A DNA stretch of 38,471 bases from a virus, in the IMG/VR virus record IMGVR_UViG_3300037095_000200, positions 1 through 38,471 of that record; one strand, 5' to 3'. A program made the position numbers and the translations under genes. Position 1 is the first letter of the stretch. Each line of letters begins with the position of its first letter. A model generated the notes under the pieces. It was not told where the DNA came from. It did no database searches and worked only from the letters and a program-made list of their open reading frames with translations. Below are positions 1 to 38,471 of this stretch, piece by piece.

Positions 1-193
1 AAGGCTTCGATCGATAAATTGCCGCTGCGCGCCGCGATTTACGGGGATTTAGGCAAGATGACCAAAGTCCAGGTGGCGGAAAAGTATCACCTGTCGATTT
101 CGCAAGTGAAAGGCTACTACAGCCACCGCTTGCAGATGGCCGAATACAGCAAAGCGAAAGCCTCGGCACCGGTGGAGCAGTGGATCGGCGGAG
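1..193 (+). repeat. terminal direct repeat, left copy
   Basis: Bases 1-193 equal 38279-38471 except that base 128 is G here and A at 38406 (an Arg to His change in the encoded protein). An overlap of this kind is what a circular or circularly permuted genome gives when assembled as a linear contig. The single mismatch suggests population variation or an assembly error. Confidence 0.95.
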
Positions 194-609
194 AGATGGT
201 GGTGATGGCGCCGATGGCCTCGATGGGCGCTGAAATATTGGAGAAGAAAGAATCGGAAGCCAGCTTGTGGGCAACGCAACTTGGATTAGGGGCTTCTGGT
301 CAGGAATCAGGCAAACCGGAGAAGCGCTGGACGATGCCGAAGGTGCTGGAGGCCGTGGCAGGCTACTACGGCGTGAACAAGAGCGAAATGATGCACCAGA
401 AGGGTAAACAGGGGCGTCTGCATGTAGCGCGCAACGTAGCGATCTATTTTGCCAGGGAGTTGGCGCATGCAAGTTTTCCATGCCTGGCGACGGAATTTGG
501 AATGCATCACACCACCTGCATGCACGCCTGTAATCTTGTGTCTGGATGGTTTGCTAGGGGTGGGGAGCGAGCGAGGGAGCTGGATAAGCTCTATGAATTG
601 CTGATCTGA
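1..609 (+). CDS. DnaA domain IV-like DNA-binding protein, C-terminal two thirds (starts at 37994 across the circular junction)
   Basis: The reading frame is open at base 1 and is continuous with 37994-38278 when the terminal repeat is overlaid, giving one protein of about 297 residues; this part supplies residues 96-297. Residues about 108-140 contain a helix-turn-helix-like stretch (KMTKVQVAEKYHLSISQVKG). Residues about 206-275 match the DNA-binding domain IV of the replication initiator DnaA, including FGMHHTTCMHA, which corresponds to the DnaA signature (F-G-x-R-D-H-T-T-V-x-H-A). The AAA+ ATPase domain of DnaA is absent, so it can bind DnaA-box-like DNA but cannot remodel it as DnaA does. 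It is the last gene of the replication operon, directly downstream of the putative origin. It may recruit or compete with host DnaA, or act as a regulator. Family assignment is good; the role is inferred. Confidence 0.75.
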   Translation, partial: KASIDKLPLRAAIYGDLGKMTKVQVAEKYHLSISQVKGYYSHRLQMAEYSKAKASAPVEQWIGGEMVVMAPMASMGAEILEKKESEASLWATQLGLGASGQESGKPEKRWTMPKVLEAVAGYYGVNKSEMMHQKGKQGRLHVARNVAIYFARELAHASFPCLATEFGMHHTTCMHACNLVSGWFARGGERARELDKLYELLI

Positions 610-622
610 AAAGATTCACAAC

Positions 623-650
623 TTTCCACAGTGCAATTGTGCTCTATAGT
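623..650 (+). promoter_or_regulatory. possible sigma70-type promoter for the 848-3521 genes
   Basis: TTTCCA (623-628) and TATAGT (645-650) are separated by 16 bases in the only sizeable gap between the replication genes and the lysis genes. CTTTCCACA also loosely resembles a DnaA box (TTATNCACA). The -35 match is weak. Confidence 0.3.
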
Positions 651-693
651 TAATCACGGAACGGAAAACAGCTTTCAAGGGTTCCGGACCCGG

Positions 694-712
694 GATCGGC
701 GATAGACCGATC
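694..712 (+). other. small hairpin in the 610-847 gap
   Basis: GATCGG (694-699) and CCGATC (707-712) form a six-pair stem with a seven-base loop. The rest of the 238-base gap shows no convincing gene or tRNA. The hairpin could be part of a leader RNA or a weak terminator without a T tract. Confidence 0.3.
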
Positions 713-847
713 GTCTCCACGTTAGCGGGTAGTTTCAAAGGTAACTCGAAATCCGATTAAACTGTTCGATCCACAATCCCGCAGAGGTCTAAAAGCTTCT
801 GGCTGAATCGAGCGGCTGCTCCACGCTAAAACCGGCGCCCACGGAAA

Positions 848-1372
848 ATGGGCAAGCTGAATCATAGTCAACGCCGCGCCGCTCATGGCGCGCGCTGCAT
901 TAACCTCTATCCTGCTAATACAACGCTGGGCTGGCGACCGATTCGACAGGTCACGGCTGCCGACGCTGCGAAGAATTACGCGCTGGGCAAGTGGGGTGAG
1001 GTTCACGACGAGCACGGCAACTTCTGGGGCTATCAAGTTCTTGCCAGCCCCAAGACGGACCAGGAACTATCCAGCGAACAAAGTTCAACTTCCCTCACCG
1101 CTCGGGAATGTGACTTGATCGCCGGCCAGTGCTTTCCAAAGGGAAAATCACATACGTTGGGACTTTCGGAAGCTAAAAAGCTGAACCGGCATCCGAAAGA
1201 TGATCCCGATAAATTTCTTGCTCCAGAGGATGCGGTTGAGTTAGCGGTGGCCAAAGAGCAGGAATTTAAAAAGCTGCGCTTGGTGCAGCCGGTCACTCTC
1301 GCTGAAAAGCTGCCGAAAACGCCAGGTAACTGGGATGCTTTTCCTGAGTTGGCGCATGATCTCAAAGTGTAA
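848..1372 (+). CDS. hypothetical protein, 174 residues
   Basis: I do not recognise this protein. It starts at an ATG with only a weak GGA upstream and is soluble by appearance, with no signal peptide or membrane segment. The central part (residues about 36-75) is rich in aromatic and charged residues, and the C-terminal half is Lys/Glu-rich. It lies first in the run of genes leading into the lysis cassette and ends 14 bases before the next start, so it is probably co-transcribed with it. The competing frames over this interval are less protein-like. A later internal start cannot be excluded because the first 30 residues have little recognisable structure. Confidence 0.6.
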   Translation: MGKLNHSQRRAAHGARCINLYPANTTLGWRPIRQVTAADAAKNYALGKWGEVHDEHGNFWGYQVLASPKTDQELSSEQSSTSLTARECDLIAGQCFPKGKSHTLGLSEAKKLNRHPKDDPDKFLAPEDAVELAVAKEQEFKKLRLVQPVTLAEKLPKTPGNWDAFPELAHDLKV

Positions 1373-1386
1373 GTGAGGGGCGACCG

Positions 1387-1650
1387 ATGCAAATGATCCC
1401 GTTGGGGCAGTGGCCGTTTCTTATCGGAGTTTTAATATTCGTCTCTGCCGGACTGACTGCTATCTGGAGGATCGGCGTGATCGTCAAGCGCATTTCCGAT
1501 CCGCTGCGGGAGATCTTCGCCGAACACAATGTGCTGTGGGAAGACTACAACATTCGGACGGGTGGAGGTTATCGCCGTCTGACGGGGCGCGGCAGACCGC
1601 CTGATCCAGAAGAATTCTACCGCGCTCATCCGATCGAAAGAGAGCTCTGA
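1387..1650 (+). CDS. small membrane-anchored protein next to the lysis genes
   Basis: This 87-residue protein has one strong transmembrane segment at about residues 9-28 (WPFLIGVLIFVSAGLTAIW) and then a basic, polar cytoplasmic or periplasmic tail rich in Arg. The ATG has GAGGGG seven bases upstream. Its TGA overlaps the ATG of the next gene, so the two are translationally coupled. The position immediately before a peptidoglycan enzyme and a spanin-like gene makes a lysis-related role plausible, for example as an accessory holin or antiholin. No family is recognised. Confidence 0.6.
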   Translation: MQMIPLGQWPFLIGVLIFVSAGLTAIWRIGVIVKRISDPLREIFAEHNVLWEDYNIRTGGGYRRLTGRGRPPDPEEFYRAHPIEREL

Positions 1651-2021
1651 TGGCCTATAAATACGCGCAGAAATCCGGGGAATTGACCAATCTATCGGGA
1701 AATCTGATTGGAACTGGCTACTCCGGCAATGGCGAAGGGTTGAACAATCCGGCGTTGCAGGACGATCCAGGTGTTGGACCGATTCCGCAAGGCGATTGGG
1801 CGATTGGCGACTTCTTCGACGATCTCGGCGGCAAGGGTCCGATTGTGGCCCATCTTAAGCCAATGCCGGGAACTGAAACCTTCGGGCGAAGCGGATTTAT
1901 GATTCACGGCGATAATGCGGCGATGGATCACACGGCCAGTCACGGCTGCTTAGTTCTGCCGCATCCGTTGCGGGCTCAAATCGCTGCTAGCGCTGAGCGG
2001 CAACTGACGGTAACTGCGTAA
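1650..2021 (+). CDS. L,D-transpeptidase/DUF2778-like peptidoglycan enzyme, probable endolysin
   Basis: The 123-residue protein carries the catalytic signature of the YkuD/L,D-transpeptidase fold: HGD at 86-88 and SHGC at 97-100, with Cys100 as the predicted nucleophile. DUF2778-type members, such as the type VI effector Tlde1, cut or exchange peptide cross-links in peptidoglycan. There is no signal peptide, so it would need a holin to reach the wall. The next genes encode a spanin-like protein and holin-like membrane proteins, which supports a lysis function. This would be an uncommon endolysin type; it could instead modify the host wall. It is tightly coupled to the preceding gene. Confidence 0.7.
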   Translation: MAYKYAQKSGELTNLSGNLIGTGYSGNGEGLNNPALQDDPGVGPIPQGDWAIGDFFDDLGGKGPIVAHLKPMPGTETFGRSGFMIHGDNAAMDHTASHGCLVLPHPLRAQIAASAERQLTVTA

Positions 2022-2031
2022 GGAGTTAGTC

Positions 2032-2667
2032 ATGGCGACTGAAAGCACAAATCCTCTATCGGCTTTGCCCGCGTGGATTTGGTTGGCTCTGGTGTCGATC
2101 GTACTGGCGCTGCTGAGCTTTGGGGGTTGGGAGTGGCACCAGGAGCGCGAGGCGCGGATTAAAGCAGAGAGCGCTGCGGCTGCGCAGCAAGCGAATATCA
2201 ATGCGGCCCGGACCGATGCGGCGCTAACGGCAACCCAACTCAAGCAAGCGCTGGATATTTTAAAGGCTGAAAAAGCGAGACCGGCGACGCCGCAGCAAAT
2301 TGTGATTGATGCGAGCCATCTGATTCCGAATCTGCCGCAGCCGTTGACTATTGAAAACACTCCTCCAAAGCCTGGAACAACGGAGTTGCCAAATACTCCG
2401 GTTCCGCAGCAGGTGGTGATTCCAGCAGCTGACTTTAAAGTGATTCAGGATGCGATGATTGGTTGCCAGGAGAATGCGGCCAAGCTCACAGCATGCAATG
2501 CGACGGCGGTCGATTCGGCCACTGAGTTGAAGGCTGTGACCGCGCAGCGCGACGATTATAAAACAGCGCTGAAAGGGGGAACCTTTTGGCGGCGTGTACG
2601 GCATGATGCGCTGCTGATTGGAATCTCTGGCGGCGTGGGTTATGCGGCCGGCAGGATTCAGAAATAA
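2032..2667 (+). CDS. Rz-like i-spanin / lysis membrane protein
   Basis: The 211-residue protein has an N-terminal membrane anchor at about residues 14-33 followed by a long Ala/Gln/Lys-rich helical region (about 38-90) of coiled-coil character. A Pro-rich stretch (about 90-130) and a second helix follow. The architecture of N-terminal anchor plus periplasmic coiled coil is that of Rz-type inner-membrane spanins, which help disrupt the outer membrane of Gram-negative hosts. It is longer than typical Rz (about 150), and a second hydrophobic stretch near residues 192-206 is unusual. No embedded Rz1-like lipoprotein frame was identified. A strong SD (AAGGAG) precedes the ATG, and the stop overlaps the next ATG. 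Confidence 0.55.
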   Translation: MATESTNPLSALPAWIWLALVSIVLALLSFGGWEWHQEREARIKAESAAAAQQANINAARTDAALTATQLKQALDILKAEKARPATPQQIVIDASHLIPNLPQPLTIENTPPKPGTTELPNTPVPQQVVIPAADFKVIQDAMIGCQENAAKLTACNATAVDSATELKAVTAQRDDYKTALKGGTFWRRVRHDALLIGISGGVGYAAGRIQK

Positions 2668-2933
2668 TGTGGTTACGACTCAAACAAATCGGCGCCTGGC
2701 TTAAGTCAATCCCCAGCGAACCCAACGGGACGGGAAGCTCTTCCCGGGTATGCATGTTGCTGCTGACTGGCACGATTTGTTATTTGCTCTATTCGTATTA
2801 TTGCTACCACGGTACCCTGCCAGATCACGACACGCTGTTCGGCCTTGCAGCAATGCTCGGCGCCGTTGTTGGCGGATACGGCATCAACAAGTTTACAGAC
2901 AAGGGTTGTGACAAGGACAAAGATGGGCAGTAG
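2667..2933 (+). CDS. holin-like protein with two membrane segments
   Basis: This 88-residue protein has hydrophobic segments at about residues 28-48 and 58-76 and a short, highly charged C-terminal tail (DKGCDKDKDGQ). Size, two membrane helices and charged tail fit class II holins, which permeabilise the inner membrane at the end of infection. The ATG overlaps the TAA of the spanin-like gene. The sequence does not point to a named holin family, so the call rests on topology and context. Confidence 0.55.
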   Translation: MWLRLKQIGAWLKSIPSEPNGTGSSSRVCMLLLTGTICYLLYSYYCYHGTLPDHDTLFGLAAMLGAVVGGYGINKFTDKGCDKDKDGQ

Positions 2934-2960
2934 GTGTGCCCATGGAAAGGGAGATTAAGT

Positions 2961-3113
2961 ATGCAACTCATTTGGGGTTTTGGCGGAGCAATCGTGGGCT
3001 TGACGCTGGGTTTGCTGTTTGGCACAGGCATCAAGTCTGAGATCAGTGCACTGCGCACTGACTTAACAACGCATGTCGCGAGCATTGTGACTGCGATCAA
3101 ATCAAAGATATAA
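2961..3113 (+). CDS. 50-residue single-membrane-segment protein
   Basis: The ATG at 2961 is preceded by AAGGGAG at good distance, and the frame reads MQLIWGFGGAIVGLTLGLLF followed by a short amphipathic tail (KSEISALRTDLTTHVASIVTAIKSKI). There is one Gly-rich transmembrane helix. The TAA directly abuts the ATG of the HNH gene. It sits at the end of the lysis cassette and could be an accessory holin or antiholin. Confidence 0.6.
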   Translation: MQLIWGFGGAIVGLTLGLLFGTGIKSEISALRTDLTTHVASIVTAIKSKI

Positions 3114-3521
3114 ATGCCGTTTGCAGCCAAGGTTCAATGTAGAGGCTGCAAACGGCCTTGTGTTGGCGGATGGTGCCAGGCATGCAGGGATGCAGGTAGG
3201 GCGAAGGATCAGCGAGGGGGCTCTACCGAGCGTGGATATGATCATCGATGGCAGCGCGCTTCAGATGCTTGGTTGAAGCAGCACCCGCAGGCGATCGATT
3301 GGTTCGGCGTGCATGGGGATGTGGTGTATGGAGCTGAGGTTACTGATCACATCGTGCCATGGAAGGGAGATCAGCAGCTCAAGTGGGACTCAACCAACTG
3401 GCAGGGACTGACGAAGCGAGATCATGACAGGAAGACTGCTCTTGAGAACAGCGGGCCTGGGCACTGGGAGAATAAGGGAACTGCTGAGAAACTGATGATG
3501 CGCTGGGTACGGGTGGGGTAG
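3114..3521 (+). CDS. HNH endonuclease
   Basis: The 135-residue protein begins with a zinc-ribbon-like cysteine set (C9, C12, C16, C21, C24). The HNH nuclease core follows: D78-H79, N95 within WQGL, and H104 within KRDHDRKT. HNH proteins encoded beside the terminase genes stimulate terminase cleavage in cos-type HK97-like phages, which is established for HK97 gp74. Its position just upstream of the small and large terminase genes agrees with that role. The start directly follows the stop of the small membrane gene. Confidence 0.85.
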   Translation: MPFAAKVQCRGCKRPCVGGWCQACRDAGRAKDQRGGSTERGYDHRWQRASDAWLKQHPQAIDWFGVHGDVVYGAEVTDHIVPWKGDQQLKWDSTNWQGLTKRDHDRKTALENSGPGHWENKGTAEKLMMRWVRVG

Positions 3522-3717
3522 GGGGGTCAAATACCTTGAAGGTTTGCCCACTAGACCGTTTGAAAGCCTCATTTAGACATCCACAAAATGAAACTTTTCC
3601 CCAAAATCGGCGATAAAACTCACTGTTTCCCTATCTCCATCTACGACGCTCGTTGATGGCCTAATAAACCTCTTGGAGGGCTTTGAAGAGCCTTATTCAA
3701 CTCGCGAAGGTATCCGA

Positions 3718-4167
3718 ATGGGTAGACCTCCCAAACCGACAGAGCTTTTGCTGCTCACCGGAGCAGGCAGGAAGAATCCTGCGCGTCTCAAGGCCCGCGC
3801 CAACGAACCGACGCCACCCAGCTCTAAAGTGGGTCCTCCGCCAGCCGAATGGATGATCTTCCATCCGGACATTGGCTACCAGCGCGCGGAGAAACTCCGT
3901 GCTCTTTGGGACGAACGCGCGAAGGTATGGCCCTGGCTCACGGTCTCCGATCGGGATGGCTTGGCCGATTACTGTGAGCTGATGCTCGAAAAGAAATCGC
4001 GCCGGCTGAACGGCGCTGAATTGTCGTTTCTTCGCGGTACGCGCAGCGATCTGGGAGGAACTGGAGTTGGCCGGGTTCGCCTCGGGCAGCGCGGCGTATC
4101 GGCGGCGCCGGTTTCTCCCAAGGGCGTTGATTCGCGCGCCGCTTTTCTGGCGCGCAAGTTTGGATAA
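3718..4167 (+). CDS. terS: terminase small subunit, P27-like
   Basis: From the ATG at 3718 the protein is 149 residues and begins MGRPPKPTELLLLTGAGRKN, the characteristic start of P27-family small terminases. A conserved middle (P-x-E-W and WDERAKVWPWLTVSDRDGLADY) follows. It recognises phage DNA and regulates the large subunit. GAAGG lies seven bases upstream. The frame extends in phase to a TTG at 3673, but that extension lacks the family pattern, so I prefer 3718. The large subunit starts eight bases downstream. The C-terminal Arg/Gly-rich tail is variable in this family. Confidence 0.8.
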   Translation: MGRPPKPTELLLLTGAGRKNPARLKARANEPTPPSSKVGPPPAEWMIFHPDIGYQRAEKLRALWDERAKVWPWLTVSDRDGLADYCELMLEKKSRRLNGAELSFLRGTRSDLGGTGVGRVRLGQRGVSAAPVSPKGVDSRAAFLARKFG

Positions 4168-4175
4168 CCTGACCG

Positions 4176-5861
4176 ATGTCCAGCCGCCGCTCCGTTGCCG
4201 AGAAGTACATCGCCGACGTGCTCGCCGGCCGTGTTCTCACTTCGAAGCTTGTTCGGCTGCAAATCGAGCGTCACGTCCGCGATCTCAAGGATGGTAAGGC
4301 TCGCGGCCTCCACTTCAACCGCAAGGCCGCCCAGCATGTCATCGACTACTTTCCGCTCTTCTGTTGCGGCGTTGACGGCGACTATTTCGAAGTTCCCATC
4401 ATCCTTGTTCCGGCGTGGCAGGCGCTGTTGTGGATCCTCTACGGTTGGAAGCGCAAGGATGCTAAAGGTAAGTTCATTCGCCGTTTCAAAGTTGCCTACA
4501 GCGAGATGGGCGCCGGCAATCTGAAGTCTCTAGTTCTTTCCTGCCTTTGCCTTTATGAGTTGCATGCTTTCGGCGAGCCAGGCGCACAGGTCTACGCGGC
4601 TGCTACCGATCGCAAGACGGCAAGGCGCATTTTTGATACAGTCTCCACGATGGCCCAGGTTTCGGAATATCTCCGAGAGCGACTGCTCATCGGGAAGGAG
4701 AACATCTGCGATCCCATCACGCGCAGCAAGTTTGAGCCCTGCGCGGCCGAGGATCAGAACCTTCAAGGTCTGCGGCCCTCTTTTGTTTGCATTGATGAGT
4801 TGCACGCTCACGCGAGCGAAGGCGTATGGAACGCTTTCTACACGCGCCTGGGCAAATGCCGCCAGCCGCTCATGTTCGCCATTACCAACAGCGGATTTGA
4901 CCGCAATTCAGTCTGCTACAAGCAGCACGAGTACTCGGTAAAAGTTCTTCAGGGCATCGTTCCTGACGACAGTTGGTTCGCCTGGATCTGCGGTGTCGAT
5001 GATGAAGGCCGGGGCGACTTTAACTGGGAAGACGAAACGAGATGGCCGTGGGCTAATCCTTGTTGGGGAACGGCTGTCAAGCTCACTGAGATGCGAGAGC
5101 AGGCCCTCAAAGCTAAAGAGGACCCCAGCTCCCTTAACGCATTTCTACGCTTCAGACTTTGTATCTGGACCACGCAATTTTCCCACTGGATGCGCATGGA
5201 TCTGTGGGATCTCTGCAATTTCACCATCGCGCGTGAGCAGCTCCGCGAACGCCGATGTTATGGTGCTCTCGACCTTTCCACGACTACGGATATCGCCGCT
5301 TTCGTGCTTTTGTTTGAACCGACCAGTGAGGATCCGCACTGGCATGTACTGCCGTCCTTTTTTCTGCCGAAAGATAACATCGCCTTTCGCTGCCGACGCG
5401 ATCGCGTACCTTACGATGTTTGGGCCAAGCAGGGACTCTTTGAACTGACGGAAGGCAACATCATCGACTACCGCTTCATCCGGGCCAAGATCAACGAGCT
5501 CGGCCAGGAGTTCAATATCGCCCAGATCGGCTTTGACCGTTGGAACTCCACCGAGATCGTCACCCAACTCGGCGAGGAGGACGGTTTTGAGATGGTCAAA
5601 ATCGGCCAGGGTATGGCAAGCATGTTTGCGCCCACCAAGCGCATCGTCGAGTTGGTTTCAACTCAAGAGCTGGCGCACGGCGGCAATTCTATCCTGCGCT
5701 GGATGGCGTCGAACGTGATCGTGCAGCAGGATCCAGCCGGCAACACCAAGCCAGATAAAGGCAAGAGCCGAGAAAAAATTGATGGCATCGTCGCCCTCTG
5801 TATGGCGCTTTCCTGCGCTATGGCTACCAGCGGCGCAACCTTTGAACCGTTCGTTATGTGA
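4176..5861 (+). CDS. terL: terminase large subunit (Terminase_1 family)
   Basis: The 561-residue packaging motor has an N-terminal ATPase and a C-terminal RNase H-fold nuclease. A Walker A-like element is at 109-118 (SEMGAGNLKS), degenerate as in many Terminase_1 proteins, and Walker B is VCIDE at 204-208. Nuclease acidic residues are D366 (GALDLS), D454 (GFDRWN) and D536 (KIDGIVAL). The length fits the family. It sits in the canonical order HNH, small terminase, large terminase, portal. The start codon has weak SD support, and translation may be coupled to the small subunit. Confidence 0.93.
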   Translation: MSSRRSVAEKYIADVLAGRVLTSKLVRLQIERHVRDLKDGKARGLHFNRKAAQHVIDYFPLFCCGVDGDYFEVPIILVPAWQALLWILYGWKRKDAKGKFIRRFKVAYSEMGAGNLKSLVLSCLCLYELHAFGEPGAQVYAAATDRKTARRIFDTVSTMAQVSEYLRERLLIGKENICDPITRSKFEPCAAEDQNLQGLRPSFVCIDELHAHASEGVWNAFYTRLGKCRQPLMFAITNSGFDRNSVCYKQHEYSVKVLQGIVPDDSWFAWICGVDDEGRGDFNWEDETRWPWANPCWGTAVKLTEMREQALKAKEDPSSLNAFLRFRLCIWTTQFSHWMRMDLWDLCNFTIAREQLRERRCYGALDLSTTTDIAAFVLLFEPTSEDPHWHVLPSFFLPKDNIAFRCRRDRVPYDVWAKQGLFELTEGNIIDYRFIRAKINELGQEFNIAQIGFDRWNSTEIVTQLGEEDGFEMVKIGQGMASMFAPTKRIVELVSTQELAHGGNSILRWMASNVIVQQDPAGNTKPDKGKSREKIDGIVALCMALSCAMATSGATFEPFVM

Positions 5862-5868
5862 GTGATCA

Positions 5869-7596
5869 ATGTCCATTCGACAGGCATTTTCGAAGTTCGT
5901 TGACGAGGCCCGCGAGCCGGATATCACCTCGCTGGAACTTCGCAGCAGCTCGCTCAATAACCCCAGCGTTCCCCTTTCCGCGGCCGGCTTCCTCGCCTGG
6001 GCCACTGGCGGCGAGCCCACGGCCTCTGGCGAACAGGTCACCGTCAATACCGCGTTGCAGCTCTCCACTGTCTACGCCTGTGTGCGTGTCCTGGCAGAGG
6101 CGGTTGCCTCCCTTCCATGTTATGTCCTGGAAGTACAAGAGAACGGCCGCAAAAGAGCCATCGATCACCCTCTCGCCTATCTTCTCCGCTGGGAACCCAA
6201 CTCGGAGATGACAGCCTTCACCTTATTCGAAGCATTGATCGGCTCACTCTGTCTTACCGGTAACGGCTACATTGAGATCCAGCGCGACAAGGGCGGCCGC
6301 CCGGTTGCACTCTGGCCGCTCCATCCGCAGCTCACTGAGCCAAAGCGCGCACAAAACGGCGACCTGATCTACGACACTACTGATGGCATGTTCGACGGTA
6401 AGGTGCGCCGCATCCCCGCCAGCAATATGCTCCATGTTCCACTGTTCAGCTTCAACGGCCTCAAGGGTTTTTCTCCCATCTGGCTGGCGCGGCAGGGCAT
6501 CGGCCTGGCCATCGGCGCTCAAAAGTTTGGCGCTCGCTTCTTTGGCAATGGCGCCCGACCCTCCGGCATTCTTAGCGTAGCGGGAACGCTCTCCGATAAA
6601 CAGAAGACCGAGGCACGCGAGAGCTGGAACCAAACCCAGGGCGGCGAGAATTCCGGTTCAGTAGCAGTGCTGCCAGGTAACTGGGACTATAAACAAATAG
6701 GGATCAGCCCACAAGATTCGCAGTTCCTTGAAACTCGCATGTTCCAGCGCGCGGATATTGCCGCCATGTTCCGCGTGCCCCCACACTACGTCGGTGACAC
6801 TACCCGGCTCAGCAATAACAACGCTGAGCAGATGAATTTGAGTTTTGTTACGGATACTCTGCGTCCTTATCTCTGCCGCATCGAGGCGGAGTTCCTGCGC
6901 AAGCTCTTTTCGCCGGTGGGCCGCAGTGCCGGCAAATATACGCTGGAGTTCGATGTCTCCGAGCGCCTCCGCGGTGACTTCAAAACCACCATGGACGGCT
7001 ACGCCGTCGGCAAGCAGTGGGGCTTTTTTAACACCAACGGCATTCTGAAAGATCTGGGAAAAAATCCCATCGGTCCTATTGGTGATGTTTATTGGGTGCC
7101 GGTCAACATGCAGAATGCTGAGCGCCTGCTAGATACAGAATCGATGCAGGATCAGCCCGTCGATGCCGATCCCAATGTGCCGGGCCCAGAGGGCGCCCCG
7201 CCGAAGACGGCTATTGTTCCCTCCAAAGAAGACAAAGCCCTGCTCGGCCGCTTCACGCGCGGCTACATTCCCGTCTTTTGCGATGCCTTTATCCGTCTTT
7301 TGAAGCGCGACAAGCGTGATTTGGAGACCATTTCCACACTTTTACGGCCTATTTTTCGCTCCATCGCCGACGCCTCTATGGAGCAAAACGGGTCCACAGA
7401 AGCCGCTCCTGAGACCATTCTCGACGATCTGCTTAAGTCTGTAGCCCACCGCGCCGCTAAGTGGCCCGCGAAGCCCGACGAACCAGCGGCCGCGGAGCTG
7501 GCGCGCGAGGAGTTTCTCCGCGCCCTGCGTTCCATTCACATCAACGTCAGCCGGGAGGCGGCAGCCGCCCGCGCAGCACAGGAGATTGCATCATGA
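5869..7596 (+). CDS. portal protein, HK97 family
   Basis: The 575-residue protein forms the dodecameric ring through which DNA enters and leaves the head. The N-terminal half shows the usual features: LQLSTVYACVRVLAEAVASL near residues 64-83, the Gly-rich APSNMLH/GLKGFSP region, and a conserved stretch near 316-340 ending in TLRPYLCRIEAEF. It is longer than HK97 portal. An Asp/Pro-rich linker near residue 425 leads into a roughly 130-residue helical C-terminal extension rich in Arg and Ala. The final TGA overlaps the ATG of the protease gene. Confidence 0.92.
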   Translation: MSIRQAFSKFVDEAREPDITSLELRSSSLNNPSVPLSAAGFLAWATGGEPTASGEQVTVNTALQLSTVYACVRVLAEAVASLPCYVLEVQENGRKRAIDHPLAYLLRWEPNSEMTAFTLFEALIGSLCLTGNGYIEIQRDKGGRPVALWPLHPQLTEPKRAQNGDLIYDTTDGMFDGKVRRIPASNMLHVPLFSFNGLKGFSPIWLARQGIGLAIGAQKFGARFFGNGARPSGILSVAGTLSDKQKTEARESWNQTQGGENSGSVAVLPGNWDYKQIGISPQDSQFLETRMFQRADIAAMFRVPPHYVGDTTRLSNNNAEQMNLSFVTDTLRPYLCRIEAEFLRKLFSPVGRSAGKYTLEFDVSERLRGDFKTTMDGYAVGKQWGFFNTNGILKDLGKNPIGPIGDVYWVPVNMQNAERLLDTESMQDQPVDADPNVPGPEGAPPKTAIVPSKEDKALLGRFTRGYIPVFCDAFIRLLKRDKRDLETISTLLRPIFRSIADASMEQNGSTEAAPETILDDLLKSVAHRAAKWPAKPDEPAAAELAREEFLRALRSIHINVSREAAAARAAQEIAS

Positions 7597-8567
7597 ATAA
7601 TTTCGAGCGCCGTTATGTCAAGCAGGAACTTCGCGTCAGTGACGATGCCAAGCCGGTCATTAGCGGCTATGCTGCCGTCTTTGACTCACAAAGTGTAGAT
7701 TTAGGCGGCGGTTTCGGTGAGTTCCGCGAGACCGTCGATCCCCATGCCTTTGACAGCGTGATGGCCTCCAATCCCGACGTGCGCGCCCTGTGGAATCACG
7801 ACTCCAACCATCCCCTCGGCCGTACCCGCGCCGGCACGCTGCGCCTCAAGGTCGATGCGCGCGGCCTGTCCTATGAGATCGATCCGCCCGATACCCAGAC
7901 CGCCCGCGACCTGCTGGTCTCTATGCGCCGGGGGGACGTTACCGGCTCCAGTTTTGGCTTCACCGTCAAGCGGGATCAGTGGACCGACGAGGATGGCGGC
8001 GCCGTGAGCCGTAAGATTCTGGAGTTTGACGAGCTCTTCGATGTTTCTCCAGTCACTTTCCCCGCCTATCCAGCTGCCGCCTCTCAAGTGAGTTCTCTGC
8101 TCGGCTCCATGCCCGCCGAGACGCGCGCGCGCATCCTTACCAAGCGCAGCGCCCAGGACAGCGACGGCGGCGACGAAGAAGAGTGTATCTGCGGCTGCTC
8201 GCAGTGCATGGGCGGCGATTGCGGGAGCCGCTCCAACCCTGACTACGACGACGTCAACTGCCGCTGCAGTCCTGGGCGTGCATTAGCCGCTGAAGACGGC
8301 GGCGACAAGGAAGCAGATAGCGATCGCGCCTGGCGCAAGCAGGCTTCCGAACAGGTGAGTACAGCCCTGGGCCGTATCGCCGGCGCCGAGACCGAAACGC
8401 GCTGCCTTGGGCTCGGAGATGTGTGGGATCCAAAGAGTGGTCTTTGCGCCCCGAAGCACAAATGCCCAGAGTGTGATCAACGTCGCGTCTCCGCTCGGTC
8501 AGCCCGCACCTTCTCACGAGAAGAAATTGTGCCCATCTTCGCGGTACCCCCGACAACAGTTCAGTAA
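7593..8567 (+). CDS. prohead protease, HK97/U35 family, with cysteine-rich tail
   Basis: The ATG at 7593 overlaps the portal stop (ATGA) and begins MNNFERRYVKQELRV, typical of the family. The catalytic His is H69 in ALWNHD and the catalytic Ser is S119 or S120 in GSSFGF. The enzyme trims capsid subunits and scaffold during head maturation. The protein is 324 residues. After the protease domain (to about 185) comes a C-terminal extension with a cluster C-x-C-x-C-x2-C-x4-C and C-x-C, then a second cysteine pair near the end (HKCPECDQ). These may bind metal or be removed on maturation. Confidence 0.9.
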   Translation: MNNFERRYVKQELRVSDDAKPVISGYAAVFDSQSVDLGGGFGEFRETVDPHAFDSVMASNPDVRALWNHDSNHPLGRTRAGTLRLKVDARGLSYEIDPPDTQTARDLLVSMRRGDVTGSSFGFTVKRDQWTDEDGGAVSRKILEFDELFDVSPVTFPAYPAAASQVSSLLGSMPAETRARILTKRSAQDSDGGDEEECICGCSQCMGGDCGSRSNPDYDDVNCRCSPGRALAAEDGGDKEADSDRAWRKQASEQVSTALGRIAGAETETRCLGLGDVWDPKSGLCAPKHKCPECDQRRVSARSARTFSREEIVPIFAVPPTTVQ

Positions 8568-8639
8568 CACAAATTTGGCAGCCTGGGCGCGCGGTTGATC
8601 CGCTGCATTCAATTGCAAGCGTTTAGGTTGCGGCTGGAA

Positions 8640-8661
8640 GCTATCGCCGCGAAGCGATGGC
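8640..8661 (+). promoter_or_regulatory. hairpin in the capsid gene leader
   Basis: GCTATCGC (8640-8647) pairs with GCGATGGC (8654-8661), with one G-U pair and a six-base loop. It lies 28 bases before the capsid ATG at 8690. It could shape translation or protect the leader of this highly expressed message. Confidence 0.35.
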
Positions 8662-8689
8662 GGACCAGACATCCACACGAGGTTTTATC

Positions 8690-9970
8690 ATGTCCAAGCT
8701 CATCGAATTGCGCCAAAAGCGCGTTCAGCTCATCGCTGAAGCGCAGCGCGTCGTGCTGCAGGATGCAGTCACACAAGAGGATCGCGACAAGTTCGACCGC
8801 ATGATGGCCGACGTCGCTGTCCAAGAGGGCGATATCAAGCGTATGGAGCTGGTTGAAAAGCTCGACGCCGATTCTCGCTCGACCCAGCGCCCACCGCGCC
8901 CCAACCCCGACGGCTCTGCCGCAGAGAGCGACCCGGTTCAGTTGCTCGCCCAGCGCAAAGCCTTCGAGAAGTACATCCGCCGCGGCTACTCTCATCTCAA
9001 CGAAGAAGAGCGCAGCCTGTTGGAGCACCGCGATGTGACCATCGCCGGCGGCCTCCCGAACCCTCCCGGCACCGGGCCTTCTGGCGCCACCATGATCCCG
9101 CAGCAGTTCCTCACCACCATGATCGACGCCCAGAAGTACATCGGCAACACGGTGAGCATTGTTGGGAAAAAGGTGACCAACAACAACGGCGCGCCCATCA
9201 AGGTGGCGCTCTCCAACGACACCGGCAACACCCTGACCACGCTCACCGCCGAGGCCTCGGTTGTAGCGGAGCAGGATCCCAGCTTCTCCGGCTTCATTAT
9301 GCAGACCGATACCGTGGCCACTTTGGTCAAGGTTTCGCGTCAGGAGCTCGACGACAGCTACTTCAACCTCGATGCCTGGCTGCGCGATAAGTTCGCGCTC
9401 CGGTACTACCGTGGTCTGGAATATCTGATCACCAACGGCAACAACTCCAACGTCGTCGGCCTGCTCCAGACCATCGCTGGCGGAATCTCTACCACGCAGG
9501 GGCCGACACTCGGCGCCACCGCGGCCAGCTCCAACGGCCCGGTGTATAGCGACTTTGTCGATCTCTACGCCGCCCTCGACCCTGCTTACCTTCCGAACGC
9601 GAGCTGGGTTCTGAGTTCGATCAGCCGCGCCGCCATCATGGGCCAGAAGGATCTTTACGGCCGTCCACTCTTCATCCCCAACCCCAACTCCGGCACGCTG
9701 GACATGATCCTGGGCCGGCCGCTGGTGCTCAACCAGGCGATGCCCAACGCCTTTGCAGCCAGCCCCTACAACGCAGTCAACGGAGTTCTCTTTGGCGACT
9801 TCGCTCAGGGATACCTGCTACGCACGGACGGCGACATGTCCATCCTGCGACTCGACGAGCGGTTCGCTGACACCCTTGAAGTGGGTTTCATCGGCTATGC
9901 CCGTCTGGGCTCGGCCTTCACCGACGCCGGCACGCATCCCATCCTCAAGCTGGCCACTCCGGCCAACTAA
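8690..9970 (+). CDS. major capsid protein, HK97 fold
   Basis: The protein is 426 residues from the ATG at 8690, which has GAGG seven bases upstream; an in-frame upstream start at 8657 lacks this. The first ~105 residues are charged and coiled-coil-like (KLIELRQKRVQLIAEAQRVV...), as expected for a delta/scaffold domain cleaved by the upstream protease. The rest matches the Phage_capsid family: IPQQFLTTMIDAQKY, a long E-loop region with Asn/Thr-rich strands, LVKVSRQELDDS, and the C-terminal FGDFAQGYLLR...RYGSAF-like segment. Expected cleavage is near residues 105-120, but no site can be fixed by eye. Confidence 0.93.
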   Translation: MSKLIELRQKRVQLIAEAQRVVLQDAVTQEDRDKFDRMMADVAVQEGDIKRMELVEKLDADSRSTQRPPRPNPDGSAAESDPVQLLAQRKAFEKYIRRGYSHLNEEERSLLEHRDVTIAGGLPNPPGTGPSGATMIPQQFLTTMIDAQKYIGNTVSIVGKKVTNNNGAPIKVALSNDTGNTLTTLTAEASVVAEQDPSFSGFIMQTDTVATLVKVSRQELDDSYFNLDAWLRDKFALRYYRGLEYLITNGNNSNVVGLLQTIAGGISTTQGPTLGATAASSNGPVYSDFVDLYAALDPAYLPNASWVLSSISRAAIMGQKDLYGRPLFIPNPNSGTLDMILGRPLVLNQAMPNAFAASPYNAVNGVLFGDFAQGYLLRTDGDMSILRLDERFADTLEVGFIGYARLGSAFTDAGTHPILKLATPAN

Positions 9971-9973
9971 CAA

Positions 9974-10008
9974 CAACTATCAGCTCTCAATTTTCAGCTC
10001 TTAGCTTT
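9974..10008 (+). repeat. degenerate heptad array after the capsid gene
   Basis: Five 7-base units read CAACTAT, CAGCTCT, CAATTTT, CAGCTCT and TAGCTTT. The array lies directly between the capsid stop and a large inverted repeat. Confidence 0.6.
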
Positions 10009-10050
10009 GCTGCCGTGTCAACTATCAACCAATGGTTGACACGGCAGCAA
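10007..10050 (+). terminator. perfect 16-bp inverted repeat after the major capsid gene
   Basis: TTGCTGCCGTGTCAAC (10007-10022) and GTTGACACGGCAGCAA (10035-10050) are exact complements around a 12-base loop. A T-rich stretch (CTTTTTC) follows about ten bases later. This is either a terminator/attenuator that sets the excess of capsid message over connector messages, or a 3' stability element. There is no immediate T tract, so termination is uncertain. Confidence 0.5.
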
Positions 10051-10080
10051 CTCACTTCTCACTTTTTCACTGAGGTTCCC

Positions 10081-10320
10081 ATGAAACTGCAAATTCTCAA
10101 ATCCTTTCGTGTTGCAAATTCGCCGCGGCCGTTTGTCGCCGGCGAACTGGTCGATGTTCCTGAAACCACCGCGAAGCAGTGGATTGCCGATGGCAGCGCG
10201 ATCGAGTTTGCCGGCGGCAACGCCAAAGCCGCGGAAGAGGCCTTTCACCTCGCTTCCAAGCCAGCGGCAGCCGGCAGCGGCCGACAGCGCAATCGCGAGA
10301 AGGCAGTTACCACTTCCTGA
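10081..10320 (+). CDS. small head protein, 79 residues
   Basis: It begins MKLQILKSFRVANSPRPFVAGELVDVPE. The pattern of a hydrophobic strand, RPF-x-AGELVDVPE and AKQWI is typical of short proteins encoded between capsid and connector genes in many siphoviruses, where they may be head-stabilising or neck accessory proteins. GAGG precedes the ATG at 10081; an upstream in-frame start would place the protein inside the inverted repeat and is unlikely. The C-terminal third is low-complexity Ala/Gly/Arg. Function is not established. Confidence 0.7.
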   Translation: MKLQILKSFRVANSPRPFVAGELVDVPETTAKQWIADGSAIEFAGGNAKAAEEAFHLASKPAAAGSGRQRNREKAVTTS

Positions 10321-10346
10321 GCCGTCATGTTTTTGCCTTTGTTTTT

Positions 10347-10381
10347 AACTGACAACTGATCACTGACAGCTGATTACTGTT
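10347..10381 (+). repeat. heptad array upstream of the first connector gene
   Basis: Five units read AACTGAC, AACTGAT, CACTGAC, AGCTGAT and TACTGTT. The array runs directly into the hairpin at 10380-10394. Confidence 0.75.
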
Positions 10382-10394
10382 TCGCGGAGCGAAA
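10380..10394 (+). promoter_or_regulatory. hairpin carrying the Shine-Dalgarno of the connector gene
   Basis: TTTCGC (10380-10385) and GCGAAA (10389-10394) form a perfect stem with loop GGA. The SD (GCGGAG) lies in the loop and stem two bases before the ATG at 10397. Folding would hide the ribosome binding site. The same design recurs at 20345, 22461 and 29545. Confidence 0.65.
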
Positions 10395-10396
10395 CC

Positions 10397-11098
10397 ATGC
10401 CTCTTAATCTGCAACTCATCACGGAGCCTGTGGCCGAGCCGATCACGCTCTATCAGGCCAAGCTGCAATGCGGCTTTGGACCGATGCAAGACACCGATCG
10501 GGCTGCGGAGGAGATCCTTGGCGCGCAACTCCGGCCCTTCATCGTCGCCGCGCGGGCCACGGCAGAGAGTTACATGAACCGGGCCATCTATAACCAGACC
10601 TGGATCAGAACCCTTGATCACTTCCCGCTCTGGTGGGCCGCCAACGGCACTGTCAATCCCAGCTACCGCAAGGATTGGCCCTACTATTCCGATTTCTGGA
10701 ATCGCATCACCATTGACGTTCCCTGGCCGAAGACCAATAGCGTGAAATCGATCACCTACGTCGACCAGAGCAACACGGTGCAAACTCTCGATCCTTCGCA
10801 GTACGACGTCGATCTCACTTCAGAGCCAGCGCGCATTGTGCCCGCGGATGGAACTTACTGGCCCTCTGAGATGACCTACAAACCCGGCTCTGTGGTTGTC
10901 ACCTTCGTTGCCGGCAGCTACGGCGACGGGGTTACGGTGGATACCTGCCCAGAGACCATCAAGGCTGCCATCAAACTCATCCTGGCGCGGCTCTATCAGC
11001 TCGCCAGCCCCGAGCCGCTAGAGCTGGAGCTGATTCCCAAAGCAGCCGTGGCTCTGCTCGACTTCTACGCTATTCACGTTTTCAGCTACCGGCCATGA
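10397..11098 (+). CDS. head-tail connector, phiE125 gp8 / HK97 gp6-like
   Basis: The 233-residue protein opens with LQLITEPVAEPITLYQAKLQ, the usual start of gp6/gp8-type connectors (P-x-T-L-x-E-A-K). Aromatic beta-rich regions and the C-terminal helices (TIKAAIKLILARLYQL) follow. These proteins form the ring that docks under the portal. It is preceded by a heptad array and a hairpin-borne SD. A second connector-like gene follows at 11502, so two related neck proteins flank two tiny genes. The stop overlaps the next ATG. Confidence 0.8.
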   Translation: MPLNLQLITEPVAEPITLYQAKLQCGFGPMQDTDRAAEEILGAQLRPFIVAARATAESYMNRAIYNQTWIRTLDHFPLWWAANGTVNPSYRKDWPYYSDFWNRITIDVPWPKTNSVKSITYVDQSNTVQTLDPSQYDVDLTSEPARIVPADGTYWPSEMTYKPGSVVVTFVAGSYGDGVTVDTCPETIKAAIKLILARLYQLASPEPLELELIPKAAVALLDFYAIHVFSYRP

Positions 11099-11244
11099 GA
11101 GAAACTTTGATCCTAGCCAACATCGCCGTCGGCTGGCGCTTTGCTTACCGTCCACCGCAGGTGATTTATGTTCACAATGCGCGATCAGTCAATGAGGCAG
11201 CCGCATTTTGGGTAGCCCTGGTCGGCCGCCACGCCGCCAATTGA
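11095..11244 (+). CDS. 49-residue hypothetical protein
   Basis: The ATG at 11095 overlaps the connector stop (ATGA). The product reads MRETLILANIAVGWRFAYRP and continues with an Ala-rich stretch. It is coupled to the connector but has no recognised family. It may be a small accessory protein or merely a tolerated frame. Confidence 0.4.
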   Translation: MRETLILANIAVGWRFAYRPPQVIYVHNARSVNEAAAFWVALVGRHAAN

Positions 11245-11256
11245 AATGGAGTTCCC

Positions 11257-11463
11257 ATGAGAAATTGTTGGATTGTAATGCAATATCAGCGTTCGCTCAA
11301 CACTGGAGAGTTTGCTTATCACTTTCAGGGCATATTTAGTTCCGCTGAAAAGGCTGAAGCGGAGTGTAAAACCAATCAGTATTACATCATTCCCGCGACG
11401 ATAGATGAGACGCTTCCGCATGAATCTTTCGTCTGTGACGAGCATTACTTCCCATTGAAGTAG
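11257..11463 (+). CDS. 68-residue hypothetical protein (moron-like)
   Basis: The protein begins MRNCWIVMQYQRSLNTGEFA and contains a short helix (SSAEKAEAECK) between two strand-like parts. Base composition is visibly more AT-rich than that of the flanking connector genes. It sits between two connector genes that are usually adjacent or close in related phages. That suggests a later insertion. No family is recognised. GGAG lies six bases upstream of the start. Confidence 0.6.
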   Translation: MRNCWIVMQYQRSLNTGEFAYHFQGIFSSAEKAEAECKTNQYYIIPATIDETLPHESFVCDEHYFPLK

Positions 11464-11468
11464 CTTCC

Positions 11469-11496
11469 CCTGATCCCTAACCCCTAACCCCTGGAG
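11469..11496 (+). repeat. heptad array upstream of the second connector gene
   Basis: Units read CCTGATC, CCTAACC, CCTAACC and CCTGGAG; the last supplies the SD (GGAG). It is followed at once by the perfect palindrome GATGCCATGGCATC (11496-11509), which contains the ATG at 11502. Confidence 0.75.
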
Positions 11497-11501
11497 ATGC
11501 C

Positions 11502-12206
11502 ATGGCATCGACTGATCTGACCACGCTGGCCACCGCAAAGCTCTGGCTACCCATCACGTCGACCAATACCAATGACGACGCGACCATTTCGCGGCTGATC
11601 ACCGCCTGCAGCCAGGACTTCATGCGCGCCACCAAGCGCCCGGATCTGCTTCAGGCGGATTACTCTGAGGTGCGTCGGGGCGACGGTTCCACCCGCTTTT
11701 CTCTCTATCACTGGCCGATTGTTTCCGTCGCATCGCTGGATATCGCCCCGTCTCCCTATCTGGTTGAGCCCAGCGCTGACAAGATCGCGCCCGGCTGGTA
11801 TATCGACTCGGACATCGACCCGGAGCGCATCTTCAACCTCTGGCTGGCGGGGGGTCTCAAATTTACAGACAATCAGCCGGTCCAGATTAGCTACACCGCC
11901 GGCTACTTGCCGCCCACCTCACCTTATCCGGCCACCGACGGCCAGCTTCTTCTGCCTGAGGACATTGAGCAGGCCATCATCGACTGGATGGCCTACCGCT
12001 ACAACGAGCGCCCCAATATGGGCGCCACGCAGCGCCGTTCCACTGAGGGCGAGAGCGTGCAAGAGCCGCTCGTCGACGCGCCGCCCAACGTACTCTCGGT
12101 TATCAAACGTTACTGCCGCACGCTGCCTTCGCTCGATCGCCGCCAGGATGAGCGCGACCTGCGCATGAGAACCAACTATCAATTCACGGCCGTCAACCGG
12201 CACTAG
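11502..12206 (+). CDS. head-tail connector-like protein
   Basis: The 234-residue protein starts MASTDLTTLATAKLWLPI and contains DDATISRLITACSQDFMRAT, the helical pattern of the gp6/Phage_connect family (D-x-x-I-x-x-L-I-x-x-A-S). A beta-rich middle follows, then VQISYTAGY and PEDIEQAIIDWMAYRYNERP, both common in this family. It is likely a second neck-ring or stopper protein. The start is fixed by the overlapping heptad/SD and the palindrome at the ATG. It ends 119 bases before the glycosyltransferase gene, and that gap holds a structured element. Confidence 0.75.
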   Translation: MASTDLTTLATAKLWLPITSTNTNDDATISRLITACSQDFMRATKRPDLLQADYSEVRRGDGSTRFSLYHWPIVSVASLDIAPSPYLVEPSADKIAPGWYIDSDIDPERIFNLWLAGGLKFTDNQPVQISYTAGYLPPTSPYPATDGQLLLPEDIEQAIIDWMAYRYNERPNMGATQRRSTEGESVQEPLVDAPPNVLSVIKRYCRTLPSLDRRQDERDLRMRTNYQFTAVNRH

Positions 12207-12219
12207 AAAGATTCAAAGT

Positions 12220-12294
12220 TTGAGGCGGTGCATGGCGCCGGAGGAGATCTCCGGATCCCGTTAATCCATCACGGCCTGCAACACGCCGCCTCAA
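12220..12294 (+). ncRNA. structured leader or small RNA before the glycosyltransferase gene
   Basis: TTGAGGCGG (12220-12228) and CCGCCTCAA (12286-12294) close a ~75-base element. Inside, CCGGAG (12239-12244) pairs with CTCCGG (12250-12255). Further pairing possibilities (TGCA/TGCA, GCCG/CGGC) lie between them. It ends about 30 bases before the ATG of the next gene and has no T tract. It may be a cis-regulatory leader or an independent small RNA; I do not recognise a known class. Confidence 0.45.
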
Positions 12295-12325
12295 TTCAAA
12301 TTTGTCAATCTCGGAGATTTTAAGA

Positions 12326-13807
12326 ATGCACTCGATCGCTATCATCGTCCTCAATTACAACACTCCCGATCTGACGCGCAAGCTGGCCCACTGGCTGCGC
12401 ACTGAGCTTGAATATCCCGAGAAAGCTGTTTTCGTCGTCGATAACGGCTCGGTTCCGGAGTACGAGGGTGCGGAGCTGCAACTGCCGCTGAACCTCGGCT
12501 TTACCAAGGGTATGCATGAGGGCTATCAGTTTGCACGCAAATGCGGCAGCTTTGACGCTTTCTGGTTTCTGAACTCTGACATGATCTTTTCGGCGGAGGG
12601 CCGCGATTCGCTCAAAAAGCTGGCCGAGACGCTCTTCTCTGACGAGAGCTTTGCGCAGATCTCGCCGGTGTATAACTCTGACCATCCGCACATGCGTCAG
12701 GCCGCGAGCGCGGCCCAGGTGGTGCCATGGCTGGAGCCAACCTGCACCCTGATCAAGGCTTCGACCATCGAGAAAGTAGGCTTCTGGGATCTCGATTTCA
12801 CCCTCGGCTGGGGCGTGGACTATGACTACGGCTACCGCATTCGCCAGGCAGGGCTGCATTCGGTCCTCACTAATCGCGTCGAGTTGCATCATCTCAGCAA
12901 GGCCTCGCAGACCGATCGCAACGCCTACGGCCGCAACGCACAGTTGGAAATGGATACAGTGATGGCCCGCAAGTACGGCCGCGATTGGATTCGCATCACC
13001 AAAGTCAATCCCAGCCTGATCGTCAGTCCTAACGCGCTAGCCATCTGCGCCATCTTCCGCAATGAGGCTCTCTACCTGCGTGAGTGGGTTGAGTTTCACT
13101 TGATGATGGGGGTAACACGCTTCTTTCTCTATCAAAACCGCTCCACCGACAATTACAAGGCGGTGCTTCGGCCCTATATCGAGCGCGGCCTGGTGGAGCT
13201 CATTGAATGGCCCATGGCCGGCCCAACGCAGATGGCCGCTTACACTGACTGCCTCAGGAAGCACCAAGGGGAGCATCTATGGCTCGCCTTCATTGATATC
13301 GATGAATTTCTTTTCTCGCCGCAGTATTCCACCCTGCCGCCGGCGATGGAGCGTCTCAAGCCGGAGTGGGGCGCGGTGGGAGTCAACTGGGTCTATTTCG
13401 GCGCTTCCGGCCGCGAGGAGTACTCGTCCGAACCGGTGCTTGAACGCTTCACCTGGCGGCTGCCGAATACCAATGACAACGGCCGTCACATCAAGTCGAT
13501 CCTTCGCATGGATAAGCAATGCGTGAGCGGCCAGAATGCGCACTTCTTCAATGTGCAGGGTGGCACCTTCGGCGAGGAGGGCGAGAAGATCACCTCCGCG
13601 CGCACGGTGATCCATCACAGCTCGCTGCTGCGCATCAACCACTACGGCACCAAGAGTCGCCAGGAGTATTACAAGCGCATCGCGCTGGGCCGCGTGGATG
13701 GCCTGGGCGTGGTGTCCAGAACCATGTTTGAAGATCGCCAGGCGCGCGACATCGACGATCGCACCATTCAGCAGTTTCTTCCCGCGCTGAAGGTAAGGCT
13801 CTCATGA
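12326..13807 (+). CDS. two-domain glycosyltransferase (GT2 plus GT92-like)
   Basis: From the ATG at 12326 (SD GGAG ten bases upstream) the protein is 493 residues. Residues 1-~225 form a GT-A family 2 domain: SIAIIVLNYNTPDLTRKL, VVDNGS and the metal-binding region FLNSDM at 81-86. From about residue 236 a second GT domain of the GT92/DUF23 kind begins: AICAIFRNEALYLREWVEFH, GVTRFFLYQN and FIDIDEF with its DxD motif. Such proteins transfer sugars to acceptors. Here it may glycosylate virion proteins or the host surface. It lies between connector and neck genes, where no glycosyltransferase is normally required, and its stop overlaps the next gene start. Confidence 0.85.
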   Translation: MHSIAIIVLNYNTPDLTRKLAHWLRTELEYPEKAVFVVDNGSVPEYEGAELQLPLNLGFTKGMHEGYQFARKCGSFDAFWFLNSDMIFSAEGRDSLKKLAETLFSDESFAQISPVYNSDHPHMRQAASAAQVVPWLEPTCTLIKASTIEKVGFWDLDFTLGWGVDYDYGYRIRQAGLHSVLTNRVELHHLSKASQTDRNAYGRNAQLEMDTVMARKYGRDWIRITKVNPSLIVSPNALAICAIFRNEALYLREWVEFHLMMGVTRFFLYQNRSTDNYKAVLRPYIERGLVELIEWPMAGPTQMAAYTDCLRKHQGEHLWLAFIDIDEFLFSPQYSTLPPAMERLKPEWGAVGVNWVYFGASGREEYSSEPVLERFTWRLPNTNDNGRHIKSILRMDKQCVSGQNAHFFNVQGGTFGEEGEKITSARTVIHHSSLLRINHYGTKSRQEYYKRIALGRVDGLGVVSRTMFEDRQARDIDDRTIQQFLPALKVRLS

Positions 13808-14376
13808 TCTCGCTTTTTGTCGAGCAGGCCAGCGTCGATGAGACTGTCGATCATCTGCAGATGGTGCGCGAACGCATCTTTGCCAACATCCGCGAGGTCA
13901 TGGAAGCCGGCGCGCCAGAGTTGGCGCAGATGACTGTTGAGGCGGCTGCCGAGGAAGGAATTGAAGAACGCACCGGCAAGTACTTTGCCTCCATCCTGGC
14001 TTCGGCGATGGCTTATGACAACGATGTGGAGATCGGCGCTCAAGTAACGACTGACAGCTCGATGGGCCAGAAGGGCAAACATATTGGCATCTGGCTCATG
14101 GCCGGCTTCCATGAAAAAGCGATGAAGTTGTCAGATACCGGCCAGCGCAGAAAATACAACAAATATTCGAAAGCCGGAGAGAGTTTCGCCGATTCCTATC
14201 TGCACCGCGCTTTCGGCTTTCAGGCGGATGGAACTCTGGTCTGGGCTGCGGGCCATGCGGCCTTCAGCGTTCGCTCCCGGCCCTTTGCGCGGGAGGCGCA
14301 GGAGCGGTGGTATCCGCCACTGGTGGAAAAGATGCAAGAGGCCATCGCCGCGGCGGCGGCAGGGGGTAACGTATGA
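13804..14376 (+). CDS. neck/tail-completion protein, HK97 gp10-like
   Basis: The 190-residue protein is predicted helical at both ends, with a beta-rich centre (YDNDVEIGAQVTTDS... GIWLMAGFHEKAM) and a C-terminal helix (ERWYPPLVEKMQEAIAAA). This pattern, its size and its position before the tail terminator-like gene fit the HK97 gp10/tail-completion family. The sequence signature is weak, so the call relies partly on gene order. The ATG overlaps the glycosyltransferase stop. Confidence 0.6.
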   Translation: MISLFVEQASVDETVDHLQMVRERIFANIREVMEAGAPELAQMTVEAAAEEGIEERTGKYFASILASAMAYDNDVEIGAQVTTDSSMGQKGKHIGIWLMAGFHEKAMKLSDTGQRRKYNKYSKAGESFADSYLHRAFGFQADGTLVWAAGHAAFSVRSRPFAREAQERWYPPLVEKMQEAIAAAAAGGNV

Positions 14377-14954
14377 GCCTTTTAACACTCGATTCCAATG
14401 GCCAGCCAATTGCCGCCGCCGAAGTTCCCCGGCCTACCTTTGCGGGCGGTGTTTCCATCGTTCCACGGTCCGGGATGTTCTCGCAGTTTGCCGCTATCGA
14501 TCGTGAGGCAATCTGGACAGCGCTCTTTGCCTGGTTTCAGGCGAGTCTTGGTGGAACTTTTACCAGTATGGGCCGCAGGCATGTAGCGCCCCCCAAGCTC
14601 AAGATGGCCGACCAGCCGGCGCTCTTCCTTGTCTCGCTGCGAGAGACGCAGATCCCGCAGAAGCCGCCCGGCGCGCCGCCCAAGCTGATTCTGCACGGCC
14701 TGGTGATTGTCTATGCCTTCAACGAAGCGCCTGTCGAGGATATCGGCCAGGAAAAACTGCTTGGCGAAACAATCTTAAACGGACTCTTGCTGGCCATTGA
14801 CTCTGTCTTTGTGCCTGACGATCCAAACACCGGCAAGTTCACCCTCGGCGGCCTGGTCACCCACTGCTGGATCGAGGGCAACACAGAGGTTGACCCTGGC
14901 ATCTTCGGCAACCAACTCGGCGCCATGATTCCGGTGCATATTCTTATCGACTAA
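14373..14954 (+). CDS. tail terminator-like protein
   Basis: The 193-residue protein contains REAIWTALFAWFQASLG near the N-terminus. A conserved-looking core (MADQPALFLVSLRETQIPQ and ILHGLVIVYAF) follows, ending in a short strand (GAMIPVHILID). Tail terminators of the gpU/HK97 gp11 type sit exactly here, before the major tail protein, and cap the tail tube. No decisive motif was seen. The ATG overlaps the preceding stop region. Confidence 0.6.
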   Translation: MSLLTLDSNGQPIAAAEVPRPTFAGGVSIVPRSGMFSQFAAIDREAIWTALFAWFQASLGGTFTSMGRRHVAPPKLKMADQPALFLVSLRETQIPQKPPGAPPKLILHGLVIVYAFNEAPVEDIGQEKLLGETILNGLLLAIDSVFVPDDPNTGKFTLGGLVTHCWIEGNTEVDPGIFGNQLGAMIPVHILID

Positions 14955-14973
14955 CCGCAGGGCTCGGGTTTTT

Positions 14974-15008
14974 CTAACCCCTAACCCCTAACCCCTAACC
15001 CCTGAAAG
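14974..15008 (+). repeat. heptad array before the major tail gene
   Basis: Four exact CTAACCC units are followed by CTGAAAG. The array merges into a perfect hairpin at 15004-15024. Confidence 0.85.
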
Positions 15009-15024
15009 CGGCTGCGCCGCTTTC
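15004..15024 (+). promoter_or_regulatory. perfect hairpin in the major tail gene leader
   Basis: GAAAGCGGC (15004-15012) and GCCGCTTTC (15016-15024) form a nine-pair stem with loop TGC. It follows the heptad array, but lies 37 bases upstream of the ATG, so it does not cover the SD. It may be a terminator or a transcript-stability element. Confidence 0.5.
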
Positions 15025-15061
15025 CTAACTTGTGCGCTCAATCAGCGCCGAAGGAGCTACC

Positions 15062-15826
15062 ATGAATTTTCAAGGTGGAAGTGGCGTCCTGATTGGGACG
15101 CCGAATGTGAACATCGACAACCTCACCGATCTGAGCCCGCGCCCCTATCCGGTTCTGCAGGAAGTGAGCTGCGAGTTCAAGGGTGACACCAAGGATCTCT
15201 TTGGTCAGGGAATTTTTGCTGTCGATACTTTCGATGGCAAGGTGACTGTGAGCGGCAAGGGCAAGATTATCGCTCCGCCTCCCTCGCTGATTGGCCCTTT
15301 GTTTTTCGGTTCCACGCCCAAGCAGGGACTGAACCGTCCAGTGCAAAATGAAGAGCAGGCGCCGGTGGCCACGCTGATTCCAAACAACCCCACCGCAACC
15401 ATCAACCTCGGCGTCATCAACGGAGATACCGGCGATCCAATGTCTCTCTATGAGGGCGTTGGCGCTCCTCCGATTGGGAGCTATACGTTCACTCCCGCCA
15501 GCAGTTCATCGCCTGTGACCAGCGCGGCCTACAAATTCAACCCTTCCGAACCGGCTTCGGTCGTGTGGCTGAACTATGTCTGGCCGGATTTGGTCAACGG
15601 CGAGACGCTGGATCTGATGAACATGCCCATGGGCACCAGGCCGCGGCAAAACATGTACATGTTCAACAAATACCGCGGCAAGACAGTGGCCCTGATCCTG
15701 AACCAGGTTATTCTTGGCTCTTTTTCGATCGCCTCGAAGCTGGAAGATCACTGGCTTTCGGACTTTGACTTCAAAGCCTGCTGTGATTTCAGCAACAAGC
15801 TGGGATCGTTTGAAATGGACATGTAA
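15062..15826 (+). CDS. major tail (tube) protein
   Basis: The ATG at 15062 has AAGGAG six bases upstream. The 254-residue product is beta-rich and contains LQEVSCEFKGDTKDLFGQGIFAVDTFDGKVTVSGKGK-type segments, in which a membrane-free strand pattern precedes the conserved lysine-rich turn. The C-terminal FKACCDFSNKLGSFEMDM region resembles other tube proteins. Location between the terminator-like gene and the chaperone pair supports the role. An inverted repeat follows the stop, as after the capsid gene, which suggests both abundant proteins share the same 3' end design. Confidence 0.75.
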   Translation: MNFQGGSGVLIGTPNVNIDNLTDLSPRPYPVLQEVSCEFKGDTKDLFGQGIFAVDTFDGKVTVSGKGKIIAPPPSLIGPLFFGSTPKQGLNRPVQNEEQAPVATLIPNNPTATINLGVINGDTGDPMSLYEGVGAPPIGSYTFTPASSSSPVTSAAYKFNPSEPASVVWLNYVWPDLVNGETLDLMNMPMGTRPRQNMYMFNKYRGKTVALILNQVILGSFSIASKLEDHWLSDFDFKACCDFSNKLGSFEMDM

Positions 15827-15832
15827 ACTGCT

Positions 15833-15860
15833 TTCGCAGCCTGTGGTAACAGGCTGCGAA
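15833..15860 (+). terminator. 12-bp inverted repeat after the major tail gene
   Basis: TTCGCAGCCTGT (15833-15844) and ACAGGCTGCGAA (15849-15860) are exact complements around GGTA. It starts seven bases after the stop. No T tract follows, so it may be an attenuator or a 3' stability stem. Confidence 0.5.
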
Positions 15861-15998
15861 GGGGCGCGGGCCTTCCATCCCGTTCCTCCGGCCGGAGCGT
15901 GTCCCGAGCGCGCTTCGGCCTGCCCAATCAGCTCAGGAAAACGTCACTCTTGAGGGAAAGAGGTCGCGAGAATTGCCAGAGCGTCTTCCACTGCGCTG

Positions 15999-16034
15999 TC
16001 ATCCTGAACGGAGCGCAGCGCAGTCGAAGGATCC
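15999..16034 (+). repeat. REP-like spacer repeat
   Basis: The stretch begins GTCATCCTGAACGGAGCG and ends GTCGAAGGATCC, with complementary ends (GGATCC/ATCCTGA type). It resembles spacer repeats I associate with bacterial chromosomes, not phages. Its 19-base core (16013-16031) occurs inverted inside a gene at 37841-37859. The surrounding 15861-16047 shows no gene. Confidence 0.5.
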
Positions 16035-16047
16035 GCGTTTGCTTTTT

Positions 16048-16075
16048 CCTAACCCCTAACCCCTAATCCCTGTTC
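16048..16075 (+). repeat. heptad array before the tail chaperone gene
   Basis: Units read CCTAACC, CCTAACC, CCTAATC and CCTGTTC. The SD (TTTGGAG) follows a few bases later. Confidence 0.8.
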
Positions 16076-16088
16076 TTTGGAGTAACCC

Positions 16089-16397
16089 ATGCCACAAAAA
16101 CTTCGCTACCTCGGCGTCCCTGTCTACATGAACGGGCAAAACTTCTACATTCCCTCGCTTTCCAAGCGCCAGTATCAGGAGAATGCCGCGCGGCTCGCCG
16201 CCGGCGTCCCTGAGGGCACTCCTACGGAGCAGGGGGTCACCTGGTTCGACGACATCATTCTGCTGGCCATCCAGCGCAACTATCCGGAAGTCACCGCCGA
16301 CGATCTGGCCGAGTGGCTTGATCTGAATACCAGCACGCTCGCCCTCAAGGCGCTTTCCGGCCAGAGCGGCCTGGAGGCGGTCTCTGAGGGGGAATAG
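16089..16397 (+). CDS. tail assembly chaperone, short form (gpG-like)
   Basis: The 102-residue protein begins MPQKLRYLGVPVYMNGQNFY and ends EAVSEGE. Size, position between tube protein and tape measure, and the overlapping downstream frame match the G/GT chaperone pair of lambdoid phages, which coats the tape measure during tail assembly. The ATG has TTTGGAG upstream. The sequence itself is not strongly conserved in this family, so gene order and the frameshift arrangement carry most of the evidence. Confidence 0.75.
   Translation: MPQKLRYLGVPVYMNGQNFYIPSLSKRQYQENAARLAAGVPEGTPTEQGVTWFDDIILLAIQRNYPEVTADDLAEWLDLNTSTLALKALSGQSGLEAVSEGE
16388..16394 (+). promoter_or_regulatory. probable -1 ribosomal frameshift site
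   Basis: G-GGG-GAA in the zero frame allows the P-site tRNA to re-pair after slipping back one base. It lies in the only nine-base window in which both frames are open. It is not a textbook X-XXY-YYZ heptamer, since the A-site codon re-pairs poorly. Confidence 0.5.
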
Positions 16398-16792
16398 CCG
16401 CCGGTGACGGGGAGATCGACTGGGCGGCGATCGACAGCCGCATAGCCACCGCTACCGGCTGGACCTTTGAGCAGATCGACGAGATGTGCTTCGGCCGCAT
16501 TGTCGCCCTGCTCCTCTATTGGCGAAAATCGCCACCTGTGCACGATCTGCTGGCCCTGCGTTATCTCGGACCGCAAGAGCAGCGGACAGTGGACAGCGGA
16601 CAGGGGTCAGTTTCAAGGCCCGATAACGGCGAAACCGTCTCGCAGACCCCGCAGATCGCCCGGTTTTTGGGCGTGCCGGTACGCAAGATGAGCGACAAAA
16701 CCCGCGCCCTCTACGAATACGCGCAGAGTGTGATCCACCCGAAAGAAGCATCGAAAAAAGACGAAAGTGGTAAGACTCCTCCACGGCGGTGA
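16388..16792 (+). CDS. tail assembly chaperone extension (gpT-like), probably made by -1 frameshift
   Basis: This frame is -1 relative to 16089-16397. It is bounded upstream by a TGA at 16385-16387 and crosses the zero-frame TAG at 16395, so a ribosome must slip within 16388-16397, where GGGGGAA lies. The fused product would be about 234 residues. The extension reads DWAAIDSRIATATGWTFEQI and CFGRIVALLLYWRK, of the kind seen in T domains. An in-frame heptad array (16582-16609) encodes VDSGQ-type residues. The C-terminal tail is basic. Independent initiation at an internal ATG (16484) is the alternative. Confidence 0.65.
   Translation, partial: GGIAAGDGEIDWAAIDSRIATATGWTFEQIDEMCFGRIVALLLYWRKSPPVHDLLALRYLGPQEQRTVDSGQGSVSRPDNGETVSQTPQIARFLGVPVRKMSDKTRALYEYAQSVIHPKEASKKDESGKTPPRR
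16582..16609 (+). repeat. in-frame heptad array in the chaperone extension
   Basis: Units read GCGGACA, GTGGACA, GCGGACA and GGGGTCA. It is in the G-rich, stop-free orientation. Confidence 0.7.
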
Positions 16793-16821
16793 GCTAGAAT
16801 GCTGTCGTGGGGGAGTACCGC

Positions 16822-17043
16822 ATGGGGTCTCGAAAACGATTTGCGCTAGCATTCCTTTTGTGTATTTTTTGTGTGGGAAGCGTCTTGATTTATGAGGATG
16901 CTGCCTACGCAACCTGTACCGGTTCCGATCCGTGCTATGCCTGTAAAAATTGTTCGCATTGCCGGCATTGTGCGAAGGAGGGCGGAAAATGTGGAGTTTG
17001 CAAAAGGCATGAGGTTACACAATGGAAGGGGAGCAAATCATGA
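16822..17043 (+). CDS. small secreted cysteine-rich protein
   Basis: The ATG at 16822 has GGGGGAG upstream. The 73-residue product has a signal peptide-like N-terminus (MGSRKRFALAFLLCIFCVGS) and a likely cut after ATA/YA near residue 32. The mature part is packed with regularly spaced cysteines: C-TGSDP-C-YA-C-KN-C-SH-C-RH-C then C-GV-C. It is probably exported and disulfide-bonded or metal-binding. It is not a structural tail protein by appearance. It shares an operon, through an ATGA overlap, with a second exported protein and then a terminator, so it looks like a moron inserted between chaperone and tape measure. Function is unknown. Confidence 0.7.
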   Translation: MGSRKRFALAFLLCIFCVGSVLIYEDAAYATCTGSDPCYACKNCSHCRHCAKEGGKCGVCKRHEVTQWKGSKS

Positions 17044-17612
17044 AAAAATGGATTCTCCTCTCGCTTGCCGTCGCCTTGATGATCGCTGAGAGCTGCTACG
17101 GAACCAAGAAACCTGTAAGTGACTGGGATCAATATTTTGGGGCCGGTGTTGTGCCATCCTATCCGTACGCGGCTCGCCTTGTTAGAACAAGTTCGAACGA
17201 TCAGCACTATAGATACACAGATTCAACCGGGAATACACAAAGTTGGCATTGCTCCGCGGATGAGTCGGGGGCTGAATGTGCTGAGGGGTTCGGGCTTTAT
17301 TTTTATCTCGTCCAAGCGGACGGGGGTGGATACTATGTTGCCGATGAGCGCTGGGGATACGGTGATCCATGGGATATGACGTTTGAGCCAGACTCGATCT
17401 TCACAGTCATGGGGCGCTCTAATAGCGACATGCCTGTCTTTCATTTTCGCTTTGTGCAACGCGAGGGAGTAGACCTGGCTTGCATCCAGCAGCCTGGTAC
17501 CGAGTCGATACCGAATGGTAAAGCGAGAAAAAATTATGCAAAACACCATCGTCTTGAATCGTGCTATCAGACGAAACCACAAGCAATCTATCCACGCGAC
17601 GGCTGGAAATAA
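17040..17612 (+). CDS. exported protein of unknown function
   Basis: From the ATG at 17040 (GGGGAG upstream, overlapping the previous stop) the product is 190 residues with a clear signal sequence, MKKWILLSLAVALMIAESCYG. The residues before C19 (AES) do not fit a lipobox well, so a type I signal peptide is more likely. The mature part is Tyr/Trp/Gly-rich with several cysteines (for example C76, C85, C150, C180) that could form disulfides. It may act in the periplasm or at the surface, for example in superinfection exclusion or lysogenic conversion. Base composition is lower in GC than that of the tail genes. I recognise no family. Confidence 0.65.
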   Translation: MKKWILLSLAVALMIAESCYGTKKPVSDWDQYFGAGVVPSYPYAARLVRTSSNDQHYRYTDSTGNTQSWHCSADESGAECAEGFGLYFYLVQADGGGYYVADERWGYGDPWDMTFEPDSIFTVMGRSNSDMPVFHFRFVQREGVDLACIQQPGTESIPNGKARKNYAKHHRLESCYQTKPQAIYPRDGWK

Positions 17613-17637
17613 TCTAACCGAACAGGTAACTGCAAAG

Positions 17638-17658
17638 CCCCGCCCCGGCGGGGTTTTT
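17638..17658 (+). terminator. intrinsic terminator after the exported-protein cassette
   Basis: CCCCGC (17638-17643) pairs with GCGGGG (17648-17653), with a four-base loop, and TTTTT (17654-17658) follows directly. It stands 18 bases before the tape-measure ATG. It ends the accessory cassette but would also cut tape-measure transcription unless antitermination or a downstream start occurs. Confidence 0.85.
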
Positions 17659-17675
17659 CTATTGGAGAAAACATC

Positions 17676-20306
17676 ATGGCTGAAGATGCTGTAGTTCGAA
17701 TTGGCGCAGTCTTTGACAAGACTAATGTCGAAGAGGGCATCACCAGTACGACGGAACTGATCAATAAGTCCAATCAGAGCATATCGCCCATCGTTGAGGA
17801 GACCAGCGCCCGGACTACGTCTGCATACATGAATATGAGCGCGGCGGCAAAAGAACTTGCCAACAATGTCAGCGCCAGCGCAATCAGGCAAGCTGAGGCC
17901 ATGAAGGGGATCGTCGTCGCCCAGGCGGATGTGCGCCGGTCCTGGGTGCTTGTCAAAGATGCCAGCTTGCCTGCTGAAGAGAGCATTCGCCGTCTGGCGG
18001 CTTCGCAGCAGCTTCTGACTGCTGCCCAGGCTGAAGGAGCTGCCGCCGTCAAGGCAGCCGCCGCCGAGATGGCCGCCAGCGCGCCGCCGGTAGCCGCTGC
18101 GTGGACCGTCGCTGGAGCGGAGGTTAAAGCGGCGCTCACAGGCATGCAGGCGAAGTTCGCTGCTACCGCCGAGACTTCAAAGATCAGCGCTGCCGGCATC
18201 GGTGCTGGGTTTGCCGGCCTCAGTTCGCTGATGGGAGCGGGCATCTTGGCCGGCTTCGCAGCCCACTTCATTGACGATGCGGTGAAGGTGAATGTTGAAC
18301 TGGGCCATATGGCCGAAGAGACAGGATTCACCTTTGAACGCATGGCCGGGTTACGGCAGATGGCGAAGGAGTTGGGGATGGACCTTGACACACTCGCCAG
18401 GTCTCTCTTTCATATGAACGCTGTGCAGTACGAGGCGAACCATGGCAGCGATAAGCTGAAGCAAGCTTTTCTCGATCTCGATGTTACTGAAGAACAGTTG
18501 AAAAACGACTCGCCGGAGGAGATGCTGCAGCATCTTGCTATCGGGATGCAAAAGTATGCTGGTTCGACGATGGAGGCCAATGCGGTTCGGGAGATATTCT
18601 CGCGCGGCGGCGTCAAGTTGATCCCCCTTCTGGAAGCGGAAGGAGCTAATCTTCTGCGCGATGCGGATGCTGCGGGGAAGAAGACCGGTGCGGATAAGGA
18701 GGCGAACGCGGCCTCGCTGGAATGGACGAAAAACCTTGCGCAGCTCTCCGGGGAACTGATGGCGCTCGGTAACGCGATTATTGAAAATCTTCATTACGTT
18801 GAAGCATTTGGTGCTGCCATTGGGTCGTATCTCAACGTGGCTTTTCAGGCTGTATACGCTTCGATCAAGGAGACAATTCAAGCGCTTAAGGGACTTGGCC
18901 AGCTAATGATTGACGCGGTCACTGGCCACTGGCGCGATATGCCGAAAGATTGGCAAGCAGCCAATGATGCGATGGTTGCGACAACCGGTAAGGCACTCGA
19001 TGACATAAAAGCCCGCTGGAAAGAGGTGGACGATTTAGCAAAGGGGCCCTTGAAGTCGGATGGAAATGCCCCTAAACCTTCCCATGGCGGCAAGAAGGAT
19101 GAAAACCCTGAGGCTGCTGGCGCGGCTGGCGGCGGCAAAGGTGGCACACAGGCGGCCGGGCCGGAAATCCAGACCCTCGCGGCAACGAGTGTCTTGGATC
19201 AAAATCAAGACAAGGGCCTCGCGCAGACGGTGTGGGATGTGCAAGCCGCCAAAGGGGCGCAGGCGCAGATTGCCGCGTTTTTCAAGGATTACAACAAGGC
19301 GGCTGCCGATGCCGCCAAGCGCGCCGTTGAGTCGGAACGCTCAGCCGCCGAAGAGAAGATTCGCATCGGCCTCAAAGATCTGGAGGACTTCGAGGAGGAC
19401 TGCCGTTTCAAGGTCCGCATGGGTGAGATGAGCGAGCGGCAGATGCTGGCCGCCGTCGAAGCCGCTGCGAAAAAGGAAGAGCAGATCCGCCGCCAGCAAT
19501 CTACGGTCATCGAAGGCCTCGATCGCAACAACGAAAAGCGCTTCGCCGAAGATCTGAAAAAAGAAGAGCAGGACACGCGCGAATTTACCAAGCACATCAC
19601 CCAACTGCATCAGCAGGCGGCGCTGAAAATCAAAACCGAGTGGGATAAGGCGACGAAACAGTTCAATACGGCTTTTACCACCGCCTTCAACCAGATCATC
19701 ACCCAGTCGAAGTCCGTCTCGCAGGCTTTTTCGGAGATGTTCAACAAGATCATTCTCGACGTGGCCGACATGGTTGTGCAGTGGCTGCTGAAGGAAGCGG
19801 AAAAATGGGCCCTCCTGAAGATCATGCAGGTGATGGGGTTCACTACTCAGAAAACCACAGAGGGCGCGGCCAATGCCGCGTCGGCGACCAGCTATGCCGC
19901 CGTGGCTGCCGCGGCAGCCGCATCTACGGTCGCCGGGGTGCCTATCATTGGACCGGCACTCGCGGTGGCTGCGGCTGGTGCGATGATGGCTTCGATGGCG
20001 CCTTATATTGCCATCGCTGCGCTGGGCGATTCAGGCGGCATGATTCCCCACGGCGGCATGATGGTCAATCTCTCCGGAGCGGCAGAGCGCACTCTCGATC
20101 CGCGTCAGACGGCTAATTTCGACAAGATGGTCAGCAACAACAGCTCCAGCTCCAGCTCCAGTTCCGCGAATACGACTCATAACCACATCACCCAAAACCT
20201 CAACGGCTACGACCGCGCCGGCATGAAAGCCGCTCTCCGCGGCCACGCCGATGAGATCCTCGACATCGTCCGCGGCGGCTACCGCAGCGGCGCATTGACC
20301 GCATAA
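17676..20306 (+). CDS. tape measure protein
   Basis: The 876-residue protein is almost wholly helical and Ala-rich, the longest gene after the hub protein, and lies directly after the chaperone and accessory genes. It has hydrophobic stretches at about residues 170-205 (GIGAGFAGLSSLMGAGILAG) and 735-790. Long charged coiled coils (about 545-665) lie in between, and a Ser-rich run near 815-828 precedes a short C-terminal domain. The protein sets tail length and is ejected into the host envelope. By the rule of thumb of about 0.15 nm per residue, the tail would be roughly 130 nm. SD TTGGAG lies upstream. Confidence 0.85.
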   Translation: MAEDAVVRIGAVFDKTNVEEGITSTTELINKSNQSISPIVEETSARTTSAYMNMSAAAKELANNVSASAIRQAEAMKGIVVAQADVRRSWVLVKDASLPAEESIRRLAASQQLLTAAQAEGAAAVKAAAAEMAASAPPVAAAWTVAGAEVKAALTGMQAKFAATAETSKISAAGIGAGFAGLSSLMGAGILAGFAAHFIDDAVKVNVELGHMAEETGFTFERMAGLRQMAKELGMDLDTLARSLFHMNAVQYEANHGSDKLKQAFLDLDVTEEQLKNDSPEEMLQHLAIGMQKYAGSTMEANAVREIFSRGGVKLIPLLEAEGANLLRDADAAGKKTGADKEANAASLEWTKNLAQLSGELMALGNAIIENLHYVEAFGAAIGSYLNVAFQAVYASIKETIQALKGLGQLMIDAVTGHWRDMPKDWQAANDAMVATTGKALDDIKARWKEVDDLAKGPLKSDGNAPKPSHGGKKDENPEAAGAAGGGKGGTQAAGPEIQTLAATSVLDQNQDKGLAQTVWDVQAAKGAQAQIAAFFKDYNKAAADAAKRAVESERSAAEEKIRIGLKDLEDFEEDCRFKVRMGEMSERQMLAAVEAAAKKEEQIRRQQSTVIEGLDRNNEKRFAEDLKKEEQDTREFTKHITQLHQQAALKIKTEWDKATKQFNTAFTTAFNQIITQSKSVSQAFSEMFNKIILDVADMVVQWLLKEAEKWALLKIMQVMGFTTQKTTEGAANAASATSYAAVAAAAAASTVAGVPIIGPALAVAAAGAMMASMAPYIAIAALGDSGGMIPHGGMMVNLSGAAERTLDPRQTANFDKMVSNNSSSSSSSSANTTHNHITQNLNGYDRAGMKAALRGHADEILDIVRGGYRSGALTA

Positions 20307-20313
20307 GCGGTTC

Positions 20314-20348
20314 CTAACCCCTAATCCCTAACCCCTAATCCCTATTTT
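20314..20348 (+). repeat. heptad array before the DUF2460-like gene
   Basis: Units read CCTAACC, CCTAATC, CCTAACC and CCTAATC, then CTATTTT. It abuts the hairpin at 20345-20361. Confidence 0.85.
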
Positions 20349-20361
20349 CGCGGAGCGAAAA
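20345..20361 (+). promoter_or_regulatory. hairpin carrying the Shine-Dalgarno and the first base of the start codon
   Basis: TTTTCGC (20345-20351) and GCGAAAA (20355-20361) form a perfect seven-pair stem with loop GGA. The final A is the first base of the ATG at 20361. Folding would block initiation of the DUF2460-like gene. Confidence 0.65.
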
Positions 20362-21125
20362 TGCTCGTTTACCCCACACTCCCGGGCCTCACCCTGCCGG
20401 TGCTCAAGACGGTGGACTTCGACACCCTCGTCGAGTCCGCACCGAACAAGTACGACGTGCGCCTGCCGCAGACGGTGAATCCGATCTGGGGATGGGAACT
20501 GATCTACGACTTTCTCCGCGACTATCCCACGCCCAGCTTCGGTATCGGCGAGCTGCACACCCTACTCGACTTCTTTCTGGCCATGGGGGGCGCGGCGCAG
20601 TCCTTCCTTTTCCTCGATCCCGATGACAACTCCGTCGGCCCGGCGATGGTTGATGGCGAGCCCAATGTTCCGCTGGCGCAGTTGCAACTCGTCACCGATG
20701 GAACCAACTACTATTCGCCGCTGCAGCGCACCTTCGGCGGCCTCTTCTACGAAGACATTGTCGATCTCAATACCGATCCCTACGCCGACGGCCAGCCGTT
20801 GGAGGTCTATTCCGACGGCGTGCAGGCATGGCCCACTGGCGCTGCGCCCGGCGGCTACACCGGTCCGACCTACGAGCTCCTGGGTCCCGGTCTGGCCATT
20901 CCCGGTGCATCCTACATGGGCATGTATCTCGAATGGTCCGCGCAGCCCACCGCGCCGATTACCGCGCAGTTCAGCTTTTATTTTCGCTGCCATTTCGAAA
21001 GCGACTCTCAAGACATGGAAAAGTTCGCCATGGGCGCAAAGCGTACCTGGACCATCGGCGGCAGCGAATCGCAAAACGGCAAGGGCTATCTCAAGCTGAG
21101 CCAGGTCAGGCCAAATCCGCTGTAA
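20361..21125 (+). CDS. distal tail protein, DUF2460-like
   Basis: The 254-residue protein contains the DUF2460 pattern: an N-terminal strand region, then WELIYDFLRD followed by LLDFFLAMGGAAQSFLFLDPDD, and a C-terminal FRCHFESDSQDMEKF. In the Rhodobacter gene transfer agent the DUF2460 protein (gp12) forms the distal end of the tail tube and joins the hub. It follows the tape measure, as expected. Its start is enclosed by a hairpin after a heptad array. A gene for a LuxR-type protein separates it from the DUF2163-like gene, which is unusual. Confidence 0.75.
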   Translation: MLVYPTLPGLTLPVLKTVDFDTLVESAPNKYDVRLPQTVNPIWGWELIYDFLRDYPTPSFGIGELHTLLDFFLAMGGAAQSFLFLDPDDNSVGPAMVDGEPNVPLAQLQLVTDGTNYYSPLQRTFGGLFYEDIVDLNTDPYADGQPLEVYSDGVQAWPTGAAPGGYTGPTYELLGPGLAIPGASYMGMYLEWSAQPTAPITAQFSFYFRCHFESDSQDMEKFAMGAKRTWTIGGSESQNGKGYLKLSQVRPNPL

Positions 21126-21156
21126 GACAGCGATCGTGGATTAGGGGTGCGGCAAA

Positions 21157-21501
21157 ATGAGCGTTGCTTCGACAATTGAATGTCCGCACTGCGGCCATCG
21201 TTCTGAGCTGTCGGTGACGGTGCAGGATGCTATGCCAGACACAGGGCTGGAGGCGCCAGACAAGACAGGTATCTGCGTTCTGAACGCGCTGACATGGCGG
21301 GAAAGAGAAGTGTTGTATGCGCTCTCGCTGGGGGCGACCAATAAGGAACTGGCCCGCATTCTGAACATCTCGAAAGAGACTGTGACCAGGCACCTGAACA
21401 AAATCTATGAAAAGACGGGCATGGGCAATCGACTCGAAGCGGTGTTGTTTATGCAGCAGCACGAAGTGCTGGCCGCAGGATGCAAGGCGGCAGCGAAATG
21501 A
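21157..21501 (+). CDS. LuxR-type helix-turn-helix regulator
   Basis: The 114-residue protein has a short CPHCGHRS knuckle at 9-16 and a complete LuxR/GerE DNA-binding domain at about 44-100: LTWREREVLYALSLGATNKE and ISKETVTRHLNKIYEKTG. There is no receiver or ligand-binding domain. It should bind DNA and may control phage or host genes. Its place between two tail genes, with the stop overlapping the next ATG, means it is expressed late with the tail operon. It is probably an inserted accessory gene. The SD is weak. Confidence 0.8.
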   Translation: MSVASTIECPHCGHRSELSVTVQDAMPDTGLEAPDKTGICVLNALTWREREVLYALSLGATNKELARILNISKETVTRHLNKIYEKTGMGNRLEAVLFMQQHEVLAAGCKAAAK

Positions 21502-22424
21502 GAAAAGTCATTGGCGGCAACGGGCTTGACAATACGGCGGCGGCACAGGCTTACCTCGCGGCCAACAAGACGCTGATGCTGCGCGACCTGATCCTGATCG
21601 GCGAGCCGGAGGATCCGCGGTCCATCTGGCTCACCAATCACGAAGCGCCTGTCATCTACTCGCCCTGGGGACGTTTCAATCCCGCCGTGGTCACCCGCGA
21701 TCGCGTGCAGTGCAAGATCGGCACCGATGCACAGAGCTTGAGCATCACCTGGTCTCCCAACCTGCAAACCACCGGAACAACCATCGCCTCGGCCAGCGTC
21801 GCCCAGCTCGCCCGGCTGCACTTTTTTGATAACTGGCCAGTGCGCATCTGGCGCGCTCTGATGCCCACGCCCGGCGACGCCGATACCCTGGGCTGTGTGG
21901 ATTGGTTTGGCGGCCGCATTGATACCGTACAGCCTTCGCGCAACAAGATCGTCTTCAACGTCAAGAGTTTCCTCGACGTGCTCACGCAAAAAGTGCCCTC
22001 AACCGTCATCGAGACCACGAACACTCTGGCCTCCACCGCAGCGGTCACTTTGCCGCCCGGTGATCCGTCGATTCCGGTCTTTGAGTGTGTGGCTGGCTCG
22101 ACGGAAGATTACATCATTGCCGACTGCACTTCGCCCAGCGCGGGCAAGATCTATTCCGGCAACATCTTTGCCGGCGGCTACATGGTCTTCCTCTCCGGCG
22201 CTGGCGCTACGCTCAATGGGGCCTGGTCCGCGATCGGACAGAATGGCGCCTGGACGGATGGCTTTGGCACCAAGCATTCGCAGTTCGAGCTTTACGCCGC
22301 GCTGCCCTGGCCGCCTACGCCTGGCGTGGATACCTTCTACGTCTCCATGAGCGCGCCGGTCAACATGGCGGATGAAAATTTCTATGGTTTCCCGTTTGTT
22401 CCATCGCCACAATCGGGAGTTTGA
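21498..22424 (+). CDS. baseplate hub protein, DUF2163-like
   Basis: From the ATG at 21498, which overlaps the LuxR-gene stop, the protein is 308 residues. It contains KTLMLRDLILIGEPEDPRSI, a Trp/Asp-rich beta domain (LARLHFFDNWPVRIWRALMP, GCVDWFGGRID) and KIVFNVKSFLDVLTQKVP, which match the DUF2163/BR0599 N-terminal domain. In the gene transfer agent this family (gp13) forms the hub between distal tail and megatron. Cys residues in the C-terminal half (FECVAG, DCTSP) may bind iron-sulphur or zinc as reported for the family. SD is weak, which suggests coupling. Confidence 0.75.
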   Translation: MRKVIGGNGLDNTAAAQAYLAANKTLMLRDLILIGEPEDPRSIWLTNHEAPVIYSPWGRFNPAVVTRDRVQCKIGTDAQSLSITWSPNLQTTGTTIASASVAQLARLHFFDNWPVRIWRALMPTPGDADTLGCVDWFGGRIDTVQPSRNKIVFNVKSFLDVLTQKVPSTVIETTNTLASTAAVTLPPGDPSIPVFECVAGSTEDYIIADCTSPSAGKIYSGNIFAGGYMVFLSGAGATLNGAWSAIGQNGAWTDGFGTKHSQFELYAALPWPPTPGVDTFYVSMSAPVNMADENFYGFPFVPSPQSGV

Positions 22425-22430
22425 GTCAGT

Positions 22431-22465
22431 CTGACCCCTGATCCCTGAAACCTGATCCCTGTTTT
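22431..22465 (+). repeat. heptad array before the NlpC/P60 gene
   Basis: Units read CTGACCC, CTGATCC, CTGAAAC, CTGATCC and CTGTTTT. It leads into the hairpin at 22461-22477. Confidence 0.8.
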
Positions 22466-22477
22466 CCAAAGGAAAAC
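22461..22477 (+). promoter_or_regulatory. hairpin carrying the Shine-Dalgarno of the NlpC/P60 gene
   Basis: GTTTTCC (22461-22467) and GGAAAAC (22471-22477) form a perfect stem with loop AAA. The SD (AAAGGA) spans loop and stem, and the ATG follows one base later at 22479. The stem sequence differs from the other three hairpins while the design is the same. Confidence 0.65.
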
Positions 22478-22478
22478 A

Positions 22479-22991
22479 ATGAAGACTCGCACAGAAGCCG
22501 TCGCCATCGCGCGCAGTTGGCTCAGGACGCCCTATGTCCTAGGCGGACGTATCAAGGGGGCAGGAGTGGACTGTGCGACGCTCCTGGCTGAATATTTGAT
22601 TGAGATCGGGGCGGCTACGGAGGCTTCGCTCATCGAGCAAGGCTTTTACCGGGAAGGCGGCGTTAGCCACTCCTACTCCTCTGATTGGTTCTGCAATACC
22701 TCTTCTCAGATCTACCTGCGCAACTTGATGCGCTTTGGCAAGTTGGTGGCGGAGACCATCTGCCGCGGCGGCGCGCAGGCCCAGCCGGGCGACCTGGTGC
22801 TCTTCCGCGTCGTCAATGGCAGGGTATTCAACCACGGCGCCATCGTTACCGCGTGGCCGCGCGGCATCCATGCCGAGGCCGAAGGTGTCCGCGAAGTCGA
22901 TCTAACCGGCCACCCTTTGACCAGCTTCCAACCCATGGATATATTTGATCCATTTGTAAAGCCGGAGGCGAACCCCCATGCAGGGCTTTAA
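22479..22991 (+). CDS. NlpC/P60 cell-wall peptidase of the tail tip
   Basis: The 170-residue enzyme has the NlpC/P60 catalytic Cys in GAGVDCATLLAEYL (residue 32) and the His in FNHGAIVT (near residue 113). It cleaves peptidoglycan peptides during DNA entry. In gene order it matches gene transfer agent gp14 and lambda gpK. The stop lies past the start of the hub gene, so the two overlap by 14 bases. A heptad array and hairpin-borne SD precede it. Confidence 0.88.
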   Translation: MKTRTEAVAIARSWLRTPYVLGGRIKGAGVDCATLLAEYLIEIGAATEASLIEQGFYREGGVSHSYSSDWFCNTSSQIYLRNLMRFGKLVAETICRGGAQAQPGDLVLFRVVNGRVFNHGAIVTAWPRGIHAEAEGVREVDLTGHPLTSFQPMDIFDPFVKPEANPHAGL

Positions 22992-25900
22992 GTCTCAGGC
23001 TTCCAATAAGCCCACCGCTCTGGGTTCGCTGCTGCAGGCCTCCACCTACGGCGCGACCATTCCGGCGATCTATGGGCTGACGCAATCTCCACTGCTGGCC
23101 ATCTGGGCGGCCAACATGCGCCAGGGCGGCTCGGGCAAGAAAGGCAAAAGCGGGAAAAAGGGCGTTGTAGCCTACGTCGAAAACATCGACTTCCTGCTGG
23201 GTCATAATCCTATCCGCGGCGTGCTCCAGGTGGTAGTCAACGGCACGAATTTCCCGCTCAACTTCACCTCACAGAGCTTCTCCGCAGCCGCCGGCCGCCA
23301 AAGTCTCGAAGTCTCCGATGCGCATTTCTACGCTGTGATTGCCGTTACCGTTGAGGGCGGCTACAGTTTTCCAGTCAACGATTACGGCTCCAACGGCTAT
23401 GCGGAGACGCTGAACGGCAGCTTCGAGATTCCGCTGTGGAACGAGTTGGAGCAGGGGCCCGACCCCACCAACCCCTCCTGTTATCGCAACTGGCCTTATT
23501 GCTATCGCTGGCAGCCGGGCTATGGAGCCACCATCGAGATCGACGCCGAGGCCTTCCCTGGCGGCACGGTGAAGATCTACTACGCGCAGCTCGCCAATAC
23601 GGCTGCCGGGATGCCGATCGCCGGCTACCAGTCTCCCATGGCGGAACTGCGGATGGTCTTCGAGCCGGAACTGGGCTCAGGCACCGAGTATGCCGACGCG
23701 GGCAACGATCCGGCCGGCCATCCCTACAGCGACCAGCAGATCGAATATCCGCACTTCGCCGGTGCGGGCAGCTCCATGATGGATCTTGGCTCTTCGGGCG
23801 CGTTGCCTCAGCTACAGCCGGAGGTAGCCGGCAAGTGGGGCATCTATCCCACCGGCGACGCAGATTTCGTCGACATGATAGAGGACATCTTTAAGTCCGG
23901 CCTCGCGCAGGCAGCCGTGGGCACGGATACTCCGTGGACACAGATGGAGCGCGGCCTCTCCAGCTACGCCATGCCGGGTACGATCCAAAAAAAGTACGAC
24001 CAGAGCACGTCGGCCGCGCTGCCGCCCATGCTCTATAACCTGCCCAATGTGGCGGGTAACATTCTTGTCTGCGTGGCCCAGGCGGGTGGCGCGCTCTCCA
24101 TCTCTTCGAGCGCGGGCGATGTTTGGACGTCGCAGCTCTCCGGGGTCACCGGCTACCAGGTATGGACGGCGACGGCGGTGGGCGGTCCGAACACGGTCAC
24201 CATCTCCGGAGCATCCGGCGCGTGGCAGATGCACGTTTTGGAAGTCGGCGGCGTGGGAAGCCTGGACTCGGCCGGAGTCTTCAATCCCGGCACTGGCAGC
24301 GCCGGTGGCTTGATCAGTAAGCAGGGCAATGGCCCGGTAATCGGCGGCGCAGGCGCTGTTGTTTCAATGTTATTTGCAGACTTTGAGCTTTCCGCCCCGC
24401 TTCCTTCCGACGCAGTTATCCAAGGCATCTACCCAGTCTTTGTAGGCACTGGCACGGTGGAGAATGCGGGCTTTCTCAGTTATCAATACGGTTCCGCGCT
24501 TGTGCTGGACGACTTGGGCGGATTTGTGGATGGCTCCAACTTTACCGCTCCGGTGCCACCGGTCTCCGGCTCATCGGGAGAGTTCTACGCTCCAAGTATC
24601 GGAACCAGCCTCTCGGATCTGATCGGCCAGGCAATCGGCGCCAGTATTGCTTGTACGGTCGATCAAGGCTTGATGCCCATCGGCACTGCCAGCTTTAGCG
24701 CTGTCGGCTTCGCTATATACTTCACAACTTCAGCATCGCCAACCGGCGCGCCACCGATTCCGCCTCCCTTCACCGTGCCCGCGGGCCAGCAAGTGGCCTG
24801 GGCGCTTCCGCGTGATGCTAGCGCGGCCGCTGTTCAGCCATGGACCAACGTGCTGGAAGTAGTTGATGGCATCGCGGTAGTTTACCATGCGAACTGCGCA
24901 CTGGCGCTGGCTGGGGCATCCTCCGGCAATTCCGCCACGGTTGGTTCCCTCACCGGCGGCTCTTTCGATACAGGCGCGCCGGGCGGCATCGTTGTAGCCT
25001 CCGCCATCTCCGGTTCAACCATCGCCAGCACCGTCGAGCCAGGTTTCCCCGGCCTGCTGATGGCTGTGCCGATGTATCCCACCAGCGATGCTCCGGCTGG
25101 CCAGCAGATTGCCGCCTGGGGATCACTCACGCCCCCGAACTTTGCCGGGCTCTCGCCTGACTCCTATCAGCTCCTCAGCCGCATCGTTCGTTCGCCGGGA
25201 ACCTACACCTTCCCCACGCTTGAGCCGTCGCCCGCGCAATTGCTGCTGCTCAGCTTCAAGTCCACCCAGCCCGCGCCCTATCCGCGCCCACTGGGCGATT
25301 ACATCGATTTTCCCTCGCTTGATCTAGTCCGTGCACAATGCCGCGCCAATGGTCTCTATGGCTCGCTGAGCATGAACTCGCAGTCCGCGGCATCGGATTG
25401 GATCACGTCGCTCTGCCAGGCCGCCAACTGCGCTGCGGTGCCCATCGGTTCCAAGCTCTACTTCTTCCCTTATTCCGAAGTCTCCGCGGCCGGCAACGGC
25501 GCGGAGTATACCGCGGCCACCGCCGCCGGGCCTGTGGCCAATCTGAGCACCATCAATGGCGATTTCGTAGGCAGCAGCGGAACACCTGATTTCCAATCCG
25601 GCAGCCGCATCCGGCTTCCCAATGTGCTGCAGATGCAGTGCCTTGATCGCAGCGCTTTCTATAACCAGATCGTTGTGCAGCAGCCAGACGCGGCCTCCAT
25701 CGCGCTCTATGGCGTGCGCAAGGGCGATCCAGTGGTCAACAACGCCGTTCAGGATCCTTCCATTGCCAGAGCTTTGTTGGCCATTCAAGTGCGGCGCAAT
25801 CAGTATGGCGGCGATACTTGGAAGTTCACCGCCAGCGCCAAGTGGTTGCTCCAGACGCCGATGGACCTGATCACCCTGACCGACGATTTGCAGGACATTT

Positions 25901-26814
25901 TGAACGTGCCGGTGCGCATCACCGAGTTCAACGAGCAGGACGATGGCAGTTTTGAGGGCGCGGCGGAGCCCTTCGTTTACGGCATGTGCGCGCCCACGCC
26001 GCTGGCGGCCGGTTCGCCCACGCAAAACTCCACCGGCGTCAACGCCTCGGCCGGAAACGTGAATCTGCCCATTATTTTTGAGCCGGTTCCGCGCCTCTAC
26101 GCCAACGCGCCCCAGGCGCAGCTCTGGGTGGTGGTCAGCTCCAAGGCCGCGAACTATGGCGGCTGCGTGGTCCTTATCTCCACCGACGGCGGCAGCAGCT
26201 ACGATCCGCTGGGCGATCCGATCATCGGCTCGGCGATTACCGGCGAGGTTACCGCCGACTGGCCCGCGGATACCAGCCTCGACACTGCCAACGATCTAGC
26301 GCTCGACTTGACAGAATCGGACGGCATCTTGCAAAGCTACGCCGTGAGCCAGGAGGATAACTTTGCTTATCCCTGCTACGTCAGTGGCTCGAATCTGACC
26401 ATCGAGTCGAACGGCACGGCGGTTTGCGACAGTGGCATCGATTATGAGTCGAACGGTGCATTGATTGCTGAATCTTCCATGGCCTTCGGCTACGAGCTGA
26501 TGACCTACGCCACCGCGCAGTTGACGGGGCCCAACAAGTTCACCCTCAGGGCTACCGGCAGCGGCAACCATCTCGACCGCGCGGTCTTTGGTGCACCGGG
26601 ATCGAGCGGCATCGATCACTCGCCCGGCTCGCGCTTTGCCTTCCTCTCGCCCGCTGGCACCGGCATTCTCAAGATCAGCATGGACGAGGTTTGGGTGGGC
26701 GTCGAACTCTTCTTCAAAGTCATCAGCTTCAATTCTTTCGGCGCGGCGATCCAGTCGCTCGCCGATGTGTCCGCAACCAGCTACACGCCCACCGGCGTTC
26801 CCGGCGGCATTTAA
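22978..26814 (+). CDS. large tail hub / host-specificity protein
   Basis: The 1278-residue protein begins with SNKPTALGSLLQASTYGATIPAIYGLTQ, the N-terminus found on many phage hub proteins and GTA-type tail proteins. A Lys/Gly-rich loop (about 42-58) follows. A middle region (about residues 340-620) contains a beta-sandwich-like insert (NVAGNILVCVAQAGGALSIS, GYQVWTATAVGG), a motif that also occurs in the fibre gene. The C-terminal part has several beta domains of fibronectin-like aspect. It is expected to form the tail tip and contact the receptor. It overlaps the peptidase gene. Confidence 0.8.
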   Translation: MQGFKSQASNKPTALGSLLQASTYGATIPAIYGLTQSPLLAIWAANMRQGGSGKKGKSGKKGVVAYVENIDFLLGHNPIRGVLQVVVNGTNFPLNFTSQSFSAAAGRQSLEVSDAHFYAVIAVTVEGGYSFPVNDYGSNGYAETLNGSFEIPLWNELEQGPDPTNPSCYRNWPYCYRWQPGYGATIEIDAEAFPGGTVKIYYAQLANTAAGMPIAGYQSPMAELRMVFEPELGSGTEYADAGNDPAGHPYSDQQIEYPHFAGAGSSMMDLGSSGALPQLQPEVAGKWGIYPTGDADFVDMIEDIFKSGLAQAAVGTDTPWTQMERGLSSYAMPGTIQKKYDQSTSAALPPMLYNLPNVAGNILVCVAQAGGALSISSSAGDVWTSQLSGVTGYQVWTATAVGGPNTVTISGASGAWQMHVLEVGGVGSLDSAGVFNPGTGSAGGLISKQGNGPVIGGAGAVVSMLFADFELSAPLPSDAVIQGIYPVFVGTGTVENAGFLSYQYGSALVLDDLGGFVDGSNFTAPVPPVSGSSGEFYAPSIGTSLSDLIGQAIGASIACTVDQGLMPIGTASFSAVGFAIYFTTSASPTGAPPIPPPFTVPAGQQVAWALPRDASAAAVQPWTNVLEVVDGIAVVYHANCALALAGASSGNSATVGSLTGGSFDTGAPGGIVVASAISGSTIASTVEPGFPGLLMAVPMYPTSDAPAGQQIAAWGSLTPPNFAGLSPDSYQLLSRIVRSPGTYTFPTLEPSPAQLLLLSFKSTQPAPYPRPLGDYIDFPSLDLVRAQCRANGLYGSLSMNSQSAASDWITSLCQAANCAAVPIGSKLYFFPYSEVSAAGNGAEYTAATAAGPVANLSTINGDFVGSSGTPDFQSGSRIRLPNVLQMQCLDRSAFYNQIVVQQPDAASIALYGVRKGDPVVNNAVQDPSIARALLAIQVRRNQYGGDTWKFTASAKWLLQTPMDLITLTDDLQDILNVPVRITEFNEQDDGSFEGAAEPFVYGMCAPTPLAAGSPTQNSTGVNASAGNVNLPIIFEPVPRLYANAPQAQLWVVVSSKAANYGGCVVLISTDGGSSYDPLGDPIIGSAITGEVTADWPADTSLDTANDLALDLTESDGILQSYAVSQEDNFAYPCYVSGSNLTIESNGTAVCDSGIDYESNGALIAESSMAFGYELMTYATAQLTGPNKFTLRATGSGNHLDRAVFGAPGSSGIDHSPGSRFAFLSPAGTGILKISMDEVWVGVELFFKVISFNSFGAAIQSLADVSATSYTPTGVPGGI

Positions 26815-26830
26815 TCTCAGGAGAATCCCC

Positions 26831-28837
26831 ATGGCTTTAGCGACCACGCTCAACTTTTCAAATACCACGCCCACCCCGCCCACCGAGCAGCAGAACATCG
26901 AATGGCAGAACGATGGTGGTACGCCCGTCTGCAACGAGAGCGCTTATGATCCGGTGATGGTGGGCGATAACGGCAGCTCGGGTGGCGGCCTGGCGGGCAA
27001 TGTTCCCGCGCCTCCGGCTGGGTCTGCGGTTGCAGGCAAGTTCCTCAAAGCGGATGGCACCTGGGAAATACCACCGGGCGGCTCATCCCCTGAGATGATC
27101 GGCGATACGGGCGGCAGTGGGGGCGGCGAGGGGGGGGTTGTGCCCGCGCCGCCGGCTGGTTCGGCGGCGGCTGGAAAGTTTTTGAAGGCCGATGCTACCT
27201 GGGAGGTTCCTTCGGGCGGCTCGGGCGGCTTACCCACAGGATCCGGCAATGAGGTTGTAGCCACGCCTGCCGATGGATCGAGCGCGCCGGCCGCACTGCG
27301 CGCACTGGTTCCTGCAGATCTTCCGGTGGCCACCACTGGCGCCCTGGGCGTGGTCAAGCCCGACGGCAGCACGATCACTATCTCTGGCGGCGTGATCTCA
27401 GCAGCGGGCGGCGGCGGCAGCTCCGCAGGCGTCATTCATACCGGCATCGGCGCGCCGACGCCGGGCACACCAGCAACCGTCGCGCACGTGCAGAGCGCAA
27501 CCTCTCCCAATAGTGGCACGCAGGCCTTTGGCTCGAATGTAACAGCGGGAAACCTGCTGCTGGTCTTACAGGTTGGCGAAGCAGGCATGGCGGACAATCT
27601 TCCGCCAACTGACACAGTTGGAACGGTTTACAAGCTGGCTCAATACCTTGCCGCAGCTTCGACAATCTGCGCGGCGGTCTGGTATGGAGTTGCCCCTGCC
27701 AGTGGCGCGAATACTGTGAACTGGGATATTTCCGGCATAACCAACCCGGCCACGTCAGTCTCTGAGTTCTCGGGCGCCGCGGCGCTGGTTGATGGGCTTG
27801 GAACTCCGGTCTACAACGGCGCATCTCCAGTGAGCACCACGGTTGCCGCCACGCTGGCCGGCGACCTGATCCTTGGGTACCTGGCTCTCTTGTGGGGCAA
27901 TGGCATTGGGGTAACCTATACTGCCGGAACCGGCTTCACGCTGGCGACGAGTTCGGCGGGTGGAGCCCTAGAGAATCCCCTGGCGGCTGAGTATGATCTC
28001 GCCGGGACACTGGGCGCAAATACGGTGGCCTCTTCCTTTACTGTGAATACGGGTGACCGCAGCTGTTTCAGTGCCATCGCCTTCTATGCCAAGCAGACCG
28101 GCACGCCGGGCAGCGATGGCGACTTCTACCTCAATACCAGCACCGGCATCCTCTACGGCCCGCGTGTCGGTGGCGTTTACGTGCCGGCAGCGCTTCCGCC
28201 AACATTGGTGGGCGATAGCGGTTCCGGCGGCGTGGCCGGCATCGTTCCGGCGCCTCCTGCTGGCGCGGCGGCGGCGGGCAAATATCTCAAGGCCGATGGC
28301 ACTTTTCAGACGCCTCCTTCCGCGGCGCCCGGCGCCATGATCCAGATCGCCAAGGTAACTGTCGGTTCCGGCGGCCAAGCTTCGATCGATTTCTCCTCGA
28401 TTCCCAATACCTATTCCCACCTCATGCTGATCCTGAGCGGTCGCGGTGTCTCCGTATCGATTGATTATGCAAAACTGACCTTTAACGGGGATGCCGGCTC
28501 TAACTATAATTGGGGTGTTCTTTATCCGAGCCCAAGTTCCGGCCCCGGCGACTATTCCACAAATGCACAAACGGCAATTCAGGCCGGCACGATCAACGAC
28601 AACAGCGCCGCGCCCCGGGCCGCGCTGATCAAGGCGCTCATCGCCAACTACGCGAATACCGGCTTTTACAAGACAGTGTTCATCGACAATGCTTTCGGTG
28701 GAGCCTTGATGGCGACTGGGCAAATTGCGGCCGGCGAGTGGATGTCCGTGGCGGCAATCAATGAGATCACGCTCACGCCCAGCAGCGGGCTCAACTTCGC
28801 GGAGGGCACAGTCGCCACGCTGTACGGAATAGAGTAA
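26831..28837 (+). CDS. tail fibre with repeated collagen-like linker modules
   Basis: From the ATG at 26831 (AGGAG upstream) the protein is 668 residues. A repeated unit, GDxGxGG...G-x-VPAPPAG-x-AAAGKFLKADG-T-W-x-x-P, occurs at nt 26960-27079, 27098-27214 and 28208-28320. Two beta-sandwich-like domains separate them (AGNLLLVLQVG..., AGDLILGYLALLWG...). A C-terminal jelly-roll-like domain (SIPNTYSHLMLILSGRG) resembles receptor-binding ends. It is the last tail gene, 24 bases before the converging accessory genes. Confidence 0.8.
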   Translation: MALATTLNFSNTTPTPPTEQQNIEWQNDGGTPVCNESAYDPVMVGDNGSSGGGLAGNVPAPPAGSAVAGKFLKADGTWEIPPGGSSPEMIGDTGGSGGGEGGVVPAPPAGSAAAGKFLKADATWEVPSGGSGGLPTGSGNEVVATPADGSSAPAALRALVPADLPVATTGALGVVKPDGSTITISGGVISAAGGGGSSAGVIHTGIGAPTPGTPATVAHVQSATSPNSGTQAFGSNVTAGNLLLVLQVGEAGMADNLPPTDTVGTVYKLAQYLAAASTICAAVWYGVAPASGANTVNWDISGITNPATSVSEFSGAAALVDGLGTPVYNGASPVSTTVAATLAGDLILGYLALLWGNGIGVTYTAGTGFTLATSSAGGALENPLAAEYDLAGTLGANTVASSFTVNTGDRSCFSAIAFYAKQTGTPGSDGDFYLNTSTGILYGPRVGGVYVPAALPPTLVGDSGSGGVAGIVPAPPAGAAAAGKYLKADGTFQTPPSAAPGAMIQIAKVTVGSGGQASIDFSSIPNTYSHLMLILSGRGVSVSIDYAKLTFNGDAGSNYNWGVLYPSPSSGPGDYSTNAQTAIQAGTINDNSAAPRAALIKALIANYANTGFYKTVFIDNAFGGALMATGQIAAGEWMSVAAINEITLTPSSGLNFAEGTVATLYGIE

Positions 28838-28861
28838 GCGGTCTTAGCGTCCAGCGATCGG

Positions 28862-28960
28862 CTAGGGCGCAGGCACAAAGCAAGCGATGGCGATGAGTGC
28901 GGCGATGAGCAGCAGCCATGCAAACATGAGTGCGCGCGGACTATGGTAAGGCTCAGGCAT
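28862..28960 (-). CDS. 32-residue single-membrane-helix protein
   Basis: On the minus strand the frame reads MPEPYHSPRALMFAWLLLIA and continues ALIAIACFVPAP. AAGGAG lies six bases before the ATG and overlaps the end of the upstream minus-strand gene. It is a short hydrophobic protein with one helix. The good SD and coupling to its neighbour support expression. Function is unknown; small phage membrane peptides can affect membrane potential or block superinfection. Confidence 0.55.
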   Translation of the reverse strand: MPEPYHSPRALMFAWLLLIAALIAIACFVPAP

Positions 28961-28971
28961 GGGATTCTCCT

Positions 28972-29493
28972 TTAGTGCGGACCGTGGGCCGCGCAGAACT
29001 GCTCTACAAAATCCATCTCCGCGGGCTTAAAGGTGTCATGGAACTTTCCGCGGGAATCTTCGCGGACGCCATCGATCGTATAGGTTGGCGGCGCGTTGGG
29101 AGGGAATGCGACGGCTAAGTCGGGATCGTTTAAGCCATCGGTGGCATGGGGGTCGGCGGTGTAGTAAAGCGTCGATCCTTTTCTGGTGCGCGCCGCGCCG
29201 CAGCGAGCGATAAATTTTTCCGGCGTATCGAGCTTGCCACCGGCCAGGTCGGAGTGCAGCGCGGCGGTGAACTCCTGCTGTTTCTTTTCTTGGATGGGTC
29301 CTTCGATGGCATTGACGATCCAGATTCCAAAAGCAAAAACCGCGGCGACGCCTAGGGCTACAGGCCAGTTAGGTTTGGGGGGCTGAACCACGCGCGCCGC
29401 CTGGGCGACGAGCGGCAGCCCGCAGCCGGGGCAAACCTGCGCGCCGGGCGTCAGGATGGTGCGGCAAATCGAACATGCAATGATAGCTGGCAT
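28972..29493 (-). CDS. zinc-ribbon membrane protein
   Basis: The start at 29493 has AAGGAG upstream and gives 173 residues. The N-terminus is a zinc ribbon, MPAIIACSICRTILTPGAQV and CPGCGLP (two CxxC pairs). A transmembrane segment follows (WPVALGVAAVFAFGIWIVNAI, about 48-68), then an external domain with a conserved Cys and repeated Asp/Pro. Zinc-ribbon plus single helix proteins are common in host genomes but their function is poorly known. It lies on the strand opposite to the late genes, next to the repressor-like gene, so it may be expressed in the prophage. Confidence 0.7.
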   Translation of the reverse strand: MPAIIACSICRTILTPGAQVCPGCGLPLVAQAARVVQPPKPNWPVALGVAAVFAFGIWIVNAIEGPIQEKKQQEFTAALHSDLAGGKLDTPEKFIARCGAARTRKGSTLYYTADPHATDGLNDPDLAVAFPPNAPPTYTIDGVREDSRGKFHDTFKPAEMDFVEQFCAAHGPH

Positions 29494-29513
29494 CGAATTC
29501 TCCTTTGCTTTTT

Positions 29514-29548
29514 CCTGATCCCTAATCCCTGACCCCTGACCCCTGTTC
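29514..29548 (+). repeat. heptad array in the divergent 29494-29562 gap
   Basis: Units read CCTGATC, CCTAATC, CCTGACC, CCTGACC and CCTGTTC. It leads into the hairpin at 29545-29561. Confidence 0.8.
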
Positions 29549-29561
29549 GCCGGAGGCGAAC
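29545..29561 (+). promoter_or_regulatory. hairpin carrying the Shine-Dalgarno of the 94-residue gene
   Basis: GTTCGCC (29545-29551) and GGCGAAC (29555-29561) form a perfect seven-pair stem with loop GGA. The SD GGAGG lies in loop and stem, and the ATG is at 29563. Confidence 0.65.
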
Positions 29562-29562
29562 C

Positions 29563-29847
29563 ATGACCGCACACGATCTCATCGATAGCATCTTCTCCCG
29601 GCCGCCCTGGCTAGGCATGCCCGGCAACATCCGGCACCTGACGCCCGACCAGTTGGATTTTCTCCTCAAGCTGATCGGCAAAGACGAGGAGGGCGGCGCC
29701 GTGCAGTGGGGGACGGGCCGCAGCCTGGTCTGGACGCCCAGCGGCCGGCATAAGTACATAGTTACCGAAGATCCTGGCGGCCGTAAACACACCCTCACTC
29801 GCCTGGCCAACTCGGTCGCTTCCGAGAGCGGCCGCCTTTTTAGTTGA
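29563..29847 (+). CDS. 94-residue hypothetical protein
   Basis: The product reads MTAHDLIDSIFSRPPWLGMP, then a helical part (LTPDQLDFLLKLIGKDEEGG) and a short basic strand region (TPSGRHKYIVTEDPGGRKHT). It stands alone in + orientation in the lysogeny region. Its start is inside the hairpin/heptad module. No family is recognised. It is probably an accessory gene, possibly of prophage origin. Confidence 0.55.
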   Translation: MTAHDLIDSIFSRPPWLGMPGNIRHLTPDQLDFLLKLIGKDEEGGAVQWGTGRSLVWTPSGRHKYIVTEDPGGRKHTLTRLANSVASESGRLFS

Positions 29848-29873
29848 GAGCTGAGAGCTGAGGGCTGAAGGCT
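29846..29873 (+). repeat. heptad array between the 94-residue gene and the RHH gene
   Basis: Units read GAGAGCT, GAGAGCT, GAGGGCT and GAAGGCT, followed by GTTTTTT. It lies between converging gene ends and its T run could end the + transcript. Confidence 0.7.
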
Positions 29874-29879
29874 GTTTTT

Positions 29880-30059
29880 TCACGTTCTCCTTCTTTCTAG
29901 GTACTCGCAGATAGCCATCTGGATATGTGCCGATTGTTGAACTCCAGTCTTCTTTACCAGCCGCGCCAGCTCGGCCAGGTGCGTATCGCTCACCCGCACG
30001 CTGACTGGCGTGGTCTTTAGTTTTCTGTCTTTGGGATTCGATCTAGGTTTTGCGCTCAT
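29880..30059 (-). CDS. ribbon-helix-helix DNA-binding protein, likely repressor or Xis-like regulator
   Basis: The 59-residue minus-strand product has a basic N-terminal arm and then a ribbon-helix-helix fold: strand TTPVSVRVS, helix A THLAELARLVKKTG and helix B QQSAHIQMAICEYLERRR. Size and pattern fit Arc/MetJ/CopG-type dimers, which repress their own promoters. It is divergent from the integrase, 105 bases apart. The gap holds paired operator-like sites over both -10 elements, which supports autoregulation and control of integration. It has no toxin partner in sight, so an antitoxin role is unlikely. Confidence 0.75.
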   Translation of the reverse strand: MSAKPRSNPKDRKLKTTPVSVRVSDTHLAELARLVKKTGVQQSAHIQMAICEYLERRRT

Positions 30060-30066
30060 ACGGGAA

Positions 30067-30117
30067 TTGTCCTACAGTTCCAATTTATTGTCAAGAAACA
30101 CGAAAGTTGTATTACAA
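30067..30117 (-). promoter_or_regulatory. divergent promoters with two operator-like sites
   Basis: On the minus strand TTGACA (30094-30089) and GACAAT (30071-30066) are 17 bases apart. On the + strand TTGTCA (30088-30093) and ATTACA (30111-30116) are also 17 apart, so the two -35 elements overlap. TTGTCCTACAG (30067-30077) and the perfect palindrome TTGTATTACAA (30107-30117) share TTGTNNTACA and lie 40 bases apart. Each covers one -10, as expected for a repressor that acts on both directions. Confidence 0.6.
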
Positions 30118-30164
30118 ATCACTACAGAAGGGAGGAAGATAGGCGGCGGAAAGAAGGGTCCTAA

Positions 30165-31322
30165 ATGTCTGTAATCATTGAGCCACGCTTATCTTTGCAA
30201 CACACGTTTGGACATGTGGATTGCCCCGCCTGCGCGGGATCGCAGACGCTCTCCTTTGAGTCTGTCACTCCTGGCCTCTTGTTTCCCGAGGCCTTCCGCA
30301 TCTGGATTGCGCATCGCACCTTAGATTGCGCGCAAAACGGTACGATCGTGCTGAATGCCGGTTACCTCTCGCGGCGCACGTTGCGCGACTATAAAGCTTG
30401 CGCATCGGCGCTGGGCAAGTTCTTCTTTGGGTTGCGGCTCTCCGAGATCCATGCCGGCCACTTGCGCGAATATCAGCGCTCCCGCTCCGTCTGTGATCAG
30501 GAGGTCGCGGCTTGGAAAAAGCCCTGCGGCGCCAATCGCATCCGCAAAGAGATCGATCTGCTGATCCGCATTCTGCGCGCGGCCAAGCTTTGGGGCCAAG
30601 AGCAGCTGCTCAACTTTCAGCCGCTGCGGCCGGTGGAGCTGGATGCGCCTCGCGCCATGCAGCCCAATGAGCAGGCGCGTTTTCTGGCTATTGCTGCCAG
30701 CTGCGTGGAGTGGCAGTTTATTTACTGGTATTCGGTACTGGCGCTACAAACGACCGCATCGACCAACGAGCTTCGCTCTTTGAGGCTCAGCGACGTGATG
30801 CTCTCGCAGGGCGTTCTGCAGATTCGCCGCGAGGGTGCCAAGAACAAATACCGCATGCGAACGATTCCGCTGGAGACGCCGGAGGTTATCTTCGCCGTTG
30901 AGTGCCTGATCGCGCGCGCTCGATCGTTGGGCGCGTCCGCACCGCATCATTACCTGTTTCCGATTCAGGAATCAAAAGGCCACTATGATCCGCTACGTCC
31001 CATGAGTGATTCTGGCCTTAAAAAACGCTGGAACGCTGTGCGCAAAGCGGCAGGGCTGGACCGGCTGCGGCCTTACGATCTACGCCACACGGCGATCACC
31101 CGGATGGCGGAAGCCGGCACGCCCATCCAGGTCATCATGTCTTTTGCAGGCCATATGACCCTGCGCATGCAGCAGCACTATACCGCGATCAGCTTGATGG
31201 CCAAGCGTAAGTGGGCGACGGCAAGCTGGGGCGAGCAATCCGCGCCGGGCCCAGTGGGCGCCCCGTTTGGCCCGCATCACGAAAGTAACGGTTTTCCACA
31301 GTTTTATTTGCGTCAAGCGTAG
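30165..31322 (+). CDS. int: tyrosine recombinase integrase
   Basis: The 385-residue enzyme integrates and excises the phage. It has an N-terminal Cys pair (DCPAC, 20-23), a core-binding helical domain (about 65-155) and the catalytic domain from 165. Catalytic residues are K228, R307/H308-context in DLRHTAITRM, H330 in FAGH and the nucleophile Y339 in QQHYT. The first Arg, normally in T-G-L-R-x-S-E-L, is replaced: the segment reads TTASTNELRSL with S199 in that place. Arg204 might compensate. The gene abuts the attP. The + promoter overlaps operator-like sites shared with the RHH gene. Confidence 0.85.
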   Translation: MSVIIEPRLSLQHTFGHVDCPACAGSQTLSFESVTPGLLFPEAFRIWIAHRTLDCAQNGTIVLNAGYLSRRTLRDYKACASALGKFFFGLRLSEIHAGHLREYQRSRSVCDQEVAAWKKPCGANRIRKEIDLLIRILRAAKLWGQEQLLNFQPLRPVELDAPRAMQPNEQARFLAIAASCVEWQFIYWYSVLALQTTASTNELRSLRLSDVMLSQGVLQIRREGAKNKYRMRTIPLETPEVIFAVECLIARARSLGASAPHHYLFPIQESKGHYDPLRPMSDSGLKKRWNAVRKAAGLDRLRPYDLRHTAITRMAEAGTPIQVIMSFAGHMTLRMQQHYTAISLMAKRKWATASWGEQSAPGPVGAPFGPHHESNGFPQFYLRQA

Positions 31323-31358
31323 TTTTCGCTTGACATGTTATCAATCGAGCGTAGTTTT
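31312..31358 (+). promoter_or_regulatory. hairpin and direct repeats between integrase and attP
   Basis: GTCAAGCG (31312-31319) and CGCTTGAC (31327-31334) form a perfect stem that includes the integrase stop. TCAAGCGTAGTTTT (31313-31326) and TCGAGCGTAGTTTT (31345-31358) are direct repeats 32 bases apart, near three helical turns. The repeats may be integrase arm sites; the stem may end the transcript. Confidence 0.5.
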
Positions 31359-31430
31359 ATCACAGTTACACCGAAGCTGCCCAGCTTCGCCTCGCTTGAG
31401 CATAGGGCGATGGATTTCAGAGCGCGACCC

Positions 31431-31480
31431 GCGGATTCATAACCCGTAGGTCGGCAGTTCAATCCTGCCCTCCGCCACCA
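31431..31480 (+). other. attP core: 3' part of tRNA-Met(CAT)
   Basis: The 50 bases from GCGGATTCATAACCCG to CCGCCACCA match the anticodon arm to the 3' CCA end of a bacterial tRNA-Met. The T arm is GGCAG-TTCAATC-CTGCC, and the acceptor strand CTCCGCC is present. The bases upstream (31400-31430) do not complete a D arm, so this is not a working tRNA gene. Such a fragment beside an integrase is the classical attP that restores the host gene on integration. Confidence 0.85.
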
Positions 31481-31509
31481 AGCCTTGCGAAATGTGCAGT
31501 ATAGAGCGT

Positions 31510-31597
31510 GGGAGCCGGACATGCGCACAATATCTTGGGGAATGATCGAATGGAGCGATAGCCGCCAGGCCGTCGCTCCATTTGTTTGTGCGCTCCC
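31510..31597 (+). ncRNA. large nested stem element before the early operon
   Basis: AATGGAGCGA (31549-31558) pairs with TCGCTCCATT (31573-31582). Outside it GCGCACAA (31523-31530) pairs with TTGTGCGC (31586-31593). GGGA (31510-31513) pairs with TCCC (31594-31597) across a bulge. GCC/GGC caps the inner stem. The element lies between attP and the first early gene and may be a small RNA, leader or bidirectional terminator. Confidence 0.45.
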
Positions 31598-31641
31598 GGC
31601 TGCTCTTTCTCTTCTTCGGCGTAACGCCAAGGAGAGAAATC

Positions 31642-32439
31642 ATGGACAAACCTCGCACAGCCCCTATCAGCTCCGCACTTGAAGCGGATCCGCCCGAGGG
31701 AGAACATACTCAGTCAACAGCGGAAACCTGCAACTGCCAACCCGTGGATGTTCCCGGCGTAGGCCCGATTCATTCGCTGAAGTGCCCGACTCGCGACGTG
31801 AAAGTTGTGGAGGATTGGCCGTTTCCTCGCCAGCAGAATCCGGTGTCGGTAGCGCTACGAGCTCTCGTGTCTCAGCTCGATCGGGAGCGCGAGCATCGCG
31901 AAACTTTGATGATCCAGCTGCTCTTCAAAGCGCGCAACCTAGCCGCGAAGCAGATCTGGTACGAAGATCTGAATGGTGGCCAAGCAGACCCTTATTGCAT
32001 TGAATGCAAGATGGGCGAGAACTTGGGCGTTTTGCGGCACACCGCGAGCTGCCTGACCGGCCAAGTTCTCGATGTGATCGATGCCTTGTGTGCACTGCCG
32101 TCTGAAAATAATTCAAAGAAAAAGGAGGAAGCGCTGGTTTTGGAGCCGGAGGCGGATCGGTCCGTCTCGGCGGATGTGGAGCAACCGGGCGCCGCGGGCG
32201 ACGGGATTCGCTCCGCGCCCATGCAGCAAGCGGTGGAGATCGTCCGCACCGTGGTCACACAACTGTATACGAAGGAGATTCGCCAGCACCGCGACACCGC
32301 CTTCCGCAATCTGCTCGTCCATGAAGAGGATTTGATCTCCTGGGCGAAGACCTTGATGCACTGCGATGCAATCGCCGAGCGGCGCGGCATGGATGCTTCA
32401 GATTCGCCGTTGCTGCATGAGAACGGAGGCTGGCTGTGA
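31642..32439 (+). CDS. hypothetical protein, 265 residues, first gene of the early operon
   Basis: AAGGAGAG precedes the ATG at 31642; an in-frame start 60 bases upstream would lie inside the structured element's flank and is less likely. The protein is acidic, mostly helical, with Cys residues in two clusters (ETCNCQPVDVPGVGPIHSLKC, YCIECKMGENLGVLRHTASC) that could bind zinc. Residues about 72-90 (LRALVSQLDREREHRETLM) look coiled-coil. No family is recognised. It is coupled to the next gene through GTGA. Confidence 0.6.
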   Translation: MDKPRTAPISSALEADPPEGEHTQSTAETCNCQPVDVPGVGPIHSLKCPTRDVKVVEDWPFPRQQNPVSVALRALVSQLDREREHRETLMIQLLFKARNLAAKQIWYEDLNGGQADPYCIECKMGENLGVLRHTASCLTGQVLDVIDALCALPSENNSKKKEEALVLEPEADRSVSADVEQPGAAGDGIRSAPMQQAVEIVRTVVTQLYTKEIRQHRDTAFRNLLVHEEDLISWAKTLMHCDAIAERRGMDASDSPLLHENGGWL

Positions 32440-32729
32440 ATTTTGACAACTGGCAAACCGTAGCCACGGTCTTCTTTTTTATCGGCATGGCGGCCGGCCT
32501 GCTGCTCTGTTTCTTCCTGGTCAGCACCGCGTACAAAATGGGGATCTTCCGCAACGTCCTCGATTGCGCCGCCAAGCTGGCCGAGAACTCGCGCCTGGCG
32601 GCGGAGATCGCCGTCTCTGAGCGTCGGCTCGTCGATCTGCGGCAACGCTTCGGCGCGGCCTACGCGGCCGTCTCCAACGCCGGCGAACAGGCTGCGGTGA
32701 GTTCCGATGGAAAGGTGGCCGGGCAATGA
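32436..32729 (+). CDS. small membrane protein with coiled coil
   Basis: This 97-residue protein starts at GTG 32436, overlapping the preceding stop. It has one strong transmembrane segment (about residues 9-30, TVFFFIGMAAGLLLCFFLVS) and an Ala/Glu/Arg-rich helix (about 42-80). The ParB-like gene follows with an ATGA overlap. A role in anchoring a DNA complex or in membrane-linked control is possible, but there is no direct support. Confidence 0.6.
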   Translation: MNFDNWQTVATVFFFIGMAAGLLLCFFLVSTAYKMGIFRNVLDCAAKLAENSRLAAEIAVSERRLVDLRQRFGAAYAAVSNAGEQAAVSSDGKVAGQ

Positions 32730-34519
32730 CCAGTACAGCCATCAGCCATCAGCCGTCAGTTGGTAGCCGGGGGACTTTAGACCTCGATCAGTTGTCAGTG
32801 GTCAGTAGCGTGCGGATGATTCCGCTGGATCTGCTGGATGAGAATCCGCTCAACCCGCGCCGCTCGATGGATGAGGCCGCGCTGAATGAGTTGGCGCAGT
32901 CGATCAAAAACTCCGGCATCACCCAGCCATTGTTGGTCAGGGTGCAGCATATCGATGGCCTGATCGAAGAGCGCTATGAGATCGTCTGCGGGCACCGGCG
33001 CGCGGCGGCGGCATACCGCTTGGAGCTGCTGGAAGTTCCCTGCAACGTGCGGGAAATGAATGATCAGGAGGCCGCGGAGATCGCCTTGGTCGACAATTTG
33101 CAGCGCGTCGACGTGGCCGCGCTCGATGAAGCGGAGGCCTTTGGCGCGTTGCTGGCGCTGCATGGCACCGTGGAGGCCGTCGCCAAGCGTGTGGGCAAGG
33201 AAGTCGGCCACGTGGCCAAGCGGTTGAAGCTCAGAACGCTAGGCATTCACCAGAGAGATTCGCTCAGAGCGAAGCTGATCACCGTCGATCATGCGCTGCT
33301 GCTGGCCAAGCTGGGCGTGGCGGAGCAGGATGAGGCGCTCAAGTGGTGCCTCGATACGCAAGCCGGATCGAAAAAGCCCGTCGAGCAGGTCGTAGGGGAG
33401 TCGGTCAAGTATCTCAGGTCCGCCGGCCGCTATCGCCTGTGGGAGCCGGAGAGTGTGGTGCGGCTGCGCGAGCATATCGAGCAGTCGGTAGGCCGCAAGC
33501 TGAGCCGCGCGCCCTGGTCGCTGGATGACGTGACACTCGTTCAGGATGCCGGCGCATGCAATACCTGCCCAAACAATACCAAGGCCAACACGGCGCTCTT
33601 CTCTGATCTCGATATGGAGGAGGCAACTTGCGCCGACGGAGCCTGTTTCGAGCGCAAGCGCGAAGTTTTCGTACAGATCAAGCTGGCTGCGGCTGCAGCG
33701 GCATCCAAGACGGCGGTCCGGCTGAGCTGGAAGCAGACCAGCACGCCGCCGCGCATGGATATTGGCACATCGGGCGCTGGACCGTCACAGGTTCCGAAGC
33801 TCACGCAGGTCTTCAAGGCTGGCCAGTGGCTCGAGGCCAAGAAGGGATCGTGCGCGAGCATCCTGACCGGCGTCACGGTGGATTGGAGCGACGATGCCAA
33901 CCGCGGCTATATGGGAACCGGCAAGAAGCTGCGCAAGCCGGGCGAGTCGATCCAGGTGTGCGTCGCGGCCAAGTGTAAGGCGCATCGCAAAGAGTACGAG
34001 AAGCCGAAAGATAGCGGTCAGGGAGCAGGTAGCAGGGATCCGAAGGCCGACGCGGAAGCTGCTGCGAAGCGCGAGTCGGATGCGCTCGTAGAGAGCCGGC
34101 TGCGTGTAGCTGTGGCGGCGAAGGCGCTGGAGGGGATTACAAAGCTGCCGATCGATGCCCTCCGCGCAATGGCGATCCATTCACTGCCTAACTGGCAAGG
34201 CGGCCGCAAGGTACACGAAGAGCTGGTTCCGGGCATCGTAAAGATTCTCTCCGAGGCGAAGCTGGACAGCGTGCAGTTCTTCCGGGCGCTGGCGGCGGCA
34301 ACGCTGGATCGCCGCGCGTTTGAGGTTGGCAGCTACCTCGGCAGCAAAGTAACCGAAGACCGCGCCAAGTTCCTGGCCGCTATCAAGAGGCTGGGGTATG
34401 ACGGCTCCGGGGCGTGGGTAAAGCCGAAGGGCAGCGATCAGCCGACAGTGGTCAGCGGTCAGAAAAAGGCCACAAAGAAACCCGCAAAGAAGGCCGCAAA
34501 GAAAGGGGCCAAGCGGTGA
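32726..34519 (+). CDS. ParB/Spo0J-like DNA-binding protein
   Basis: The 597-residue protein has the ParB N-terminal domain: NPRRSMDEAALNELAQSIKN at 43-62 and the GHRRAAAAYRLELLEVPC segment with GHRR at 89-92, a CTPase motif region. A helix-turn-helix region follows (about 150-175). The ~350-residue C-terminal part contains a cysteine cluster (ACNTCPN, CADGACFE) and ends in Lys/Ala repeats (KKATKKPAKKAAKKGAKR). Two heptad arrays are translated in frame (near residues 5-27 and 570-580). No ParA is present. It may organise or regulate the genome or transcription, with partition less likely in an integrating phage. Confidence 0.78.
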   Translation: MTSTAISHQPSVGSRGTLDLDQLSVVSSVRMIPLDLLDENPLNPRRSMDEAALNELAQSIKNSGITQPLLVRVQHIDGLIEERYEIVCGHRRAAAAYRLELLEVPCNVREMNDQEAAEIALVDNLQRVDVAALDEAEAFGALLALHGTVEAVAKRVGKEVGHVAKRLKLRTLGIHQRDSLRAKLITVDHALLLAKLGVAEQDEALKWCLDTQAGSKKPVEQVVGESVKYLRSAGRYRLWEPESVVRLREHIEQSVGRKLSRAPWSLDDVTLVQDAGACNTCPNNTKANTALFSDLDMEEATCADGACFERKREVFVQIKLAAAAAASKTAVRLSWKQTSTPPRMDIGTSGAGPSQVPKLTQVFKAGQWLEAKKGSCASILTGVTVDWSDDANRGYMGTGKKLRKPGESIQVCVAAKCKAHRKEYEKPKDSGQGAGSRDPKADAEAAAKRESDALVESRLRVAVAAKALEGITKLPIDALRAMAIHSLPNWQGGRKVHEELVPGIVKILSEAKLDSVQFFRALAAATLDRRAFEVGSYLGSKVTEDRAKFLAAIKRLGYDGSGAWVKPKGSDQPTVVSGQKKATKKPAKKAAKKGAKR

Positions 34520-34740
34520 GCGAACTTAAGACGGCTATATCTGGCGTGATTTGGGTAATCGAGGTTGAATGGAAACGCCGCAAGGGTAAACCTGTCGAGG
34601 CGATTGCAATAACTACAGGTGGAATGCTCCAGGCATTATTTCTGGCCAAGCAGTCTGCGGAGAACCTGAAGGTGCCTCAATCTTGGGTGAACCCTGTTCT
34701 TTACAGAAAGTGCCGGGATGAGAAAGCAGCCAAGCGGTGA
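34516..34740 (+). CDS. 74-residue hypothetical protein
   Basis: It starts with GTG at 34516, overlapping the ParB-like stop. The sequence MSELKTAISGVIWVIEVEWK suggests a short hydrophobic strand region followed by a basic part and a C-terminal helix. No family is recognised. It is coupled to a zinc-finger gene that follows with a GTGA overlap. Confidence 0.55.
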   Translation: MSELKTAISGVIWVIEVEWKRRKGKPVEAIAITTGGMLQALFLAKQSAENLKVPQSWVNPVLYRKCRDEKAAKR

Positions 34741-34994
34741 GTGCGACTCTCCAGCCAGGTGTGTGCCGGTTCTGCGGGGCGACGGATGCCATCGTTGATG
34801 GCAATAAGTTCACGTGGATCGGAAAAGACCGCACCTGCTGCAGCCGCTACTCGTGCCAGACACAGGATCAGGCTGAGAAGCGGAAAAAGGCGCGGAAGCC
34901 TCGGTCGGAGTTTGCTGGCTGGGGCCCTGGCGCGGTGTTTGAGGAGCTGGACAAACGGCGCGAGGCGAAGCGCAGGAAGAGAGCGAAAAAGTGA
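34737..34994 (+). CDS. small zinc-finger protein
   Basis: The 85-residue product contains CRFCGATDAIVDGNKFTWIG followed by CCSRYSC, which gives a C-x2-C...C-x-x-x-x-C zinc-knuckle pattern. The C-terminus is very basic (RREAKRRKRAKK), as in nucleic-acid binders. Start GTG overlaps the previous stop. It is likely a small early regulator or DNA-binding accessory protein. Confidence 0.6.
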   Translation: MSATLQPGVCRFCGATDAIVDGNKFTWIGKDRTCCSRYSCQTQDQAEKRKKARKPRSEFAGWGPGAVFEELDKRREAKRRKRAKK

Positions 34995-35341
34995 AAGACA
35001 GGGATCAGTTGTCAGTGGTTAGGGATCAGTCAAAAGCTCCGCGAATTGTCGAGAGCTATACGTGCTGGAGCTGCGGGGAGGCGTCCGGCGATATCAACTG
35101 CTGCGAGAAGTGCTTCCGCGAATTGCTGGCGGAAGAGCGAGAGTGGCTGCGCAGGGAAGAGCGGCTTTTGTTTGCGCCCGCGCCGGAGCAGCGCTCCCTG
35201 GAAGTGGGATCGCCGTGGTTTGAAAAGGCGAAGGCTATCAGCCAGCGGCTCTGCGCGGTGTTTCTGGTCAGCGTCGCCGGATGGCTGCTGTGCCTGGCCT
35301 GGCAGGGGATTTTGTGGGTGAGGGCGTACAGCGGTCAGTGA
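34991..35341 (+). CDS. zinc-ribbon protein with C-terminal membrane anchor
   Basis: The 116-residue product starts at GTG 34991. Its N-terminus is encoded partly by a heptad array (DQLSVVRDQS). A zinc ribbon follows (YTCWSCGEASGDINCCEKCF), then a charged helix and a C-terminal transmembrane segment (about 91-110, AVFLVSVAGWLLCLAWQGIL). It resembles tail-anchored membrane proteins. Role unknown. Confidence 0.6.
   Translation: MKDRDQLSVVRDQSKAPRIVESYTCWSCGEASGDINCCEKCFRELLAEEREWLRREERLLFAPAPEQRSLEVGSPWFEKAKAISQRLCAVFLVSVAGWLLCLAWQGILWVRAYSGQ
35000..35027 (+). repeat. in-frame heptad array in the zinc-ribbon gene
   Basis: Units read AGGGATC, AGTTGTC, AGTGGTT and AGGGATC. It is translated as part of residues 4-13. 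Confidence 0.7.
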
Positions 35342-35375
35342 AGCAGTGAACGAGTGAAGAAGTTAGGAGCGAACG

Positions 35376-36035
35376 ATGCGGTTTTTTGAAGGAAGAAAGC
35401 CGGAAGTTTACATCCACGGCGCGAAGCTGCGCCGAGACAAAAAAACGGGCAAGCGGTTATGGGGCCTCACGCTGATCATCACGCTTGACGTGCAGGACGT
35501 GCTGCAGTGCGACGTTGCTGCGCGCTTAGGCGCGTTCATCGCCGACGTCGGTTCAATCGGTTTTGCGGAAGCGGCTGCAAAGCTGGGCTTAAGTGAATTA
35601 TCGGGGAAAACAGTTTCCGAAATACTGCTGGTGCTTCTGGACAGGCTCGGTGGAAATTCGAGTACGATTGATGAGGCGGACGCCCGCCAGGCATTATCAG
35701 ACTTGCAGCAAGACCTCTTTGCTGAGGCGACTGACACGAAAGATCTTGAGACTATCCTGCTTAGTGCAGCGCATAATCTTGAGATCATCCTCGAAACATT
35801 CTTCGGCTATTACATCTTCGAGCAATTCAGCCGTATCTGTTTTGAACGGCTGGTGCAACGGGTCGGCGCCCTCAAAGCCACGGGCTTTCTGAATCAGATC
35901 AGGGAATTCATCCAATCAGCACTGGCTAATAGGGCAGCAGACAAGGCGCTCTCGAAGGTGAACTGGGCAGGTGCTGACGGGGCGGCAATAGTGAGCCAAA
36001 TTCTGGACCAAACGCTTGAGGTGTTCGGAGCCTGA
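35376..36035 (+). CDS. hypothetical helical protein, possibly QatB-like C-terminal domain
   Basis: The 219-residue protein starts at ATG 35376 with TAGGAG upstream. It begins with a basic beta stretch (VYIHGAKLRRDKKTGKRLWG) and is then mostly helical. The C-terminal half (LEIILETFFGYYIFEQFSRI...WAGADGAAIVSQILDQTLEV) is the kind of domain I associate with QatB of the Qat anti-phage system, but I cannot confirm it. It ends one base before the next ATG, and that gene resembles the N-terminal domain of QatC, so the pair may be a cassette. No ATPase or TatD partner is nearby. Confidence 0.5.
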   Translation: MRFFEGRKPEVYIHGAKLRRDKKTGKRLWGLTLIITLDVQDVLQCDVAARLGAFIADVGSIGFAEAAAKLGLSELSGKTVSEILLVLLDRLGGNSSTIDEADARQALSDLQQDLFAEATDTKDLETILLSAAHNLEIILETFFGYYIFEQFSRICFERLVQRVGALKATGFLNQIREFIQSALANRAADKALSKVNWAGADGAAIVSQILDQTLEVFGA

Positions 36036-36036
36036 G

Positions 36037-36480
36037 ATGAAAATGCGCGTTCAGATTGACAAGAAGAGCCTTACAAGTGAGGGTTTTCCCATTTGTCGGA
36101 TTCTGCAAGATAGCGACGAGCCTCTCGCGACGCTTGATGTGCAGACTACAAGATTTGCCTTTCCAACTTTACCCGGCGAGGTAGCCGTCGACTTTTTCCT
36201 GATAGCAAGCACCGTCTACGCAATCGATAAACTCATCCATAGAAGTGAGGCCGAGGACAACTGGACGCGACAGTTCAATGTCACTATTCCCGTCTCCTCT
36301 CCGAAAATATGGCAGCAGGCGGCTAGGATTCCGAACGGACAGGACAAGGACGGGAAGTCGCAATTCATATCGAGTGCGCTGCCGGATAAAAAATCGATGG
36401 ACGAGGTGATGGATGCGCTCAAGACGGCGCATCGCGAGCTGACCGCTGACCAGGGGCTGAAGCCCCTGGCTACCAACTGA
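36037..36480 (+). CDS. protein resembling the N-terminal domain of QatC/QueC-like defence proteins
   Basis: From the ATG at 36037 (GGAG upstream) the product is 147 residues. It contains VDFFLIASTVYAIDKLIHRS followed by NWTRQFNVTIPVSSPKIW, a pattern that I recall in front of the QueC-like domain of QatC. The QueC domain itself (PP-loop) is absent, so this would be a stand-alone accessory domain. With the upstream gene it may form a partial or derived defence or counter-defence cassette inside the replication operon. Identity is tentative. Confidence 0.5.
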   Translation: MKMRVQIDKKSLTSEGFPICRILQDSDEPLATLDVQTTRFAFPTLPGEVAVDFFLIASTVYAIDKLIHRSEAEDNWTRQFNVTIPVSSPKIWQQAARIPNGQDKDGKSQFISSALPDKKSMDEVMDALKTAHRELTADQGLKPLATN

Positions 36481-36531
36481 AAACTAAAAAGAATAGGCGC
36501 GGCGAACAGGTTGAAGCCGAGGGAGAGCACT

Positions 36532-37548
36532 GTGAGTGTTGCGACTGAAGAAGTGACGGGGCTGCGCAACGAACGCAAGCCTTGCCATTTCTGGGTGGAC
36601 AACGAGGTCGCGGATTGTTACCAGCCCATCGTGGGTGCGGACGCGATCTGGGTGTACTGCCGCATTGCTCGCAACGCGCACGGGGCCTGGATTGTTTCGC
36701 CTAAGGTGCGCGCCGGGGATACGCGCGTGAGCTTGCGCGAAATGGCTGAATGGTGCGGTAAGAGCGTGGACACTGTGTCGCGGTGCCTGCAGGTGCTTGA
36801 GCATGTCGGCCTGCTGCGGGCGGTGCGCGGCGCAAAGGCCAAGGGCCGCTATGCGCTGGCGGATGTGAAGGATCTGGTTATGAGTGAGGGCGGTTTGTAC
36901 GACCGTGAAATGGGGAGTTTTCAGTTGCCGGCGGAGCGCGTGGCTGAGTTGAAGCGCCAGGTGTGTGAGCTGCGGCTTAAGCTTGCCAGGAAGAATGGGG
37001 TGCAGTTGGCGGTGGTTGGGGGCCGGAAAGAGGCCGCCGCATCTGTCGCTCAGAGCGACAGATTAGACTGTGGATTATTTGCCGCGCCTGTCGCTCAGAG
37101 CGACAGTTCTGTCGCTCTGGACGTACAGAACTGTCGCTCTGAGCGTACAGCATCTATTAATACAAAACTCAATAAAGCAAAACTAACTACACCCCCCAAA
37201 CCCCCGCAAGCGGGGGCTGAGGGTTTGAGAAACGCGGCCTACGATCGAGCGGCAGACCAGGTGTGCATTGCCCTGGGGATCGAAGAGAACCAGCGGCGCA
37301 AGCGGCGCATGATCGCCGGCGCGGTGAGGTGTGCCTGCGAGAAGGGCGACCCGGCTCCGACCGTGGCGCTGGGGATCATTGCCGCGGTGCGAGAGCAGGA
37401 TGAGCTGCACTTGCGAGGGGAGGTGAAGTTCAAGTTTGGGCTGCAAAAGTTTCTGGGGGAGGGCATCTGGCGTGATCACAACCGCTGGGCTTGGGACCCG
37501 GCAGAGATGCGCAGACAGGGGAATGCGAGCGTGGGGAGCGTGCGATGA
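36532..37548 (+). CDS. winged-helix replication initiator / replisome organiser
   Basis: GTG at 36532 with GGGAG upstream gives 338 residues. The N-terminal domain (about 20-130) is a winged helix: DAIWVYCRIARNAHGAWIVS, TRVSLREMAEWCGKSVDTVS, RCLQVLEHVGLLRAVRG. The middle, residues about 171-222, is encoded by the iteron dyads and an AT-rich tract and is low-complexity (VAQSD repeats). A helical C-terminal domain (about 230-338, NRWAWDP) may bind a helicase or its loader. This layout mirrors lambda O, whose gene contains its own origin. It follows a possible defence cassette, and the stop overlaps the next ATG. Confidence 0.7.
   Translation: MSVATEEVTGLRNERKPCHFWVDNEVADCYQPIVGADAIWVYCRIARNAHGAWIVSPKVRAGDTRVSLREMAEWCGKSVDTVSRCLQVLEHVGLLRAVRGAKAKGRYALADVKDLVMSEGGLYDREMGSFQLPAERVAELKRQVCELRLKLARKNGVQLAVVGGRKEAAASVAQSDRLDCGLFAAPVAQSDSSVALDVQNCRSERTASINTKLNKAKLTTPPKPPQAGAEGLRNAAYDRAADQVCIALGIEENQRRKRRMIAGAVRCACEKGDPAPTVALGIIAAVREQDELHLRGEVKFKFGLQKFLGEGIWRDHNRWAWDPAEMRRQGNASVGSVR
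37043..37195 (+). other. putative replication origin inside the initiator gene
   Basis: Four ~20-bp dyads carry CTGTCGCTC: 37043-37061 and 37088-37106 are perfect palindromes around A, and 37109-37128 and 37131-37150 are imperfect (CTGTCGCTC...ACGTACAG, CTGTCGCTCT...GCGTACAG). TGTGGATTA at 37069-37077 is a DnaA-box-like site in reverse. A tract of about 75% A+T (37151-37190) follows at once in a GC-rich genome. Iterons followed by an AT-rich tract within the initiator gene is the lambda origin plan. Confidence 0.6.
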
Positions 37549-37997
37549 AAGAAGCAGCGGTCAGCAACCAGCAATCAGCCGTCAGCGAAAATCCGGGCAG
37601 CATAGATTTCGTGCGGATCTACGGGGCAAGTTACAGGGAGGTTCGGTTGATCGGCTTGGAGCGGCTGAATGCGATGAGCGACGATGCGCGGCGGGTGCTG
37701 CTATGCGCGGGAACTCACGCCCCCAGCACGGCGGCGATCAAGGCGGCAATAAAGCGGATCTCCGCTGAAGAGCGGATGGAGCGCAAGGTGAAAAGAATTT
37801 GCCGCAAGGCGCGGTGGAGCGAGCCGACACAAAAAGCAGCTCCTTCGACTGCGCTGCGCGAGGAGAAAAAGCCGGTAGTTAGCGCAGCGCCAGTGGTTGA
37901 AGTGAGGCTGGCCGGCAGATTCAGAGCGGCGTTGCCCTGTTTGGAACATGGGCGCAGCGTGGAACGGATGATGGAACTGGCGAGGATATCGGCATGA
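37545..37997 (+). CDS. hypothetical protein, 150 residues, downstream of the initiator
   Basis: The ATG at 37545 overlaps the initiator stop. The first residues (MKEAAVSNQQSAVSENPGS) are encoded in part by a heptad array at 37557-37584. The remainder is basic and helical, with IYGASYREVRLIGLERLNAM and an Arg/Lys-rich stretch (IKRISAEERMERKVKRICRK). A REP-like 19-mer is translated at 37841-37859. No family is recognised. Position between initiator and DnaA-like genes suggests replication, for example helicase loading. Confidence 0.55.
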   Translation: MKEAAVSNQQSAVSENPGSIDFVRIYGASYREVRLIGLERLNAMSDDARRVLLCAGTHAPSTAAIKAAIKRISAEERMERKVKRICRKARWSEPTQKAAPSTALREEKKPVVSAAPVVEVRLAGRFRAALPCLEHGRSVERMMELARISA

Positions 37998-38471
37998 GCG
38001 CATTGGGCAAGTTGATCGGCGTGGAGTGCGCGAAGTGCCGGCGCAAGGGGCATCACTGCCAGGCACAGATGGTGCAAGAGCAGCTTTCAGATGTCAGTGG
38101 TCAGTGGTCAGAAGAGCCCGTTTGTATGCGGTGTGCGGATGGGGAGCCTTGCTGCTATGAGACGGCCGCAAAGCTGGCTACGCCGGAGCGCATGAGGGAG
38201 GAAACGGATCCGTGCGCTGTGCCACCGGTGACGGATGAGGATCGAGAGCTGCTGGCGAGAATTGAAGCTGCGGAGCGGAAGGCTTCGATCGATAAATTGC
38301 CGCTGCGCGCCGCGATTTACGGGGATTTAGGCAAGATGACCAAAGTCCAGGTGGCGGAAAAGTATCACCTGTCGATTTCGCAAGTGAAAGGCTACTACAG
38401 CCACCACTTGCAGATGGCCGAATACAGCAAAGCGAAAGCCTCGGCACCGGTGGAGCAGTGGATCGGCGGAG
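37994..38471 (+). CDS. DnaA domain IV-like DNA-binding protein, N-terminal part (continues at base 1)
   Basis: The ATG at 37994 overlaps the TGA of the upstream gene (ATGA) and has GAGG eight bases upstream. The frame stays open to the window end and lines up with 1-609 through the terminal repeat. This portion adds residues 1-95 before the repeat begins. It holds a cysteine-rich segment, C12-x2-C15 with C22 and C44-x2-C47 with C53/C54, that looks like a small zinc-binding module, then an acidic linker. A four-unit heptad array (38085-38112) is embedded in frame and encodes SDVSGQWS between the two cysteine clusters. The organisation is therefore zinc module, linker, helix-turn-helix-like stretch, DnaA domain IV. 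The domain order is unusual and I do not know a characterised homologue. Confidence 0.7.
   Translation, partial: MSALGKLIGVECAKCRRKGHHCQAQMVQEQLSDVSGQWSEEPVCMRCADGEPCCYETAAKLATPERMREETDPCAVPPVTDEDRELLARIEAAERKASIDKLPLRAAIYGDLGKMTKVQVAEKYHLSISQVKGYYSHHLQMAEYSKAKASAPVEQWIGG
38279..38471 (+). repeat. terminal direct repeat, right copy
   Basis: This is the second copy of bases 1-193, with one mismatch at 38406. Both copies are in the same frame of the DnaA domain IV-like gene, which supports joining the ends into a circle of about 38,278 bp. Confidence 0.95.

Follow-up and report, generated by a model that had tools for sequence, protein, structure and literature searches.

Direct repeats of the heptamer TAACTGA have been described in Cand. 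Maribeggiatoa, Cyanobacteria and Bacteroidetes, and a translational role was proposed for them (MacGregor, 2015; PMC4679880). Start-Associated Sequences (SAS/ESAS) are found in cluster K mycobacteriophages (Pope, 2011; PMC3203893), while RBS-occluding hairpins with standby sites are known from the RNA phage coat start and from tisB (PMC3936740, PMC7708055). Heptamer repeats at gene starts have been noted for years, with a mechanism lacking. The stretch of DNA analysed here (the window; 38,471 nt) is the record of a temperate tailed phage that is kin to an Acidobacteriaceae prophage. Carriers of the array-hairpin cassette described below are soil phages with Acidobacteria-like hosts.

Array-hairpin starts in the window

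All four array-hairpin-ATG sites named in the preliminary description exist in the window, with perfect stems and three-base loops (Table 1), but the stems are 7–8 bp long, slightly over the 6–7 bp given there. The Shine-Dalgarno (SD) motif, described as held in the loop, is found there at the starts at 10397, 20361 and 29563 (GGA), but lies in the stem at 22479, where the loop is AAA. The gene starting at 10397 encodes a head-tail adaptor (phrog_442). The window has nine triloop hairpins with stems of 7 bp or more, versus 3.3 expected (60 simulations, maximum 8), and four of the nine are located between an array and an ATG. Stem energies range from -7.2 to -10.0 kcal/mol, with a stem pair probability of about 0.84–1.0. 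The window has no Rfam match above the gathering score.

Table 1. Heptad arrays, hairpins and related features of the window.
Feature	Position	Strand	Remark
Heptad array, AACTGAC / AACTGAT / CACTGAC type	10346..10378	+	ends ACTG
7-bp hairpin GTTTCGC-GGA-GCGAAAC	10379..10395	+	SD GGAG, GGA as triloop; ATG 10397
Array without SD hairpin	11467..11495	+	array-only version; ends GGAG, ATG 11502
Array without hairpin	16048..16071	+	array-only version; then SD GGAG and ATG 16089
Heptad array CCTAACC/CCTAATC	20313..20343	+	
8-bp hairpin ATTTTCGC-GGA-GCGAAAAT	20344..20362	+	overlaps first two bases of ATG 20361
Apparently inserted 54-nt unit	22425..22478	+	between TGA and ATG 22479
Heptad array CTGACCC/CTGATCC/CTGAAAC	22431..22459	+	
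8-bp hairpin TGTTTTCC-AAA-GGAAAACA	22460..22478	+	SD GGA in 3′ arm; ATG 22479
Heptad array CCTGATC/CCTAATC/CCTGACC	29514..29544	+	
7-bp hairpin GTTCGCC-GGA-GGCGAAC	29545..29561	+	ATG 29563

Two sites put forward earlier as variants were rejected as copies of the element. At 11469–11509 the array ends in a plain GGAG SD, and the 14-bp palindrome across the ATG yields only a 5-bp stem with the SD outside its loop. The 9-bp hairpin at 15004–15024, within the proposed variant at 14974–15024, is not flush with a start; the better start, ATG 15062, has its own GGAG.

In the nearest relatives, the genes at the junction corresponding to 22425–22478 abut or overlap, whereas 54 nt lie between them in the window, which suggests that the array-hairpin unit was probably gained as a whole. 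The alternative reading offered earlier, a dispersed repeat carrying a start-site hairpin, also fits, since this unit looks inserted entire.

Recurrence and pairing across phages

The array-hairpin-SD-ATG design was found in at least about ten further phage records, with different stems and before unrelated genes, using search patterns that left the 3′ arm free; one of these prescribed GGAG and the opening bases of the 5′ arm. These records, in which the stems covary, bear out the view that a single element recurs on unlinked genes. Among the matches listed, a hairpin is present at 15 of 82 sense arrays, 0 of 15 antisense arrays and 68 of 4675 array-less starts; this test omits the loci from the scan GTTTBCGGAGVAAAC...ATG and keeps the full records reached through them (L231–L235). 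With the window's own virus, the biased loci and records L231–L235 all removed, SD hairpins occur at 8/68 array starts versus 65/4277 array-less starts (p 1.4e-5; among the matches listed). In the scan itself, array-less sites pair at about chance level and array sites pair in 3/3 cases, and a hairpin without an array was rejected as a stand-alone element on the former count. The structure and recurrence of the array-hairpin element are well supported.

Pairing of the arms exceeds expectation in two tests. At least six of seven pairs form at 22 of 54 sites, a set that still includes loci from the scan, versus 5.0 in re-paired arms (10,000 re-pairings, maximum 13). With the scan loci omitted and the full records reached through them kept, the same holds at 15/83 sense-array sites versus 2.9 expected (20,000 re-dealings of arms, maximum 10; among the matches listed). 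Array sites with a CTRTT end, unpaired ones among them, were hand-picked for the A1 element set. Across 22 distinct elements, both-side changes occur at five of seven pairs, with 20 such cells versus 8.5 when shuffled, and the covariation score is 0.446 versus 0.224 (0/500 shuffles reach it), slid registers all being much lower. U-G/G-U pairs are present at several stem positions, and the hairpin orthologous to 20344–20362 in another phage (L054) carries a compensating C-G to T-A change.

The start of the head-tail adaptor gene carries the element in six phages, the window among them, whose adaptors are mostly 26–45% identical. Five of the six have differing GGA-loop stems, and the sixth has GCTCC-GAA-GGAGC. 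The capsid gene is found about 0.4–1.3 kb upstream in the window, and likewise in three of the other adaptor phages. In L224, a hairpin precedes the major capsid gene itself, with its SD fully within a six-base loop.

The proposed check in Acidobacteriota gave a divided answer: arrays are plentiful in host-family chromosomes (41/150 Acidobacteriaceae genomes), but an array-hairpin start was not found with the patterns tried. The array-SD pattern was found in 0/297 genomes of the phylum, with the positive control found in the window; the hairpin-family pattern occurred in 4/398 family genomes, which is chance level, none palindromic and none at a start. The exact sequence TTTCGCGGAGCGAAA occurs in 6/150 genomes, in none of them at a start and in one of the six after a diverged array. 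The few array starts in two host samples have no hairpins. On the combined outcome of these pattern searches (0/297, 4/398 and no array-hairpin start), a host-chromosome origin of the hairpin unit was rejected.

A putative stop-standby-restart leader and its alternatives

The cassette's anatomy, recurrence, pairing with covariation and three-frame closure are seen in the sequences, as is the probable gain of the whole unit at one junction. The best reading of them, to which we give about an even chance, is a stop-standby-restart RBS cassette in which the hairpin would curb initiation at genes of the late operon. It would be a phage-borne 5′-UTR unit of two joined modules, a heptad array and an SD hairpin. 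The first, a sense-oriented array of NNCTRAN units, may act as an all-frame translation stop, since, 7 not being a multiple of 3, a TGA/TAA falls in every frame within three units, and its C/A/U-rich sequence would tend toward a single-stranded state, offering an open landing (standby) stretch. The second is a 6–9 bp hairpin immediately 3′ of the last CTGTT or CTATT of the array, with the SD at its centre, usually as a GGA triloop, and lying one to several bases 5′ of the ATG. The stem would have to open for full SD/anti-SD pairing, which would attenuate initiation and make it depend on ribosomes arriving from upstream or on a 30S subunit waiting on the array. Pairing is maintained as the stem sequence drifts. 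The phages carry the unit before individual genes within the late structural operon; the head-tail adaptor gene is the most frequent of these, and few copies of its product would be needed beside the abundant capsid protein. The element before structural genes probably resets and limits the amount of the next protein; we infer attenuation, standby use and control of stoichiometry. It is possible, though doubtful, that the cassette is also transferable, moving as a unit into stop/start junctions, uncoupling neighbours and fixing the proportions of late-operon proteins, with stem strength tuned per gene.

Three-frame stop closure occurs in 72% of sense arrays versus 3% of starts without an array (among the matches listed). 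The all-frame stop is, however, seldom the actual stop of a gene, since upstream genes mostly terminate 5′ of the array. Mean pairing of the array is 0.06 and 0.17 at two sites (mostly unpaired), but at 10397 and 22479 it is 0.54 and 0.37 versus 0.50 and 0.56 in the flanks, so that neither of these arrays is clearly more open than its surroundings, which counts against the reading as a whole. Also weighing against the best explanation are the 67 of 82 sense arrays before starts without a hairpin (among the matches listed) and the loss or exchange of the element before the same gene in close relatives. The hairpin at the major capsid gene of L224 is a poor fit to a low-copy-only role, although its SD lies wholly in the loop.

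The hairpins could instead be a functionless mutational by-product: arrays and their T-rich ends would promote template switching, by which the RBS is copied to form a palindrome. The perfection of the palindromes, the agreement in length of T- and A-runs (T3/A3, T4/A4, T5/A5), the growth and shrinkage of arrays through slippage and the frequency of arrays without a hairpin all speak for it. We nevertheless consider this origin unlikely: the hairpins remain flush with the SD, hairpins that differ in their stems sit at the orthologous starts of adaptor genes in phages with about 30% identity, the orthologue of the 20361 hairpin carries its compensating change, and hairpins are absent from antisense arrays (among the matches listed) and from the few array starts of the two host samples. 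A further suggestion is that the array is only a dispersed selfish repeat in intergenic gaps and the SD hairpin incidental. Similar arrays in 41/150 host-family genomes and the majority of array-only starts speak for it, but hairpins are 8–15 times as frequent as at array-less starts (among the matches listed) and arm covariation is significant, which makes it rather improbable.

Operators are typically inverted repeats at gene starts, and the palindrome could be a DNA operator for a phage regulator rather than an RNA hairpin, as the ESAS of cluster K phages were interpreted (PMC3203893). Stem diversity makes this model very improbable, the stem sequence being free to vary with pairing kept, and U-G/G-U pairs at several positions would be intolerable to a sequence-specific dimer. 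In the classical geometry of a CsrA site, the loop of a hairpin covering the SD contains GGA, and the GGA loops here might mark a site for a host CsrA/RsmE-type translational repressor. Such control is strongly disfavoured and would be most surprising: CsrA (PF02599) was found in 0/60 host-family genomes, with control genomes positive, the triloops are closed by C-G or U-G and lack the usual A-N-GGA context, and one site has an AAA loop.

Returning to the putative stop-standby-restart cassette, dozens of naturally occurring versions in this group of phages link the repeat to a covarying SD hairpin, both at one and the same gene in distantly related phages and at several genes of a single phage. 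They open the possible roles of the repeat (stop, standby, insulation, dosage) to direct testing by means of short synthetic leaders, and the cassette points to a compact part with which gene ratios within an operon could be set.

Comparison with known systems

The phage arrays share with the TAACTGA repeats their 7-nt units, their stops in the sense direction, their ends a few nucleotides before gene starts and their mostly sense orientation (PMC4679880), and they were found to be direct heptamer repeats of this kind. The TAACTGA repeats usually have no SD and no predicted structure, and no hairpin element, phages or Acidobacteria were described for them (PMC4679880). Here, in contrast, the carrier is a phage, the units are CCCTRAY, AACTGAC, AGCTGAT and others, and an SD is present, often in a hairpin after the array.

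Like SAS, the cassette is a repeated SD-holding element just 5′ of the starts of different gene families, essentially absent from host genomes and frequently preceded by an additional repeat module (PMC3203893). SAS, however, is one conserved 13-bp sequence (GGGATAGGAGCCC) at non-structural genes, and the inverted repeats of ESAS do not support RNA pairing (PMC3203893), whereas the elements here (GTTTTGCGGAGCAAAAC and variants) vary in sequence, keep their pairing and precede mainly structural genes. As in RBS-occluding translational hairpins, the stable hairpin includes the SD and is kept by covariation. A local hairpin over the SD and a single-stranded landing stretch upstream are the features compared with the RNA phage coat and tisB leaders (PMC3936740, PMC7708055); those leaders are gene-specific, while the phage cassette is recurrent, apparently transferable and joined to a heptad array.

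The array-hairpin starts of the virus record

The virus record (38,471 bp) has its nearest genome match in L015, a prophage-like locus in an uncultured Acidobacteriaceae contig (terminase identity 88%), so its host family is probably Acidobacteriaceae. At the four starts named in the preliminary description, a sense heptad array (NNCTRAN units) runs flush into a hairpin with a perfect 7–8 bp stem and a three-base loop, which either ends one base short of the ATG, directly adjoins it or overlaps it. The Shine-Dalgarno sequence (SD) had been placed in the loop throughout; this holds at three sites, where its GGA forms the loop and the next G is paired, while at 22479 the SD lies in the stem. Folding predictions give hairpin energies of −7.2 to −10.0 kcal/mol and, in 160-nt context, stem pair probabilities of about 0.84–1.0; two of the four arrays are predicted to be nearly unpaired. 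The window contains 9 triloop hairpins with stems of 7 bp or more, against an expectation of 3.3 and no more than 8 in any of 60 first-order simulations. The supposed variants at 11469 and 14974 proved to be arrays with other neighbours rather than the array-SD-hairpin element.

Features of the virus record and observations at its other repeats and hairpins
Feature	Position (nt)	Remark
Terminase large subunit	4176–5861	
Portal (putative)	5869–7596	by position
Major head protein	8657–9970	
Head-tail adaptors (two)	starts 10397 and 11502	
Core hairpins	10379–10395, 20344–20362, 22460–22478, 29545–29561	ATG 10397, 20361, 22479, 29563
Array-only versions	16048 and 11469	no SD hairpin
Glycosyltransferase-like ORF	12302–13807	by sequence look; within structural gene module; without PHROG match
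9-bp hairpin after array	15004–15024	GAAAGCGGC-TGC-GCCGCTTTC; L043/L044 homologue; ~37 nt upstream of likely start ATG 15062, not flush with SD; kept in a relative with changed sequence (GGAAGCGGCTTAAGCCGCTTTCC)
Repeat CATCCTGA(A/G)CGNAGCG..GTCGAAGGA	15990–16040	also before the adaptor start in L041 and at places in Acidobacteriaceae genomes (L070–L072); host-type repeat on phages
Terminator-like GC hairpin	17640–17676	T-run pairs with next RBS (TTTTCTATTGGAGAAAA, 6 bp); hairpin and T-run kept in relatives directly before same start
Tape measure	17676–20306	
Tail genes		also in window
Small helix-turn-helix/sigma-like ORF	21157–21501	flanked by tail genes
Integrase	30165–31322	
Opposite-orientation heptad arrays	32733–32762, 37562–37586, 38085–38115	few stops in repeats; at least the first read as protein repeats within an ORF
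8–10 bp hairpins	37041–37150	clustered in 22-bp tandem repeat (CTGTCGCTCTGAGCGTACAGAA)

Recurrence and pairing among phages

Across 2.9 million viral contigs, the pattern CCCTRAYCCCTRTTN{1,9}GGAG, which left the 3′ arm and start codon free, matched at about two dozen distinct sites. Most true-array sites have an ATG 4–11 nt past GGAG, and in most of these a hairpin forms, with differing stems (GTTTTCC-GGA-GGAAAAC, GTTCGCC-GGA-GGCGAAC, GTTTTGC-GGA-GCAAAAC, TGTTTTTCC-GGA-GGAAAAACA and others). Array units vary among phages (CCCTGAT, CCCTAAC, AACTGAC, AGCTGAT, CCACTGA); the junction of array and hairpin recurs as CTGTT or CTATT despite these differences. Several scan phages (L221, L223, L226, L230) carry two to five array-hairpin starts per full record. 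In the large phage G432 (L241–L247; 132,674 bp), CTRA heptad arrays reach a density of ~47 per 100 kb; many of them precede starts, and an SD hairpin accompanies almost none.

In six phages (the window, L223, L225, L230, L234 and L261) the element stands at the head-tail adaptor start, with adaptor identities of 26–45% except in the L223/L225/L230 group (60–85%). Stem sequences vary among them: GTTTCGC, the latter also in a form with one mismatch, GTTTGC including a G-U pair, GTTTTGC and GTTTGC; the L261 hairpin is GCTCC-GAA-GGAGC. The capsid gene lies ~0.4 kb upstream of the adaptor in the window and 0.9–1.3 kb upstream in L223, L225 and L230. Elsewhere the element precedes genes for capsid (L224), maturation protease (L227), minor head protein (L226) and unknowns.

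Among 54 sites defined without regard to pairing, 22 have at least 6/7 pairs around GGA vs. 5.0 with re-dealt arms (maximum 13 in 10,000), a comparison that partly retains phage kinship. In a larger pool, likewise with kinship partly retained, this holds for 15/83 sense-array sites vs. 2.9 expected (maximum 10 in 20,000), for 0/21 antisense arrays and for 1.5% of 11,897 array-free sites. SD-overlapping hairpins of at least 6 bp occur at 15/82 sense-array vs. 68/4675 array-free starts (odds ratio 15; kinship partly retained) and at 0/15 antisense-array starts. With the window's own virus, records reached via the biased hairpin scan and duplicates left out, the counts are 8/68 vs. 65/4277 (odds ratio 8.6, p 1.4e-5; kinship again partly retained). 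Across 22 distinct elements, unpaired ones included, 84% of cells pair, both sides change in 5/7 pairs, double-change cells number 20 vs. 8.5 in shuffles that partly retain kinship, and slid registers all score far below the true one.

Orthologous junctions and host genomes

At the 20361 site, the window and its relative L054 (64% protein identity) both carry a hairpin of the CCCTATTTT type, and a compensating change from C-G to T-A distinguishes the two (TTTTCGC/GCGAAAA vs. TTTTTGC/GCAAAAG); in more distant relatives the genes overlap or nearly abut. The 22479 junction holds a 54-nt intergenic unit in the window vs. −8 to +1 nt in the nearest relatives and up to 47 nt, with no array, in others; the simplest reading is that the unit was gained whole in the window's lineage. 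In the relative L236 (contig of L041), the array itself supplies the TGA stop of the upstream adaptor gene.

Members of the host family commonly carry heptad arrays: one array pattern matches 41/150 Acidobacteriaceae genomes. Two genome samples from this family (~0.39 Mb each) contain 26 and 27 arrays, only 4 of them sense before a start, and none of these 4 has a hairpin. Array-hairpin starts, which the preliminary description proposed to seek in Acidobacteriota, were not found with the patterns tried: the array-SD pattern matched 0/297 phylum genomes, with the window as positive control, and the hairpin-family pattern gave 4 matches in 398 family genomes, all unpaired and not at starts. Within these genomes and patterns the compound unit is thus a phage feature, and the true host genus may be outside the sample.

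Proposed mechanism and known systems

All three frames are closed by stops in 72% of sense arrays vs. 3% of array-free starts, because each unit of the 7-nt period carries TGA or TAA. Where part of the SD lies in a stem, the SD can pair fully with the anti-SD only once that stem has opened. Sense-direction stops were already noted by MacGregor for TAACTGA repeats (PMC4679880), and upstream single-stranded stretches act as standby sites (e.g. PMC3936740, PMC7708055). From the frame closure, the two nearly unpaired arrays, the opening of the SD stem and such standby sites, we infer a stop-standby-restart cassette. Array stops would release ribosomes arriving from upstream, a 30S subunit could wait on the array, and ribosome entry would be limited by the hairpin. 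That the cassette so often stands at the adaptor, with the capsid gene ahead of it in the same operon, suggests dosage control, putative in sign and size of effect.

A literature search, with subscription journals mostly outside its coverage, turned up no publication describing arrays of this kind in Acidobacteria or in phages that infect them. The phage element would work like an RBS-occluding hairpin with a standby site. It has start-site heptamers in common with the Beggiatoaceae repeats, but neither their defining unit nor their absence of structure. With the mycobacteriophage SAS it shares the phage start-site habit, but not the fixed 13-bp sequence.

Follow-up and report, generated by a model that had tools for sequence, protein, structure and literature searches.

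The phage and its initiator gene

We have analyzed a viral record of 38,471 bp, referred to here over its whole length as the window. Its ends share a direct repeat of 193 bp (1-193 and 38279-38471, 192 of 193 positions identical), indicating that the record is circular or terminally redundant. The single mismatch, at repeat position 128, amounts to a His/Arg difference in a protein with a DnaA domain IV that is described below, and means that two variants are present within the record. The gene content includes terminase, portal, capsid and tail genes together with an integrase and a ParB-like protein, pointing to a temperate tailed phage. Its hosts are soil bacteria. The best reading of the host group of this phage family is Acidobacteriota, genomes of which hold relatives of the initiator: one (L022) was found in the MAG SZAS-3, on a 638-kb contig and close to its end, and another (L088) in a second genome drawn from this group.

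The initiator gene is located at 36532..37548 on the plus strand, with a GTG start after AGGGAGA in an ORF that is open from a TTG at 36511. The protein is made of an N-terminal winged helix, a linker whose coding DNA holds the putative origin, and a C-terminal domain. Matches to Pfam and PHROG families and a structural model place a predicted helix-turn-helix with wing at 36712..36873 (plus strand, residues 68-121 of the ORF counted from 36511), which is predicted to bind the dyads found further along the gene. Among PHROGs the best match was the O-like PHROG 678 (E 4.6e-5 over 47 residues), and generic helix-turn-helix families were matched as well; the winged-helix match is weak but consistent. 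The AlphaFold model (pLDDT 72) also has a helix-turn-helix plus wing. No winged-helix model of Pfam scored above its cut-off with the initiator, the lambda O family (Pfam Phage_rep_O) gave no match at E <= 1, and Foldseek with the model returned generic winged helices only, none with E <1e-3. Solved structures searched by sequence with the initiator alignment gave nothing credible, and no annotated phage was matched in a tblastn search with the whole initiator. The C-terminal domain (37228..37545, plus strand) is variable between relatives and is predicted to function in recruiting the host replisome.

Four dyads, covering 108 bp in total, lie within the linker-coding part of the ORF (36511/36532-37548); neither these nor the AT-rich tract and hairpin behind them are assigned to a strand. 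The first two (37043..37061 and 37088..37106) are perfect 19-bp copies of CTGTCGCTCAGAGCGACAG. The third (37109..37128, the 20-bp CTGTCGCTCTGGACGTACAG) and the fourth (37131..37150, CTGTCGCTCTGAGCGTACAG) are imperfect, so the original prediction of four dyads in 108 bp holds in full for the first pair and for one good half-site, CTGTCGCTC, in each of the other two. When the 17-bp core was searched allowing up to three mismatches, three sites were found in the window against 0.33 expected, all of them in the array, and none of 100 shuffles of the sequence reached three. Directly adjoining the dyad sites, as in lambda-type replicons, there is an AT-rich tract (37152..37191), the predicted unwinding element. 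A 40-bp tract of about 75% A+T had been announced, and this one has 77.5%, more than any other 40-mer in the record. It is followed immediately by a C-run and a GC hairpin, CCCCCGC-AA-GCGGGGG (37191..37216). Almost all relatives have a predicted GC-rich outer stem here, its length varying, and in two of them (L008 and L011) a second, inner hairpin has been inserted in the loop with the frame unbroken. We considered the hairpin as a host repeat element and rejected this, the pattern being found solely at this place in phages and being absent from the two host genomes tested. The GC-skew, proposed earlier as a check, was uninformative as an origin marker: its minimum is at 26.9 kb and not at the dyads, and it may track gene direction in a temperate phage.

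Conservation and exchange of the array

Conservation of the dyads at synonymous positions in related phages had been put forward as a check of the origin, and this is what we have found in a codon alignment of nine distinct sequences. Over the first half of the initiator gene the synonymous identity was 0.60 (0.42-0.77 in blocks of ten codons), versus 0.94 at dyad 1, 0.92 at dyads 2-3, 0.72 at dyad 4 and 0.90 at the AT tract. Dyad 1 is identical in nine of the ten distinct relatives aligned and one base off in L022. The right half of dyad 2 is kept in the relatives and its left half is gone in several. The place of dyad 3 is occupied by a full dyad in five of them (L007, L008, L011, L014 and L015), where lone half-sites in mirror order flank this third site. 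The half-site array is preserved in 11 aligned loci, including L088, whose N-terminal domain shares 59 of 142 residues with that of the window. Nor has the initiator been kept anywhere with the dyads lost, as would be expected if the prediction were wrong: all full-length relatives retain dyads and AT tract, down to 40% initiator identity. These values show that the array and the AT tract are selected as DNA.

The peptides encoded by the dyads lead in the same direction. Dyads 1 to 3 are read as SVAQSD, PVAQSD and SVALDV, dyad 4 lies in another frame and gives CRSERT, and in genes of the L045 type the same DNA word is read as SPAATG, CRSERQ and VAPSD. Since the same word is read in different frames, a peptide repeat is ruled out as the explanation. 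Selection on the repeated peptide SVAQSD, or on hairpins in the RNA, has next to no probability. At dyad 1 the peptide hardly varies, and RNA copied from either perfect dyad could fold into a hairpin, but the synonymous sites are frozen, the same DNA appears as SVAxSD, CRSERx or SPAATG depending on the frame, and lone half-sites are kept where a hairpin is impossible.

We have also found a natural exchange of the winged helix and the repeats. A search with the DnaA domain IV protein family recovered three loci (L098-L100) in which the N-terminal helix-turn-helix has no clear similarity to that of the window (18/49 residues in a short local match) and the C-terminal domain is 57-60% identical to that of L006. 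In their linkers, AAGGGTGACA/TGTCACCC repeats replace TGTCGC, and the T5 spacer, the AT-rich tract and the GC hairpin behind it are kept. The reverse situation is found between the window and L005, with the same dyads and with N-terminal parts identical at 137 of 148 residues, versus 31 of 108 in the C-terminal domain. A swap in both directions indicates that the repeats go along with the winged helix, which is what binding of the repeats by that domain would lead one to expect. A different N-terminal domain and different repeats thus stand together on a related C-terminal domain (L098-L100 versus L005 and L006), in the manner of a specificity module. The array and the AT tract are shown by these comparisons of loci to go with the winged helix, and not with the C-terminal domain or the DnaA-like protein. 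L005 and L006 on one side and L098 on the other provide a ready-made swap comparison on how an initiator chooses its origin.

The same exchange bears on whether the dyads could be a centromere for the ParB-like protein of the phage. This protein (597 aa, 32726-34519, ParB_N 2.5e-25, HTH_ParB) is encoded upstream of the initiator. parS sites are short palindromes, a form that the dyads share, and a strong ParB gene is located only 2.5 kb upstream. We nevertheless hold a parS-like role as extremely unlikely, considering that the repeats change along with the winged-helix domain and that ParB_N was detected in five of 12 related records, with no match in L005, L011 and L015, which keep the dyads (records of 32-37 kb, possibly incomplete).

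The DnaA domain IV protein and the box-like word

An ORF spanning the record ends (37994..38471 joined to 1..609, plus strand, 297 aa) encodes a Cys-rich N-terminus and a helix-turn-helix in its 5' part and, at 340-534 in its 3' part, a DnaA domain IV (Bac_DnaA_C 7.8e-16; phmmer 7e-7 against solved DnaA domain IV chains). The likeness to bacterial DnaA concerns this neighbouring gene, which we do not judge part of the origin module, and not the origin. Unlike bacterial DnaA, the protein lacks the AAA+ domain, has the Cys-rich and helix-turn-helix N-terminus attached and has a changed box-reading helix. In cellular DnaA this helix is GRDHTT; we found MHHTT in the window, KLHNST in L098 and RDRAS in L100. 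A DnaA domain IV-like protein without ATPase had been predicted within 1 kb: the domain is real, there is no ATPase and the ORF starts at 0.8 kb, but the domain itself is about 1.4 kb from the dyads. The literature searched yielded no report of a comparable DnaA domain IV protein in a phage.

The DnaA-box-like word expected between the first two dyads is also present (37069..37077, minus strand, TAATCCACA; at these positions TGTGGATTA is one mismatch from TTATCCACA). Its synonymous identity is 0.64 versus the background of 0.60, five such 8/9 matches occur in the window versus 4.1 expected, and the word is probably nonfunctional. We found it only in the window, in the near-identical copy L004 and in the nearest relative, L005; elsewhere the spacer between dyads 1 and 2 is mostly a T5 tract. 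The domain has a similarly restricted distribution. It scored above the Pfam cut-off in two of the 14 searched records that have this type of origin (the window and L004), some of these records being incomplete. L005 has a weak match and a C-terminal domain that is HTH_23-like, and the records of L005-L015 and L017, again with some incomplete, yielded no clear DnaA domain IV. L016, a fragment of the same phage, encodes the domain too, and the homologue in L007 ends in another domain. All three loci with the other origin type (L098-L100) carry the DnaA domain IV protein, and their fetched DNA has no box-like word. Across this protein family, the Cys-rich and helix-turn-helix N-terminus is conserved and the C-terminal DNA-binding domain is exchangeable.

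The original prediction joined the origin, the box-like site and the DnaA domain IV protein in one unit, the phage protein binding the box or competing for it. Word and domain do co-occur in the window and L004, and also in L005 if its weak domain match is counted, and chance alone would place an 8/9 box match in about one of 60 segments as long as the 150-bp origin. Taken as one set, however, the three do not stay together: the box is missing from all the other aligned relatives, where the spacer is unconstrained, the domain is absent from the side of the same origin in L006-L015, or another domain stands in its place, and it is present beside a different, box-less origin in L098-L100, and the helix that would read the box is changed in the window, L098 and L100. 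We consider such a unit very unlikely. An origin of the DnaA/DnaA-box type does not fit either, with the boxes unconserved (one 8/9 match) and a domain IV without AAA+. We read the protein as an accessory regulator that has nothing to do with the choice of origin. There is an outside chance that in the lineage of the window it could be a phage-made regulator acting at or near the origin (on the box-like word or another site) or on host DnaA boxes, which would tie phage replication to host initiation, and that this accessory was lost or re-targeted, by a change of C-terminal domain, in the relatives.

The dyad word in other phages and lambda-type origins

We scanned blindly 2.9 million viral contigs (IMG/VR) for two TGTCGC-N5-GCGACA dyads within 30 bp. 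The pair was found in 40 stretches falling in 14 DNA clusters; a scrambled word of the same composition was found in one stretch. An O-like winged-helix model was built from the initiators of other phages, none of them with such arrays. In 33 of the 40 stretches, the ORF that bears the array has an O-like winged helix ending between -4 and 27 residues before it, versus 35 of 400 (9%) random positions in the same short loci, an enrichment of about ninefold. These 33 initiator-gene arrays come from unrelated phages. Judged by inspection and Pfam, the array is inside a gene and follows immediately on a helix-turn-helix domain (HTH_36 in most cases) in 11 of the 14 clusters; of the remaining clusters, two are near Cro/CI-type regulators and one is of low complexity. 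The word TGTCGC-N5-GCGACA is thus common to about eleven DNA-level groups of phage initiators, being shared by an initiator with 40% identity (L027/L088) and by several unrelated ones. No earlier description of this word or dyad sequence was found in the literature searched.

Three of the matches (L065, L053 and L054) were judged low-complexity or operator-like and rejected as initiator arrays. The dyad pairs at L053:9642-9692 and L054:10357-10406 are close to small Cro/CI-type regulator genes and not inside an initiator gene; they are probably operators, and for this reason the word alone is no proof of an origin. The dyads of the window could by the same token be operators, acting in autorepression or at an internal promoter. 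Similar dyads near regulators in L053 and L054 favor this, whereas the location of 33 of the 40 arrays in mid-gene directly behind an O-like winged helix, and the position of the dyads of the window next to a conserved tract that exceeds every other 40-mer of the record in A+T, speak against it. We regard operators in place of an origin as unlikely.

A second repeat word, GGGTGACA, scanned alone, was found in at least 120 stretches. Nine of the 80 examined were behind an O-like winged helix, versus three of 800 random positions; with so few behind a winged helix, this pattern is much less specific. A single recognition-helix residue might have told the G of TGTCGC from the A of TGTCAC, but we dropped this idea because the Vibrio D77 helix breaks the rule.

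Synonymous conservation, the reading of the word in multiple frames, the link to O-like winged helices across the collection and the natural swap together give good support to the lambda-like origin predicted inside the initiator gene. We consider it very likely that 37043-37216 is the replication origin of the phage, built like lambda ori within a winged-helix initiator gene. Lambda ori extends over 127 bp inside gene O, with the four 18-bp iterons ITN1-4 and 38 bp of AT-rich DNA (PMC3349717), and the site bound by O is a 19-bp imperfect inverted repeat (PMC7466680). Both origins sit midway along the initiator gene, past the part for the DNA-binding domain, and have four dyad-symmetric sites of 18-20 bp followed by about 40 bp of AT-rich DNA, over 149 bp here versus 127 bp in lambda (PMC3349717, PMC7466680). 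Unlike lambda, the window has no Pfam match to the lambda O family and no P-like loader among the scanned proteins, its site sequence is different, and a conserved GC hairpin is found behind the AT tract in its family. The kind of origin is therefore an already known one, the lambda type, in this case in a phage family of Acidobacteriota and with a site word that many other phage initiators have as well.

By analogy, the N-terminal winged-helix domain would bind the TGTCGC half-sites, probably sitting on the dyads as dimers. Once several copies of the initiator are bound, they may wrap the site and melt the AT-rich DNA beside it, as can be inferred from lambda O (PMC7466680, PMC3349717). The C-terminal domain would bring in the host helicase, directly or via a host loader. 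Use of the host machinery is suggested because the phage proteins scanned against PHROGs, which took in part of the small ORFs, included no P-like helicase loader, no helicase and no primase. The locus would give phages of Acidobacteriota an origin that is defined by sequence and easy to test; to our knowledge, few genetic tools are available for this group.

O-like HTH_36 initiators (such as those of Pseudomonas phage MD8, SfV, and Rhodobacter and Vibrio phages) resemble the one described here in having a winged helix and then repeated short words in the linker. They differ in the repeat words, and the protein of the window is only distantly related to them. MD8 has a P-like loader, and some other phages with HTH_36 initiators have a neighbouring helicase or primase-helicase. 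Repeats inside the O-like gene of MD8 had been noted before (PMC8508860). In eight of the 14 O-like initiators examined, a 7-mer is present at least four times in the linker. Because most of the O-like winged helices examined are followed by a repeat word of their own, phage origins that are unmarked so far could be read systematically, that is, found from the repeats behind the winged helix. In the linkers examined (L071-L085), most O-like initiators have their own repeated word at this place, such as GGGTGCA, present seven times in Pseudomonas phage MD8, or GGGGTCA, also seven times, in Pam5.
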